From Papaver somniferum (lineage: Eukaryota; Streptophyta; Magnoliopsida; Ranunculales; Papaveraceae), in NCBI RefSeq assembly GCF_003573695.1, contig NC_039361.1:91158149-91222148 (forward strand): a DNA stretch of 64,000 nucleotides, read 5' to 3'. Positions 1-64,000 of the stretch are shown here, in pieces (the first letter of the stretch is position 1; every line of letters begins with the position of its first letter). Position numbers and translations under genes: made by a program. The notes beneath the pieces were generated by a model, which saw only the letters and a program-made list of their open reading frames with translations, was not told the DNA's origin and made no database searches.

Positions 1-1586
1 AAACAAGATCCCGCCAACAAGTAAGTATTCCCTTTCTTTTTTTTTAGTATATCTCATCCTTGAATTTTGATTCTTGAATCCTAAACTGAGAGTTATAGGG
101 TTTAGGGTTTTTCTGGGTATTCAATCATAGGTAGGTCAAAGTTAATTTGTGAAGTTCTTAGTTTCTATGGTTTTGCATCATTTGTAAATTGATTTATTTG
201 CATCATGAGCTTTGTTAATTAAGATATTTATCTCATAGGTTTTGATTCCAGAATCTTACAAGTTAGCCCTTTTTCTAATCATTCATAAAATTTTGTAGGG
301 TTTTAGGGTTTAATGATGGGCTTGTGAATTTGATGTTTGAAGCAATGGGTTTTGTGAATTTGATTGTTTTGAACCATGGGTTTTCTTTCTTGAATGTTAA
401 TTTTGCAGGTCAAAGTTAATTTGTAAGTTAACAGGAGTTACTGTGAACAAATCTGAAGAGCACATTTGGAAGCATATCTATGGGAGAAAATTTCTTAATA
501 AATTAGGTTTGCAATTGCTACCTTAATCTCTCGATATCAAGTTATATTTATGTTGCTGAACTGTGTAATTTTTGTCGGCAGAGGAAAAGGAAAAGGAAAC
601 TGGAAAGGTGGCGTCTAATGGGGTTAAAGAAAAGGAGGATGAGGAAGAAGTAGAAGCAAAGAAAGGTGTGAAGAAGGATAAGAAGAAGAAGAAGAAGAAG
701 AAGAAGGATAAGAAGAAGAAAGGGGTTAAGAAAGATGTTCCTGTTGAAAGGGTACCCAAGGATGATGAGAGTCCTATGGAAGATAACAGTGAGTCGGAAG
801 AGCTTGACTTCTGGATTCCTCCGCCGGGTAGTAGGTGGGATTTTGATGATGGAAAGGATCGATGGGGTTCTGATACAGAGTCGGGTCAGGATTCTGATGA
901 AGGTGTTGAAGTGGGAGATGATATAGGTAAAGTTGTTAGCATTGTTAAATTGCATTTTGATACATGTGCTTGTTACGGGTACATTGTTTGAATAATTGCC
1001 CCTTGACCTGTAAACGCGGGACATAGTGTGCGCACTTGTAGTGAGTAAAACAACAATAGACTCGTGAGTTGTATTCTTCTATATATAATTCAGGATATAG
1101 GAAATCATTTATAAGCATAATTACAGTAGCTACCTGTGTTCATAACCTATAGGTAGCATTTTTGTGCCCTTGTTGTTGTTATAGGTAGTACATTATTTGG
1201 GTAGTTGGTTGGTCCGCTACCCTTTTGACTGCACTGTCCGTGTACATGGGATATACTTGCACTTCTTTTGAGATAAAACAATAACAGACTCGTGACTTGT
1301 GTATGTACACTGATGAAAGGTGATAGATGTGCTGCCCTGGTTGCTTGTCTTTAAGATTAGAAGTTTCCACTACTTGTATATATCTATGTTTGTTATTTGT
1401 GGCGTTTACCCACTTTGTTCGTTGTTTTAGCTGGTTAGATTACCCAACATAGATCATAAATGTTCAGTTATTCGTAACCTTACATATTCCGCGATCCATG
1501 TACCGGAAGCATAACATAAGAAAGATGGTTTATGATTTGGGTTTCATTTCTAACCCACCCCAATATGTTTGGGACCAAAGGCTTAG

Positions 1587-1620
<34 letters not shown>

Positions 1621-2034
1621 ATCTATAACCACACATGTACACCTTTATATATGTAACTAAATCATCCAGCATACTGTCGTTCTGTGAGCGTCACATGACT
1701 ACTTGATCATTATGTAAAATATACCTCTGTACTAGAAAGTAAATTGTAGTTTTTGTTATGTTTGTGTTATTTATTTGATCCATTGGTTTTGATTGATCAG
1801 AAGAAGATGAAAAGACTGGTTCAGAATCTTCAGAACTCTCCATGCGGTATGTCTTGCCATATGAACTTATTGCTCCCCCAACTTTTTTCCTGGCATGCCC
1901 ATTTGCAACCTGATTTATTAACGGCTCTCTTGTTTTGTAGGACAAAGCGCATGTCCATAGAAGTTGGTCCCAGCGGCTTTGCATCACGCAAGAAGAAGAG
2001 GAAGACCAAATCGACTGATCCAAAAGCTGATTGA
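1..2034 (+). CDS. 3' part of an unidentified lysine-rich/acidic protein gene
   Basis: I do not recognise the family. Three coding exons splice in frame: 582-926, 1801-1846 and 1941-2034 (TGA stop), with AG acceptors at 580-581, 1799-1800 and 1939-1940 and GT donors at 927 and 1847. Bases 1-20 end at a good GTAAGT donor and have the phase to be the preceding exon, so the start lies outside the window. The first large exon encodes a glutamate/lysine stretch, a long lysine run (about 680-730) and then an acidic Ser/Asp/Glu region with the block ELDFWIPPPGSRWDFDDG. The last exon ends with a basic KKKRK cluster resembling a nuclear localisation signal. No enzyme motif is visible. A nuclear, low-complexity protein is an inference from composition. 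A small exon near 411-430 cannot be excluded. Confidence is high for a real gene and nil for function. Confidence 0.72.
1535..1620 (+). mobile_element. 3' fragment of an Au-type SINE with (TTG)n tail, in an intron
   Basis: The stretch containing CCAATATGTTTGGGACCAAA followed by about twelve TTG units (1585-1620) matches my recollection of the 3' end of plant Au SINEs. The tRNA-like 5' half is not evident, so this is probably 5'-truncated. It lies in the intron between the exons ending at 926 and starting at 1801, in the sense orientation. Confidence 0.6.
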
Positions 2035-2947
2035 GAGGTATGTCCATCATGGTAAACTAAACTTTGAAGTTGCTTGATCAGATTGCTGACGGACGGGATA
2101 AAGCAAGATTAGGGTGGTCGACATTCATAAAAGATAAATAGAAGCAACTGAAAAGAAGTTTGTAAACAACCTTGAAGTAGAATCTAATTTTGTAATGATA
2201 ACTTTTTCACAAGATGTTGATATTTTTGCTTACAGAGCCATGAGATAGCATGCAGTCAGTTCAATTTTTATGCAATGATATTCTTTTATTTTGTTGTAAG
2301 ATACATCGTTGTTTATTTCGAACATTTGGGAATTTTTACTAGGGAATTCAACTGCTTAAATGAAACACAGGCTAATTGAAACCTACAATCTTGGTCCTTG
2401 GGGCCTGAATTTGTTTCTTGACAATAAACTTGAATCTCCAGATGTGATTTTCTACAGATTGGATAGTATAGTTACGGGTGGCTCTCTTTTAGTCTGTTTG
2501 TTCCTGTTGCATTGGTTCATCTTGTGCAGTCCTTTTTGCTCAGTTTTTGTTAATAGAATTAGTTAGATGATCCCAAAGAAAACAGAACTGAAATTCATAA
2601 AATGCAGAAGGAACTTCTTAGCAGCTCAAAATGTAAACACCAACCATTTTATTATGTATGCTTGCATTGTTAAGAGACTGTTAGATCAAACATCTTTCAT
2701 ACATAAACCAAATATGGCATTTGATCAAACAAATCAACAAACCAAACTCTTTAAATTGACAATTCCATGCGCTCCCCACACTTGCCCATATATATAAAAA
2801 GACCCAAACTGTATTCTCCTTCTCTTCTAGGTTATTGGAAACTGAATCATACAAAAAGAAAAACAGAATTGACTCGGAAATAAAGTAAAGATAAGAAAGA
2901 GAGGAAGGAACTTGAACTAATCAAATTCCGGAGTTACTTCTCTCTCC
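2035..2947. other. Intergenic: convergent 3' flanks
   Basis: This gap lies between the stop of the lysine-rich gene (+) and the stop of the first NRT3 gene (-), so it should hold both 3' UTRs. It is AT-rich. Open frames at 2360-2566 and 2567-2797 have no recognisable motif and look fortuitous. No repeat family is recognised. Confidence 0.5.
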
Positions 2948-3736
2948 TTAAGCCTTCTTCCTCTTCTCCAAGAAGAAGAACACAAACAGAGTAATCACGG
3001 AGAAGGCAGAGAAGACGCCAGCACAAATATCGATTGAAGCATGTCTTCCAGTGATGGCTTGAACTGTGAACAAGTTTGTGGCATGTTTATCGTCTGTACT
3101 TTGGCCAAAAGCGACTTCCTGATCTGCAGAATTGAAGACATATGCTCTCACGAAATAAGTAGCTGAAGGAATGTTTTTTTGGATTGTCCATGTGAAGCTC
3201 TCTTCTGCAGCTATGTAGGGCTTGGAAACAATGAGGAATTGGCAAGTTTTGTCTTTATGAACTTCCTCTTCCGTTTTTCTCCAAGCACGTTCCTTTTGGC
3301 TGATCGGAGCAAAACATAGCTCCACCTTGACCTTCTTAAAATCAGCGTCTGTTCCAGCCGGTGAACTTTTGTTGTATCCCCATGTCACTGAAATCTTTTC
3401 TTCTCCAGCTTTCATCACTGCAGGCATATAAGAGAACTAACAAGCTCAGGGATAAAATTCTATTGTTTGAAACAACAAGAATGGAACATTGGGTGAGATT
3501 ATCACCACATCCAATTCCCTAGTTAGGAAACCAAAATTGTCAACCAAAGTATTGAACTAAGAGAAAGCAGAGAAAAGATTAGATACACCATTACCTTGAT
3601 TTTCTTTTGCGTCAGTTTTAACTGTAAGAACGTTCTTGAGGTCAGAGAAGTGTAGCTTCTTTTTTTCTCCATAACAAGTTCCAGCAAAGCAAAGAAGAAC
3701 AAAAGAAAATACCAAAATTTGAGAAGAAGAAACCAT
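2948..3736 (-). CDS. NRT3: High-affinity nitrate transporter-activating protein NRT3/NAR2, copy 1
   Basis: NRT3 (NAR2) proteins have no transport activity of their own; they bind NRT2 nitrate transporters at the plasma membrane and are needed for high-affinity nitrate uptake. Two exons: 3736-3595 (ATG at 3736-3734, GT donor after 3595) and 3417-2948 (AG acceptor, TAA at 2950-2948), giving 203 residues, close to the ~200-210 usual in plants. Residues 1-23 form a signal peptide ending CYG. The family block follows: SVTWGYN, KVELCFAPISQKERAWRK, DKTCQF, PSATYFVRAYV and the ITGRHASIDI stretch. About residues 174-197 are a hydrophobic membrane segment, followed by a basic tail EKRKKA. The intron interrupts a codon after its first base, exactly as in copy 2. 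The frame is intact with no missing core motif, so this is probably functional. It forms a head-to-tail pair with the gene at 6321-7116. Confidence 0.93.
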
Positions 3737-3850
3737 AACTGCTAGATTACTTTTTTTTCCCTCTGTTTCTCCTGCAAACTTTCAAATTGCTTGCTCCGAA
3801 ACTCAGTTGATAAGCTGCTGATGATGAAAAGTAATTGAAGTTGGGATTTG

Positions 3851-3858
3851 TATTTATA
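3851..3858 (-). promoter_or_regulatory. TATA box of NRT3 copy 1
   Basis: On the minus strand this reads TATAAATA, about 115 bp upstream of the ATG at 3736, a normal distance for a plant TATA box plus 5' UTR. Inference from motif and spacing only. Confidence 0.5.
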
Positions 3859-4321
3859 GTTTTCAAATGAAAGGAAGGAGGCAAAGTCAAAGGACAGCTT
3901 TTCTATACTATACAAAGAGAATCAAATTAAGAGATAACTTAAAAAGATTCACGACTCTTTAATATCCTGAAAGGGTGCAAAACTGCAAATAACTAATAAA
4001 AATAGGGTGAATGTATTGGACTGTAGGTCTTAGTTTATATGTTTGACTAAATTTTTATTATATTCATCATTTACATTCTCTGTTCTTAACTTCTTAACTC
4101 TTTGTTTCTTGTCCCCCAAAGCTCAGCAAAGAACAAACAGCTTATAATCAAACACCGATTAGCAAAACTTGCGCCAAGAGCCAAAAAAAAGTATCAACGA
4201 AGTTCCATAAGAGAATTTATTTATTTTTTATCATTTTTGTTCTTATGTTTAATTTGGTTTGGTATCCTAAATCGGTGCCATATGAAAAGGCTTTTTACTG
4301 CATTATTCTAAGCATTGTTAA
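3859..4321. other. Upstream region of NRT3 copy 1, no gene
   Basis: AT-rich sequence between the NRT3 promoter and the fold-back element. The open frame at 4102-4311 has no supporting motif. Any nitrate-responsive promoter elements would lie here, but I did not identify one with confidence. Confidence 0.4.
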
Positions 4322-5443
4322 AGATGGGTCACGACCACATGGCATAACCGTTATAACGTGTTTTGATGGATGTGAGCATGTTTCGGGGAAACGCGCTGTT
4401 TAAAGAAAAAATGTATTTTTTTAACGTTTTTCTGAAATAACCGGTTGTGATAACGATTAAATAGAAAAAATAAATAAATGTTAATATGAATTTCCTATCT
4501 AACGGTTTTAACATGCGTGAAAACGATTATATCAGGTCTAAATAATGTTGTTACTTCGTATTTCTATTTTATTTGTTCATTCATTTATTTTTATTTTTTA
4601 TTTTTTAATTGTATTCTTTTTTTATTTTGAAATAAAAAATTGGTAAATAAAATATTTTTATATTCTTTTTTTTCTCTAAAAAACAGGTATAACAGGTATG
4701 GAAACGGAGAAAACAGTCTAAAAAACTCATGTTAAAATGTTATTCAGAAGAAAAAACCTTAAAAATCAATTTTAGAAAAACGATTATCACATGCGTGAAA
4801 ACGGATATAACGGGTCTAAATAATGCCGTTTTTCCTATTTATCGGCGTTATTTAGACATGTGTATCGGTGACCCTCATGGGCATACTACATAGGCATGGC
4901 TGTTTTGACGGCCGTTTTCTCGGAAAAAACGGCTGTTATTTCCGAAAAAAACAATCGTTAAAACGGTCACCGACATCCGTGTCTATATATTACCGATAAA
5001 TAGGAAATAACGACGTTATTTAAACCCGTTATAACCGTTTTCACGCATGTTATAACTATTGTTCTAAAATTGAATTTTGCGTTTTTTTTCCTTCTAAATA
5101 ACATTTTAATGCAGTTTTTTTAGACCATTTTTCCCGTTTTCACGTCAGTTATAACCGTTTTTTAAGAAAAAGAATAAAAAAGATATTTTCTTACAATTCT
5201 TTATGTTTTAAGTTAAAGATTAAAAAATTACAATTAATATTTTAAAAATAAAATATTGTAACGTTGTAACGGTTAGATAGGAATTTCAAACCATAATTCT
5301 TTTTTATTTTCTATTTAACCATTATAACGCCCGTTATTTTAGAATAACATATAAAAAATGCGTTTTTATTTTTCCTAAATAACGCATTTCTCATACCCAT
5401 CAAAACGCGGTATAACGGGCCCAATTCCCATGACCTAAGGCGT
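4322..5443. mobile_element. Fold-back (long inverted repeat) DNA element, MULE-like
   Basis: The two halves are imperfect reverse complements. Left-arm blocks such as CCGTTATAACGTGTTTTGATGG (near 4345) and AATTTCCTATCTAACGG (near 4490) pair with right-arm blocks near 5400 and 5275. The inner blocks around 4780-4860 (CACATGCGTGAAAACGG, CTATTTATCGG) pair with 4985-5060. Arms are roughly 500 bp with a short centre near 4900-4960. There is no transposase ORF. Family assignment to Mutator-like or Foldback elements is inference from the long terminal inverted repeats; flanking 9-bp sequences are only weakly alike, so the target duplication is unresolved. Confidence 0.65.
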
Positions 5444-6320
5444 GACATGTTTTTCAAACCTGGCAATAAGTGTTTCAGTTTTTTCTACTAAAAACTTCCC
5501 AACTGTACGGTTCACGTTAAGACAGACGTGTTGGCCACCTATTACTTGAAAAATCATTTAGATTGAAAAGATTCATCTATGATTGGAATCCTTTATTGAT
5601 TTGCTGGATCATACATAACTCGGATCTGATAAGAATTTTGGAATTCTCAATTGAATCTAGCTGAACAAGTCTTATCCCTAAGCAAGTTTGTGTTCAAACA
5701 GTATTTGTGAACTACAAGAAAAACCAATTTTGAAATGTAATTCATTAATTAGGTTGTAGTTGTTGAAAGAAAAAGAAATAGCTCTCTTCGACGGTCATTT
5801 CTTTTGAAAGTTAACTTTTATTGTTCCAAAAGTCATAAACCATTTGCAGGCTTACGTTAACCTCTCTGAAACATCATTCCAATACTATATTTGTCTGCTA
5901 ATTCTTTAGTAATTAGTATTGCATCACCAAGAGAGATTAATTGGATAATGTTTTCGCGACAAGGATGTGAATAATAGAACCATGGTATGCGACTACGCCT
6001 TACGGATCGAATGACCGATTGCAAGGAAAGGATGTAGAGCCTCATGACCACCACAGCTATCACTTGGCAAAATACATTGGTTGGTGCGCAATCAGAAATT
6101 GATTGATTGCCGTATATTACCGTCAACTTAATAGAGATGCTGATCCTATCTTTATTTCACAAATAGAAGTGGCCGAGCAATTGCGAGGCAAACAAAAGGG
6201 TGTAAGGCAAGATAAGCAAATTCATCTACTAAATCGGCACATCCTAAAATTTGCACGAGCTCAACGGAGAAGGATTTATTTATTACAATAAAAAGGTTTT
6301 GTATACTACTCTATTATGCT
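5444..6320. other. Intergenic region between the NRT3 copies, no gene
   Basis: No recognisable gene or repeat. Overlapping opposite-strand open frames at 5857-6126 and 6103-6291 show no family motif. The last part is the 3' flank of NRT3 copy 2. Confidence 0.4.
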
Positions 6321-7116
6321 TTAACTTTGTTCAGAAACTTTAGATCTGGGCTTCTCCATGAAGAAGAATCCAAACAAAGAAATAACAGAGACGGCAGAGA
6401 AAATTCCAGCAGCAATATCAAGTGAAGCATGTCTACCAGTAATCCCATGAATTTGAAACAAATTACTAGTACGTTTCACATCAGTAGTAGTTTCACCATA
6501 AGCAACCTCATGATCAGCTGAGTTCATAACATAAACCCTTACAAAGTAAGTAGCTGATGGGATATCTCTTTTAATTGTCCATTCAAAACTCTCATTTGAT
6601 GATGATATGGAGTATGGTTTTGTAAGAATGGTGAATTGACAAGTTTTGTCTTTGGATATTTCACTCTCTGATTTCCTCCATGCTCTTTCTTTTTGACTGA
6701 TTGGAGCAAAGCAGAGTTTTACTTGTACTTTCTTGAATTCGGCATCTGAGAAACTTTGGTTTAATCCCCATGTTACCGTTATCTTGTCTTCTCCTGATTT
6801 CAACACTGCAAAACAACAAATGTTTAGCAGATTAATAGCGTGAAACCCTATTCCGGGCCGTTTTTAATTTGTTTCATCTTTTTGCATTCCAGTGATGAAA
6901 TTAAGGTTGCAAATTAATGGGTATTTCTGAACTTGAAGTTCCAGAGGAAGAAAGTGAGTTGCAGTATACTGATATCATCATCATACCTTGATTTGGATTC
7001 GGTGAGGCTTCAACCAAGAGACTTTTTTGGAGGGATGAGAAGAGGATTGGTTCACCATAAGTAGAACTAGCAAAGCATAGGACAAGTAGAGAATAAATCA
7101 AACTAGTAGAAGCCAT
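6321..7116 (-). CDS. NRT3: High-affinity nitrate transporter-activating protein NRT3/NAR2, copy 2
   Basis: This is a second NRT3/NAR2 gene with the same architecture as copy 1. Exon 1 is 7116-6987 (ATG at 7116-7114, donor after a shared ...NQ-codon sequence) and exon 2 is 6805-6321 (TAA stop), for 204 residues. Residues 1-21 are a signal peptide ending TYG. Core blocks are TVTWGLN, CFAPISQKERAWRK, DKTCQF, DIPSATYFVRVYVMNSADHE, TSNLF and ITGRHASLDI. A hydrophobic segment at about residues 170-193 is followed by a tail (EKPRSKVSEQS) longer and less basic than in copy 1. Exon 2 is clearly conserved between the copies, whereas the mature N-terminal region encoded by exon 1 is very divergent. The frame is intact. 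The head-to-tail arrangement 2.6 kb apart indicates tandem duplication. A SINE and a LINE lie about 190 and 490 bp upstream of the ATG and may have altered its promoter. Confidence 0.92.
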
Positions 7117-7304
7117 GATTTGATTTTTGTTTACTTGAGTTGAGGAGAAGAGTTAAACTGGGTGATGTAAGCGAGGTGACGGAGAATGAATGAATAAGAT
7201 ATTGCAGATGGGAGAAAGCGAAATTAAGGTTTGCATTAGTCACGTGGGGAGGGTGAGTCAGATATAGCCCTGGGGACCTTGCTTGCTACACAACTCACTA
7301 GCAA

Positions 7305-7528
7305 TTCTTTCATTTTTTTTTTATTTTTGTTTTTTTGCGTAGGCTAAAATCGGACTCAGGTCCCTACCCAAATCCAGCCAGCTGGACTAGTCCCAATGCT
7401 AGACCCAACCCCGCCAAACCCCTCTATATAACTAATTAAAAACAAACCTCTATTATTGTGGGGATCGAACCCCTGACTTCCTCCTTACTGGAGTTGATGG
7501 GATACCACTGAGCTATGCTTTTGGACCC
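7305..7528 (-). mobile_element. tRNA-derived SINE
   Basis: Read on the minus strand, the element starts near 7528 with a tRNA-like head containing an A-box-like TAGCTCAGTGG and a B box GGTTCGATCCC, and ends in a poly-A tail (poly-T at about 7311-7336 on +). Imperfect flanking duplications CACTAGCAA (7296-7304) and CACTGGCAA (7529-7537) support the boundaries. The body (ACCCAAATCC...GGACT, CCCGCCAAACCC) recurs at 31.66-31.93 kb. It lies in the upstream region of NRT3 copy 2. Confidence 0.8.
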
Positions 7529-8350
7529 CACTGGCAACTTTAGTTGAAACTAGGGACATAGGGTTTGAGTTTTGTGCTGGGTAAAAATTTGTTGTATTTT
7601 GGTATGATAAACATTCTGGGATCGTCACTCATCTATCAAATCCTAGCAATAGCAACCCTAGTCAAACGATTAGTCAACCCTAGTCAACTTGAATTTTTTC
7701 ACCAATCCTTTTGATTTCATGTGGTTTAATTACTTCAGTCATCTTTCTGTCCATCATTTATTGATTTTGTTCTTATCGAATTTGTTTTCTTTACTTAAAT
7801 TTCTTTCTTATCTTCTCTTTTTTTACCATAATTTTAACTTTTCTGTTTATGTGTCTTTCTATCAGGTTTACTTACTCTATTTGATTTCTTAATGACAGAT
7901 TGATATCCCTAATTATTTGTTGCCCAACATTGGTGTTGCAACAATGTCCTATCACATCAGTTGGCGTTTTACAAGTTGGCATCTTCAAAGTTGGCTTATT
8001 TACAATTGGATAAATATTATTGCAGTGGTGCTTTGGTTTCTAGGTCTCTGTATTCCTCACAGAATGGGTTTGTGTTCTTATCTTCATCGGATATATCATC
8101 AAAACTATATGATATTAAGATTTGAATACTTTAATTTTGATTCTTTCCTCTGTTTTCTAGCCTTTTTTTCATTGTTATCCTTTTTCTCAACACCTCACCC
8201 ATGTTTCTCAGTTTTATTTTGACACCTCTTACTTTAACTTTCTGTATAAATTCAAATTGCCTCTCTCGATATCTTCATACCCTTCCCAATTTCAGTTTTT
8301 CTTTATTTGTTTTCTTAGCTAGAAATCATATCAATCATATTACTCAACAA

Positions 8351-9576
8351 ATGGAAGAAACTTCTATTGATGAAGAACCTATTACTAGAAGGGTTATATC
8401 TCACTCTAATGATGCTATCTTTACTGGTATTAGAGATTGGAGGTTTAGTTTAGCTGGTAAACTCTATGCTCCAGGTATTATGTCTTGGCAAGATGCTGAA
8501 AGAGCTGCGAAATATACTTGGCCTCACCTTAGAAGATATAATCAGTGGTATGTTCAAGTAAGAACCCTTGATCCAAACATCTTTTCTATCAAAGTTACTT
8601 CCGCTGATGATAAAAATGCTATTTTGTTTGGTGAAGCATGGAATTTTGATGGTTACTTGATTATATTGAAAGACTGGAATCTTACCATAGATTTTAACCT
8701 CTTGGATTTCTCTATTTCTCCTTTTTGGCTTGAATACAAAAACCTTGTACCTGAATTTCAATATGCTGAGGTCTAAAGATTGTTTGGGAGTATTGTTGGA
8801 GAAGTTAGAGTTGTTGAGCCTGATGGTATTAACCCTCCCACCTCTTCTAATTATCGTACTCTAGTGCTTATTGATGTTAATTCTCCTCTTATTGATGGTA
8901 TTTAAGCTGCTAATGCTGCTGGAGTTACTAGATGGGTTGGTTTTTCTATGAAAAACAACCATATCGCCTTTGTCCACAATGTAAAGTGCCTAATCATGAA
9001 GCAAATCCTTGTGATGCTATGACTCAGCGAAGAATAGAAATGGAAGAATTGGTAAGAGGTTTTGGTTTTGCAGAGCCCATTTATCCTCAATTCAGAAATC
9101 CGCAAGAAGAAGCTCAACTTTTTCTGCAACAACAACAGAGACCCTTTGATGGTATGAGAGTTTTTCTTTTCTCTTCTACTGATTCTGATATTGCTTCTTC
9201 TTCTATTGCTCCTCATGTGGTTCCTAGTCCTTCTAGTTCTAGGGCAGCATCTAGTTTGGCTACTGAAGTTGCAAGTACTAGTAGATTTAAAAAGAGGACT
9301 AGAAATGTTACTACCTTGGTTATTGTTAATGAGACAATAATTTCTGATCATGTTTTGCCGAGTTTTAGTCAAGAAGATATAACTAATCAAGATACATCTT
9401 CTTCTCATCTTCCTGCTTCTGGGGATCATGGTGATTCTGTTTGGGACATTGCTGCAGTCAGGCTTATCAAGCTCAGAATCAAACTGATGCTTGGCAACAG
9501 GTTGTTTCTTCTGTATTTTTCGCTTTTTTACTTTCTGTTTTTCGCTTTGTTTTATTACTCTTTATTTTATTTTTGA
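8351..9576 (+). pseudogene. LINE ORF1 (DUF4283-type, zinc-knuckle RNA-binding protein), broken
   Basis: ORF1 proteins of plant LINEs bind the element RNA. The ATG at 8351 begins MEETSIDEEP. The N-terminal part (to 8776) resembles the DUF4283 domain (region around WPHLRRYNQWYVQ and AWNFDGYLIILKDW). An in-frame stop at 8774-8776 and another near 8903 interrupt it, and a frameshift near 8940 moves the reading frame. The zinc knuckle follows with C-x2-C-x4-H-x4-C spacing (CPQCKVPNHEANPC, near 8970-9012). A Ser/Thr-rich C-terminal tail ends at a TGA at 9574-9576. Domain names are from family knowledge. Confidence 0.85.
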
Positions 9577-9889
9577 TTTTTACTGTGTTCTTTTTCTTTA
9601 TTTTTACCATGAAAATCATATCTTGGAACTGCCAAGGTATAGGTAATCCTCATACAAGAGATTATCTTAGATTCTGCTTGACTCAATATGACCCTAATAT
9701 TTTCTTTTTATCCGAAACCAAAGCTCAAACTTCTAAAATGCATCTTTATCTCTCTCACACTAGATATCCAAACTACTGGTCTTATCCATCTATTGGTCTT
9801 TCAGGTGGAATTGTTATTGCTTGGAAAAATGGAGTTGATTTAGAAATCATGCACACTACTCCTGACACTATACATGCTATCATTCATAC

Positions 9890-9894
9890 CCATG
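9890..9894. repeat. 5-bp target duplication CCATG, left copy
   Basis: CCATG here and at 13576-13580 flank the solo LTR exactly. Removing the insert plus one copy restores the LINE ORF2 phase. Confidence 0.9.
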
Positions 9895-10264
9895 TGTTTG
9901 AGGGTGAAAACAGTTTCTGCTGATTTCGGTAATTTCGAGTGTGTGGGTGAGAAACGAGTCTAAACCCTAAACAATGTACTGCAGGGGAGTACTTTGATTC
10001 GAGAGATCAATCTGTACAAATCCGGCCTAAACCAAGAAATGGCCGTTCCAGACTTGCTTCGGTCACAAACTGAATGAGAAGGGTTGGTCTTAGGGAGGGA
10101 AGCGAAGAGAGTGTTGAGACCAGAATAGTTGATTCTGGAAGAGTAGTTGTTTGACGACTTGTATCAGAAAGTGAAATGCTAGCAGATTGGGAAGCTAACC
10201 AGTGATTTTTGAGTGTTGTATTCTCCTGACCAAAACTTGTCCTTTGATGGAAATAGATGAGACT

Positions 10265-10272
10265 TATTTATA
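10265..10272 (-). promoter_or_regulatory. LTR promoter TATA box
   Basis: TATAAATA on the minus strand in the context CTTGTATAAATA, conserved in the other two LTRs of the family at 56402-56409 and 63983-63990. It lies about 370 bp before the LTR end, as in those copies. Confidence 0.6.
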
Positions 10273-11379
10273 CAAGTCGCGAAGAAACGTACCCTGGTCT
10301 CGTAAGAAGTGGAAACGGTTGAGTAAATGGAAGGAAGCAGTAACGGTTAACGCCTGGAATTGATGTTTCCATAACGAAGGAAATGTTTCACCATTACTCC
10401 TTGTATTTACTAACCTCCACACTCTTATGACACTTTCTTGTAACGGGCGTAGTGTACGCCGCACGCTGTAAAACGCCAGACCAATACCCTGATGAGCATC
10501 CCTCAGTTTGTGACATGTTTTAATGTCTCGAGTGTTTTCGCGGAAAACGTGTAGCATATTGCTATTGCTTGGCAAGTTAAGATTGGAAGTCTTGCCAGTT
10601 CGGTGGTGACCTTCGACGGCCGAGATTTTGTATCTTGAGAGGAAGGTTAGCCGTTGATTGTTGCAACCTTCCGTATGGTAGCCAGCGGCATGGACGACAT
10701 GGCTTTGGCGTGGCCAAATTAGGGCTTTGGCACCGTGGCCAAATTAGGATTTTGGCACCGTGGCCAAGAGTTGGCACCGTAGCCAAGAGACTGCCACAAG
10801 TCGTTTGGTGGCAAGTTTGTACGGCTGAGATCTGCATCTCAGGAGGAAGGATAGCCGTTGATTGTTGCAACCTTCCGTTTGGTATCCAGCGGCATGGTTG
10901 CATGGCCGCATTGGATTTGGCGTGAAGTGGAGCCGCTGGCAGTGTGCGTCTTGCAAGGGAGCCGCTGGAAGTGCGCGACTTTGTCTAAATTAGGGTTTGA
11001 CATGTCGAAACCCTAATTAACGCCCTTTACTAGAATCGCCGTAAAATTCGCGTACGGACTCGGATTTTGACGGTCCGCCGCTCCATTTCGATTGGAAAAG
11101 AATTCTCTATCTCCACACTCGGGAATATTTAGGTTTTGAGCTCGTTTAGGGGGCGAAAACAGCCCGACAGTAAAACTCATGAAGAATTCAGGAGGGATGG
11201 AAGCATGGCCAAAGTTAGGTTTTGGTGGTACAAGCCAAAGTGTTTGGCGTTGTGGACAAAAAGTCCCCACAAGTCTTTTAGTTCGGTGGAGGACTTGGAC
11301 GGATGAGATTTGCATATCAGAAGGAAGGGTAGCCGTTGATTGTTGCAACCCTCCATTTTGGTAGCCAGCGGCATGATGG

Positions 11380-12530
11380 CATGGCCGACATGGCTTTTCC
11401 ACGTTTTAGGCGCGGCCAAAATTAGGGTTTGGCATAAACCGTGATGTTTGTCCTTGGGCCGGAAGTTGCCATGCGTTAGGTGGCTAACTTGTACGGCTAA
11501 GATTTGCATCTCAGAATGAAGGGTAGCAGTTGATTTTTGCAACCCTCCGTTTGGCAGCCAGTGACATGGTGGTAAGGCCGTCATGGCTTTGGCATGTACT
11601 AGGCACGACCAAAATTAGGGTTTTGGCATAAACCGTGATGTTTGGCCTTGGGCCGGAAGTTGCCATGCGTTAGGTGGCGAACTTGTACGGCCGAGATTTG
11701 CATCTCAGAAGGAAGGGTAGTCGTTGATTGTTGCAACCCTCCATTTGGCCGTCAGCGGCATGGTGGTAGGGCCGGCATGGCTTTGGCATGTTTTGGGCAC
11801 GACCAAAATTAGGGTTTTGGCATAAACCGTGATGTTTGGCCTTGGGACGGAAGTTGCCATGCGTTAGGTGGCGAACTTGTACGGCTGAGATTTGCATCTG
11901 AGAAGGAAGGGTAGTCGTTGATTGTTACAATTCTACGTTTGGCAGCCAACAACATGGTGGTAGGGCCGGCATGGCTTTGGCATGTTTTGGGCGCGACCAA
12001 AATTAGGATTTTGGCATAAACCGTGATGTTTGGCCTTGGACCGGAAGTTGCCATGCGTTAGGCGGCGAACTTGTACGGCTGAGATTTGTATCTCAAAAGG
12101 AATGGTGGCCGTTGATTGTTGCAACCCTCCGTTTGGCAGCCAGTGGCATGGTGATAGGGCCGGCATGGCTTTGGCATGTTTTGGGTGCGACCAAAATTAG
12201 GATTTTGGCATAAACCGTGATGTTTGGCCTTGGTCCGGAAGTTGCCATGCTTTAGGTGGCGAACTTGTACGGCTGAGATTTGCATCTCAGAAGGAAGGGT
12301 AGTTGTTGATTGTTGCAACCCTCCGTTTGGCAGCCAGCGGCATGGTGGTAGGACCGGCATGGCTTTGGAATGTTTTGGGCGTGACCAAAATTAGGGTTTT
12401 GGCATAAACCGTGATGTTTGGCCTTGGTCCGGAAGTTTCCAGGCGTTAGGTGGTACGACTAAGATTTGTATCTCAGGAGGAAGGGTGGCCGTTGATTGTT
12501 GCAACCCTTCTTTGGATGCCAGCGGAATGG
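11380..12530. repeat. 194-bp tandem repeat inside the solo LTR
   Basis: The anchor CATAAACCGTGATGTTTG recurs at 11433, 11627, 11821, 12015, 12209 and 12403, exactly 194 bp apart each time. Each unit also holds the blocks GCGACCAAAATTAGG and GATTGTTGCAACCCTCCG. Diverged copies extend toward 10600. Diverged copies also occur in the 3' LTR at about 62480-63560 and as one or two units in the 5' LTR near 55960-56240. Confidence 0.92.
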
Positions 12531-12539
12531 AGGCGTTGC

Positions 12540-13345
12540 CGGCATGGCTTTGGTGCGGAGGTGTGGTTGGCATAGCATGCCATTGGCACGGTGGTGCGGA
12601 GGTATGGTTGTCATAGCATGTCATTGGCACGGAGATGTGGCTTGCATGGCATGCCGTTGTCACGGTGGTGCGTCTGGCATGGTCGGCATGCCTTTGGCGC
12701 GGAGATGTGGCTGGCATGGTGGTGCGGTTGGCATTGTTGGCATGCCTTTGGCGTGGAGATGTGGCTGGCATGGCATGCCATTGGCACGATGGTGCGGCTG
12801 GCATGGTTGGCATGCCTTTGTCGCAGAGATGTGGCTGGCATGGCATGCCATTGGCATGGTGGTGCGGCTGGCATGGTCGGCATGCCTTTGACGCGGAGAT
12901 GTGGCTGGCATGGCATGCCATTGGCACGGTGGTGAGGTTGGCATGGTTGGCATGCCTTTGGCGCGGAGATGTGGCTGGCATGGCATGCCATTGGCATGGT
13001 GGTGCGGCTCGCATGGTTGGCATGCCTTTGGCGCGGAAATGTGGCTGACATGGCATGCCGTTGACACGGTGGTGCGGCTGGCATGGTCGGCATGCCTTTG
13101 GCGCGGAGATGTGGCTGGCATGGCATGCCGTTGGCACGGTGGTGCGGCTGGCATGGTCGGCATGCCTTTGGCGCGAAGATGTGGCTGGCATGGCATGTCA
13201 TTGGCACGGTGGTGCGGCTGGCATGGTCGGCATGCCTTTGGCGTGGAGATGTGGCTGGCATGGCATGTCATTGGCACGGTGGTGCGGCTGGCATGGTCGG
13301 CATGCCTTTGGCGCGGAGATGTGGCTGGCATGGCAAGCCATTGGC
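12540..13345. repeat. 70-bp tandem repeat (minisatellite) inside the solo LTR
   Basis: The anchor GGAGATGTGG (or a one-base variant) recurs at 12631, 12701, 12755, 12825, 12895, 12965, 13035, 13105, 13175, 13245 and 13315. Spacing is 70 bp except one 54-bp step. Units carry GGCATGCC palindromes. Since 70 is not a multiple of 3 and the units lack stops, several frames are open on both strands, giving His/Trp/Met-rich or Pro/His-rich open frames that should not be annotated. Confidence 0.95.
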
Positions 13346-13575
13346 ACGTTTGGCTAGTATGTGTGGCTGGCATGTGTAGAGATGATGCCAGTCAGTACCG
13401 AGGGCCTTGCCGTGGAACATGGCATATACATAAAAAAAGGTACCCCTGTAATTTTACGCAGACATGTTGAATGTTTCAATAAATGTGTCAGTGGCGACAT
13501 TATTACTCAAGTGTGACGTCACTATTTGACTAAGATTTTACGGTTTTAACCCTAAGCTAAAAAACACCATCAACA

Positions 13576-13580
13576 CCATG
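13576..13580. repeat. 5-bp target duplication CCATG, right copy
   Basis: Matches 9890-9894 and marks the end of the solo LTR; LINE ORF2 continues from 13581 in phase. Confidence 0.9.
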
Positions 13581-16500
13581 ATAACAATCCCGATTTTTTA
13601 ATAACCTTTATGTATGGTGCTCATGATGTTTTGGCTAACAACAATCAGTGGAAATATCTAATGAATATGAGTAGTTATGTTGATCTTCCTTGGGTTCTTT
13701 TTGGTGATTTAAATTTTACTATGTATGATGCCGAAACATATAGTCATGGTGCTCATTCTCATCAGTATACTCATGTCAGGGATTTTGTTCAGCATTTGGG
13801 TCTTATTGATTTGGGTTATTCAGGTTCGGATACCACTTGGTCTAACCATAGAACATGAAATGACCATGTTTCTGTCAGACTTGATAGAGCCTTAGTTAAC
13901 AATCTTTGGGTAAACAACTACACTCATGCTTATCTACAACATCTAGTTCCAATAACTTCTGATCATAGTCTCGTACTATTGCATACCATCCCAAACTCTA
14001 GTAGACATTCTCCTTTTAAGTTGTATAAATGTTGGTTTAGGTTTCCTTATTGCATTGATGCTATTAAGCAGAGTTGGCAACATCATTTTTTGGGTTCTCC
14101 TTCTTACCAATTCTCAAGTAAGCTGAAGTACACCAGATTTCTTCTTCAGCAGTGGAAAAAGTTTTCTTTTGGTAATATTAAAGCCTCAATTCACTCTATT
14201 CAGAATCAGCTTCAACACTCATATGATACAAATATGCCTTCTACTCATCCCCGGGTTGTGCATCTTAGTAATTATTTACAACATTGGTTAACTGTTCAAA
14301 AAGAATTTTTCATGCAGCAAGCTGGTGATAAATTTTTGGAGGCTGATAAGAATACTTCTTACTTTCATTCGGTGGCCAATTTTAATAAAAGAAGATCTAA
14401 CATCAATGCTACTCAAGGTCCTTTAGGTTTGTGGTATGATTCTAGAACTGAAATTGAACAAATCTTGCTGTCTCACTTTACTGCTATTTCGACTACTACA
14501 AAGCCTACTGCTAATTCTCAGATTCTGCAGCTTTTCAGTCCTTGTATTTCAGCTGATGAGAATAACACTCTTACTAGACTACCAGATGCTCAAGAAATTA
14601 AGGATGTGGTGTTTAGCATTAGACCATGGGCTTCTCCAGGAAATGATGGTTTCCAAGCAGGTTTTTATCAACAATGTTGGGATACAATAGGCACTTAGGT
14701 AATTTCTATGGTTAATCATTTCTTTACTCATAAACATATGCTCAAAGCTATTGATCATACTTACCAAGTTCAAAAATTCAATACCCACAAACACCAGCTG
14801 ATTACAGACCTATTATCCTTTGTAATGTGAGTTATAAAATCATTTCAAAAATTTTGGCAAATAGATTGAAGCCTTTTCTGTCAAAAATTATCTCACTAAC
14901 TCAAACTGCATAGGTTCAAGACAGACATATACAATATAATGTGATCATTGCACATGAACTAATTCATTCTGTGAAAACTAAAAATATCAATAAAACTCTT
15001 ATTGGTATGAAGTTAGATATGTAGAAAGCTTTCGACAGGGTAGAATGGTCTTTTTAGCTTTCCATCCTTCGTCAATTAGGTTTCAATTCAGATTGGATTG
15101 ATATGATAGAACAATGTATCTCAACTACTAATATCTCCCTGCTTATCAATGGTATCCCAAGTCATGCTTTTACACCTACTCGAGGTATTCGACAAGGTGA
15201 TCGTTTGTCACCTTACTTGTTTTTATTCATAATGGAAGCTTTTTCAAGATTTCTTCAGAATAATGTTGATGCTGGTCTTCTTCAATGTTTAAAAATAAAT
15301 AAGAATTGTCCCTCGATTAATCATCTGTTTTTTGCAGATGATTGTTTGCTTTTCTTACAGACAAATGCAACTCAGGTGAGACATCTTCAACAACTTATTC
15401 ACATTTTCAGTCAAGCTTCTGGCCAGGTTATCAACATGCAGAAATCTACTATTTTCTCTGATATTTTGAATATGAAACAAATGGGTCTTGGTGAGAAATA
15501 TTCGGGAATTCCTCTTCTTATGCATAGATCTCATCAAAAAAATGTCAAGGAATTTTGGATAACATGTCTGACAGACTGCAGGGTTGGCATAGTAAGATTG
15601 TTAATCAGGCTGGTAAAACAACTCAAGTTAATGCAGTCTTGAGCACTATGGGTATGTATCAGATGCAGCTGCTCAAATTGCCTGACAGTACTATTCAGCA
15701 AATGGATAAGATACAAAGGCAGTATTGGTCCAATAATTTCAGGAAAACAAGATCTCATTCTTTTATCAATTGGGACAAAGTCAGGTTACCTAAAAGGCTT
15801 GGCGGCTTAGGCCTTAAAAATTTGAGCAATTACAACTTGGCTTTTTTAGCTAAATTAGCCTAGCAGCTTATTCACAATCAGGATGAAATCTGGGCAAAAA
15901 TCTTAAAGGGTAAATACTTTCCTCATAATGATATTCAATTTTTCCCTCCACCAGATTCTACTAACTCTACTTGGATTTGGCAGAGTATTTGTCTTGGTCT
16001 TCAGATAATTATGAAATATGCTAAATGGCGAGTTGGAAATGGCTCTACTGTCAACATCTGGACCTTTAATTGGATTCCATCTATGTCAACTGCAATTCAA
16101 GAATGGGGTGATTTGAATCTGAGTAATTATCAGTGGGTATCTCAGTTGATTGATTCTGATTCAGCGCAGTGGAATATCCCTCTTTTGCGCCAATTGTTTA
16201 CTACTGATCAGGTGAATTCCATCCTTGCTATCCCCATTCAGTTAGCTCAACAAGACATTCTCGTCTGGCCTTACACTTCTGTTGGTGTTTTCACTACTTC
16301 TTCGGCTTATAAAATGCTTTCTGAAATGGATAACAACAACATTAGCTCAATACATATGTCCTCTCAGTTCTGGCTGAAGTTTTGGAAACTCAAAATGCCT
16401 CATAAATATCAACTTTTTCTTTGGAAAGCTATTCATAATGCTCTCCCAGTTAGAGATAGATTGTTTGGACATATGAATGGATCTGACAAGATTTGTGTTC

Positions 16501-17413
16501 TCTGTCATTCAAATCAAGTTGAAGATATTGATCATCTATTTCTTCTTTGCCCTTTTGCTCAAGCTATCTGGAAAAAGTTTTTTCCTCATTATTATTCTTC
16601 CATAATGCAGTTTTCAACAGTTCTCTCTTGGATTCAAAGTTGACAGCATTCAGATTCTCCTATCAACATTAATAGTACTGTCACAAGTGTTCATATTATA
16701 GTTTGCATAATGAATTTCCTTTGGAAACATAGATGTCGAACTGTTTTTGACAATATTACACCTAACCCTTATTCTGTTAGTTTTCAAGTTAGTTTTTATA
16801 TGAACCTTCATCACTTAGACACTGCATCTGATATTGTTCCTCATTCTATTAGAGTTAGATCTTCAGAACAAAGTATTTGGCATCCTCCTCCTCTGAATAT
16901 GTTGAAAATCAATATTAATGCTTCTTTCAATCCTCATGTTTTACTGGCTGGTATTGGTATAACAGTTAGAAATGATGCAGGAAAATATGTCGTGGGAAAA
17001 GGAACAGTAAAAAGAGATATTGATGTTCATCATGCAGAAAGTTGGGCTCTTTTAGAAGCAATGGAAATGGAAAAAGCTTATGGTTGGACAAAGGTTATTT
17101 TTGAAACTGATAATGTCAACATTAGTTCTTATATGCAGCAACATTCTAGTTTTCCTCCCTGGCAGAGTGTCCATATTCTTAAGAAATGTGTGAATATTTG
17201 TAACGTCAGTGATATGTGGTCTTGTGGTTTTGTTTATATAGTTTGTAATAAGGCAGCTGATGCTTTAGAAAAATTTGCTCGAAAACATTTTCTTTGTGGG
17301 GAATGGTGGTCTGTTCCGCCTGTTCTATTAGTTCATTACTTAGATCATGATGTAAGAAATGTTTATATATAATATAAGCTAGTTGTTTTGTTAAAAAAAA
17401 ACATTCTGGGATC

Positions 17414-17760
17414 ACACGATCTCACCTTTCTTAAAACAAATTGTATTAAATGATTTTATGGTACTACCTCCGTTTTTGGATCAAAAAAATATTATCATTT
17501 TTTCATTTTGACCGAAAACGGAAAAAATAATATATACCTGGTATTTTTAGGGGTGACTCAAAAATAATAATTGGGTGATCATTTTTATACCCATCCAATG
17601 AAGGTGGCTATAAGGTGTCTAAAATATACGAACTAACTATATTTCCCTTTATACTAACTTTATCATTTACATCAGCATTTCAAACCAAAACCAATTTTTC
17701 TCCTTCTCCATCTACCGATTATGGATCAAGATAAAAAATAAATTCCTTATTTTATTTTTA
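17414..17760. other. AT-rich flank with a Stowaway-like terminus
   Basis: Near 17461 the sequence TACTACCTCCGTTTTTGG resembles the terminal repeat of Stowaway/Mariner-type MITEs, which insert at TA. I could not find a matching opposite end nearby, so it would be a fragment. No gene is visible. Confidence 0.35.
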
Positions 17761-19110
17761 ACGAAATCATCGTCGTTAATCGGCCATACTAGAACTGAAT
17801 CATTGATTATTCTTCGGGCACGATATCTGACAGTTTAACTATCTGCCAAGCTCAAATGGTCCCAACAGGTTGCGGTTCTACCAATTTTTGAGTTTTTATT
17901 AATTCAGTTGAATGAATTGGTAAATATAATTTTAGCGGTTTTCTGTAACATCTACCGATTATTATTGTGTTCTTCATTCCTCAAGGATAAAGGTCTTAAT
18001 CGGATATTAGATACGCATCTACCGATTATGTTGGTATTTTGAGTTTTTGTACCCAAATTTAGACATAATCTGTAGATATGCCAAAGTAAAGTAGAAAAAT
18101 TTGAAGTTTTCTTAGTTTTGAAAAAAATTAAATTTGGGGCAACTATCACAGTCGGTAGATAATGAGCATTATGAAACTACCGATTGTGAAAGTAAGGAAA
18201 TTCGAGAATTTGTTAGAAAAATGGGGCTACTATCACAATAGGTAGATAATGAACACCACGAAACTACCGATTGTGCAAGTAGAGAAATTCGAAAGTTTCA
18301 ATAGTTTTGAAAAACAAAAATTGGGGGGAATTATCTCAGTCGGTAGATAATGAACATTATGAAACTACTTATTGTGCCTAATTTACATGTTTAGAGTGTC
18401 ATATACATATATTTTATAGCCATAATTCTTGCACATTACGTTTGTTTTCTATCTTATGTCTTATATCAGGTGAATTATCCAAAAATGAGCTACAAAGTGC
18501 TAAAAGACCAACGAAGCGAAGTGTTACTGATGAAGAGAGCCAAAGACTGAAATCAACTTATTCAAATCCGGGATTTTTCATGATCATATGGTAGAGAATT
18601 CAAATACGAAGTGAACGCAAAATGAATGAGGCTATTCTGAGTTCGGAAGAAGAAGTTACCGAATAAAGAGCGATACACAGAACAAACAATCGGTAGATAA
18701 TAGGGAACCCGAGACTACCCATTGTAGGAAGTTTCAGACACAGAAAAAGCACGTTTTAGAGGTCTTAGAACTCGAGCCTACCGATTATGGGCACTTTTGG
18801 GTACAGAAAACTTGAGTTTTGTGACACTACAATCGGGAGCAAGATGAGGAACCGATTATGGCAAGCCAAGAGAGACTTCTTGGACGCGTTTTAGACTTCT
18901 AATAGGAGGAAACTTGGTTCTAATGGGTTTCCTAACATCAAGAAACTTCTGATTATGAAAGTCAGGAAATTCGAAGTTTTATTAGTTTTGAAAAAACTTA
19001 ATTTGGCAACTATCACAGTCGGTGGATAAACACCACGAAATTACCAATTGTGCTTCTATTTTGGAACATAAGAGTATAATCAGCAGATGAAGTACTTCAT
19101 TATCAATCGA
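17700..19110. repeat. Cluster of degenerate ~90-bp repeats with a hairpin motif
   Basis: The motifs CGGTAGATAATG and ACTACCGATTGTG (or TCTACCGATTATG), which are nearly reverse complements, recur at about 17710, 17950, 18018, 18153/18177, 18239/18263, 18341, 18691, 18778, 18851, 19015 and 19099. In the best units (18110-18375 and 18985-19050) the order is an ATTAGTTTTGAAAAA block, TATCACAGTCGGTAGATAATG, a short spacer, then GAAACTACCGATTGTG, which could fold into a short stem. No ORF or known family is recognised. Confidence 0.65.
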
Positions 19111-20909
19111 TTATGGGATATTAGTGGCACTGAATGCATTCAATTGTCTTGAACCTTCAACAGGATGTTTCTCACCTTCTTCTTCATACTCATCCATTTT
19201 TGTTATTGATTTTAGGTACACCTAGTTTTCCTAAAGTTCTTCTTTTTCTCTAATACAGTCTCTATTTCTTTGTAAAAGTATAACTCCAACGATTTTTTAT
19301 TGCACTAATATAATCAAAATTAACTAACTAATTAATCAATATTAACACTAATTAAGCAAGAATAGGTTAGCCACTAGGAAAAATATATGAATAAGAGGTG
19401 TGTTGATATTACTTGTTAGTGACCTTACTTTTTTTTATTAGTCTCCCAAATTCTTTTCAAGGTCACTCCTAAAAATGCCTGGATAGTGTACCCTCGTGTA
19501 TCATTTTCTACTATTTTAAATAAATTTCATATTTCAAAAAATAATATTTTCTAATAACTTCTTGATGGGCGTACATATAGTTAAAATCTAATCAGGTATA
19601 AACTCCTCTAATGAGCGTTAATTAGCATTTTAATATCAAGACTATACGACTAAAGATACATTTTCACGATACATGATAAAAGGACAAGATTGAAAAATCA
19701 CATATAAATACTCATTAAAAACTATATAAAATTAGATTACAATAACTTGTTTCTTTTTCTACTTAAAAACAACTAAATTTGATTAATAAAAAAAAATCAA
19801 AGCAACCACAAGAAGTGGTAATCCTGAGAAATACAAAGAGAACAAAGTTACCAGGTACTAAACAAACTAATTAGTTTGACATTAAACACAAAGAAACAAA
19901 GCGTAAAACAAATACCAGCGAAAGCAAAAACATAACTTAAGAATGATTTAATAATGCATCCCAATTGTAAATAATCATACTCAAAGAGATGTTATCGAAA
20001 TTATTGGTACATATGGACCAATTGTATAACAAACACTTCATACGTTCACCAATTGACATAACTTTTTGTATTTTCCTTAAAATAGTCTTTTGTGGCGCTC
20101 GTTCCAAATTGGCCACCAACTTGAGAACAGAATCAAACTTCACAACTTGTTTTTTAAAGAGTTACCTTTCTTTGTCTTCTATTCGCAGATATTGGACCTG
20201 ACGTCTTTTTTAAATGCATATACTAACTTGAAATTGGTAAAGAAAAATTTTCATAGTTTTCGTGTCTCCATGTAGTGTAAGAAAAGATGGGTATTTGTCT
20301 CAGCAGGTATCTCACACAAAATGAAACCATTAAAAACAATTGAATATCTTATTGAATCAAAGTAGGAGTTGCATTATAATGACCAAGTGAAGAAGGAGAC
20401 ATCCTTGGGAATCCTTAGATTTCAAATACACTTACGAAGAAATCTGAGTACACCGTCATCTTCGTAAGCATTATAGAAAGATCTGACAGAAAGAAAATCA
20501 TCTCATTTATGAAGAAATCCGAGTACACCGCCATCTTCGTAAGCATTATAGGAAGATTTGACAGAAAGAAAATCATCTCCAAAGTTTTCTATCATCGGGT
20601 TGTTGATATTATGAAGAAACTCAATTGAAATTTCCATTTCACCGGACGTTGCTAATTGCTAAATCTGTTCTGAAATTTTGAAAAATAACTTCTCAGGAAA
20701 TTTGATTTAGACTTACTACCTAAAAGAGTCCAAGATAATTTAGAGGAAAATTCACACTAGAACAACCTAAGATCAAAGCATAAGAGTCTGCAATTTGAGT
20801 ATCACATAATTCCACTAATGCACTCTTTTTGAAATTGACCTTTGAACCAGAAACCATATCAAAAGAAATACGAATATTCTTCAAATTAATAATTTTCTCT
20901 TCATTGTCA
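19111..20909. other. AT-rich sequence, no gene recognised
   Basis: Apart from the 75-bp duplication at 20436-20585 I see no gene, repeat family or long conserved frame. Short opposing open frames at 19937-20275 lack motifs. Confidence 0.4.
20436..20585. repeat. Two-copy 75-bp tandem repeat
   Basis: The unit starting GAAGAAATCTGAGTACACCG at 20436 recurs at 20511 with few substitutions and ends with AAAGAAAATCATCTC in both copies. Confidence 0.85.
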
Positions 20910-21782
20910 ACTGGGCTGGGTACTTAGTTTAATTTATACTTCTAATATCTCATTCATCATTCTTCAAAAAATATGATATAGCTCATTCGTCTACCATCAA
21001 TGAGTATACTCCAAGATCCTTAACGGGGAAATAGAGGGATCTACATCCTCTGCAAAAATTTGGAGACGATCTACATCCTCTGCCAAGTAATTCTCTTCCT
21101 TGATATCCATCTCAGTAAAACACAGTTTCTCTATCAGAAAACTCACTAGTTCTAACAAAGAAGATAGAAAACCATTATCTGGCAGAAGTTAAATCACAAT
21201 GTCCACGCCAACAATTTTCAGCTTAATCAACAATGACATCCACCTTCTAATGCTACTGTCAAAATTAATCGCTCCAAACTTCTTTCTGCCCTTCTATCCG
21301 ACTTATGATTCTATCTGACAGAACCTTGTACTTGTCTTTACACACTTAGTTCCTTTGCTTCGTTGATATATAATCACTGTCAAAGCCTAGAAATAGTACC
21401 GAAAAATCCAAAAGAAAAAAAAGGATTAGAAATAAATAATCAACAATCAACATCAATGCTATGGTTAATAGATTTTATTCATGTCTGGTTATTTAATATT
21501 GTTTTTGATGGCTTAGGTTTAGTTAGTTGAAAATTTTGTGATGCTTTGATTTGGGAATTTTATTGGTTACACTTAATTGATAGGAAATAAACACATTCTC
21601 GACTCGCTTCATGGATTGTTAAGATTTTCGATTTTACATACACTTACATGAAAGACGAACACATTTGTTGGTGAAAATTAGCGCAAATTTGATGGTAGAC
21701 GAAGGAGCTATACCATATTTTCAGTTTGATTTCAGTAAGTGCATCAATTAGGAGTATAATTAAACTAGGTACCCAACCCAGT
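20910..21782. mobile_element. 0.87-kb inverted-repeat element, family unknown
   Basis: The left end ACTGGGCTGGGTACTTAGTT (20910) is nearly the reverse complement of the right end finishing at 21782 (ACTGGGTTGGGTACCTAGTT on the minus strand). Pairing continues inward to about 21000 and 21690 (GCTCATTCGTCTACCATCAA against TTGATGGTAGACGAAGGAGC). Arms are about 90 bp around a ~690-bp centre with no transposase ORF. A non-autonomous DNA transposon is the likely reading; target duplications are unclear. Confidence 0.55.
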
Positions 21783-22794
21783 CGGTAGTATAAAAGAAAT
21801 TAAGTGAATTATTGTACCTAACTCAACTAGGAGGGTATTTTGGTCCGAAACAAAAGTAAACAATTCGCCAAGTTTGACTGAGTCGTAAACGCACATGGTT
21901 GATACCTTTTAAACGAGTTCCCCTGTTTCTGTACCTTTACCTATAAAATAGGTAATATTCTTGAGCTTTGTTCAATTTATTTTCTACTTCATAAAGGGGA
22001 AACAACTGGGACAACTGGGGATGATCCAAATCTTGGACATGAGGTGGCACAATCTTAATGATTAAGAGGGGAATGATTTTAACATTGGGATTAGTAATGA
22101 GGTGAAGAGAGGAATGATTAAAGGTCCAGATTTATTATCTGGACAATAATAATCATCCCAAGTGTAGAGTTTTCATTTTATAAAGCGATAAAGACGTAGG
22201 TGATAAAGATGTAAGAAAATCAGATATGATGTTGCAGTTTGAAGCTGGGGGAGGGCCATCTCTAACTTTCAAAAAAATGTATGGTAGGACTCTCCTATCC
22301 TAATGGACTGAGATACCGGTCTGACTAATATCAACACAACTGGCATATACAAGGGGATCAGTGATCGATAAACCTAACTCTAGGTCAACACAACTGGCAT
22401 ATACAAGGGCACCAATGGTCGACTTTATTGAATTTATTCCGGTTGGTCTGATCTCAATTTTCATTTTTTTTGGTATCTCAATCATCTATTTCACCCTAGC
22501 AATGGTAACAACTTGAGTCGTGTGCCCCACCAAATCACTTAAGAAATAAAAACAGAAGGGATTAGGATTCAACGAGATATGGCGAAACTACCATGTTTTT
22601 TTTTAATTCTAACACCTGAGCTCTGTGATTTTATGAATAGACTCTTTAGACGTTTCCATCTAATCAGATTGGTTCCTCAACTCCTACAACCAAGATGTTC
22701 CCATCCACTTAGATTGGTTAGTGCCAACCTTAATAAGCATAAATTTTTAGGCTCAGGAGTTTATTTATTGCAACTAAAAGCTAACAAAAAGTTT
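21783..22794. other. Non-coding flank, probable remnant of a Gypsy LTR at its right end
   Basis: No gene is seen. The block TCAACACAACTGGCATATAC occurs twice (about 22330 and 22384), a small local duplication. The part next to 22795 lies directly downstream, on the minus strand, of an Athila/Tat-type polypurine tract, so it should begin that element's 3' LTR, but its far end cannot be fixed. Confidence 0.35.
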
Positions 22795-22810
22795 CTTCCC
22801 CACCCCCAAA
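22795..22810 (-). other. Polypurine tract of an Athila/Tat-like Gypsy element
   Basis: On the minus strand this reads TTTGGGGGTGGGGAAG, preceded by GGACAATGTTAGATTTAAG. That combination is the typical sequence just before the 3' LTR of plant Athila/Tat elements, and it sits downstream of a matching pol fragment on the same strand. Confidence 0.65.
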
Positions 22811-22969
22811 CTTAAATCTAACATTGTCCTCAATGTTTCTAATGAAAGAGCAATACCAAAAAGTAAAGTAACACGAGGAATCAGTAAAGAGAGAAGTCGG
22901 AAAGATAGTACCTGGGTGAAGAGAGAAATCAAAAACTAATATACAACATATAATCGCCTCGATGGTCAA

Positions 22970-23480
22970 TCAAGGGTAAACAGAGTCCTCCAGAGGGACC
23001 TCCTCAACATCACCTGTAGGAAAGGGCTCTAAAAAGGGTTTCAATCTCTGACCATTAACCTTCGAAGAACTACTACCATCTGGTGTCTCGATCTCAACAG
23101 CTCCATGAGGAAAGACAGTGCGAACAATAAAAGGACCCGTCCACCGAGAACGTAACTTCCTAACGAAAAGATGCAAGAGGGTATCATACAGAAGAACTTT
23201 TTTACCTGGAAAAATGACTTTCTTAAAATATTCTTATCATGCACAAGTTTCATTTTGTTCTTGTACTCCTTAGCACTATCGTATGCATCTCTACGAATCT
23301 CTTCCAACTCATTGAGCTGGAGTTTCCTATGGTCTCATGCATTGTCTAGTGAAAAATTTAGCTGCATAACAAGGCAGATATCGTACGCTTTCAAAATTCC
23401 AAGAGTCTTGGGTTCGGACAATTTTGGCCCTGTCTTTTCAAAAGAAAACAAATCTATTGTTAATAGTTAATATAGGTAGT
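22970..23480 (-). pseudogene. 3' end of a Gypsy (Athila/Tat-like) polyprotein
   Basis: On the minus strand the frame at 23307-22970 shows LNELEEIRRDAYDSAKEYK, then after a frameshift near 23180 KLRSRWTGPFIV, FPHGAVEIE and KVNGQRLKPFLEPFP. These are the C-terminal integrase-domain blocks of Athila/Tat retrotransposons, from family knowledge. The piece is truncated upstream near 23480 and has at least one frameshift and a stop. It is followed on the same strand by the polypurine tract at 22795-22810. Confidence 0.82.
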
Positions 23481-23611
23481 GGTTAGGGCTTTCAATACCG
23501 CTGCCTTTGATATGGAGACGTCATGTATGATCCATGTCCACGAAAAAAGTGTACAACTCGAGGATTTGTGCATGGTTTGCACGTGCATGCATGCATAAAC
23601 CCTGAAATTAT

Positions 23612-26305
23612 CAACCTTATACCTACTTCCTTAACTAATTCTGATAATGACACCCTGAATAGAATGCCAGATCCCAATGAAATAAAATCTATTCTTTTCA
23701 GCATGGATAAAGACAAAACTCCCCCAGATGGATTTCCCCCAAACTTCTTCCAAGACAATTGGGACATTGTTGGAGAGACATAGTCAAAATGGTACAAAAT
23801 TTCTTCATATCTGGCCATTTGCTCAAAGAAATGAATTCTACTTTCATATCTATGATCCCCAAGATTGAAAACCCAACCAGTCCAAGTCATTTCAGACCTA
23901 TAAGCCTTTACAATACCACCTACAAAATAATGTCCAAACTTCTAGTACAAAGAATGAAATCTTACATACACAAGATCATTTTACCTTACCAATCTGCCTT
24001 TATACCTGGAAGAGAAATATCAGACAACATAGCCATTGCTCATGAAATCATTCACACAGTGAGATCCAAAAGAGGCATTAAAGGTGAAAAAGGAAGTATG
24101 AGAATCAAGATTGATATGGCCAAAGCTTTTGATAGAGTCGATTGGAACTTTCTCCACACCATTATGACAAAGATAGGCTTCAACAATGACTGGTGCAAGA
24201 AAATTATGCAAAGCATCTTTACCACTTATGAAGCTGTCCTAATCAATGGCTCTCCAGACACTTTCTTTACTCCATCCAGAGGACTTAGACAAGGAGATCC
24301 CCTATCCCCCTATTTATTTCTGTTATGCATGGAGGCTCTGTCTAGAACCCTTATTCAAGCTTAAGATATGAATTAAAATATGCAAAGAAGCTCCATCAAT
24401 AAACCATCTTCTCTTTGCAGATGATTGCATGGTATTCTGCAAAGCTAATAAAACTGAAGCACAAAACCTCAAGGACATTCTCAACATCTTTGGAGATACT
24501 TCAGGACAACTTATCAACTTCAACAAATCTGGAGCTTTCTTCAGCAAAAACACTAACCCAGCTCTAATTCCTATCATTTGCAATATAATGGGTATACAAG
24601 CTCTACAACTTGATGAAAAGTACTTGGGATCCCCAATATTAACCGACAGGAGTAAGATACAATCCTTCATACCAGGAGTTGACAAGATGAAAAACAGACT
24701 CTCAAGCTGAAAAAATACTCCTCTCAACCCTGCTGGAAGAGAAATTCTGATCAAGTCTGTTACCTCCACAACCAACATCTATCAAATGAACTGTTTCAGG
24801 ATACCCAAGAAAACTTTCCAAGACATAAACAAATTACAAAGGGACTTCTTCTGGGGGGGGATCTAGAAAATACTACAGGTTACTATCCTAAAGCTTGGAC
24901 AACAATTTGCAAACCAAAGGAGCTTGGAGGTCTAGGCTTCATGAACATGGAACTTTTCAACAGCTGTATGATCACTAAGATAGGATGGAGATTAGAGCAG
25001 GATAAGGATTATCTCTGGTTCCAATTGATGGATGCAAAATACTTACTAGGAAGGAATGTCCTCAGTATGAACACCAAATCTAAGGATGGAGACTCTTGGA
25101 TATGGAAAGGGTGCTTGAAGGCATTCAAATATACAACAACACTGCTCCTGGAGAATTGGCAAAGGCAACAAAATCAAAGTTTGGGAATACTTTTGGATCC
25201 CTAATCAACCTGACAAACTCATCAAACCTGCTAACTGCCCCCAAGATATTCAGTACTTATCTCACCTCATGACTGCACAAGGGGAATGAAATACACAACT
25301 TATTCAACAGATTTTCAGTCCCAATATTGCTCAAATCATTACATCTCTGGAAATACACTCAACAGAAGATGACAACATGCAATAGAAGCTTAACAACAGA
25401 GGAAAGTTCTCTGTAAAAGCCTTGTACAAGGCAAAGATAGAGAATCTATACAGAAATGATACAATCACTAGGGATTGGGGAGCCATTTGGAAGTTGGAAG
25501 TAGCTCCTGTCATAAAAATCTTTATCTGGAAATTGCCCATGAAATTCTCCCCACTAATGCAAAAACAACAAGCATACTTCATTATATTGATCCTTTATGC
25601 AAAATTTGCAACAATGGGGAGGAAACCATGACACATATGTTCCTTAATTGCCCAGCAGCTACTGAAGTCTGGCACAATATGATTGGATTGAACCATAGGC
25701 GGTTTGATAATACAACAAACTTCATGGATTGGTTCAACTCTTGGTTATATCCTACTGGTAACAGTGACAAAGTTAACATATTTGCAATTACTTGCTGGTT
25801 TATTTGGAAAGCTAGATGTGATCTAGTTTTCCAAAACATAAAACCTATCTCTAAGAGAACTTCTCTTAGTATTCAGCAACACCTCTGTGATTATAACAAA
25901 ATTCATAACTTGAGTTCTTACATATTAAATACTACTCATTGTACTGATTCTGTTATTGATATCCAAGAGGATGTTGTAAGGTCCTATGCACTGAATCCTC
26001 AGCAGTCACAGGATTATGGCTTTATAATCCAAATATGCACAATACAGGATCCTGACAGCTTACAATATTTCTCTGCTCTAACTATACTGGATTTTGCAGG
26101 AAATTCCATTGATAGCATAGGACACTCCGTCCAATTGGGAGACAGGGGAGCCACATGGGGAGCAGATCTAGCCTTCAATTGGGCTAAGGAACAACAACAT
26201 ATGAACATAGAAATACAAGCTGAATCCGATGAAACTCTGACAAGGTTCTACACTCTCTACACCCAAGCCATCCAAGGAATATTCAGTCGCAACTATTACA
26301 GGTAA
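23612..26305 (+). pseudogene. LINE ORF2 fragment: reverse transcriptase, zf-RVT and C-terminal region
   Basis: Reverse-transcriptase motifs are visible: SAFIPGREISDNI (near 23995), KIDMAKAFDRVDW (near 24110), GLRQGDPLSPYLFLL (near 24280) and FADD (near 24416). KYLGSP is near 24620. A zf-RVT domain follows (VIKIFIWKLP, then in another frame CKICNNGEETMTHMFLNCP near 25595-25650). The last block resembles a degenerate RNase H region ending at a TAA near 26303. Frameshifts near 23780 and 25540 and stops near 24362, 24709 and 24866 inactivate it. Confidence 0.87.
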
Positions 26306-26448
26306 AAGAAACAAATGCATGAAGACACTTATTTAAGAATTCAAATTGTAACTTTTGTTTTAACTAGCCTCAAACTTATTCATAGACTTCAAAATTTGCA
26401 ACCTCTGAATATTGCGCTAGCTTTAAAGAACTTAAACAGTGGGCCGGA

Positions 26449-26566
26449 CTCTATTCTAGACAATGGCACCATTGCTACTTCCATGTATCTTGTTTCTTAG
26501 GCTTAGCCTCTATTCTAGACAATGGAACCATTGCTACTTCCATGTATCCTGTTTCTTAGGCTTAGC
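26449..26566. repeat. 59-bp tandem duplication in the LINE 3' UTR
   Basis: CTCTATTCTAGACAATGG occurs at 26449 and 26508, and each copy ends with GTTTCTTAGGCTTAGC. The units differ at a few positions. Confidence 0.85.
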
Positions 26567-26611
26567 CTAAGTTTTTCTATAAAAAAAAAGAAAGAAGAGG
26601 ATTTGTGCATG

Positions 26612-27589
26612 TTTTTTCCCTCAAATAAAAAAATTGTTAATTTTCTATCAAAAAAAATTTGTTAATTTTGTTCAAAATAGTGATATTAGGTAAAACCGCG
26701 GTTCGTTAAGTTTTTAGTTTTCTACCATTAGAGTAGACATGTGCCCGTGCTATGTACTGGACAAAGAAACCTTTTCTTAAATGGATTCATGTAATCTTGT
26801 ATTTAATTTGTTTCTAACTAGGCTTTGAATAACATGTATTAAAATGGTCACGCACATATATCATGGTCGTGGAAATTCCCGGTGCCGTTCTCTGTATAAC
26901 GCAGTTGAGTAAGTAATGGTGGCAGGTTTTTGGGATTGATTTTCCAATTTCATGCCCATTATAATTAGAGTTAATTAGTGTCTGGGTCATAGATTTTGGT
27001 ACCTCTTTGAGTTTGGGTCCTAAGTTTGTCCGTTTTAGTATTTCGATCGTTGACCCGTTAGTCAAACAAGTCAGATGGTCAGACTGTTAGTTAGAACTAA
27101 CTGCCGTTAGTAAATTCCTAATATTTTCTATCAGTAATGAATTGGATTTCTCTATGATCAACGGATACCACGAAGTGAAATCAATCATTTTATCACTACT
27201 CTATTCTTCTCTTACTTCTTTTGCTTTATTGTGATTTAGTTTTTAGGGTTCTAATTTGATTTTGGTATCTGGGAATAGGAACAAAATCTTAGAAGAATAA
27301 AAAAAAAAAATCAAGTAGAAAAAGGTCAACATCAGTTTGTGTAAAGATTATTGAATTGTGAATCATGTGAATGGGTTTGGTGATTTCAAGCTCACGATGA
27401 TGATAGAGGAATGGCTTTCTTCTTCTGTCGCTGCCTTAAGAAGAAAAAAAAACCATCTTTTAAGCTCCAATAATAATTATGATTTCTCTCGATTTATATT
27501 GACTCTTAATCAAGCCATCTCCTACCTGGACGGCTCAGCATAAAAATAATCAGGTTTTTAACTCTATTAAGATCCTACACCAAAATTAA
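26612..27589. other. AT-rich spacer, no gene recognised
   Basis: No conserved frame or repeat family could be assigned. The open frame at 27358-27543 has no family motif. The Gypsy chromovirus begins at its right edge. Confidence 0.4.
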
Positions 27590-27856
27590 TGGATTTCTAC
27601 CAAAACTATGAGAAAAGATAGAAATCCTTTGATTGGGGATTAACCACCGATTAAGACAAACTTAATAATTTGAAATGTGTTCAAAGAGAGTTCTACAACA
27701 TATTTATATAGTCTGGGAAATCATAATTCAAGCAAGTTCTAAGAAAAGCAATCACACTAAATAAGGGAACACTCAAAAACTAAATAAGGTTACTTCTAAG
27801 AAAGAGATAGAAGATAAATAAGGAAATATGGAGTAATCGGTACTGGTGTGGCAACA
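27590..27856 (-). repeat. 3' LTR of the nested Gypsy chromovirus
   Basis: On the minus strand the unit starts TGTTGCCACACCAG at 27856, immediately after a purine-rich GGGGCCTGGGA, and can be ended at ...GGTAGAAATCCA (27590). It has a TATATAAATATG promoter-like box near 27705. The TG start is well supported by its position just past the chromodomain coding region. The CA end is tentative because the 5' LTR lies outside the window. A short LTR (~270 bp) fits Reina-type chromoviruses. Confidence 0.6.
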
Positions 27857-28011
27857 TCCCAGGCCCCTGCAAACAAGGCTTGTCCTCAGTCTGAAAGTCT
27901 GGATAATGAAGAAGAAACTCAGTAGTGTCATCCCAAGTAGCTTCATCAACCGGGCGGTCCTGCCATTTAATGAGCCAACGAGTGACGACATGATCATTAC
28001 GCTTGAACATT
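27857..28011 (-). pseudogene. Gypsy chromovirus segment 1: chromodomain
   Basis: The C-terminal chromodomain of chromovirus integrases directs insertion to marked chromatin. Here the minus-strand frame shows VVTRWLIKWQDRPVDEATW followed by FLLHYPDF and ends near the LTR. The beginning of the domain is at 40181-40200, across the CACTA insertion. The reading phase is continuous when the insert and one ATT are removed. Confidence 0.85.
28009..28011. repeat. 3-bp target duplication ATT, left of CACTA element 1
   Basis: ATT here and at 40181-40183 flank the element, the duplication length usual for CACTA transposons. Confidence 0.7.
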
Positions 28012-28601
28012 ACTAGTACAAAAAGTGCATTGGCCACACTTAATCACCGTGTCCATAGGCTTTTGGTCATGAATTTTTTTCACTCCAAAAATGTGGCATC
28101 AGGTGCCGAGACAAAAAGGTATCCCTATGGATACATAAACTTTGAGTGGCTATAAAATATGATTTACCATGGTCATAACTCTAAAACCGTGTCTATATGG
28201 TACTCAATTTTTTTTTGTAGTTAAGCATTTTCACTATCACCATGGCCATAGGATCTTATAGACACACAATTTAATTATATGTGGCTAAAGTTCACCTTAA
28301 ATTCACGTGAAGTTTATTATAGCCGTGGCCTTTGTCATCAATTGGACACGCAAATTCATTTTATCATGACAATTTATGAGTTGCAGTCACACTAATTTTT
28401 CTCAACCATGGCCATCTCTATCATTTGGACACACGGAAAATAATTTAACATGGCTAATACATGATTTGTAGTCACGTTTAATCTATGGTACCATGGCCAT
28501 CCATATTTTTGGACACATGATAAACATTTTACATGGCCAATTAATAAGTCATGGATACTAAAAATTGGTAGCACCGTGGCTAAATTTTTTCGAAAGACAA
28601 T

Positions 28602-28684
28602 CAAGTGTTTTGAATGTAGCTATTTGTTCACCTTTTTGACACATCAAGTGTTTTCAATGTAGCTATTGTTCACCTTTTGGACAC
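28602..28684. repeat. Small tandem duplication in the subterminal region
   Basis: TCAAGTGTTTTGAATGTAGC and its one-mismatch copy lie about 41-43 bp apart, each followed by a TTCACCTTTT block. Element 2 has only one copy at the corresponding place (near 43470). Confidence 0.6.
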
Positions 28685-28799
28685 ATAGGATACCACAAAA
28701 CATGGCGATAACCTTTATAAAATGACACAAAACGTATTCAACGTGGCAAATATTAGCTTTTAGTCACTCGAGAAAATTGCAATTTTATCCTGTGTGGCA

Positions 28800-31660
28800 G
28801 AGATTATATTAAAATTATAATTGATATGATAATCATTGATCCAAAATATTTTTTATTATCACATGAGGACATATCTTTGGTAAGTTGAGCAGAACTCGAA
28901 AAAACACCATTTCAGATGGAGATTCCATAATTAAAATTTTACATGGTAAATCCATAGTACCACGAATATTTATCTGTAACTAGACTGCATCTTTATTCTC
29001 TTACTAATTCTCTTATTCAGTCCCCCATATTGCAGATCCGAAGCTTTAGAATTCTTCTTAATCTTCTTGGTCTTTGGGTATGTCATCACATTTATCTTCC
29101 TAGTCTTCTTAAGATTTAGTTTATTCTCTTTCCATCATCATGAAACTCAAATTATAACTTATTACTTTGGAACAGTTGTAGCTGTCAAAGACAACACTAG
29201 TACCAGTCAAAGCCAACACTGATACCCCATGAACGTTATAGCTTACAGACGAAAGGTTGGGATAGCTGGCCCTAAAGAAGTGCATGGAAAAACATTGGGA
29301 GTTTGGGACTATAGATAAAGTATATTGATAAACTACTGAAACTGATATATTAGAATGACATTCTCTACTGTTAAGAAAAACTAAGAAACAAAAGTTCTTC
29401 ATTTTGTTAGGTGCATTACCTTGTTATGTTGTCGTCGCATACTACCTAATAGCTACGAGGTACCATCTGATAAAAAAAAACATCTCCACCTGGAAATGAC
29501 AAACTCTACCATTAATGAAGTATCCATCTTGACAAACTGATTAAACATAATTAAATTTATATGGATAGGACGCAGAATATATACATACCTCACCTATGGA
29601 AAATAGATTCAGTAAACCATACAATGAGATTCAATAAACCTTGACAATCAGTTATGGAAGTAACCTTAATGACGACTCTCGTAAGTTGAATCTAATGATA
29701 AAATCAGAATATACAAGTCAGAATATATATTCTAAGTTTACTTCCCTTTAAGTTTTATGGTTAAAAACATAAATATCCAACAACATGATCAAATTTAACC
29801 CCATCGTAGTTCTACCAAGCGTATATTCTCGGGTGTTCCACATACCAAAAAGGATAAAGCAGTTACCTTTTTCCTGACTTCTAATGCTTGAGTGGATGAC
29901 ATATATTTTACAGTAATCCCTTTTCCTTAAGTGCATATATAACTTGATTTCCCTATTAAGGCATGACATCAATATGATTATATATAACCCTTCAAAGCCG
30001 AAAGAGAACTCCAGATAAATAGATAGATTTTATATAATTGGGAGACATTGCACGCATACTACCGAAGTTGTCAAAGGAATCCAAAAGACAAACATAAACA
30101 GTTGGAATGAACACAACATGAACTGACCTCTTCTGTAAGCTTGAATTTTTAACCATCAGAAATGCATAAACATGGAAAACTGCTTACGCCTATTAGTGGA
30201 GAAACATCAAGATCAATTCTTATTTTTGCGGGACAATATCTGGTGACACATGGACTTCCCCCCCTCCAATTAGCATGAGACAAAAAAATAATCCCTACAT
30301 TAAAATGGATAGAAAAAAGATCCAGTACAAATGCATGTTTATAAAGAAATACGGGCACAACATAAATAACTTCTATAATGATATCTAATACTCAAGGTGC
30401 CTGTCAGTTAAACACGAGGTGATAGTATTGAATTTTCAACCTATACAGTCACTATTCTAAATCGTGACTCAAAACTTTTGTAGCTTATTCGCTACATTGA
30501 GTTGTATAACTTGCAAAAAAGAAGACTTTGACAAGAATTACCAAGATGGTTATAACTTTTGATAGATCCATCAGAACTGGTGCTATCACCATCACCCTTT
30601 AACTCTCCTTCAAATTCTTCAAGGCTTTAGTCAGCATACCCATCATAGTTTGACTCTCCACTCATATTCTCGTGTTTAGTCAAATCAGAAACTACATATA
30701 TGATTGAACATGAACATAATTAAGATAATATGAGTGACTCAAATTTAGGCTCTGTGACAACAAACATTATATAACAAAAAAATCAAGCATAATGTTGATT
30801 TGATTACGAAACATACTATTATGACCTAACATTTGAGTTGATGAGCATGCCTGGTATTCAATAGAACATTGTAGATCACTCAATTCATGAAAGGAAAAAC
30901 TTTTTCTTATCTAAATATGAAAAAACGAACTATAAGCTTATTTTCATTGCCGGACAACAAACAATGTACTTATTATTACTCAGAAAATTGAACATCTTAG
31001 GAAACTATTGAATCAGAATCAAATTGAACAAACATCTAGGTTATTAGGGGATAAGCCAACAACAGTAGAATCCGGAAGAGTAAACCCACAGGATTGAAAG
31101 ATAAAATTGAACTATTTTACCCAAAATATAAAAACACCTAGAATATATTCCTTACAAGATTAAGATTAATATTTAGTAGAAACTAATTTGAGAATCATAC
31201 CAGTAAAAACACCATAATCCAAATCAGATAATTTCCCTGTCATCAAAAATTAAAATCAATTAGGGTTTGAATCAAAAATCAATTTTAGGGTTCACTTTCT
31301 AGTTGAAGAAAATCGTGAAGAAAATATACCTCAGAAAGATGGATATAAAATTGGATGCAATTCTTCATGATTTTGGGGCTTTTACTTGTACAGATTCACA
31401 CCAAGTGGGAATAATCCCGACCAAAAGATTTTTCATTTGATTTTCATGTCGCTCAAAGATATTTGGGGTTAACTGAAAAGAAAATTGAGTTTTGTTCTTC
31501 GATTTCTTCTTTCAGAAAAAATTTCCTAAGATTCTGACCTGATTTCCTAAGGTTTTCCTTTTTCTTTCCCCTTGAATGAGCGGAGGTAACGAGAAAGAGA
31601 TGCTGGATAGGAGAGTGAGGTGACATAAATTTCTTTTTTAGGGTTTTGATGTTTGGACGG
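28800..31660. other. CACTA element 1, left internal region, no gene recognised
   Basis: Mostly non-coding sequence. Between 31240 and 31640 the minus strand looks like a promoter or 5' leader (pyrimidine-rich, with several ATTAGGGTTT-like blocks) but no convincing exon follows. The block 31105-31320 is conserved in CACTA element 2. Confidence 0.4.
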
Positions 31661-32030
31661 GCAGATTTTTTTTTTCGTCGGCTAAAGCTGGATCCAGACC
31701 CCTATACAAATACGGCGAGTTGGACTGGCCCCATTGCCGATCAAATCCTGCCAAAACAGGCCCCTACCCAAATCCGGCGAGTTGGACTGGCGCCATGCCC
31801 GACCAAACCCAGCCAAAACCCCGGTACAACTAAATTTAAACCTTTACGGCATGGATTGAACCCCTGAGCTTTGTCCTTGGACCAAATAATAAGAAATAAA
31901 GGAGAGGTGGGCCCTCTGAGCTATGCCCTTACACCGAAAAATAAGAAATGAAGGAGGTGGGCTTTGAACCCATGACCTCTGGAATGTATGCAAGAGCTCC
32001 ATCCTGAGCCATCCGCTGGTTGTTTTTAGT
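31661..32030 (-). mobile_element. tRNA-headed SINE(s) inside CACTA element 1
   Basis: The poly-T at about 31667-31675 on + and the body (ACCCAAATCCGGCGAGTTGG) match the SINE at 7305-7528. A head with TAGCTCAGAGGG and GGGGTTCAATCC lies at about 31845-31925 (-). An adjacent second tRNA-like head (GGCTCAGGATGG, GGGTTCAAAGCCC) lies at 31940-32025. The body contains a ~65-bp internal duplication (the GGCGAGTTGGACTGG block twice). Limits of the second unit are uncertain. Confidence 0.65.
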
Positions 32031-32779
32031 TTGAGGTTTAGTCACACGGATTATAAAAGTTGCTGAACGAAGGATATTTGTCTTGGAGTTTTCATACGGA
32101 TTAAGGTAATGGTAGAAAGCACGAGGTTCCAATAAAATAAACAACCTCTAAAATCAGGTGAATTCATCTTAAATGGATCCGTGTAAATCACTAAGCGTAT
32201 CTAATGAGATTTAATGTATCTCAAAATTGGATGAATTTTTCTTTGAATCGATCATATATATTTCGAAGTATATCTGATGGGTTAAATTAGAATAAACAAG
32301 AATAATATGAGTGTGAATGAATTTGAACAATAAATGATTCATGTGGGTTGCCCCGATTGATAAAAGGCACAGGAGAAGGAACTAGGTAACTTTTACTTGA
32401 TTTCAAATATACGAAGTTGGTAGTAGTTTTATATAGTGTTTTAATTCTGAAAGTATTCAAAACTGGACTAGGTCCGAGGTTATTCTGCATTTGCGGTTTT
32501 CTCGTTAACACAATCTTGTGTTGTGTGATTTACTTTACTTCTGCACTATTTAGCTTGTCTTTATAATTAAAGTAAATACACTTAACGTTAATCGTCAGTT
32601 GGTCAGATCACATTTGTTAGTTCAACCTGAACTAAACTTTTTCCAAGTGGACACCTCATTGAAATAATATTTTAGTGATTGTTGCTTAAAGAAGATTATA
32701 CAAGGTGGGTCTTGAATAGGTTGTATCTATAAAGATTGTAGTGTACTTGTGTACCCTCGTCATTCACTGGATAACCCTT

Positions 32780-33310
32780 AGTTTTACTGATTATCCACAA
32801 ATTTAATCCAATTTTACTCAACTTTACTCAATTCCATCAAATTATACTAAGAATCACTACATACTCAGTATAACCGATTTATCCACACGATTCATCTAAT
32901 TCAATCCAATTATATTCAACTTTCTTCGACAATCACTGGAACATTTACTTTGACTGATTATCCACAAATGTAATCCAAATTTACTCAATTTTGCTCAATT
33001 CCAACAGATCATAAAATCACTTGATCATACTCAATATGACAGAGTATCCACCTAATTCCATTTAATTTTATCCAATTACACATAACTTTGTTTCATAATC
33101 ATTGGATAACACTTACTTTGACTGATTATCCACAAATCATACTCCAAATAACTAGATGATACTTATTATGACTGATTATCCATCAAATCCCATGTAATTT
33201 AGTCTAATTGTACTCATTTGTATCTCAAAATCATTCGATAACGCTTATTTTGGATAATAATCCACAAATTTAAGGTTTCGATTACTAATCCACCGAAATT
33301 ATTAGATTCA
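32780..33310. repeat. Degenerate tandem repeat in CACTA element 1
   Basis: The block GACTGATTATCCACAAAT recurs with changes near 32787, 32958, 33118 and 33169, with intervening TTTACTCAATT and CACTGGATAAC blocks, at irregular spacing up to about 165 bp. Read on the minus strand it resembles the repeats of CACTA element 2 at 47.7-49.1 kb (TGAGTATGA and AGTGATT blocks). Confidence 0.6.
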
Positions 33311-33879
33311 GATTATTGGAAGAACAATTTTTTGCAAGTGTTTCTTAATTTAAACATATTTTTTGGTATAAAAAAATAAAAAACAACCAAGAAATCCGAG
33401 TTAGGTTGGAATTAGATTGCATCCATTTGAATCTAATATATGTTAATCAATTTCATCGAATCATGTTCACTTCGACCTCAATTGCACCCACCCGATCTCG
33501 TTTGAACTTGTCCGGTCAGTAATGAGTTTCATATTTATCGATTTCGATGATGTATGATGCTAAGTTTGAAGTCAGAACCCTCTCGGAGCTTCTTGGTTCA
33601 TAGTTTGTATGCTTCTTGAGTCTAGCAGTGTGAACTAAAGTGACTTCATGACCTTTACGACTAGTCGAAATTACTTCATGACCTATATGACTAGTCGAAA
33701 TTCAAACCGGAAGCACAAAGAAAAAGCACAAAAGCATAATGAGAAAAACACTTACCTTGATCCGTATGACAGTCTTAAATTGATAATCTGGCCAATAGAA
33801 AGCCAAATACATCTGATCCAACGATCATGATTGCATCTTTATGAAGTCATACGGATTACCACATAAAATATCTAGAACC

Positions 33880-36620
33880 ATCTAAATTTGCCGCGATAGA
33901 TTATTGTGGCGCAGTGTTTCCCACCAAAACTTTCACCAAATTCCTTTTTCCCTCCACTGAAAACCCTAGGCATATAATTCGTTATCTAAACTAACCCTCA
34001 CTCTCTCTGCTAATCTTTCCTCTATCTCCAACCCGCTACTCCTCTCGCAACAAAGAGAAATAGTTCTAGTAAAAAGAAATAGCCGTGGTTCTTCTTCTTT
34101 CAATATCTATCTTATATCTCAACGATGATGAATGTATGTTTTTGAGTTGAAATATAAGATTTCAAAGTTATGATTTTGTTGTTTTTTTCTTCAATTTATA
34201 TCAAATCAAAGTTAGGGTTTGGACAAATCTTTGTTAAATTAGAGATTGTGGATTTAGGGTTTCTACAATTCTGTGTTCAAATTAGAGATTTGGAGTTAGA
34301 TTTTTAGAAATCTCTGTTAAAATTAGAAGTGGGTTTTGATTCAATTAGATATTTTGGATTTCTACAAAGAAAATTTAATCATTTTTTTTTTCTATTTTCT
34401 ATAAATCTCGGTGGGTTTGATTGTGAAAATCAGGTATGATGCTAATTTTTTGTTTATTGCTATGTTGTTTATAAAATGGGTTTTAATATTTGGATTTTTG
34501 GATTAGGTCTTTTAAGTTTTGTTTTGGATTTTGATTTAATAGGAGAATTTGCGTTTTTGTGATGTTGGTTTTGGTAATAGAGATGAATTAACTTTTCAAT
34601 TTGCGTGATTTATGTTCATAAGGACTTAATCGAAAATATATTGCTGATAATTTTGGTTATATGCATGTATGAATGTAATGATGAGATCTAAAACAAGTCT
34701 ACCGATCAAAGATTTCATGGCATCATATGAGTCTGAAGCAATGTGTGTAGCATAGATGTGACTTGAGATATAGAACAGGTTAGGGGTTTAATTGCAAATC
34801 AACTCCTTTGGTCTGCTGATAACTTGATGTCCTTTATGTTTTTGTTGAAATGATTAACTAGAATCTGCTTGGTTGTTATAAATAGGTATACTAGGAGAAG
34901 CGTTGATTACTTAATCCATGCTTAGCATTTTATAACACGTGGTAGTGAGATTTCATGGACTCTTTGAAGTATGCTATCTGTATCCTTTTGACATGTCAAC
35001 TGATATTATTTACTTTTATTCACAAATTATCCAATACGTGCATGGAAAATGCATTTGATAAAATCTTCAACGATACGATTAATGTAACCTCCTCTTAGAT
35101 TTAGGTTTTACAGTAAGCACCCGCAGGCATGAAAAAAGCCAAAAAATTTCGTTACTTTTCACCGTGTTCATTCAATAATAGACTTCTTATTGCAAGTTGA
35201 AAGTTGTGATTTAAATTCCCTTACCAGTCTTTTGCTTTTCAACTCTCATATGACACCGCAACAATTGTTTGCTTTTGCCTTCACACAATCACTCCAGATT
35301 ACTTATTTTGACCTGTTCAGATGTCACTTGCATGGAGTTGCCATTTTGTCCCAAGATTGATATTTTACCGTCTATGTAAAGTTTGATATGTGTCCATTGT
35401 TTTGATGATTGATAGATTGCAAGCTAATCAGTTATGACCTCACTACTAAAGACCAAAATGTATGTCGCTTAGACAGCTAAAGAATTACACAATGTACGTA
35501 GACATTAAATATCAATATGGACAAACAGTTGTAATGAAGGCAGAAATTATTTTATTTTTTTGGTGAGATTTCTAGGGCTTGATTTGTTGCTGCTGTGAAA
35601 TTAATGTACATTTTAGTTTTTTTTTAAGGAGCAAAGTATGGGGTTTCAAGTATTTTTATAGCTCTTAATGTGTTGTTGTTGTATTGTAGGTGGGGTCCGC
35701 TAGCTAAAGCAAGCTGCTTACGAGAATCGTCAACGTCTTCACCTTTCTGAACAGGTATACACTAATTTCGTGTTCGGTTTTTGCCTAGGCTGGATTAATT
35801 AAGTAGTTACAACTGTTTGTCCAATGAAATTTTTATTGGTAATTGCAAGACTTGTAAGTCAGGGGATATACAACTTTTTTGAACTGAAATATATGTATTA
35901 GTTATTACAAGGCTTGTATTTCAGAATTGATCTATCAATTTCTGCCTTCATTAATACATTTTTTTTAGAAATGTAGAACTTGTAATTGCTGGTAGACGTA
36001 TAATGGCGGTATATGCTTTGAGTGATTTTTTTAAACATAAAGAAATTGAAGTGCAACAGATGTAATTGATTTATTTGTTCCCCTGCGTTTCAGAATGGAT
36101 AAATCCTGGATGAGCACCTGTCACCTGCACTTAGGATTTGAATATATGCTGAAACTTGGTGCATAATGAACCCTGGAGAACGAGGTCATTGTGTTTGATT
36201 TGGATGGATATAAAATGATTATGTAGTGTGTTAGTGTGTCTCTGGCTCTCTGCACTTAGTTGAAGTGGGCATTTCATTTTTCTTAGTGACTTAATTTTTT
36301 TTTTTTCTGTGTTGTATTTTTGTTAGTGTTCCTTATCTTTTTCAATTTAGGCCTGATGACTTTACTGTATATGCAGGTGTGCAGATGCTTCAACAGATTC
36401 ATCATTGAGATAACAACAAGATCAATTGGCTACTCGAGGATACGCAGAGTTCCTTGACATCATTGAGACTGCCTATCATTCCAAGATTGACATCATTAGT
36501 TGTTGAAGACTGCAGTTGAAACATCTACAATGTGGCTTAGTAAGAAATTCCTCTCCAGTCTTATGTACTTGAAGGGATGAGATATGTACATTTCATGCTT
36601 GGGTACTTATTTCTGGAATA
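33880..36620 (+). other. Gene-like but non-coding region of CACTA element 1
   Basis: 33940-34140 looks like a plant 5' leader (AACCCTAGGC, CTCACTCTCTCTGC) followed by T-rich, intron-like sequence. Near 36375-36540 a short exon-like stretch follows a CAG acceptor-like site. No frame longer than about 60 codons and no domain is visible, so I call no gene. A decayed or captured transcription unit is possible. Confidence 0.35.
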
Positions 36621-37636
36621 AGTGAGTTTTTTTTTTGAACAAATTTTAAAACCTCCAAGAATTTATTAGTACAACATTTGAGTTGATAAAAATGAATAAA
36701 GGAATCTAAAATTAGTGGTTCTCTTTTCAGTGAGTTGAATGTAATCGTGTTCTAGTAGTGCAACTACTCTGAACCATCATCTAAAATGTTAATTTCCATA
36801 TGTAAAACTATAAACTAGTTTATAATATTATGTAAGGCTCCAAAAAAAGTTTAAGATACGTTTTCATATTTAAGATTGTCATCAATGACCTATTTTTGAT
36901 TTTGGTGTGGTCATCAGTGATGTGATTTGAGAATTCTAGGAAAAAGTAACACAATAACTCCACTATGAATGTCTTATTTTCACAAAATACCCAGCTGCAC
37001 CCGCTGTATTGCAATTCCTTTGGAACACAATCAATATATCCTTCTAAGACCAGAGCTTCAGGTTTTTGTATTGCAGTGAACAAGCATAGACATTATGCCA
37101 CGCTGATGTAAATGATCTGGGTTACAGTGGATAAATCCTGGTTTTTTCGTTCTAATATTTCCGTTACTTTGGCCATATAAAAGTATTTCATCTGGGTTGC
37201 AATATGTGCCTAATGAACTGAAGGCTATGGTCACATAAACAAAATCATTGTGGCCATATAGTAATCCTCCCAGAAAAATAAGTGGTGTAGCAATATGTTA
37301 ATCTTTTGTCATGTTTTTTTAAAATGTGTCCGTTTCAAAAATGTAAATGTTTAAAAAACCATGTAATATGGACACATAAACAAAAAGTGGCTAAATAAAT
37401 ATGTTTTCGTCACGGGTTGATAATTGTGTCTATTGCCATCCTACACATTTGACACATATATAATTCCTAAATGTGGCCATATTCGCATCTATGGCTACAT
37501 GTGATGGGATTAGACTGAAAAGTATGGATAAACAATTCCCTATGGCTACCGTTGATGGGTTTATGATTAAACCCATGACCAAATGGTGCACTATGGCTAC
37601 AAGGTAACACAAAACGTGGCTATAGTTATGTTGATG

Positions 37637-37641
37637 ACCAG
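37637..37641. repeat. 5-bp target duplication ACCAG (solo LTR 1)
   Basis: ACCAG here and at 40100-40104 flank the insert. The uninterrupted equivalent in CACTA element 2 (near 54000) reads GATGACCAATAGCC, confirming the empty site. Confidence 0.9.
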
Positions 37642-40099
37642 TGGCAGGCCTGGAAAAGGGTATATAAATGAGCGCAATAAAAACGGGGGCCTACAGTAAT
37701 ACCGCAAGTGCACGGTCGTCGGTTGTAGCTCGTGCAAGTACGGGTCGATCCACAGAGATCGGGTGTGTTTTGGAGTGTTTAGCTAATTGGATTCCTAAAT
37801 TGCTATTGGGCTATGAAGCCTTTTTGGCTTCAATTGGGCGTAATGGGTTTGTTTCAATAAAATGAACTGAGTTTGGGCTCAGTTAGTCTTCGAAGTGCAA
37901 ATGGGCTTTGGGCCTTTGATTGAGCTTTGGGCTCAATTTCACCCTAACAGTGAAGTGATCTTTCACTGTAATTTGGCTTTGGGCCTTCTGGAATGAAATG
38001 TATTGGGCTTGGCTAATGAACTAGGCCTTTGGGCTTCACTGAATTGAACTTGGGCTCAGTTGGCTTGGAGAGGCAGCAGCAGTAGCAAGACTGCACAGCA
38101 AGGCCAAGAAAAAGAAGTAGCAATGCAGCAGTGGTAGCAGGGTAGCTGCAAGGGAAGTGAGGTGGCAGCAACAGCTGCAGCAGTGCAGGAGAAAGAGGTG
38201 GCAGCAACAGGGAAGGCAGTGCAGCAACAGCACAAATGCTGCACAGCAGCTGCAGGATAAAAGCAACAGCCACAGCAACTGCAGAGCAAAAGCAACAGCA
38301 GCTGCAGAGGGAGGCAGCAACACAAGGCAAAGAAGAGAAAGCAGCAAGCAAAGACAACACAGGGCAAAAACAAGGAACAAAGCAAATGAAAACTAAACAA
38401 CAACAAATCAGTGAACAAAAGCAAAACAAAACAAGATGAACCAAGGCCTAAGGCCAAGGGCAGGGATGTGGAAAAAAACTGAAATGAAGCAATACTAAGG
38501 CAAGAATACAGGCATTCACAAATAGAATGGTAAGATAATCAGCTTGCTATAAGCACTGATTTCTTCCATTGCACAATCAGCACATTGCAATCTAAGCATA
38601 CACAAGGAATGGCAAGAAAATCAGCTTGCTATAAGCACTGATTTCTTCCATTGCACAATCACATCAAAGCTTCAAATGTATCTAGCCTAGCATTCACAGG
38701 AACATAACATTACATGACAGTGAACATTTAACTGACATGACAAATTAACAGTGAACTAACATGACATTGCACATTCAACAGAAACATTAACAGGATATTC
38801 TAGAATCTAACAGAACCTTAACAGAATTGAACTAACAGGAGACTAACACAACTAACATGAACATAATTGAAATTAACAATGAACAATTAACAATGAACAT
38901 AACTGAAATTTAACTGAAACATGAACATGAAACTGAACTGAAACACATTAAAGAGAAAAAAAACATTAACATTAACAGGACATGAAAGTCCTGGATGCCG
39001 GCTAATCCAAGCATGTTTTTTACATCATACCCACACCCATATATATAGTCCACAACACAATTTCCCTAAATACAAAATTAGGGTTCTTCCCCAAAAATCA
39101 GTTGAATTAGGTTTACCTAATTTCTGTGAAATTGGTCCTTGAAATCGTCGACCCATGCTTTGTAATTGCTCCTACTCCATTCCCATGCTCTAATTGCAAC
39201 TCTAGGTTACCTAATTTATCAATTTTTTCACGCCTAGGGTTTCAGGAAGAGAAGCGTGAAAAAATGAGAAAATAGGGAACTAGAGGGCTAGGGGTGAGAT
39301 GGGTTTTGGTTGTTGGGTGATAGGGTGATGATGGTGGAGGTGTGGTGGTGGCAGTGAGTTGGTGGCAGAGGTGGTGGTGTACGGTGGTTCTCTGCTGTGG
39401 AGAAGATGGAGGAGAGGCTCGACTGTGTTTGGGGTAGGGGGCGTGTTTGGTTAGGTGGTAGGGCTCGGGTGCTAGGGTGTGAGGCGAATTCATCGAGTCT
39501 TGATGTTCTGTGACTCTGAGCTGCGAGATGCGAAGATGGTAGGTAGATCGGACGGTGATGCGGAGGCAAGCTTGTAGCGACCGCTAGATTATATGATACA
39601 ACAAAATCAACGATGCCAGATGGAGTTAGGTGTTGTAGTGTTAGGCGGAGATATCAAACTTTGATGCACAGCAATGGATCGACCGTTGGATTCAACTACC
39701 ATCTAATCTGAAGGCTTGGAATTTCAGCGCTGTGGTGCTCGGCAGAGACTTCAGATTTTGATGCTCTATGAAGGAGCGACCGTCGGATGCTTCTGAGAAC
39801 TGATCTGATGGCTGAGAACGGAGGCGCTTTTGTGTGTAGAAAATGAGGTTGTGCGCACCATTCTTCGCGGCTTCCTTGCGTAATTTCTCCCGGCTTTTCA
39901 CTACTTTTCTGCTCTTTTCGCTCCGTGACTCATCCGAACTTTATTTATTACCTAAAAATGCAAAATTAATTAATAAAAATATTTATTCTTGAAAACAATG
40001 AAAATACAGAATATGGGATAAAATGTAGAATTAATGCATAAAAGATGAGTTAAATGCCAACAAAAAGGGATAAATATATACAATATTTGGCACTCATCA
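37642..40099 (-). mobile_element. Solo LTR 1 (2.46 kb), Gypsy Athila/Tat-like family
   Basis: TG...CA ends and ACCAG duplications define it. On the minus strand it begins TGATGAGTGCCAAATATTG. It is homologous along much of its length to solo LTR 2 at 40315-42689, in opposite orientation. It contains (CAG)n-rich low-complexity sequence at 38070-38400 and a GTGCAAGTACGGGTCGATCC block near 37735. No gag or pol is present. A 69-codon frame at 39692-39901 (-) is shared with solo LTR 2 at 40514-40723 (+) with few changes, but LTR sequence similarity alone explains that. Family assignment rests on the LTR start and style and is inference. Confidence 0.87.
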
Positions 40100-40104
40100 A
40101 CCAG
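40100..40104. repeat. 5-bp target duplication ACCAG, right copy (solo LTR 1)
   Basis: Matches 37637-37641; CACTA element 1 resumes here and ends at 40180. Confidence 0.9.
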
Positions 40105-40180
40105 TAGCCACGCAAATAACCCAAAACGTGGCTAGGCTTTAAACCAAAAAACGTGGCCTATGTGAAGGTTTGTACTAGTG

Positions 40181-40314
40181 ATTCCTCGTTCTATAATTGA
40201 TTCAGGTTCCCATTCAAAATGGTCAACAATGGTAGGAAAAGCAGTATGAACGTTCACAGTAGCTCTAATTTGAGTTTCAAGAGATAAATATGAAAAACTG
40301 GATGAATAGGCAGT
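40181..40314 (-). pseudogene. Gypsy chromovirus segment 2: integrase C-terminus to chromodomain start
   Basis: The minus-strand frame reads HPVFHISLLE, then FEWEPESIIERG, the linker and start of the chromodomain. It is continuous in phase with segment 1 (27857-28011) after removing CACTA element 1, and with segment 3 after removing solo LTR 2. Confidence 0.85.
40310..40314. repeat. 5-bp target duplication GCAGT (solo LTR 2)
   Basis: GCAGT here and at 42690-42694 flank the insert exactly. Confidence 0.9.
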
Positions 40315-42689
40315 TGATGAGTGCCAAATATTGTATATATTTATCCCTTTTTGTTGGCATTTTAACTCATCTTTTATGCATTAATTCTACATTTTATCCC
40401 ATATTCTGTATTTTCATTGTTTTCAAGAATAAATATTTTTATTAATTAATTTTGCATTTTTAGGTAATAAATAAAGTCTGGATGAGTCGCGGAGCGAAAA
40501 GAGCAGAAAAGTAGTGAAAAGCCGGGAGAAATTACGCAAGGAAACCGCGAAGAATGATGCGCACAACCTCATTTTCTACACACAAAAGCGCCTCCGTTCT
40601 CAGCCATCAGATCAATTCTCAGAAGCATCCGACGGTCGCTCCCTCATAGAGCATCGAAATCTGATGTCTCTGCCGAGCACCACAGAGCTGAAATTCCAAG
40701 CCTTCAGATTAGATGGTAGTTGAATCCAACGGTCGCTCCCTTGCTGTGCATCGAAAATTGATATCTCCGCCTAACACTACAACACCTAACTCCATCTGGC
40801 ATCGTTGATTTTGTTGTATTATATAATCTAGCGGTCGCTACAAGCTTCACTTCACATCGCCGTCCGATCTACCTACCAGCTTCGCATCTCGCGGCCCATC
40901 TCACGAAACATCGAACTCGATGGACCCGCCTAACACCCTAGCAACCGAACCATTTAACCCCAAACTCAATCGAGCCTTCTCCTCCACCCACCCCTCTGCA
41001 GAACCATCACCCTGCTATCGCCATCACCACCTGCTCCGCCACCAACTCCTTCTCAATCACCACAACCACCACCATCTCTTCTCAAATCATCATACACACT
41101 CGACCCATCACCTATATCACGTTCTAATCTCTATCAAACAATTAATTTCGCCCATTCTCTCACCACTGAACCCTAAGAGTGAGTTGGTGAAATTAGTTGA
41201 TGATACAGAGCAATTGGAGGTATGGGAAGCAAGAGAAGATGACAAGGAAGGATGGGTCGTCGCACATGGGAGGAATTGTGCCATAAAATTAGGTAATTTG
41301 CAAAACCTAATTTCACTGATTTTGGGGGAAAATTGGGGGAAAGCCCTAATGATGTAATTGGGTATAAATATGGGTGTGGGTGTGTTGTAAACCTTATGTT
41401 GGGATTAGCCCACATCCAGGACTCTCATGTCCTGTTAGCTGTTAACTTTAGTTCAATTTTCAATTTTCAGTTACAGCTCAATTTCAGTTCATGTTGTGTT
41501 TAATTTCCTGTTATGTTATGTTAAAAGTGTTATCTCCTGTTAATGTAGTTCACTTGTTATGATCATTTCAGTTCAGTTCAGTTTCACATTTCTGCTATGT
41601 TTATGTTCATGTTATAATTGCATTTGTCTCCTGTTAATGTCTTACAAGTTTGTATGTGTGCATTGTTAGTTCAGGTTATGCTAATTGTATTGTAAGTGCT
41701 TAAATTTCATAGAACTGATTTTATCTACTTGAATGACTGCATCTGTGATCAGTTGTGCTGTAAGAAGACAACTGATTCTAGGGGTGAAAGAATGATAGTA
41801 GAACTCAGTGTGAAACATGTTTAGATAGATGGAGTAAACCTTGCTGCATAGTGTGAATTGAGTAGTGGGAAGAAACTAGTGCTCACTAGTGACAATGAGC
41901 AAGCTAGCTCTCCTCCCACTCTAAAAGAGTGCTTTAGTTCAGCTCCATGTTAGCTTAACCTTCTTCCCCTGCCTTAGGCTAATTGCCTTTGTGTCATTTC
42001 ATTTTGCTTCTATTTTGTTTTGTTGCTGTTTATTTTTCTTCATTGGTTTTGCCCTGTATTGCTGTTGTTTGCTGCTATCTTCTTGTTTACTTGTGCTGCA
42101 GCTGCTGCTGCAACTTTGTTGCTGCTGCACTGCTGTGCAGCTCTTCCTCTGCTGCCCTGCAGCACTGCTGCATTGCTTCCTGCCACTTTGTCCTGACTTG
42201 TGCAGTCTTGCTACACCTACTGCTGCTGTTGCTGCAACTGCAAGTTGCTGCTGCTGTGGTCACTTCTTCTGCTTACAAAGCCAAAGTCCAATTCAGTGAA
42301 GCCCAAAAGGCCTAGTTCAATAGCTAAGCCCAATACATCTCAAGCCCAAGGCTCACTTCAAACTGAAGCCCAATTCAGTCATCTGTGGGCTTAACCAAAG
42401 CCCATTTATTTAAGACCTAAAGCCCATAGTCCATATTTCTGAGCCCAAGCTCAGTTCAGCCCAACAGTTCCAAAGGGTATTCAAAGCCCATTGATATTCA
42501 AGACCCCTTTGGTATTCAAAGCCCATTAGCAAATTTAGAACCCAAAATAGCTAGAAAACTCCAAAACACACCCGATCTATGTGGATCGACCCGTACTTGC
42601 ACGAGCTACAGCTGACGACCGTGCACTTGCGGTATTACTGTAGGCCCGTTATTATTGCTTCATTTTTATACCCTTTTAAAAGCCTACCA
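40315..42689 (+). mobile_element. Solo LTR 2 (2.38 kb), same family as solo LTR 1
   Basis: It starts TGATGAGTGCCAAATATTG and ends AAAAGCCTACCA, with GCAGT duplications. It is inserted in the chromovirus integrase region. (CTG)n-rich low-complexity sequence lies at about 42080-42260, and the GATCGACCCGTACTTGCAC block near 42583 mirrors that of solo LTR 1. No internal retrotransposon genes are seen. The frame at 40920-41357 is low-complexity Pro/His-rich sequence and is not called as a gene. Confidence 0.88.
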
Positions 42690-42877
42690 GCAGTGAGAAG
42701 GCAAGTCCAGTTTATAAGCAACGCTTCCAATCTTTTCTAGCACATGGAAAGGACCATAAAATCGCGTAGATAGCTTGGAATAAGATTGATTTGCAGTTGT
42801 GGTTTGACGGTAAGCTTGTAAACGGAGAAAAACCAAATCTCCTACAGCAAAACTCCTCTCGGTACGATGTGCATTCA
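42690..42877 (-). pseudogene. Gypsy chromovirus segment 3: integrase C-terminal domain
   Basis: The minus-strand frame reads HRTERSFAVGDLVFLRLQAY, then FYGPFHVLEKIGSVAYKLDLP. This is the SH3-like integrase C-terminal block of plant chromoviruses. It joins in phase with segment 4 (54080 onwards) across CACTA element 2. Confidence 0.9.
42875..42877. repeat. 3-bp target duplication ATT, left of CACTA element 2
   Basis: ATT here and at 54080-54082 flank the element exactly. Confidence 0.85.
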
Positions 42878-43531
42878 CTAGTACAAATCTTCACATTGGC
42901 CACACTTAATCACCGTGTCCATAGGCTTTTGGTCATGGATTTTTTTCACTCTAAAAATGTGGCATCAGGTGCCGAGACAAAAAGGTATCCCTATGGCTAC
43001 ATAAACTTTGAGTGGCTATAAAATATGATTTACCATGGCCATAGATCTAAAACCGTGTCTATATGGTACTCAATATTTTTTTTGTAGTTAAGCATTTTCA
43101 CTATCACCATGGCCATAGGATCCTTATAGACACACAATTTAATTATATGTGGCTAAACTTTACCTTAAAGTCACATGAATTTTATTATAGTTGTGGCCTT
43201 TTTCATCAATTGGACACGCAAAATTCATTTTATCATGACCAATTCATGAGTTGCAGTCACACTAATTTTTCTTAACCATGGCCATCTCTATCATTTGGAC
43301 ACACGGAAAATAATTTAGCATGGCCAATACATGACTTGTAGTCACGTTTAATCTATGTGCCATGGCCATCTATATTTTTGGACACATGGTAAACATTTTA
43401 CATGGCCAATTAATAAGTCATGGCTACTAAGAATTTGTAGCACCGTGGCTAAAAAATTTCTAGAGACACATCAAGTGTTTTCAATGTAGCTATTATTCAC
43501 CTTTTGGACACGGAAGATACCACAAACCATC

Positions 43532-43850
43532 ACTAGTACGAAAAGGCCCTTTAGCCACGGTATATTACTGTGACCAAAGCTCAATGGTCATGGTATTTCA
43601 TTTTTGGAAAACTGTGACCAAAGCCTGCGAGACCAAAAGTATGTTTATATGGTCTCATTAATTCACCGTGACCGAAATTTCTTTAGTCACGAGATTTTAA
43701 ATGAAATCGTTTCCAAATTTGGTCATTGGTCACGGATTACAGCTGATACCGTGTCCAAGTTAGCTCACTGGTCTCGTTTTACATTTACCCCTTGACCAGT
43801 TTACATGCTGGTCAAGCCTTTGATATATATCAAAAACGTAAATAGACAAA
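43532..43850. mobile_element. Second CACTA-like terminus inside element 2
   Basis: CACTAGTACGAAAAGGCCC at 43532 starts a new set of subterminal motifs (AGCCACGG, TGTGACCAAAG, GGTCATGG) unlike those of the outer element. Element 1 continues uninterrupted at the equivalent place (near 28700, AACATGGCGATAAC). No matching right end was found, so this is either a truncated nested CACTA element or a rearrangement. Confidence 0.5.
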
Positions 43851-45410
43851 GCAGTAGCTGACAATAAATAGAACATAGATTCCAAACCGAACAACATATC
43901 TACAAAGTCATATTTTCCGGTTTCAAGTTACAGAGTACATAAATTTTCAGTGCAATTTAGGAGGGAGCTATTAGTTCCTCAATATTCGATAAATTCGTAC
44001 AACATACTGTTAAAATGGCCGAACAAGAAATGGATGAAGATTTCTCTATAGAATGCTGAAAGTACTTGGAATAATAAGATATCCAAAAATTCTCGTTTGC
44101 CGTCAGAAACTTTTGGATTCAAGTTTGTTGTATTATCTTGGAGATGTGGAAGACATCAAAAGATGTAAACTCTTTACTTCTGCTACCTGAAATTTACAGT
44201 AGGTAGTATGCCATCAAGCTAGCGCAAAACTACAAGCAATCGCAATTAAAGATAGACTACATGTTGGAGAATACAAACATAACTTCATTATCAGTGAACT
44301 AACATTTGTGGCTTCCACTAAGAACCAACTTAGGAAAAAACAGAAAATTCTTAAAATTGAACTTCGAATAATTAGAACAATATCATCAAGGAAACTGGCA
44401 GGTAATTGGATGAATGAACTACTAACTACGTAGTGTCATGGGGGGATATCTGTCCTATCATTAGCAATGAATCAATTGGTAATGCAATGTGAAAACCTAC
44501 TAATATTCCGCAATGTAATAAATGTACTAATTTTATTATCAACTAAATAGAGAACATGAGAAGGCTAATAGTACCAGATGCAATATTGAAAAAAGCATTG
44601 AGTAATGATGACTAAGAGTGATATTGTAGGTACTTCACAAGCATCTTGTAGATATCAGTTCCACTGCCAAGATGGGATAGTTGTCTTCGTCTTCTTCAGT
44701 TTTACCAGAACACCATGCTTCAATTCCTGATAGTCACAATTTACAAGATTAATAAAACTACACAATAACCGTAAGTAGTACATAAAATAGTAACAATAAG
44801 TCCGACGGAACTTGATAAGACTTCAATAAATATTATGGAGAGATAATTACCTTTGGAAACTCTCATATTTTCTGAGAAATGATGTTCAATAGCTAGATCT
44901 GTCTCTTATTTGTCCTGTAAAAATTGAAGGAATTTTTATTTATGATTAAGAAAAATTATAGTATAGATCGACCAACTAGTTCTAAAATTTATAAGCAAAA
45001 ACATACCCAGTGAGCTTCACATGCCTATGTTTCAACTGTATCAGAGTGATATAAGAAGAAATGGTAAATTAACATGTTAAAAATGTTCAAATAGCCGAAA
45101 AGTTAGGGAATTAACCATCCACAACAAAATCATGGAGAGTAACACCCACAATATCAAAAGAAAACATTCATAACCTAGAACTATTTTACCCAAGATATAA
45201 AAGCACTGAGAATATATTCCTTACAATATTGTAATTCAGTAGAACGAAGTTTGAGAATTATACTTGTAAGAACACCACAATCCAAGTTCCCTGTTAATAG
45301 AATTCAATCAAATTAGGTTTTGAATAAAAAATCAAGCTTAGGGTTCCCTTTCTAGTCGAAGAGAAACTTAAAAAAACAAACTATCATGTTACAAATCAAA
45401 CTTAAAATAA
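43851..45410. other. CACTA element 2, left internal region, no gene recognised
   Basis: AT-rich, non-coding. 45175-45375 matches element 1 at 31105-31320. No frame above about 60 codons. Confidence 0.4.
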
Positions 45411-45526
45411 CCACCAAGCAACTGACAGCCGCTGGTTGGAATATCGAAGCCCTACGCAATTCTTAGTTGATAATGAGCCGGGAGTTCGGTACTCCCACCA
45501 GCGATAATTACAGATTCACTTGATGG
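45411..45526. repeat. 116-bp hairpin unit, copy 1
   Basis: Ends CCACCAAG and CTTGATGG are near-inverted. The inside holds a stem from CCGCTGGTTGGAATATCGAA pairing with TTCGGTACTCCCACCAGCG. A second copy is at 45922-46037. Confidence 0.75.
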
Positions 45527-45921
45527 CTAATCATATTGCAAAAATCTAATGTATCAATAAAAACTGTATTACTTGTTATTGAAAGCTTAACAGACATGGC
45601 TACATATATAGCCTTACAAGAACTGAAAAATATGATCATATATAGCCTTATTGAAAGCTTAACATACATGGCTACATATGGCTAACATGTCAATCCACAT
45701 ACCATTATGACAACAAATAAGGTTCAAACAAGAACCAAAAAACAAATAACTTAAGAGATAAACTAATCTCAGTATACTTGGTGTAATATTATTTAAACTA
45801 CATCAACTTTACTTACATGGATACTAAATTTCTCATACATGTGCTAAAACTATCATGTTAAAAACAAGTCATTCTTAAAATTGAAAGGAATAAACTCAAT
45901 TAAGCATCATAGAATTAATGA

Positions 45922-46037
45922 CCACCAAGCAACTGAGCACCGCTGGTTGGGATACCGAAGCCCTGCGCATTTCTCAGTTGAGAATGAGCTAGGAGTTCGG
46001 TACTCCAACCAGCGGAAATTACAGATTCACTTGGTGG
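45922..46037. repeat. 116-bp hairpin unit, copy 2
   Basis: Ends CCACCAAG and CTTGGTGG are perfect inverted repeats. CCGCTGGTTGGGATACCGAA pairs with TTCGGTACTCCAACCAGCGG with very few mismatches, and the loop side has TTCTCAGTTGAGAA. It is probably a small MITE or a duplicated hairpin; no coding role is visible. Confidence 0.78.
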
Positions 46038-46489
46038 TATCAAAAACAAGCATCATGTTAACAGGGTTAAGAAGAAAACACAAATTTGGTAATTTATTCA
46101 AAAATCAAACTACTACATGTTAAGAATATTAACTTTAATTCAAAACTCACATATTGCATGTCAAGAATCAGGTCAGAAAACACAAACAGTCAGTAAACAA
46201 GATTGAAGAACAAGCATGAATCGGTTATGACTCGTCCGAGTCACAAAATTTTAAGATGGTTTCAGGAAAATATCATACTGTCACTGACGATTATACAACT
46301 TATTACAAAAGGGTATTTGCTATAACCAAACAAAACAAAATAAATCATATGAATCGGTTCAGAATATAAACCCTAACTCGGTTCCGAAAATAAAACCTAA
46401 TCAGGAAAACACGAAGATAATGAAAAACAAATTCAAATCAGAAATAAAACCAATAGAAGATGAAATATACATCTTTACAGGTGAGATTT

Positions 46490-47100
46490 ATACCTGAATT
46501 TGAGTTAAGATGTAAATCGGCGTAGTTGAAGCTAGGGTTTGGTATCGGATATTGAGGTGAAGTTGGGTTCCTTGAGATATCGATCGGAGTTTGAGATGAA
46601 GTTAGGGTTAGAGGTGAAGTTGGATTCGATATGAAGTTAGGGTTTGAGGTAAAGTTGCGGAGAAAATCGTCTCAGAGACAGAGAGAAAAAACGAGACAGA
46701 GAGAGTGAAAAAAATGAGAGAAATGAGAGGGAATTTTTGGTCTATGGTCAAAAATCTTCTCATTAGGGGGTTGTTTGGCTGGGAAACCAATTTTTTTTCA
46801 AAATTTAGAAGGATGTTCCCAAATTTAGGCGGCCAGTCTGGGTGGGAAACACACAATCCGCGTGATATTGTTTATAGGCGTTAGATTAAAATTTGGATAA
46901 TCCCATTGGTTTTAAACAAAGCATACAGATTTAGAAGAAAACACAAAATTTAGTAAACCAAATAAGGCTTCCCACTGTTAGATTGACTTGTGATTTGATT
47001 TTCTTAAATTTGGCTCGTTGGATTACAAACAATTACAATAAAACCATTATAGGCATAAACTATAAATTCTAGTGTCTTCGGCTTCAAACCTGACTACGAA
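46490..47100. other. Leader-like minus-strand sequence, no gene
   Basis: 46500-46720 has repeated GAGGTGAAGTTGGGTT-like blocks and TAGGGTTT motifs resembling the 5' leader of a minus-strand transcript. No supported exon was found. The frame at 46608-46856 (-) is unsupported. Confidence 0.35.
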
Positions 47101-47154
47101 CTATGAATCGTAAACGTCTAAAATGGGTTTTGACTTTCAATTTAGCAAGCGTGG

Positions 47155-47725
47155 ACTACTATGAGACTAAAACTTCGCAAGAACGGAGGATCTTTAGCAT
47201 TTTCCGGGTATTATTATATTGGAGTATTCCCATAAACTCTAAACACACGAATTCATCAACTTCGAAAAATAACTGGTTCCGAAATCGAAACCTGCCCGGG
47301 AGAGGATACTATGAGACTGAACTTCTCAAGATGGATCTTTAGCAGTTTCCGGGTAAGATTCCATGGGAATATTCTCATAAACCCTAAACACACATGAATT
47401 CGTAAACTTCGAGAATGAAACTGGCTCTGAGATCGAAACCTGGCCAGGAGAGATACTATGAGTCTGAAACTTCGCTAGAACGATGGATCTTTAGCAGTTT
47501 CCGTGTAGATTCCATGGGAATATTCTCATAAATCCTAAATACACACGAATTCGTAAACTTCGATAAGTGAAACTGGCTCCGAGATCGAAACCTGGCAAGG
47601 AGAGGACTACTATGAGACTGAAACTTCGCAAGAACGATGGATCTTTAGAAGTTTCCGGGTAAGATTCCTTGGGAATATTCTCATAAACCCGAAACACACA
47701 CGATTTGGTAAACTTCGAGATGTGA
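47155..47725. repeat. ~150-bp tandem repeat, four copies
   Basis: The block ACTATGAGACT (or variant) recurs near 47158, 47308, 47455 and 47608. Each copy includes GGATCTTTAGCA, TTTCCGGGTA, ATATTCTCATAAA and AACTTCGA. Spacing is about 147-153 bp. Confidence 0.88.
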
Positions 47726-47730
47726 AGTCG

Positions 47731-48215
47731 GATTGAATTTATTGATAATCGGTCATAGCAAGTATGGTCAAGGAATCTTTTTGGAATATTTTGGACAATT
47801 TGATTGAATTATATGGAAATACATGGTTAAGTCAGTAATGGTGAGTATAATCGCTCGTAGTGAGCATGAACTAGTGATTTCACTAGAATTATGCAAAACT
47901 AAGCAAATCGAATTGAATTTATTGATAATCGATAATAACAAGTATGGTCGAGGAATCTTCTTGGAATATTGTGTACAATTTGATTAAATTAGATTAAATA
48001 CATGATTAATTCATTCATGGTGAGTATAATCGCTCGTAGTGACCATGAACTAGTGGTTTCACTAGAATTATGCAAAACTGAGCACAGTCGGATTAATTTG
48101 TTATAATCGGTCAATAGCAAGTATGATCGAGGAATCTTCTGGGAATATTATGGAAAATTTGATTAAAGTACTATGGAAATACCTGGTTAATCAGTCATGG
48201 TGAGTATAATTGATT
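47731..48215. repeat. 180-bp tandem repeat, ~2.7 copies
   Basis: Units start at 47731, 47911 and 48091 (GATTGAATTTATTGATAATC and variants), exactly 180 bp apart. Each contains CAAGTATGGTCGAGGAATCT and ATGGTGAGTATAATCG. It follows directly on the ~150-bp array. Confidence 0.9.
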
Positions 48216-48779
48216 TTTTGGGTACGAAGATCTGTGTTTTTTGTTAATTTTATGATTTTTATTTGATTAGATTCATGTGAATCGGTTCAAAATCAATAAA
48301 GCTATGTTTCTTTTTGTTCATGACTGAATATGGATTTGAGGATTGGAGTTTCAGATTGTGTGTATGATTTGGTTTAAAAAATTCTGCAAAATTTTTCCCT
48401 AATCAATTTTCCAAGAGATGGGTGATTTCTTGTTGTTTAAAAACTTGCTGAGTACACATGCAGTGTGGTGTCATGAGGTTTTGATTATAATTAGCAAGGC
48501 TTATACAGTGTTGAAGTTCTAAGTTCTTGTAATCAGAAGTATAGGTATATTATACATCTTAGTTCTAGGTAAGAGTTTCGATCCTTGTATATTATAGCTT
48601 AGTTTGTACATTAGCTATTTCTCTTGGTTTTGTAGCCTTCAGTACACCGACATCTGAAATTTCTATTTCTCTTGGTTTTGTAGCTATTTTTATGCCGAGG
48701 CTAATATCATAACATTGATCATAGGCTAATATCATAATATTGATCATGAATTAGCAACTTTTGTGGAATGGAGTAATAG

Positions 48780-49100
48780 TCACGTCGAGTATAATTTAGT
48801 AATTTTGAGGAAATTCAGTCAATTTGGATTTAATTGGAATGAGTTCGTGAATAATTAGTCAAAGTAAGTGCGATTTAGTGATGCTGAGTGAAATTCGAGT
48901 ACAATTGGGTTGAATATCATGGAGATAAGTTTATAAGCGGCCATACTGAGTATATTCAGTGAGAATGAGTATGATTTGATGGTATAAAGTAAAACTAAAC
49001 TAAATTAGATGGAATTAGGTCGATAACAAGTCATACTAAATATGATTTAGTGATACTGGGTGTGATTAGTGTAATAAAGTAAAATTGGATTGAATTTAGA
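48780..49100. repeat. Degenerate relatives of the tandem repeats
   Basis: Shorter, diverged blocks (GATTTAGTGAT, GAGTATGATTTG, GATGGAATTAGG, AAGTCATAC) follow the 180-bp array with irregular spacing. They resemble the minus strand of 32780-33310 in CACTA element 1. Confidence 0.5.
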
Positions 49101-51840
49101 TAAATAGTGACCTATAGATTTACCCATGTTTATTTAATTCATAATTTCAGAGTTAGTTTTGTACGTCTCACCTGAATTCATTTGATGCTTAGGATTTAAA
49201 CCAAGTAACAATTCATGATTATATGCTTTTGAAATCGTTTTATTTCACCCACTATTTTCTGATGCGTAGATTTTTCACTAATTTATCATCCGATTCATGA
49301 TTCTCGTATTTTACTTATTAACCCAATCTCATTAGATGTTAATTGCTATTTATATTACTTTATTTAACTTCGAACTTTGTCCAATCTCACATAATTTTCT
49401 TAAATATTTATACTTAAAAATTATCTTAATTTATCGGGGGCTTTGTTCTCTCTCATACGATGCTATTCGTTGTGCCTCAATGCATAAAAATTTATAACTT
49501 AAGTCTTGTAATTCTTAATTCGATCATTTGTTACCAAATCCACTAATATAACAAAAAACGATTATCCAGCTAGTGATTGTATATCAATATGTAAAATTTT
49601 CTAAATTTAGGTCGCTTAACAAATTGAAATTTAGTCGATCAAAACATTGCAAGTTGCATAGATGAACTAAGTATAATCCGTATTGTATTAACCCAACTAA
49701 TGAAAATTTAGAATCTTAAATCCAACGGACATAAATGGGAGTACAATCATCATGAGGATTACCACCTGTATTTTCACATGGCTCTCAAGAAAAAAAAATT
49801 CATTTGGCTCATATAAAAAAAAAGCTAAAAAGAGTAGGCGGTAATTTTGGGCGGCATTCCTAATCTGTCCCGCCAAAACAATTTTGGAAGGAAATCCGCC
49901 TTTTCCTTTTTCTCTTATTTATCCAAATCTCTAAAATCCATAAACTAAGCGGCCTATGAAAGAACTCTGCATCTCTTTTCATCATCTCTACTAAAAGAAC
50001 CATAAAAAACCCTAGCGTCTTGGTCCTAGTTTCTTTTCCTTATTTTTCATCTTTTACTGCGCCACTCAAATTCAAAATTCCTTCTTATTTGCAACTCTTT
50101 GCTAACCAAAATCAAAGCACTATACCAACGATTTGTAGAACACTTTCAATCTTATGCAGTTGATGCGCATGATTGAATGTTAGGTATCTTCCTATTTGAT
50201 GTTGATAGCGATTTAGGGATTTTTCTTAATTTTATTCAGCAGTTTCGTATTTCTGCAGATTTGATGAATTAGGGTTTCGATTATCTAATTTACTCGCCTT
50301 GCTAATCTAAAGCTTGTTATGTTTTGTATTATTTGGGTTGTTATCATCATTTATGTATTAGATTTCATTGCCTTTCAAAAATAAATGAAATTGTATAAGA
50401 TTTCTTATCTTGTACTTCTGGGTTTTTCGATGCACAATAACATTTATTGAAAGAACGTTTCTCTTTATTTTCCTTTTATTTTTTTGATTCAATTCGGAAG
50501 TAGGTGTGTCTATAAAGATTACTCGTAATTTCGGATATGAAGTTGTTTTTGAGGGGGTTTCGGTTGTTAGTTTTCTGTTGGATCTCAACTAGTTACTCTT
50601 AATTATTGTCTCCCTTTTTCATATTTGCAGAAAGAGAAGAAAAACTTGCACGATCTGAATGGTGTATGTGTATGTAATGTTTCCCAAAGAGAGAATCTTG
50701 ATAGGCCAACAACAAGGTAATGATTTTGTTTGTTTTTGTGGTAGGACACACAAGATCTGGCATCTCGATTGAACACCTCCCCTTGAGTAGGAAAGATGAG
50801 GAATTCAACATATCCTCTTTCTATGTTGTATGTATTTCTCCTCCTATGTCTCTGTCAGCAGATATCTTTACACCATTACAATGTTATTTATTTTGAGTTT
50901 GAGTAGTTAATTGGACTGGAGGACTATGCTCTTGGTCATTTTATCCTTTTAGCCGGAGAAAAGTACCATATCAGATAATTTGTTGTAGATTTTACTTCAT
51001 GCTTGAATAACATCATGTGCTAGAACTATAAATGCTAGGTTTGTTAATTTGTTGTATAATAGTGTCATGTAGATTATAGGTCTGAGCACCACAATCTGAA
51101 CATATGTCCGCGACTGTTGGTACATCTAATCTTGTTCATGCTTGATGAGGAGCATATCATTATGACTCATTGATAAATCTAGCTATTTTAGAGCATGGAG
51201 ATTTAACTAATCACATGCTCTTCATAAGAGGATTGAACAACTTCTATTTAGCATGTTAGCTGTATGTATGCTTCATTTATTCTTTGAAAATGAATAATAT
51301 GATTTTACCTGGATCTCATACGGAAATTAGTGCATCGCCAATAACTCCTTTTATTTCCAAGTTTAACTTTACTTTATAAAATGAATCAGACAGGCATAAG
51401 ATGGCCGTTTGACCTTCGGAAAATTTGCAGTATCCATGTGTTATATGTTGGAAACCATCCTAATGAGAATGAAGTACATGGCACTGGCTTTTTGACATGA
51501 GAACAACTAGTGTAGATCTTCTCAGTCGAAGTGTAAATGATTGATTTGTGGGAACTGCTCCTTTCCTTCAAGGATACTGCCAGTTTGTATTGATAAAACA
51601 TTTCAGGTTTAGTTAGCAATTTCAATAATAAAATTATGCATTTTTCAGGTTTAGTTACCAAATGACTTGTAATTTTTGCTAATTGACTTTATGACCAGAT
51701 CCATAACCTTGTCTGGACTAGGTAGAAAATATGGCCGGAAAGTTTGAGCATATTTCAGCTTGGATACTTAGATTCAGCAAGCAATATATAATATTTGAAC
51801 AAATTGCATTATCAACTTTTATGGGAACTATCTCTTTCAT
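49101..51840. other. CACTA element 2, right internal region, no gene recognised
   Basis: 49860-50170 resembles a gene 5' leader (CCCGCCAAAAC, AACCCTAGCG), with T-rich intron-like sequence after it. Frames at 50358-50811 and 51386-51661 (-) have no supporting motif. Confidence 0.35.
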
Positions 51841-51894
51841 CTGTAAGTTCTGAGAAGAGCGAAGATTATTCTGTCGGATAGGAGCCAGCTAACT

Positions 51895-52660
51895 CAATGA
51901 TGACATTACTTCTTGCACAAGTACTGCCACCATTTAAGATGACACGACATAAAAAACAACCATCTCCTCAAAGTTCTGGAATTTCTCTTTTTATAAAAGA
52001 TCCACCTTTGGAGTTTTCAGCTGTGAAAAGTGCAGGTACCTTGTTCTATAACCGAAGGGATTATTCCTTCTGAGTTAATACCAGCAGCTCTAATTTCACC
52101 AGAGTACTACCATTTTTGTGTAAGGAATAGAGTTTGAAAGAGGACTAGGCTTCCTTGAACTGACTGATGTGATGTTTTCAGGTGACAAATGCATCTGGAA
52201 TTCTCATCGAGGGCCAATGTCCATGAGCAAGTGATGAGTTTTGGTCCAGTTCGTGGTTCAGAATTCATAGGTCAAGATGTCAATCGTGTTGTTCCAGACA
52301 TCTTAATAGGATGGCCAATTTGGGGATCATGACATTGACCACAGACTTTTGTGCTGTAATTTAGTTATAGATAGTAACAAAGCTTTTGAGCAGAAATAAT
52401 ATAACCTTGATACTTGGAAGTTAGTTGTATGTGGTGGCGAGGATCAAGAGTTCTCGAACCTTAATGCTGAAACAGGTGTAAAAGTTGAAGTCCTTCTTGG
52501 TGAAGTATCTGATGCTCAGAACAAAATGGTGGGAAATGATAACTTCGTACCAGACTCTCCTTTAAGTTGCATTTCTCCAGATAGGAAAATCCTGTTGGAT
52601 ACAGAACCACCAAATAGTGTACCTCTTAAAACATTTATACTGTTTAGACTTTAGAGGGAA
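51895..52660 (+). pseudogene. Possible captured gene fragment in CACTA element 2
   Basis: Two or three short stretches have protein-like composition. From 51898 a 57-codon frame includes LPPFKMTRHKKQPSPQSSG and FIKDPPLEF. Near 52240-52330 a frame reads GSEFIGQDVNRVVPDIL. From 52478 a frame reads VKVEVLLGEVSDAQNKMVG and later SPLSCISPDRKILLDTEPP. They lie in order on the plus strand with splice-like borders between them but do not form one open frame. I do not recognise the source gene. CACTA elements are known to capture host fragments; that origin is inference. Confidence 0.35.
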
Positions 52661-53050
52661 AAATGAGTTTCTTTTGTTGAACTGAGAACCCTGTTTTCAT
52701 GTTGTAGGTTTGGTCTATTCACGCGTTACTCTTATGGTCACTAATCTACCGTTGTTGCTCAAGTTGATATAGTTGTGATGTAAATCATTGATTCGGGAAT
52801 ATATTGTGCGCTGATTAAAGCAGCCATGGAAGTGTAATTCTGGGTTGTTTCATTGTATTTGCTAAATTCAAAGATGATAAAACTACCATAGCACTTTTAA
52901 GATATTAAACCACTAAATTAGGACCCAAATGTATTTGGCAGTTACGTCGTATAAATCTGCATTTGGAATAATGAAATGTTGTATTATGAGATTTTTTATA
53001 AATTTAGTTTTATATGTGTTGGAGTGGTTCATTTTGTTGTAATAAGCTTG

Positions 53051-53075
53051 TCTTCTTCTTCTTCTTCTTCTTCAA
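53051..53075. repeat. (CTT)n microsatellite
   Basis: About eight CTT units in a row. Confidence 0.85.
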
Positions 53076-54079
53076 TTTTTCATAAAATTTAAGCTTGTTA
53101 ATTACGTATTTTAGTGAATGCAGAGGTCATGCACACATCAACAATAGGTTATAGTAATTGAGTTTCTCCCCAGCCAGGTGGTAAACATTTTGTTGTGGCT
53201 GTCAAGTGGCCAAACACTACCTGTTATCTGTTATTTCTGTACATTTTTTTCTTTGAGATAGACAATCAAATTAGAATCCGAATGCAAGTACAATAAATCT
53301 CATCAAAGATGTTTTTCCCAAAGAGCTGGTGATGAGCTAATGACACAATGTTGAATTTTATGACTGGAACATACAAAATTTGTTAAAGCAACAACTTTGA
53401 TGAAGTTTGGATGCCCGGAAGTCCTCTTGTAAACTAATCATAACAACAAATTTTCAGAAAATTTCTATGGACCTAACGAAGCTCCGAGGCTAATTTGAGG
53501 TTCTAAAGTCCTTGTCCAGGTTCCGTTACTTTGTCCATGTAAAAGTCTTTCATCTGGGTTGCAAGATGTGCCTAATGAACTAAAGGCTATGGTCACATAA
53601 ACAAAATCATTGTGGCCATATAATAATCCTCCCAGAAAAAGAAGTGGTGTCGCAATAGGTTAATCTTTTGTCATGTTTTTTTTAAAATGTGTTCGTTTCT
53701 TAACATGTAAATGTTTAAAAAACCATGTACTATGGACACATAAAAAAAGTGGCTAAATAAATATCTTTTCGTCACGGGTTGATAATTGTGTCTATTTCCA
53801 TCCTACACATTTGACACATATATAATTCCTAAATGTGGCCATATTCGCATATGTGGTTACATGTGATGGGATTAGACTAAAAACTATGGCCAAACAATTC
53901 CCTATGGCTACATTTGATGGGTTTATGATTAAACCCATGACCAAATGGTGCACTATGGCTACAAGGTAACACAAAACGTGGCTATAGTTATGTTGATGAC
54001 CAATAGCCACGCAAATAACCCAAAACGCGGCTAGGCTAAAAACCAAAAAACGTGGCCTATGTGAAGGTTTGTACTAGTG

Positions 54080-54082
54080 ATT
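54080..54082. repeat. 3-bp target duplication ATT, right of CACTA element 2
   Basis: Matches 42875-42877. Confidence 0.85.
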
Positions 54083-55317
54083 AATGTAGAATTTCATACG
54101 ATCTTGAGCAAAATGTAGATGGTGTTTGAGAAGATGCAAAGTACGGTCTCGAGCTCTTAGAGATAAATACACAACATTAACAGCAAGATGTACCAGGAAA
54201 GTAAGCAGAAATAGTTGGCGGTGGTCTACTGTATAACGCTTCAAATGGAGTCATTTGAATAGCAGAGTGAAAAGAAGTATTGTACGACCATTCATCCCAT
54301 GGTAACCATCGAAACCAGTCATGAGGTTTCTGACTGGAAAAACAACGAAGATAACATTCTAATGTACGGTTTGTAACTTAAGTTTGGCCATCCGTTTGAG
54401 GGTGATATGCTGAGTTCCGGCAAAGTTGGGTACCATGAGAAGAAAAGAAAGCTTCCCAAAAATTACTTAGAAAGATAGGATCACGATCACTTACAATGGT
54501 ACGAGGCATTCCATGAAGACGAGCAATATCGCGTACAAAAACATCAGCGACCACAAAGGCATTGTATGGATGAGAAAGTGCAGTAAAGTGTGCATACTTG
54601 GAAAGGCGGTCAACTACTACCATTATTTATTTCGCCGTTATGAAGGAGGTAACCCATCAATAAAATCCATAGAAACATCAAGCCAAACGTCATCAGGAAT
54701 AAGCAAGGGTTGGAGGAGACCCGGTGTAAAGATTGATTCTGATTTATTACGCTGACATACATCGCAATGAGAAATACAAGTTTTAATTGCGCTTTTCATT
54801 CCCTGCCGATAGAAATTTTGCCGAGACGCTGGTACGTACGAAGGAAACCCGAGTGTCCAGCACTAGGGGTATTATGAAATTCGTGCAAGAGCTTGGTACA
54901 CCACTGAGAAGAGGGAACTACAACCACATGACCTTTATAACGAAGAACACCATCAACATACGAGTACTGTTTTTTATAGTCCGGGTTACCAAGAAGTTGA
55001 TCAATAAGCTTTCTCATTTCATCATTAGAATGACATTCTTGAATAATTTCATCAAGACTTGAAAAAATTGGAGCAGTAAGAGTAACAAAAGTATATTCAA
55101 CAACACGCGATAGGGCATCCGCAGCTACATTTTCCATACCATGACGAAATACAATCTCGTAGTCGTATCCTAACAACTTAGACAACCATTTTTGTTGCTC
55201 CATAGAAGATAATTTCTGATCCAAAAAATATTTAAGCTACGATGATCTGTATAGATTTTAAGATGTCGTCCGAGCAAATAAGGTCGCCATTTTTGAACCG
55301 CCAAAACAATAACAAGT
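54080..55317 (-). pseudogene. Gypsy chromovirus segment 4: RNase H end and integrase
   Basis: Read on the minus strand from 55317: the RNase H end (KIYTDH, then LDQKLSSMEQQKWLSKLLGY, FRHG...N.AADALSR near 55100), the integrase zinc-binding region (HNTPSAGHSG near 54880, CDVCQRNK near 54730), the integrase core start (MDFIDGLPP near 54660, VVVDRLSKYAHF, SDRDPIFLS near 54480, SAYHPQTDGQ near 54380) and a segment to the C-terminal domain (WDEWSYNTSFH near 54290, AQDRMKFYI near 54100). Stops near 54640 and 54376 and a frameshift near 54190 inactivate it. The upstream part (gag, protease, reverse transcriptase, 5' LTR) must lie beyond the Gypsy element that starts at 55318. Confidence 0.92.
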
Positions 55318-56778
55318 TGTTGATGGTGGTTTTTAGCTTAGGGTTAAAATCGTAAAACCTTAGTCAAACAGTGACGCCACAGTTGAGTAATAATGTCGCC
55401 ACTAGCACATTTATTGAACCGTTCAACATGTCTGTGTAAAATTACCGGGGTACCTTTTTTCTGTACGTATATGACATGCTCCACGGAAGAGCCCTCGGTA
55501 CTGACTGGCATCATCTCTACACATGCCAGCCACGCATGCTATCCAAACTTGCCAACGACATGCTATGCCAGCCACATCTTCGCGCCAAGGCATGCCAACC
55601 ATGCCAGCAACACCACAGTGCTAATGGCATACCATGCCAGCCACATCTGCGCGCCAAGGAATGCCAACCATACCAGCCGCACCACGGTGCCAGTGGCATA
55701 CCATGCCAGCCACATCTCCGCGCCAAGGCATGCCAACCATGCCAGCCGCACCACGGTGCCAATGGCATATCATGCCAACCACATCTCCACGCCAAGGCAT
55801 GCCAACCATGCTAGCCCCATCTCCGCGCCAAGCCATGCCAACCATGCCAGCCGCACCACTGTGCCAAAGGCATGCCATGCAAGCCACATCTTCGCGCCAA
55901 GGCATGCCAAACATGCCAGCCGCACCACTCTGCCAAAGCCATGCAACCCTACCACCATGCCGCTGGCTGCCAAACCAAGGGTTGCAACAATCAACCGCTA
56001 CCCTTCCATCTGAGATGCAGATATCAACCGTACAAGTTCGCCACCTAACGCATGGCAACTTCTGTCCCAAGGAAAGACATCATGGTTTATGCCAAAACCC
56101 TAATTTTGGCCGCGCCTAAAACATGCCAAAGCCATGCGGCCCTACCACCATGCCGCTAGCAGCCAAACGAAGGGTTGAAACAATCAACAACTACCCTTCC
56201 ATCTGAGATGCATATCTCATCCGTACAAGTTCGCCACCCGTTACCATAAGGGTGAGGCGGTTAGTAAATAAAATAAGTAATGGTGAAACGTTTTCTTCAT
56301 TATGGTAACATCAATTCCAGGCGTTACCCGTTACCATTTTCCTCCATTTACTCAACCGTTTCCACTTCTTACGAGACCATGGTACGTTTCGTCACGACTT
56401 GTATAAATAGGTCTCACCTATTTCCACCAAACACAAGTTTTTGGTCACGAGAATACAACACTCAGAAATCACTTGTTAGCTTTCCCGTCTGTTAGCTTTC
56501 CACTTTCTGATACAAGTCGTCAGAAAACTAATCTTCCCGAATGAACTATTCTGGTCTCAACACTCTCTTCGCTTCCCTCCCTAGACCAACCCTTCTCCTC
56601 CACTTTGTGACCGAAGCAAGTCTGGAACGGCCATTTCTTTGTTTAGGCCGGATTTGTACAGATTGATCTCTCGAACAAAAGTACTCCCTTGCAGTACATT
56701 GTTTAGGGTTTAGCCTCGTTTCTCACCCACACACTCGAAATTACCAAAATCAGCAAAAATTGTTTTCACCCTCAAAAA
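55318..56778 (+). repeat. 5' LTR (1.46 kb) of the Tat-like element
   Basis: It starts TGTTGATGGTGG and ends CACCCTCAAAAA; the solo LTR at 9.9-13.6 kb ends CACCCTCAAACA, so the terminal CA appears mutated. It contains about five 70-bp units at 55555-55935 and little of the 194-bp array. Compared with the 3' LTR, a block of about 1 kb is missing near 56240 (between the GTACAAGTTCGCCACC and CATAAGGGTGAGGCGG blocks). The TATA box is at 56402-56409. Confidence 0.9.
56402..56409 (+). promoter_or_regulatory. TATA box of the 5' LTR
   Basis: TATAAATA in CTTGTATAAATAGGT, conserved in all three LTRs of the family, about 370 bp before the LTR end. Confidence 0.65.
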
Positions 56779-56799
56779 ATTGGGGACCACAGTGGGAGA
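56779..56799 (+). other. Primer-binding-site position
   Basis: The sequence directly after the 5' LTR, ATTGGGGACCACAGTGGGAG, is where the tRNA primer should pair. It resembles the TTGGCGACnnCnnTGGGG-style sites of some plant Gypsy elements, but I cannot assign a tRNA. Confidence 0.45.
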
Positions 56800-56849
56800 T
56801 CAGTCTCTCGGTTACAATATCAACTTCGTCTTTCAATTCCAAACTCAAT

Positions 56850-57455
56850 ATGGTAGAACTTAGATCCGGGTCAGCAACGAACCCTGAGAACACTAGCGCG
56901 GAAACCGTCCCTGTTGCTAACACTCCTCCCATCGGCATTAACACGCCTCCTACTAATCCCAGAAGCACGGAAAGCGCTCCTTCAGGTCTTACACCGCCAA
57001 TCACCAGGGCCAGAGCTTCTGCCACCCCTAACGCTTCTACGCCGCCTACCAATCCCAGTAACACAGAAAGTGCTCCTTCAGGTGTTACACCACCAGTCAC
57101 CAGGGCCAGAGCTGCTGCTGCCGACCCTAATGTTTCATCGGGTATGGCGCCTCCGACCATCACTAGGACTACAGTTACTCCACCATCAGGACGAGAAACC
57201 GGAGGATCCATAGGAAGCCTCCCCTACATCATCATTGCTGATTTTATGGAAAGACAGGAGGTTCTTGCTAGAGCCCAGACGAACATGGCCTCGACTCAGA
57301 AAGAAGTACTTGTCTTTCTCAAGACCCTAACGGAGCAGCTACCACAGGAGCCGCGCCATCCAGAGTTGATGAGGAACACCTCCAATACCCCTGGCGCCAG
57401 CACCTCAGCAGGGCATACCTTTGTAGATGAGAAACGCACGCCAGAACCCCACTAG
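56850..57455 (+). CDS. N-terminal gag-region ORF of the Tat-like element
   Basis: The ATG at 56850 (MVELRSGSATNPE) is the first good start after the LTR; the longer open frame starts inside the LTR. About 201 codons, ending TAG at 57453-57455. Residues about 33-95 contain a 32-residue tandem repeat (a 96-bp unit: PPTNP.STESAPSG.TPP.TRARA, starting near 56946 and 57042). A probable helical stretch follows (DFMERQEVLARAQTNMASTQ). No catalytic motif is visible. In related elements this N-terminal part is fused to gag; here a stop and frame change separate it from the frame at 57539. Confidence 0.6.
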   Translation: MVELRSGSATNPENTSAETVPVANTPPIGINTPPTNPRSTESAPSGLTPPITRARASATPNASTPPTNPSNTESAPSGVTPPVTRARAAAADPNVSSGMAPPTITRTTVTPPSGRETGGSIGSLPYIIIADFMERQEVLARAQTNMASTQKEVLVFLKTLTEQLPQEPRHPELMRNTSNTPGASTSAGHTFVDEKRTPEPH

Positions 57456-57538
57456 AGAGAAATCAACCGTCCAATTTCGTCACGTGAGAAGATTTAGAAC
57501 AACTTCTTCGGAATCGAATCAAAAGTGATAATGTAGAC

Positions 57539-58807
57539 ATGCATCAGCATCAACCCCCTTATCCGCCTGAAATACAAAGAATTCCTCTTACAAGAGGATA
57601 CGCTTATCCTCAATTCACCTTATACGACGGCACCGGGAATGCATGTGAACACATATATCGATTCTTGGAGTCCCTAGGCGAGCAAGAATACAACCACGTC
57701 CTCCGTCTGAGGGAGTTTTCTAAGTCGCTTACCGTAAGAGCATACATGTGGTACAACAACATCACACTAAGCAACATCTCCAACTGGGGTGACATGGTTA
57801 CATCTTTATACAAAAAGTACTTCTTCGTGACTGAGCAGGTTACCTTCTCGGATCTAGGAAGGATGTTCCAACGAGATAACGAACATCCAAATGATTTTTT
57901 CAAGAGATTCAGGATTCAAACGCTTGACTGTCACGACCCAAACATGACCGAATATCAATTGGTGAATTCCTGCATCAACCGTATGGCTCCCATCTATCGC
58001 GCCTTACTAGAGAACCTGCGGTTCCAGACGTTCTTCGAACTCCATGAGGCTTCCAAAAGATCGGCCACGACGGCACCAGCGTTTTTAGGAAGAACCATGC
58101 TAATTATAAGTGAGGACATAAACGAAACTGGAGGAGGTAGACGTCTCGTCAACAAGCAATACAACACTGGTCCCTCCTATGTGAGCGTAGTGGACGAAGG
58201 AGGGAAAAGGAAGGCCCCAGTGGAAGATCAACAACCTAAGCGCGCGACACCAGCACAACGGGTGGCTCCGCCACAGAGGGCCGCTGCTAAGGATCCCATG
58301 CGTCTTCTTGAAGCTGGAGAAAACGCCATGGATTTCCCGCTCTCGATCGAGGAAGTGATCGAACTCTTAGAGGCATGGATCCAGGACGATGTCATCAGAC
58401 TACCACCCCCCAGACACCCACCGATCAAGGCAGATATGGAGCACCCCAAATACTGCTGCTATCACCGGTTTGTTCACCACCCGACCAGCGACTGCAACAG
58501 ACTAAAGCATATCTTCAAGGAGAAGGTAGAGGCGGGGGAACTTCAGTTAGGAAATGAGGGAGTGCACAAAGATCCCCTTCCAGTCAGAAATTACGGAATA
58601 TCTGGGGACTCCGTACACGAAACTGTACAATCCACGATGCAGCATGTGTGCGAAATTCTCTACCTTTCCAAGACGCAGCGTCAAGACATCTTCACGGCCC
58701 TCAATCGTGTTGTGTCGGGCAAACGACTTTTTCCGGTTACGAAAGCTACGCCAAAATCCCCGGCTCTTTTAGGGGACAGCGCTGTAAAACACAGCTGGGA
58801 CTACTAA
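57539..58807 (+). CDS. Gag polyprotein domain of the Tat-like element
   Basis: 422 codons, open throughout. Residues about 20-185 match the plant retrotransposon gag domain: the YPQFTLYDGTGNACEHIYRF, LTVRAYMWYNNI, LYKKYFF, FFKRFRIQTLDC and LVNSCINRM blocks. Residues about 300-318 form a zinc-knuckle-like C-x2-H-x3-H-x4-C-type motif (CYHRFVHHPTSDC). Gag forms the virus-like particle that packages element RNA. The ATG at 57539 may not be the original start, since the upstream frame (56850-57455) is out of phase. The 3' end overlaps the protease frame at about 58760-58807, in a different phase. Confidence 0.85.
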   Translation: MHQHQPPYPPEIQRIPLTRGYAYPQFTLYDGTGNACEHIYRFLESLGEQEYNHVLRLREFSKSLTVRAYMWYNNITLSNISNWGDMVTSLYKKYFFVTEQVTFSDLGRMFQRDNEHPNDFFKRFRIQTLDCHDPNMTEYQLVNSCINRMAPIYRALLENLRFQTFFELHEASKRSATTAPAFLGRTMLIISEDINETGGGRRLVNKQYNTGPSYVSVVDEGGKRKAPVEDQQPKRATPAQRVAPPQRAAAKDPMRLLEAGENAMDFPLSIEEVIELLEAWIQDDVIRLPPPRHPPIKADMEHPKYCCYHRFVHHPTSDCNRLKHIFKEKVEAGELQLGNEGVHKDPLPVRNYGISGDSVHETVQSTMQHVCEILYLSKTQRQDIFTALNRVVSGKRLFPVTKATPKSPALLGDSAVKHSWDY

Positions 58808-59493
58808 CCACGTCCTATCTAAGGGGCACTGAACTCGACAACACTTTGATCGATGCAGCCTCTGACTTCAATATCATTATCATCAAGACCCTGAGAGCTG
58901 CGGGAATTTTGAAGCAAGAGGTTACCCACTCCCCATCCGTGGTCAAGAATTCAGGAGGAGAAACGATGAACGCATACGGCTACATTAGCCTCGAAATCAA
59001 GATGGGAGATGCTATAACGCGTGGAAAATTCCACATTGTCAAAGAACTTTCAAGTTATGACATGATCCTGGGGCGTTCTTGGGTATTCGACAACAAAGCA
59101 AAATTGGGAGCATCCTCTCTACCAGTGTCAACGACCGAAATATTTTCTAACAAGCCTTCCAACCTTCTACCGTACCAACAACTTACCAATGGAACTCGAT
59201 TTCCCCAGGAAATCCCGTCCACGCTCGCTCATAGATCCCAAACGCAAGTAAGTCTGGTCAAGCAACCTTCTCTGCAACCCTTCACTTGTTCTCTTAACGC
59301 GTCATGGGGACTCGATCCGATTATCAGCACAGACACATTTAAGAGATGTGAGTGGGGTGCTAGACCCTTTAAACGCTTCACCAAGAATTTGGAAACCGCA
59401 TTCAAAGATGATGGGACCAAGAGTCAAACGGTCACACAACACTCAAAATCGTTTCAAATTGGAGACGTGGTAGTCAAGGAGACCTCATTTTAA
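58750..59493 (+). pseudogene. Aspartic protease remnant of the Tat-like element
   Basis: In the frame open from 58648 the relevant part begins near 58750. It shows LIDAASDFNII where an active retroviral-type protease has D-T/S-G-A/S, then the flap-region block ISLEIKMGDAITRGKFHIV and the closing motif YDMILGRSW (near 59055). The catalytic glycine is replaced by alanine, so it may be inactive. After about 59120 the frame no longer resembles reverse transcriptase. It instead ends with FQIGDVVVKETS, which resembles the start of an integrase C-terminal domain. Confidence 0.75.
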
Positions 59494-59508
59494 GTCGGAA
59501 ACATAACA

Positions 59509-59667
59509 ATGAGGATGGCTGTTCGAACTGGTTCGCCCGAAGAAAGGGAAGATGAGCTATATCTAGTGGCAGACATCCTCTTAGGCGGTTACTGCAAACT
59601 CATCAATGCTGATAAGTTGGAAGGCGTGACGATTCACTCACGATGGCCCAAGCCTTTCAATACCTAA
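59509..59667 (+). pseudogene. Integrase C-terminal remnant after a pol deletion
   Basis: A 52-codon frame starting MRMAVRTGSPEE contains GGYCKLINADKLEGVTIHSR and WPKPFN, resembling the last block of Tat-type polyproteins (gap, G-x-Y-x-L-x-x-x-x-G, W-x-x-x-x-L). Together with the block near 59450 it marks where reverse transcriptase, RNase H and integrase core were lost. Resemblance is from memory of the family. Confidence 0.5.
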
Positions 59668-60225
59668 ATCACGGTGCTAATTCCTCCCCCAGCGTTCTCA
59701 CTTTAGTATTTTCTTCAGCGATTTCCCTTTCCACTCAATATTTGTATCACCTCCAAGATGAATGCGCCGCGTGCATTCTTAATTAGGTTTCCGATTTCTA
59801 TTTGAAGCATACTTTTCCTTTCAAATGAGTTTTCTGGATCAAAAAAAAAACAAATAAATCCCGAAACATCGTGAAACCATTACCCATCAAATCACGACCA
59901 GAAAAGCCGAAACCCTGCAAAAGATGCCTTACTCGAAACTTTGAAGAGAAGAATATACAAGGAATCATCAGACGACAGGAAGGTATGGAATATCAAACAA
60001 CCTATTTTGGTAAAGGTTTTGGGTCCTTTAGAAAAAAATATTGTATTCAAAGGAGCTAAATAAGCGGGATGTTTGGCGAAACATAAACATCGCCATGAAT
60101 ACAAAGAAGATAAAAATGAGTCTGTGAAACATCAAAGCGGTTACACGCCTAAGAGAAACGACAAAAAGGGAAACTGGTCATCGAAAGAAGACGCCAGGAT
60201 CGCCAACGCCTCTGTCAGATCCCTT
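59668..60225. other. Non-coding spacer of the Tat-like element
   Basis: No conserved frame. Short opposing frames at 59871-60104 are unsupported. It lies downstream of the antisense ORF and could hold its 3' UTR. Confidence 0.4.
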
Positions 60226-60921
60226 TCAAGCACATTCCCCAACAATCTTTCGGACAACAAACGTTCCATTCATAACCGCCTCCGTAACAACAACTCCAAC
60301 ATCCCACCCGGAAGCCGCCTCAGCAGCAACAGTTTTCGCCTTCTGTCCAACGCCAACTTCGACAACCGTCTCAGCATATGCCACCACAGCTTCCCCAACG
60401 TCCCTGACAGCAGTTTCGGCGTCCACTCCAAAAGCTGCTTCAGTTTCGTCAACCACGACGGCGTCTTCCTCGGAAGTTTTCTCAGCAGACTTTCGAGGAT
60501 GTTCCGGTTCATCCGCACCAGAATCAAGGATTATGACACCATCTCGGGTAGGGAAATTAAGCTGGCTCTCCCCTAGAAGTTTCACAGATTCAGTCTTCCG
60601 CCGTTTCAACAGAGAGCCGAGTCGTTCAGCCCTAGCACTGGGCTGTGAAGAAGTTTCGTTTCCCTGAGGTATCTCAACGCGCTGGGATGCTTCACCATCT
60701 CCCCGCTTTTCCTCCATATCCACCAGAGTCATGAAATCCTGAGCATGCATCTGCACTCCATATAAATAGGTGGAAGGCATGTCCTGAATAATTTCGCAAG
60801 CCTCACGAAACAGAGAATTAATTCTGTCCAATGCCTCCTCATGAGAAGAAGACCAGTTTTCGTCGATCCCAAAGCTTCTCTCCGAAGAGTCAGAGGTACG
60901 ATTGTCACTGGAAGATCCCAT
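60226..60921 (-). CDS. Antisense ORF between pol remnant and 3' LTR (hypothetical)
   Basis: An uninterrupted 231-codon frame opposite to gag and pol, ATG at 60921 (MGSSSDNRTSDSSERS). It has an N-terminal Ser-rich part, a helical-looking stretch (residues about 28-60, EEALDRINSLFREACEIIQD), a basic cluster LLKRRKTES (about 104-112), and an Ala/Val/Glu-rich C-terminal half. I recognise no domain. Some Tat-lineage elements (for example Grande) are known to carry an antisense gene in this position, which supports a real gene, but homology is not shown here. The C-terminal low-complexity part could be fortuitous or run into an intron. Confidence 0.5.
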   Translation of the reverse strand: MGSSSDNRTSDSSERSFGIDENWSSSHEEALDRINSLFREACEIIQDMPSTYLYGVQMHAQDFMTLVDMEEKRGDGEASQRVEIPQGNETSSQPSARAERLGSLLKRRKTESVKLLGESQLNFPTRDGVIILDSGADEPEHPRKSAEKTSEEDAVVVDETEAAFGVDAETAVRDVGEAVVAYAETVVEVGVGQKAKTVAAEAASGWDVGVVVTEAVMNGTFVVRKIVGECA

Positions 60922-61897
60922 TATGTACTAAAAAATCAAAATACGGGTTAAGTTTTCGCCCTATCTGCACCAGCAATCTACACGAACAAGAAAAAAGACT
61001 GAGGAACCAGGAGAAAGCACGAGACGAGACTTGTAAAGAGGATAGACGTGATTTCAAGACGATCTGTACGAACGAAGGATTCAAGATCGCCTCTTATATT
61101 CGCCTCTTATATTCAAGGATGAAATCTTTAAAAGGAAAGCTTTCTACTAGTCGTGAACTAAGGCGTGATATCGGCTGAAAAAGGTATATGTCAATGCGTG
61201 TCAATTAGGTCTTCATAAAAAATAACATAGAAATACGTGTTTGGAACACGCTGGCTTGCATTATCGCTTCTGCTCTACTGCCAGCCCCGGAACTTGGAAG
61301 CGAAACCGGCAGTATAACATGAGTAGGACAGCTAACACCTTTCATATGGACGTGATACTTTGGGATATAAATAAGGAAAGGATTTCATATCTGATCCACG
61401 CATGGAAAGAGGCAACTGGACCTGCAAGCGACGCCAACAGTCTGCGCCTCGCAAAGCCAACAGCCCGTGCCATGCCAAGCCAGCGTCGTGCCAAGCCATC
61501 GCTCATCCCAAGCCAATCCAACGCTAACGGATCCATTTCAAGTTCACCAACGCCAGCGGCTCCGTTTAAAGCCACACCATGCCAACGTCTTTCCAAGCCA
61601 AGCCGGCAACGCCAACAACTCCGCGTTCCCCAGCCTAGCCAAGCTGACGCCAAATGTTTGCATCCCGGACAGCAACCACCACTACCACTCCGCGGCCTAG
61701 CTAGTAGCGCCACGAGCAGAATCTACACAAAGCCACCAGCATAAAAATCACGAATTCTCCTTACCTCCCGAAAAAGGTTAGACGGATCTTCCTGACCATC
61801 TCTTCATGACTTTGCGTTTCGATTTTGTCCTTCTCTGTCACCATCTTATGCTTACCTCGCAACAAAGCCGTTTTTCCGAGCTAAGCAAGGCACTTAA
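60922..61897. other. 3' internal region of the Tat-like element
   Basis: Upstream region of the antisense ORF, then a GCCAAGCCA-rich low-complexity stretch (about 61440-61640) that opens frames on both strands. The bases directly before the 3' LTR (AAGCAAGGCACTTAA) are only weakly purine-rich, so a normal polypurine tract is not clear. Confidence 0.45.
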
Positions 61898-64000
61898 TGT
61901 TGATGGTGGTTTTTAGCTTAGGGTTAAAATCGTAAAACCTTAGTCAAACAGTGACGTCACACTTGAGTAATAATGTCGCCACTAGCACATTTATTGAACC
62001 ATTCAACATGTCTGTGTAAAATTACCGGGTACCTTTTTTTTTACGTATATGCCATGCACCACGACAGAGCCCTCGGTACTGAGTCGCATCATCTTTACAC
62101 ATGACAGCCACGCATGCTAGCCAAACGTGCCAATGGAATGTTATGCCAGCCACATCTCCGCTCCAAGGCATGCCAACCATGCCAGCCGCAGCACGGTGCT
62201 AATGGCATAACATGCCAGCCACATCTCCACGCCAAGGCATGCCAACCATGCCAGCCGCACCACGGTGCCAATGTTATATCATTCCAGCCACATCTCCGCG
62301 CCAAGTCATGCCAACCAAGCCAGCCGCACCACGGTGCCAAAGGCATGCCATTCCAGCCACATCTCCGCGCCAAGGCATGCCCACCATGCCAACCGCACTA
62401 CTGTGCCAAAGGCATGCCATTCCAGCCACATCTTCGCGCCAAGGCATGCCAACCGTGCCAACCGCACTACTGTGCCAAATCCATGCGTCCCTACCACCAT
62501 GCCGCTGGCTGCCAAACGAAGGGTTGCAACAATCAACGACTACCCTTCCATCTGAGATGCAGATCTCAGCCGTACAAGTTTGCTACCTAACGCATGGAAA
62601 CTTCCGTCCCAAGGCCAGACATCACGGTTTATGCCAAAACCCTAATTTTGGCCGTGCCTAAAACATGCCAAAGCCATGCGGCCGTACCACCATGCCGCTG
62701 GCCGCCAAACGAAGGGTTGCAACAATCAACGGTTACCCTTCCATCTGAGATGCAGATCTCAGCCGTACAAGTTCGCCACCTAAGGCCAAACATCATGGTT
62801 TATGCCAAAACCCTAATTTTGGCCGCGCCTAAAACATGCCAAAGCCATGCGGCCCTACCACCATGCCGCTGGCTGCCAAACGAAAGGTTGGAACAATCAA
62901 CGACTACCCTTCCATCTGAGATGCAGATCTCAGCCGTACAAGTTCGCCATCTAACGCATGGAAACTTCCGGCCCAAGGCCAAACATCACGGTTTATGCCA
63001 AAACTCTAATTTTGGGAACGCCTAAAACATGCCAAAGCCATGCGGCCCTACCACATGCCATTGGCTGCCAAACGAAGGGTTGCAACAATCAACGGCCGCC
63101 CTTCCTCCTGAGATGCAAATCTCAGCCGTACAAGCTTGTCATCAAACGCATGGCCACATTTGGCCCAATGCCAAGCACTAATTTTGTCCGCACCTAAACT
63201 ATGCCAAAATCCTAGTTTTGGCCGCACCTAAACAACGCCAAAATCCTAGCTCGGCCGCGCCTAATCCATGCCACTGGATGCAAACGAAAGGTTGCAACAA
63301 TCAACGGCCACCCTTCCTCCTGAGATACGAATGTCAGCCATACAAACTTGCCACCAAACGATTAATGGCAATCTCTTGGCCACGATGCCAAAACCCTAAT
63401 TTGGCCGTGCCAAAAGTATGCAAGCGCTGCAACCATGCCGCTGGTTTCCAAACGAAGGTTTGCAACAATCTACAACTACCCTTCCTCCTGAGATGCAGAT
63501 CTCATCCATACAAACCTGCCACCAAACGACTTGTGGCAATTCTTGGATACGATGCTAACTCTTGTTCACGACACCAACTTGGCTGCAATGCTAACTCCCT
63601 GGTCACGGCACCAACCTTGCTACGATGCCTAATCTTTGGTCACGGAACAAACTTGGATACAAATTCCAAATCCTTTGGCCACGCCACACCTAGCAACCTG
63701 CTACACGTTTTCCAAGAAAACACTCGAGACATCAAAACATGTCATAAACTGGGGGATGCTCATCAAGGTATTTGTCTGGAGGTTTACAGCGTGCGGCGTA
63801 CACTACGCCCGTTACAGGAAAGTGTCATAAGGGTGAGGCGGTTAGTAAATACAATAAGTAATGGTGAAACGTTTCCTTCATTATGGTAACATCAATTCCA
63901 GGCGTTACCCGTTACCATTTTATTCCATTTACTCAACCGTTTCCACTTTTTACGAGACCAGGGTACGTTCCATTGCGACTTGTATAAATAGGTATCACCT
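61898..64000 (+). repeat. 3' LTR of the Tat-like element (truncated by window)
   Basis: It starts TGTTGATGGTGG at 61898, nearly identical to the 5' LTR start. It contains about five 70-bp units (62130-62475), diverged units of the 194-bp array (to about 63560), and the distal block from CATAAGGGTGAGGCGG (63826) through the TATA box at 63983-63990, where the window ends. Confidence 0.9.

What the first reader, a model, noticed from the sequence alone, without database searches (positions are those of the whole stretch)
27590..64000. One chromovirus split into four internal pieces by a datable four-insertion nest
The gypsy coding strand can be followed through 27857-28011, 40181-40314, 42690-42877 and 54080-55317. 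Each of three junctions is closed exactly by one target duplication (ATT, GCAGT, ATT), with the reading phase preserved, and a fourth element interrupts at 55318. About 36 kb of window is therefore one insertion history: chromovirus first, then two CACTA elements, a solo LTR and a Tat-like element, with another solo LTR inside the first CACTA. All four primary hits fall within the 3' end of one element (RNase H end to chromodomain).
Basis: partly seen in the sequence, partly recalled or inferred. Interest (0 to 1): 0.75.

Follow-up and report, generated by a model that had tools for sequence, protein, structure and literature searches.

The report
Old plant retrotransposon interrupted by others
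A decayed plant retrotransposon has been cut into pieces by later mobile-element insertions; the history is real and readable, but such nests are ordinary in plant genomes.

Summary
The core observation holds. One decayed, minus-strand Ty3/gypsy element with a chromodomain (a chromovirus) is cut at three places between integrase core and chromodomain. Uninterrupted homologous proteins show that the pieces fit edge to edge once one copy of each target duplication (ATT, GCAGT, ATT) is counted: 0 nt off at CACTA2 (65 of 92 homologs), 1 nt short at the solo LTR (72 of 73), 0 nt off at CACTA1 (closest homolog; 4 of 68 overall). Phase is thus preserved at two of three junctions. A fourth LTR element interrupts at 55318. 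Inside CACTA1 sits another solo LTR (ACCAG duplication); CACTA2, a relative without it, supplies the empty site.

Corrections. "Datable" is overclaimed: only one LTR pair (55318 / 61898, the second cut by the window end) can be dated, K = 0.075 +/- 0.014, and nesting gives no order for the four sibling inserts. "Tat-like" is not established: gag, a weak protease trace, and no RT, RNase H or integrase in the 15 interior stretches tested. The chromovirus LTR at 27590-27856 is inferred only; nothing beyond 64000 could be read.

Nested insertions of this kind are well documented in plants. Ordinary; low interest.

The parts
27590..27856 (-). Putative 3' LTR of the chromovirus (267 bp, TG...CA)
   Evidence: inferred from TG/CA ends, a TATATAAATA stretch on the minus strand and its place next to the chromodomain ORF; no second copy available, and the 14 nt before it (GCAGGGGCCTGGGA) are not a clean purine tract
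27857..28011 (-). Chromovirus piece D: chromodomain and polyprotein end; ATT target duplication 28009-28011
   Evidence: Pfam Chromo E 0.0029, below the curated cut-off; tblastn to P0027 residues 341-380
28012..40180 (.). CACTA1 (12,169 bp with its nested LTR); left end lacks the first C of CACTA; TSD ATT 28009-28011 / 40181-40183
37642..40099 (-). Solo LTR A (2,458 bp) nested in CACTA1; TSD ACCAG 37637-37641 / 40100-40104
   Evidence: empty site in CACTA2 at 53999-54003, which reads ACCAA (one mismatch)
40181..40314 (-). Chromovirus piece C: between the SH3-like part and the chromodomain (has an internal frame change)
   Evidence: tblastn to P0027 residues 299-312 and 308-339; no Pfam match
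40315..42689 (+). Solo LTR B (2,375 bp), same family as solo LTR A, opposite orientation; TSD GCAGT 40310-40314 / 42690-42694
42690..42875 (-). Chromovirus piece B: integrase C-terminal SH3-like domain
   Evidence: Pfam SH3_Tf2-1 E 3.4e-17; P0027 residues 236-295; Ty3 polyprotein 7q5b E 0.011
42876..54079 (.). CACTA2 (11,204 bp), CACTAGTACAAA...TTTGTACTAGTG; TSD ATT 42873-42875 / 54080-54082
54080..55317 (-). Chromovirus piece A: RNase H end, integrase zinc finger and core, with several frame changes and a stop in the core
   Evidence: Pfam RT_RNaseH 3e-08, H2C2 6.1e-05 (below cut-off) and 1.9e-06, rve 1.6e-08; P0027 residues 1-234
55318..56778 (+). 5' LTR of the fourth element (end approximate, 56774-56778), with a tandem array inside; one target copy CAAGT 55313-55317
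56779..61897 (+). Internal region: gag ORF 57488-58807, weak protease trace in 58558-59493, antisense ORF 60226-60927; no RT, RNase H or integrase match in 15 stretches tested
61898..64000 (+). 3' LTR of the same element, longer array, cut off by the window end

Best explanation
One chromovirus copy on the minus strand (short putative LTR, polyprotein ORF apparently running into it, so most like the Reina clade) inserted first and decayed. Its integrase-chromodomain region received independent insertions: two related CACTA elements by cut-and-paste (3-bp ATT duplications), an LTR retrotransposon that then lost its interior by LTR-LTR recombination (solo LTR, 5-bp GCAGT duplication), and an LTR element with gag but apparently no pol at 55318. 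Another LTR retrotransposon of the solo-LTR family inserted in CACTA1 (ACCAG) and also collapsed to a solo LTR. Shown: the pieces, their edge-to-edge fit (with one nucleotide missing at one junction), the duplications and the nesting of solo LTR A in CACTA1. Inferred: the mechanisms (from established, recalled knowledge of these classes), the clade, the chromovirus LTR, and that the fourth insert's far side rejoins the chromovirus beyond 64000.
For: Domains in order on one strand. Homolog P0027 (381 aa, uninterrupted) aligns with residues 1-234, 236-295, 299-339 and 341-380 to pieces A, B, C, D taken singly. Of 120 listed homologs 68 align to all four pieces at E <= 0.01 per piece. Offsets 0, -1, 0 nt for P0027 with one duplication copy counted, and in 65 of 92, 72 of 73 and 4 of 68 homologs. 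107 HSPs of 23 picked homologs all lie in or overlap the four pieces. Termini and duplications. CACTA1 and CACTA2 share their ends at 93-95%, and CACTA2 is continuous where solo LTR A sits in CACTA1.
Against: One nucleotide is missing at or near the GCAGT junction (72 of 73), although piece A has frame changes of its own. The C/D offset is 0 in only 4 of 68 homologs; 62 of 68 values equal -1 modulo 3, as a frame change inside piece C would give, so this junction rests on the few homologs anchored next to it. The ATT duplications are short (3 bp). CACTA1 lacks its first C. The chromodomain match is below Pfam's cut-off. No transposase was found. The CAAGT junction has one side only.
Confidence: 0.93

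Rival explanations
1. The pieces come from several different chromovirus copies brought together by rearrangement or misassembly.
For: The own assembly and reads could not be examined; there is a 1-nt misfit at one junction.
Against: Against one homolog, P0027, the pieces neither overlap nor leave gaps beyond the 1 nt, and each junction is closed by a target duplication of the size usual for the inserted class.
Confidence: 0.04
2. The nest's order differs from simple layering at this locus: CACTA1 already carried solo LTR A (or its full-length parent) when it moved here.
For: Cut-and-paste elements can move with their own inserts (general knowledge); the solo LTR's empty site is known only from the related CACTA2.
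Against: No positive evidence; CACTA1's left end lacks its first base, which would hamper movement if the loss was early.
Confidence: 0.25
3. The element at 55318 is a deletion derivative of a Tat/Retand-type retrotransposon mobilised in trans.
For: gag (Pfam E 3e-05, just above cut-off) with relatives in Macleaya and Papaver records, an antisense ORF before the 3' LTR; Retand elements have antisense ORFs there, some are non-autonomous, and about half carry tandem arrays, though in the region before the 3' LTR and not in the LTRs as here (PMC11963269, passages read).
Against: The antisense ORF has no Pfam match, so no TRP28 domain, which 97% of that study's clusters have; its LTRs (about 1.46 kb and over 2.1 kb) exceed that study's range of 315-1,194 bp; the second RNase H that distinguishes Tat was not seen.
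Confidence: 0.5

Closest known systems
Nested TE insertions in plant genomes (Jedlicka et al. 2019, PMC6911290; REANNOTATE, PMC2672092)
   Same: Younger elements inside older LTR retrotransposons; the first reports 1,491 nested pairs in 12 plant genomes, the second is a tool that resolves fragments, nesting order and LTR age
   Different: Nothing in kind; here the three closed junctions are in coding sequence rather than in the preferred 3'UTR, and two of the inserts are DNA transposons
Plant chromoviruses, Reina clade (Bingo families of Beta vulgaris, PMC3605345)
   Same: Chromodomain upstream of the LTR, short LTR, ORF running into the LTR as in Bingo1 to 4 and Bingo7
   Different: Putative LTR of 267 bp against about 390-500 bp for the Bingo rows seen in the passage; no clean polypurine tract; no RT available for a tree
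CACTA (En/Spm) transposons (PMC8978399, passages)
   Same: CACTA...TAGTG ends, repeated motifs near the ends, 3-bp duplication (the last recalled)
   Different: No transposase match in the 10 stretches tested; first base missing in CACTA1
Tat/Retand LTR retrotransposons (PMC11963269, PMC6317226, passages)
   Same: gag, antisense ORF before the 3' LTR
   Different: No pol domain found, no TRP28, longer LTRs with tandem arrays

Membership tests
Chromovirus (Ty3/gypsy) | RNase H then integrase (H2C2, rve) in gypsy order | tested here: met
Chromovirus (Ty3/gypsy) | Chromodomain at the integrase C-terminus | tested here: met
   Pfam Chromo E 0.0029, below the curated cut-off, but aligned to the end of P0027, whose record carries PF00385
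Chromovirus (Ty3/gypsy) | Reverse transcriptase placing it in the chromovirus branch | not testable with these tools
Reina clade | RT or gag-pol phylogeny | not testable with these tools
   no RT in the window; clade inferred from short LTR and chromodomain position only
Reina clade | Purine tract of 7-14 purines right before the 3' LTR (given for beet chromoviruses in general, PMC3605345) | tested here: not met
   GCAGGGGCCTGGGA before the putative LTR; either the tract has decayed or the LTR boundary is wrong
CACTA transposon (two copies) | CACTA...TAGTG ends | tested here: met
   CACTA2 exact; CACTA1 lacks the first C
CACTA transposon (two copies) | 3-bp target duplication | tested here: met
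   ATT at both copies
CACTA transposon (two copies) | Subterminal repeated motifs | tested here: met
   CATGGCCA 4 and 6 times (both strands) in the left 1.2 kb of the two copies against 1 in the first 27 kb of the window; the right ends are weaker (TATGGCCA 3 and 3)
CACTA transposon (two copies) | Transposase gene (autonomous copies only) | tested here: inconclusive
   No transposase match in 10 of the 26 stretches listed (4 from CACTA1, 6 from CACTA2); the rest not tested
Solo LTRs A and B | TG...CA ends, 5-bp duplication, no internal region | tested here: met
Tat/Retand | Second RNase H domain (aRH) in pol | tested here: inconclusive
   No RNase H, RT or integrase match in the 15 interior stretches tested (5, 10; one search lists 62); an element without pol cannot show it
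Tat/Retand | Antisense ORF between pol and the 3' LTR, usually with TRP28 | tested here: inconclusive
   Antisense ORF 60226-60927 present, no Pfam match at E <= 1

The most novel reading that the evidence does not exclude
The integrase C-terminus/chromodomain stretch of this dead chromovirus was an insertion hot spot: three independent insertions fall within 312 nt, and both the CACTA family and the solo-LTR family landed there or next to it twice, so some property of the site or of the element already there attracted relatives.
Probability: 0.05. Interest if true: 0.35.

Novelty: new member of a known kind. Interest (0 to 1): 0.12.

Why it matters
It is a clean worked example of how a plant region of about 36 kb is built from successive insertions into one dead retrotransposon, with an internal empty-site control for one layer. 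It opens no new question: nested insertions, solo LTRs and LTR dating are standard, and the limits met here (sibling order unresolved, one datable layer) are general ones.

Tried and rejected
Extending past 64000 in the window's own genome: the request did not complete. IMG/VR scan with the 146-aa stretch of piece A: 5 pattern matches, no relative. Rfam: 0 matches. Pfam on 10 stretches of the CACTA interiors: no transposase, one unrelated match below cut-off. Solved structures: for piece A, Ty3 (7q5b E 0.00012, 4ol8 E 0.04) and an ATP synthase chain at E 0.96; for piece B, Ty3 only (E 0.011). Insertion clustering as a finding: not supported. With 4 random insertions three fall within 312 nt in 21% of trials for a 2-kb element, 8% for 3.5 kb, 4% for 5 kb and 2% for 8 kb, and more often if further insertions lie outside the window (e.g. 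17% for 6 in 5 kb). Dating the solo LTRs by their mutual divergence (K 0.353): rejected, this measures family age. Whole-LTR divergence of the fourth element (K 0.174): rejected, because array copies are probably aligned out of register.
Full report
What was checked. The finding says that one Ty3/gypsy chromovirus is split into four pieces by a nest of insertions. I translated the four stretches on the minus strand and scanned nine stop-free parts separately against Pfam. In polyprotein order the hits are RT_RNaseH (E 3e-08), Integrase_H2C2 (profile positions 6-30 in one frame, E 6.1e-05 and below the cut-off, and 31-58 in the next frame, E 1.9e-06) and rve (1.6e-08) in 54080-55317; SH3_Tf2-1 (3.4e-17) in 42690-42875; and Chromo (0.0029, below the curated cut-off) in 27783-28010. 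The piece 40181-40314 has no Pfam hit, nor have two of the stretches of piece A.

Do the pieces belong to one element? A homolog search with the integrase core part of piece A gave 1,740 proteins, the best 120 listed. The best, P0027, is one uninterrupted protein with integrase, SH3 and chromodomain. Aligned to the four pieces one by one it covers residues 1-234 (A), 236-295 (B), 299-339 (C, in two frames) and 341-380 (D). tblastn of 23 proteins that I picked from the 120 for their chromodomain, against the whole window, gave 107 HSPs: 62 in A, 22 in B, 19 in D, 3 in C and 1 across the A/CACTA2 edge; sorted by their low coordinate, none lies elsewhere, though at least two run over a junction into an insert. 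Among all 120 listed, with each piece searched on its own at E <= 0.01, 120 align to A, 92 to B, 73 to C, 72 to D, and 68 to all four.

Do the junctions fit? For each homolog I took the identical residues nearest to either side of a junction and compared their spacing in the homolog with the spacing in the window after subtracting the insert and one duplication copy (the numbers here are, which used the stricter E for piece C). A/B (CACTA2): 0 nt in 65 of 92; 20 of 92 give +1, and their anchors lie at 54188-54203, beyond a frame change inside piece A; 7 of 92 scatter. B/C (solo LTR B): -1 nt in 72 of 73. C/D (CACTA1): P0027 gives 0; over 68 homologs only 4 give 0 and the commonest value is -7 (25 of 68). 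In the 40 rows printed, the three with 0 are anchored at 40185-40188 and the other 37 at 40268-40280, and 62 of all 68 values equal -1 modulo 3, as expected if a frame change and a length-variable stretch lie inside piece C; P0027 shows that frame change there. So the pieces are edge to edge, and the claim that the reading phase is preserved holds at two of three junctions. One nucleotide is missing at or near the GCAGT junction. Piece A alone already has several frame changes and a stop in the integrase core, so this is ordinary decay.

The inserts. CACTA2 is 42876-54079, with CACTAGTACAAA...TTTGTACTAGTG ends between ATT and ATT. CACTA1 is 28012-40180, with the same ends but without the first C, also between ATT and ATT. 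Solo LTR B is 40315-42689 (TG...CA) between GCAGT and GCAGT. Solo LTR A, 37642-40099, lies inside CACTA1 in the opposite orientation between ACCAG and ACCAG. The CACTA copies share 93% over the left 0.63 kb and 94-95% over the right end but little of their interiors. CACTA2 runs continuously through the point where solo LTR A sits in CACTA1, reading ACCAA there, which makes it an empty site from a relative. The motif CATGGCCA occurs 4 and 6 times in the left 1.2 kb of the two copies and once in the first 27 kb of the window. No transposase was found in the 10 stretches tested, out of 26 listed.

The fourth element. It begins at 55318 with an LTR that recurs at 61898 and runs off the window. 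Comparison with a related solo LTR at 9895-13575 puts the LTR end at about 56774-56778. The interior has a gag ORF (Retrotrans_gag E 3e-05) with five relatives found, among them records of Macleaya cordata and Papaver somniferum, a weak aspartyl-protease trace (E 0.038, below cut-off), and an antisense ORF without a Pfam match. None of the 15 interior stretches submitted (5, 10; one search lists 62 of 40 aa or more) matched RT, RNase H or integrase. Retand elements have antisense ORFs before the 3' LTR and some are non-autonomous (PMC11963269, abstract and passages), and Tat elements are distinguished by a second RNase H (PMC6317226, passages). The label Tat-like is therefore possible but not shown.

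Dating. In two stretches outside the tandem array, chosen by me, the two LTRs differ at 29 of 406 sites, K2P 0.075 +/- 0.014. With 1.3e-8 per site per year, the rate used in PMC7251063 (abstract and two sections read), that is about 2.9 million years (1.8-4.0); with a slower rate of 7e-9 (recalled) about 5.4 (3.4-7.4). This uses only part of the LTRs and assumes no gene conversion; in the same study 25% of nested pairs (1,042 of 4,126) had a nested element with more diverged LTRs than its host. The two CACTA copies differ by K 0.05-0.07, which bounds their common ancestor and not either insertion. The solo LTRs differ by K 0.353, a family age. The chromovirus itself cannot be dated here. Nesting makes the chromovirus older than its inserts, but the four inserts into it are siblings without an order, and solo LTR A could have been aboard CACTA1 before CACTA1 came here. 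The word datable is therefore too strong.

The chromovirus end. A stretch 27590-27856 with TG...CA ends and a TATATAAATA stretch is a likely 3' LTR, and the chromodomain ORF stays open to 27783, that is, into it. In beet, the ORF of several Reina-clade (Bingo) families runs into the LTR, with LTRs of about 390-500 bp in the rows seen, while in the CRM clade the chromodomain lies downstream of the polypurine tract (PMC3605345, abstract and passages). This suggests a Reina-like element. The purine tract expected before the LTR is not clean, so the LTR boundary stays unproven.

Clustering. The three closed junctions lie at 422, 553 and 734 nt from the outer end of the putative LTR and the fourth insertion at 1,969. 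With 4 random insertions, three fall within 312 nt in 21%, 8%, 4% and 2% of trials for elements of 2, 3.5, 5 and 8 kb, and more often if further insertions exist outside the window. The length of this element and its other insertions are unknown, so this is no evidence for a hot spot, nor does it exclude one.

Verdict. Nested insertions of LTR retrotransposons are common in plants (PMC6911290: abstract and one results section read, 1,491 nested pairs in 12 genomes), and a tool that resolves fragments, order and age exists (PMC2672092, abstract). The window shows a neat but ordinary example. The organism is a plant, judging by the relatives of the elements and the NAR2 genes; gag relatives in Papaveraceae records are a hint of its kin, no more.

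Noticed in passing
9895-13575: Solo LTR (3,681 bp, minus strand, TSD CCATG) of the same family as the element at 55318, with 194-bp and 70-bp tandem arrays, lying in a LINE (endonuclease part 9435-9923 before it; RT and zf-RVT parts within 15058-16640 after it).
   Followed up: partly
55318-56244 and 61898-63825: The two LTRs of one element differ by about 1.0 kb in the part that holds the tandem arrays, so arrays inside LTRs changed in length after insertion or the LTRs have recombined with other copies.
   Followed up: partly
2951-3436 and 6324-6863: Two neighbouring NAR2-like genes (high-affinity nitrate transporter accessory protein, Pfam E 5.4e-54 and 2.5e-49), 71% alike in DNA over 470 bp: a likely tandem duplicate pair.
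   Followed up: partly
23711-26302: A second decayed LINE (RVT_1; zf-RVT) ending about 1.3 kb to the left of the putative chromovirus LTR.
   Followed up: partly
37642-40099 and 40315-42689: Two solo LTRs of one family in opposite orientation, only 215 bp apart, one inside CACTA1 and one in the chromovirus beside it; a large inverted repeat, 79% alike over 1.26 kb and 72% over 2,287 aligned sites.
   Followed up: partly
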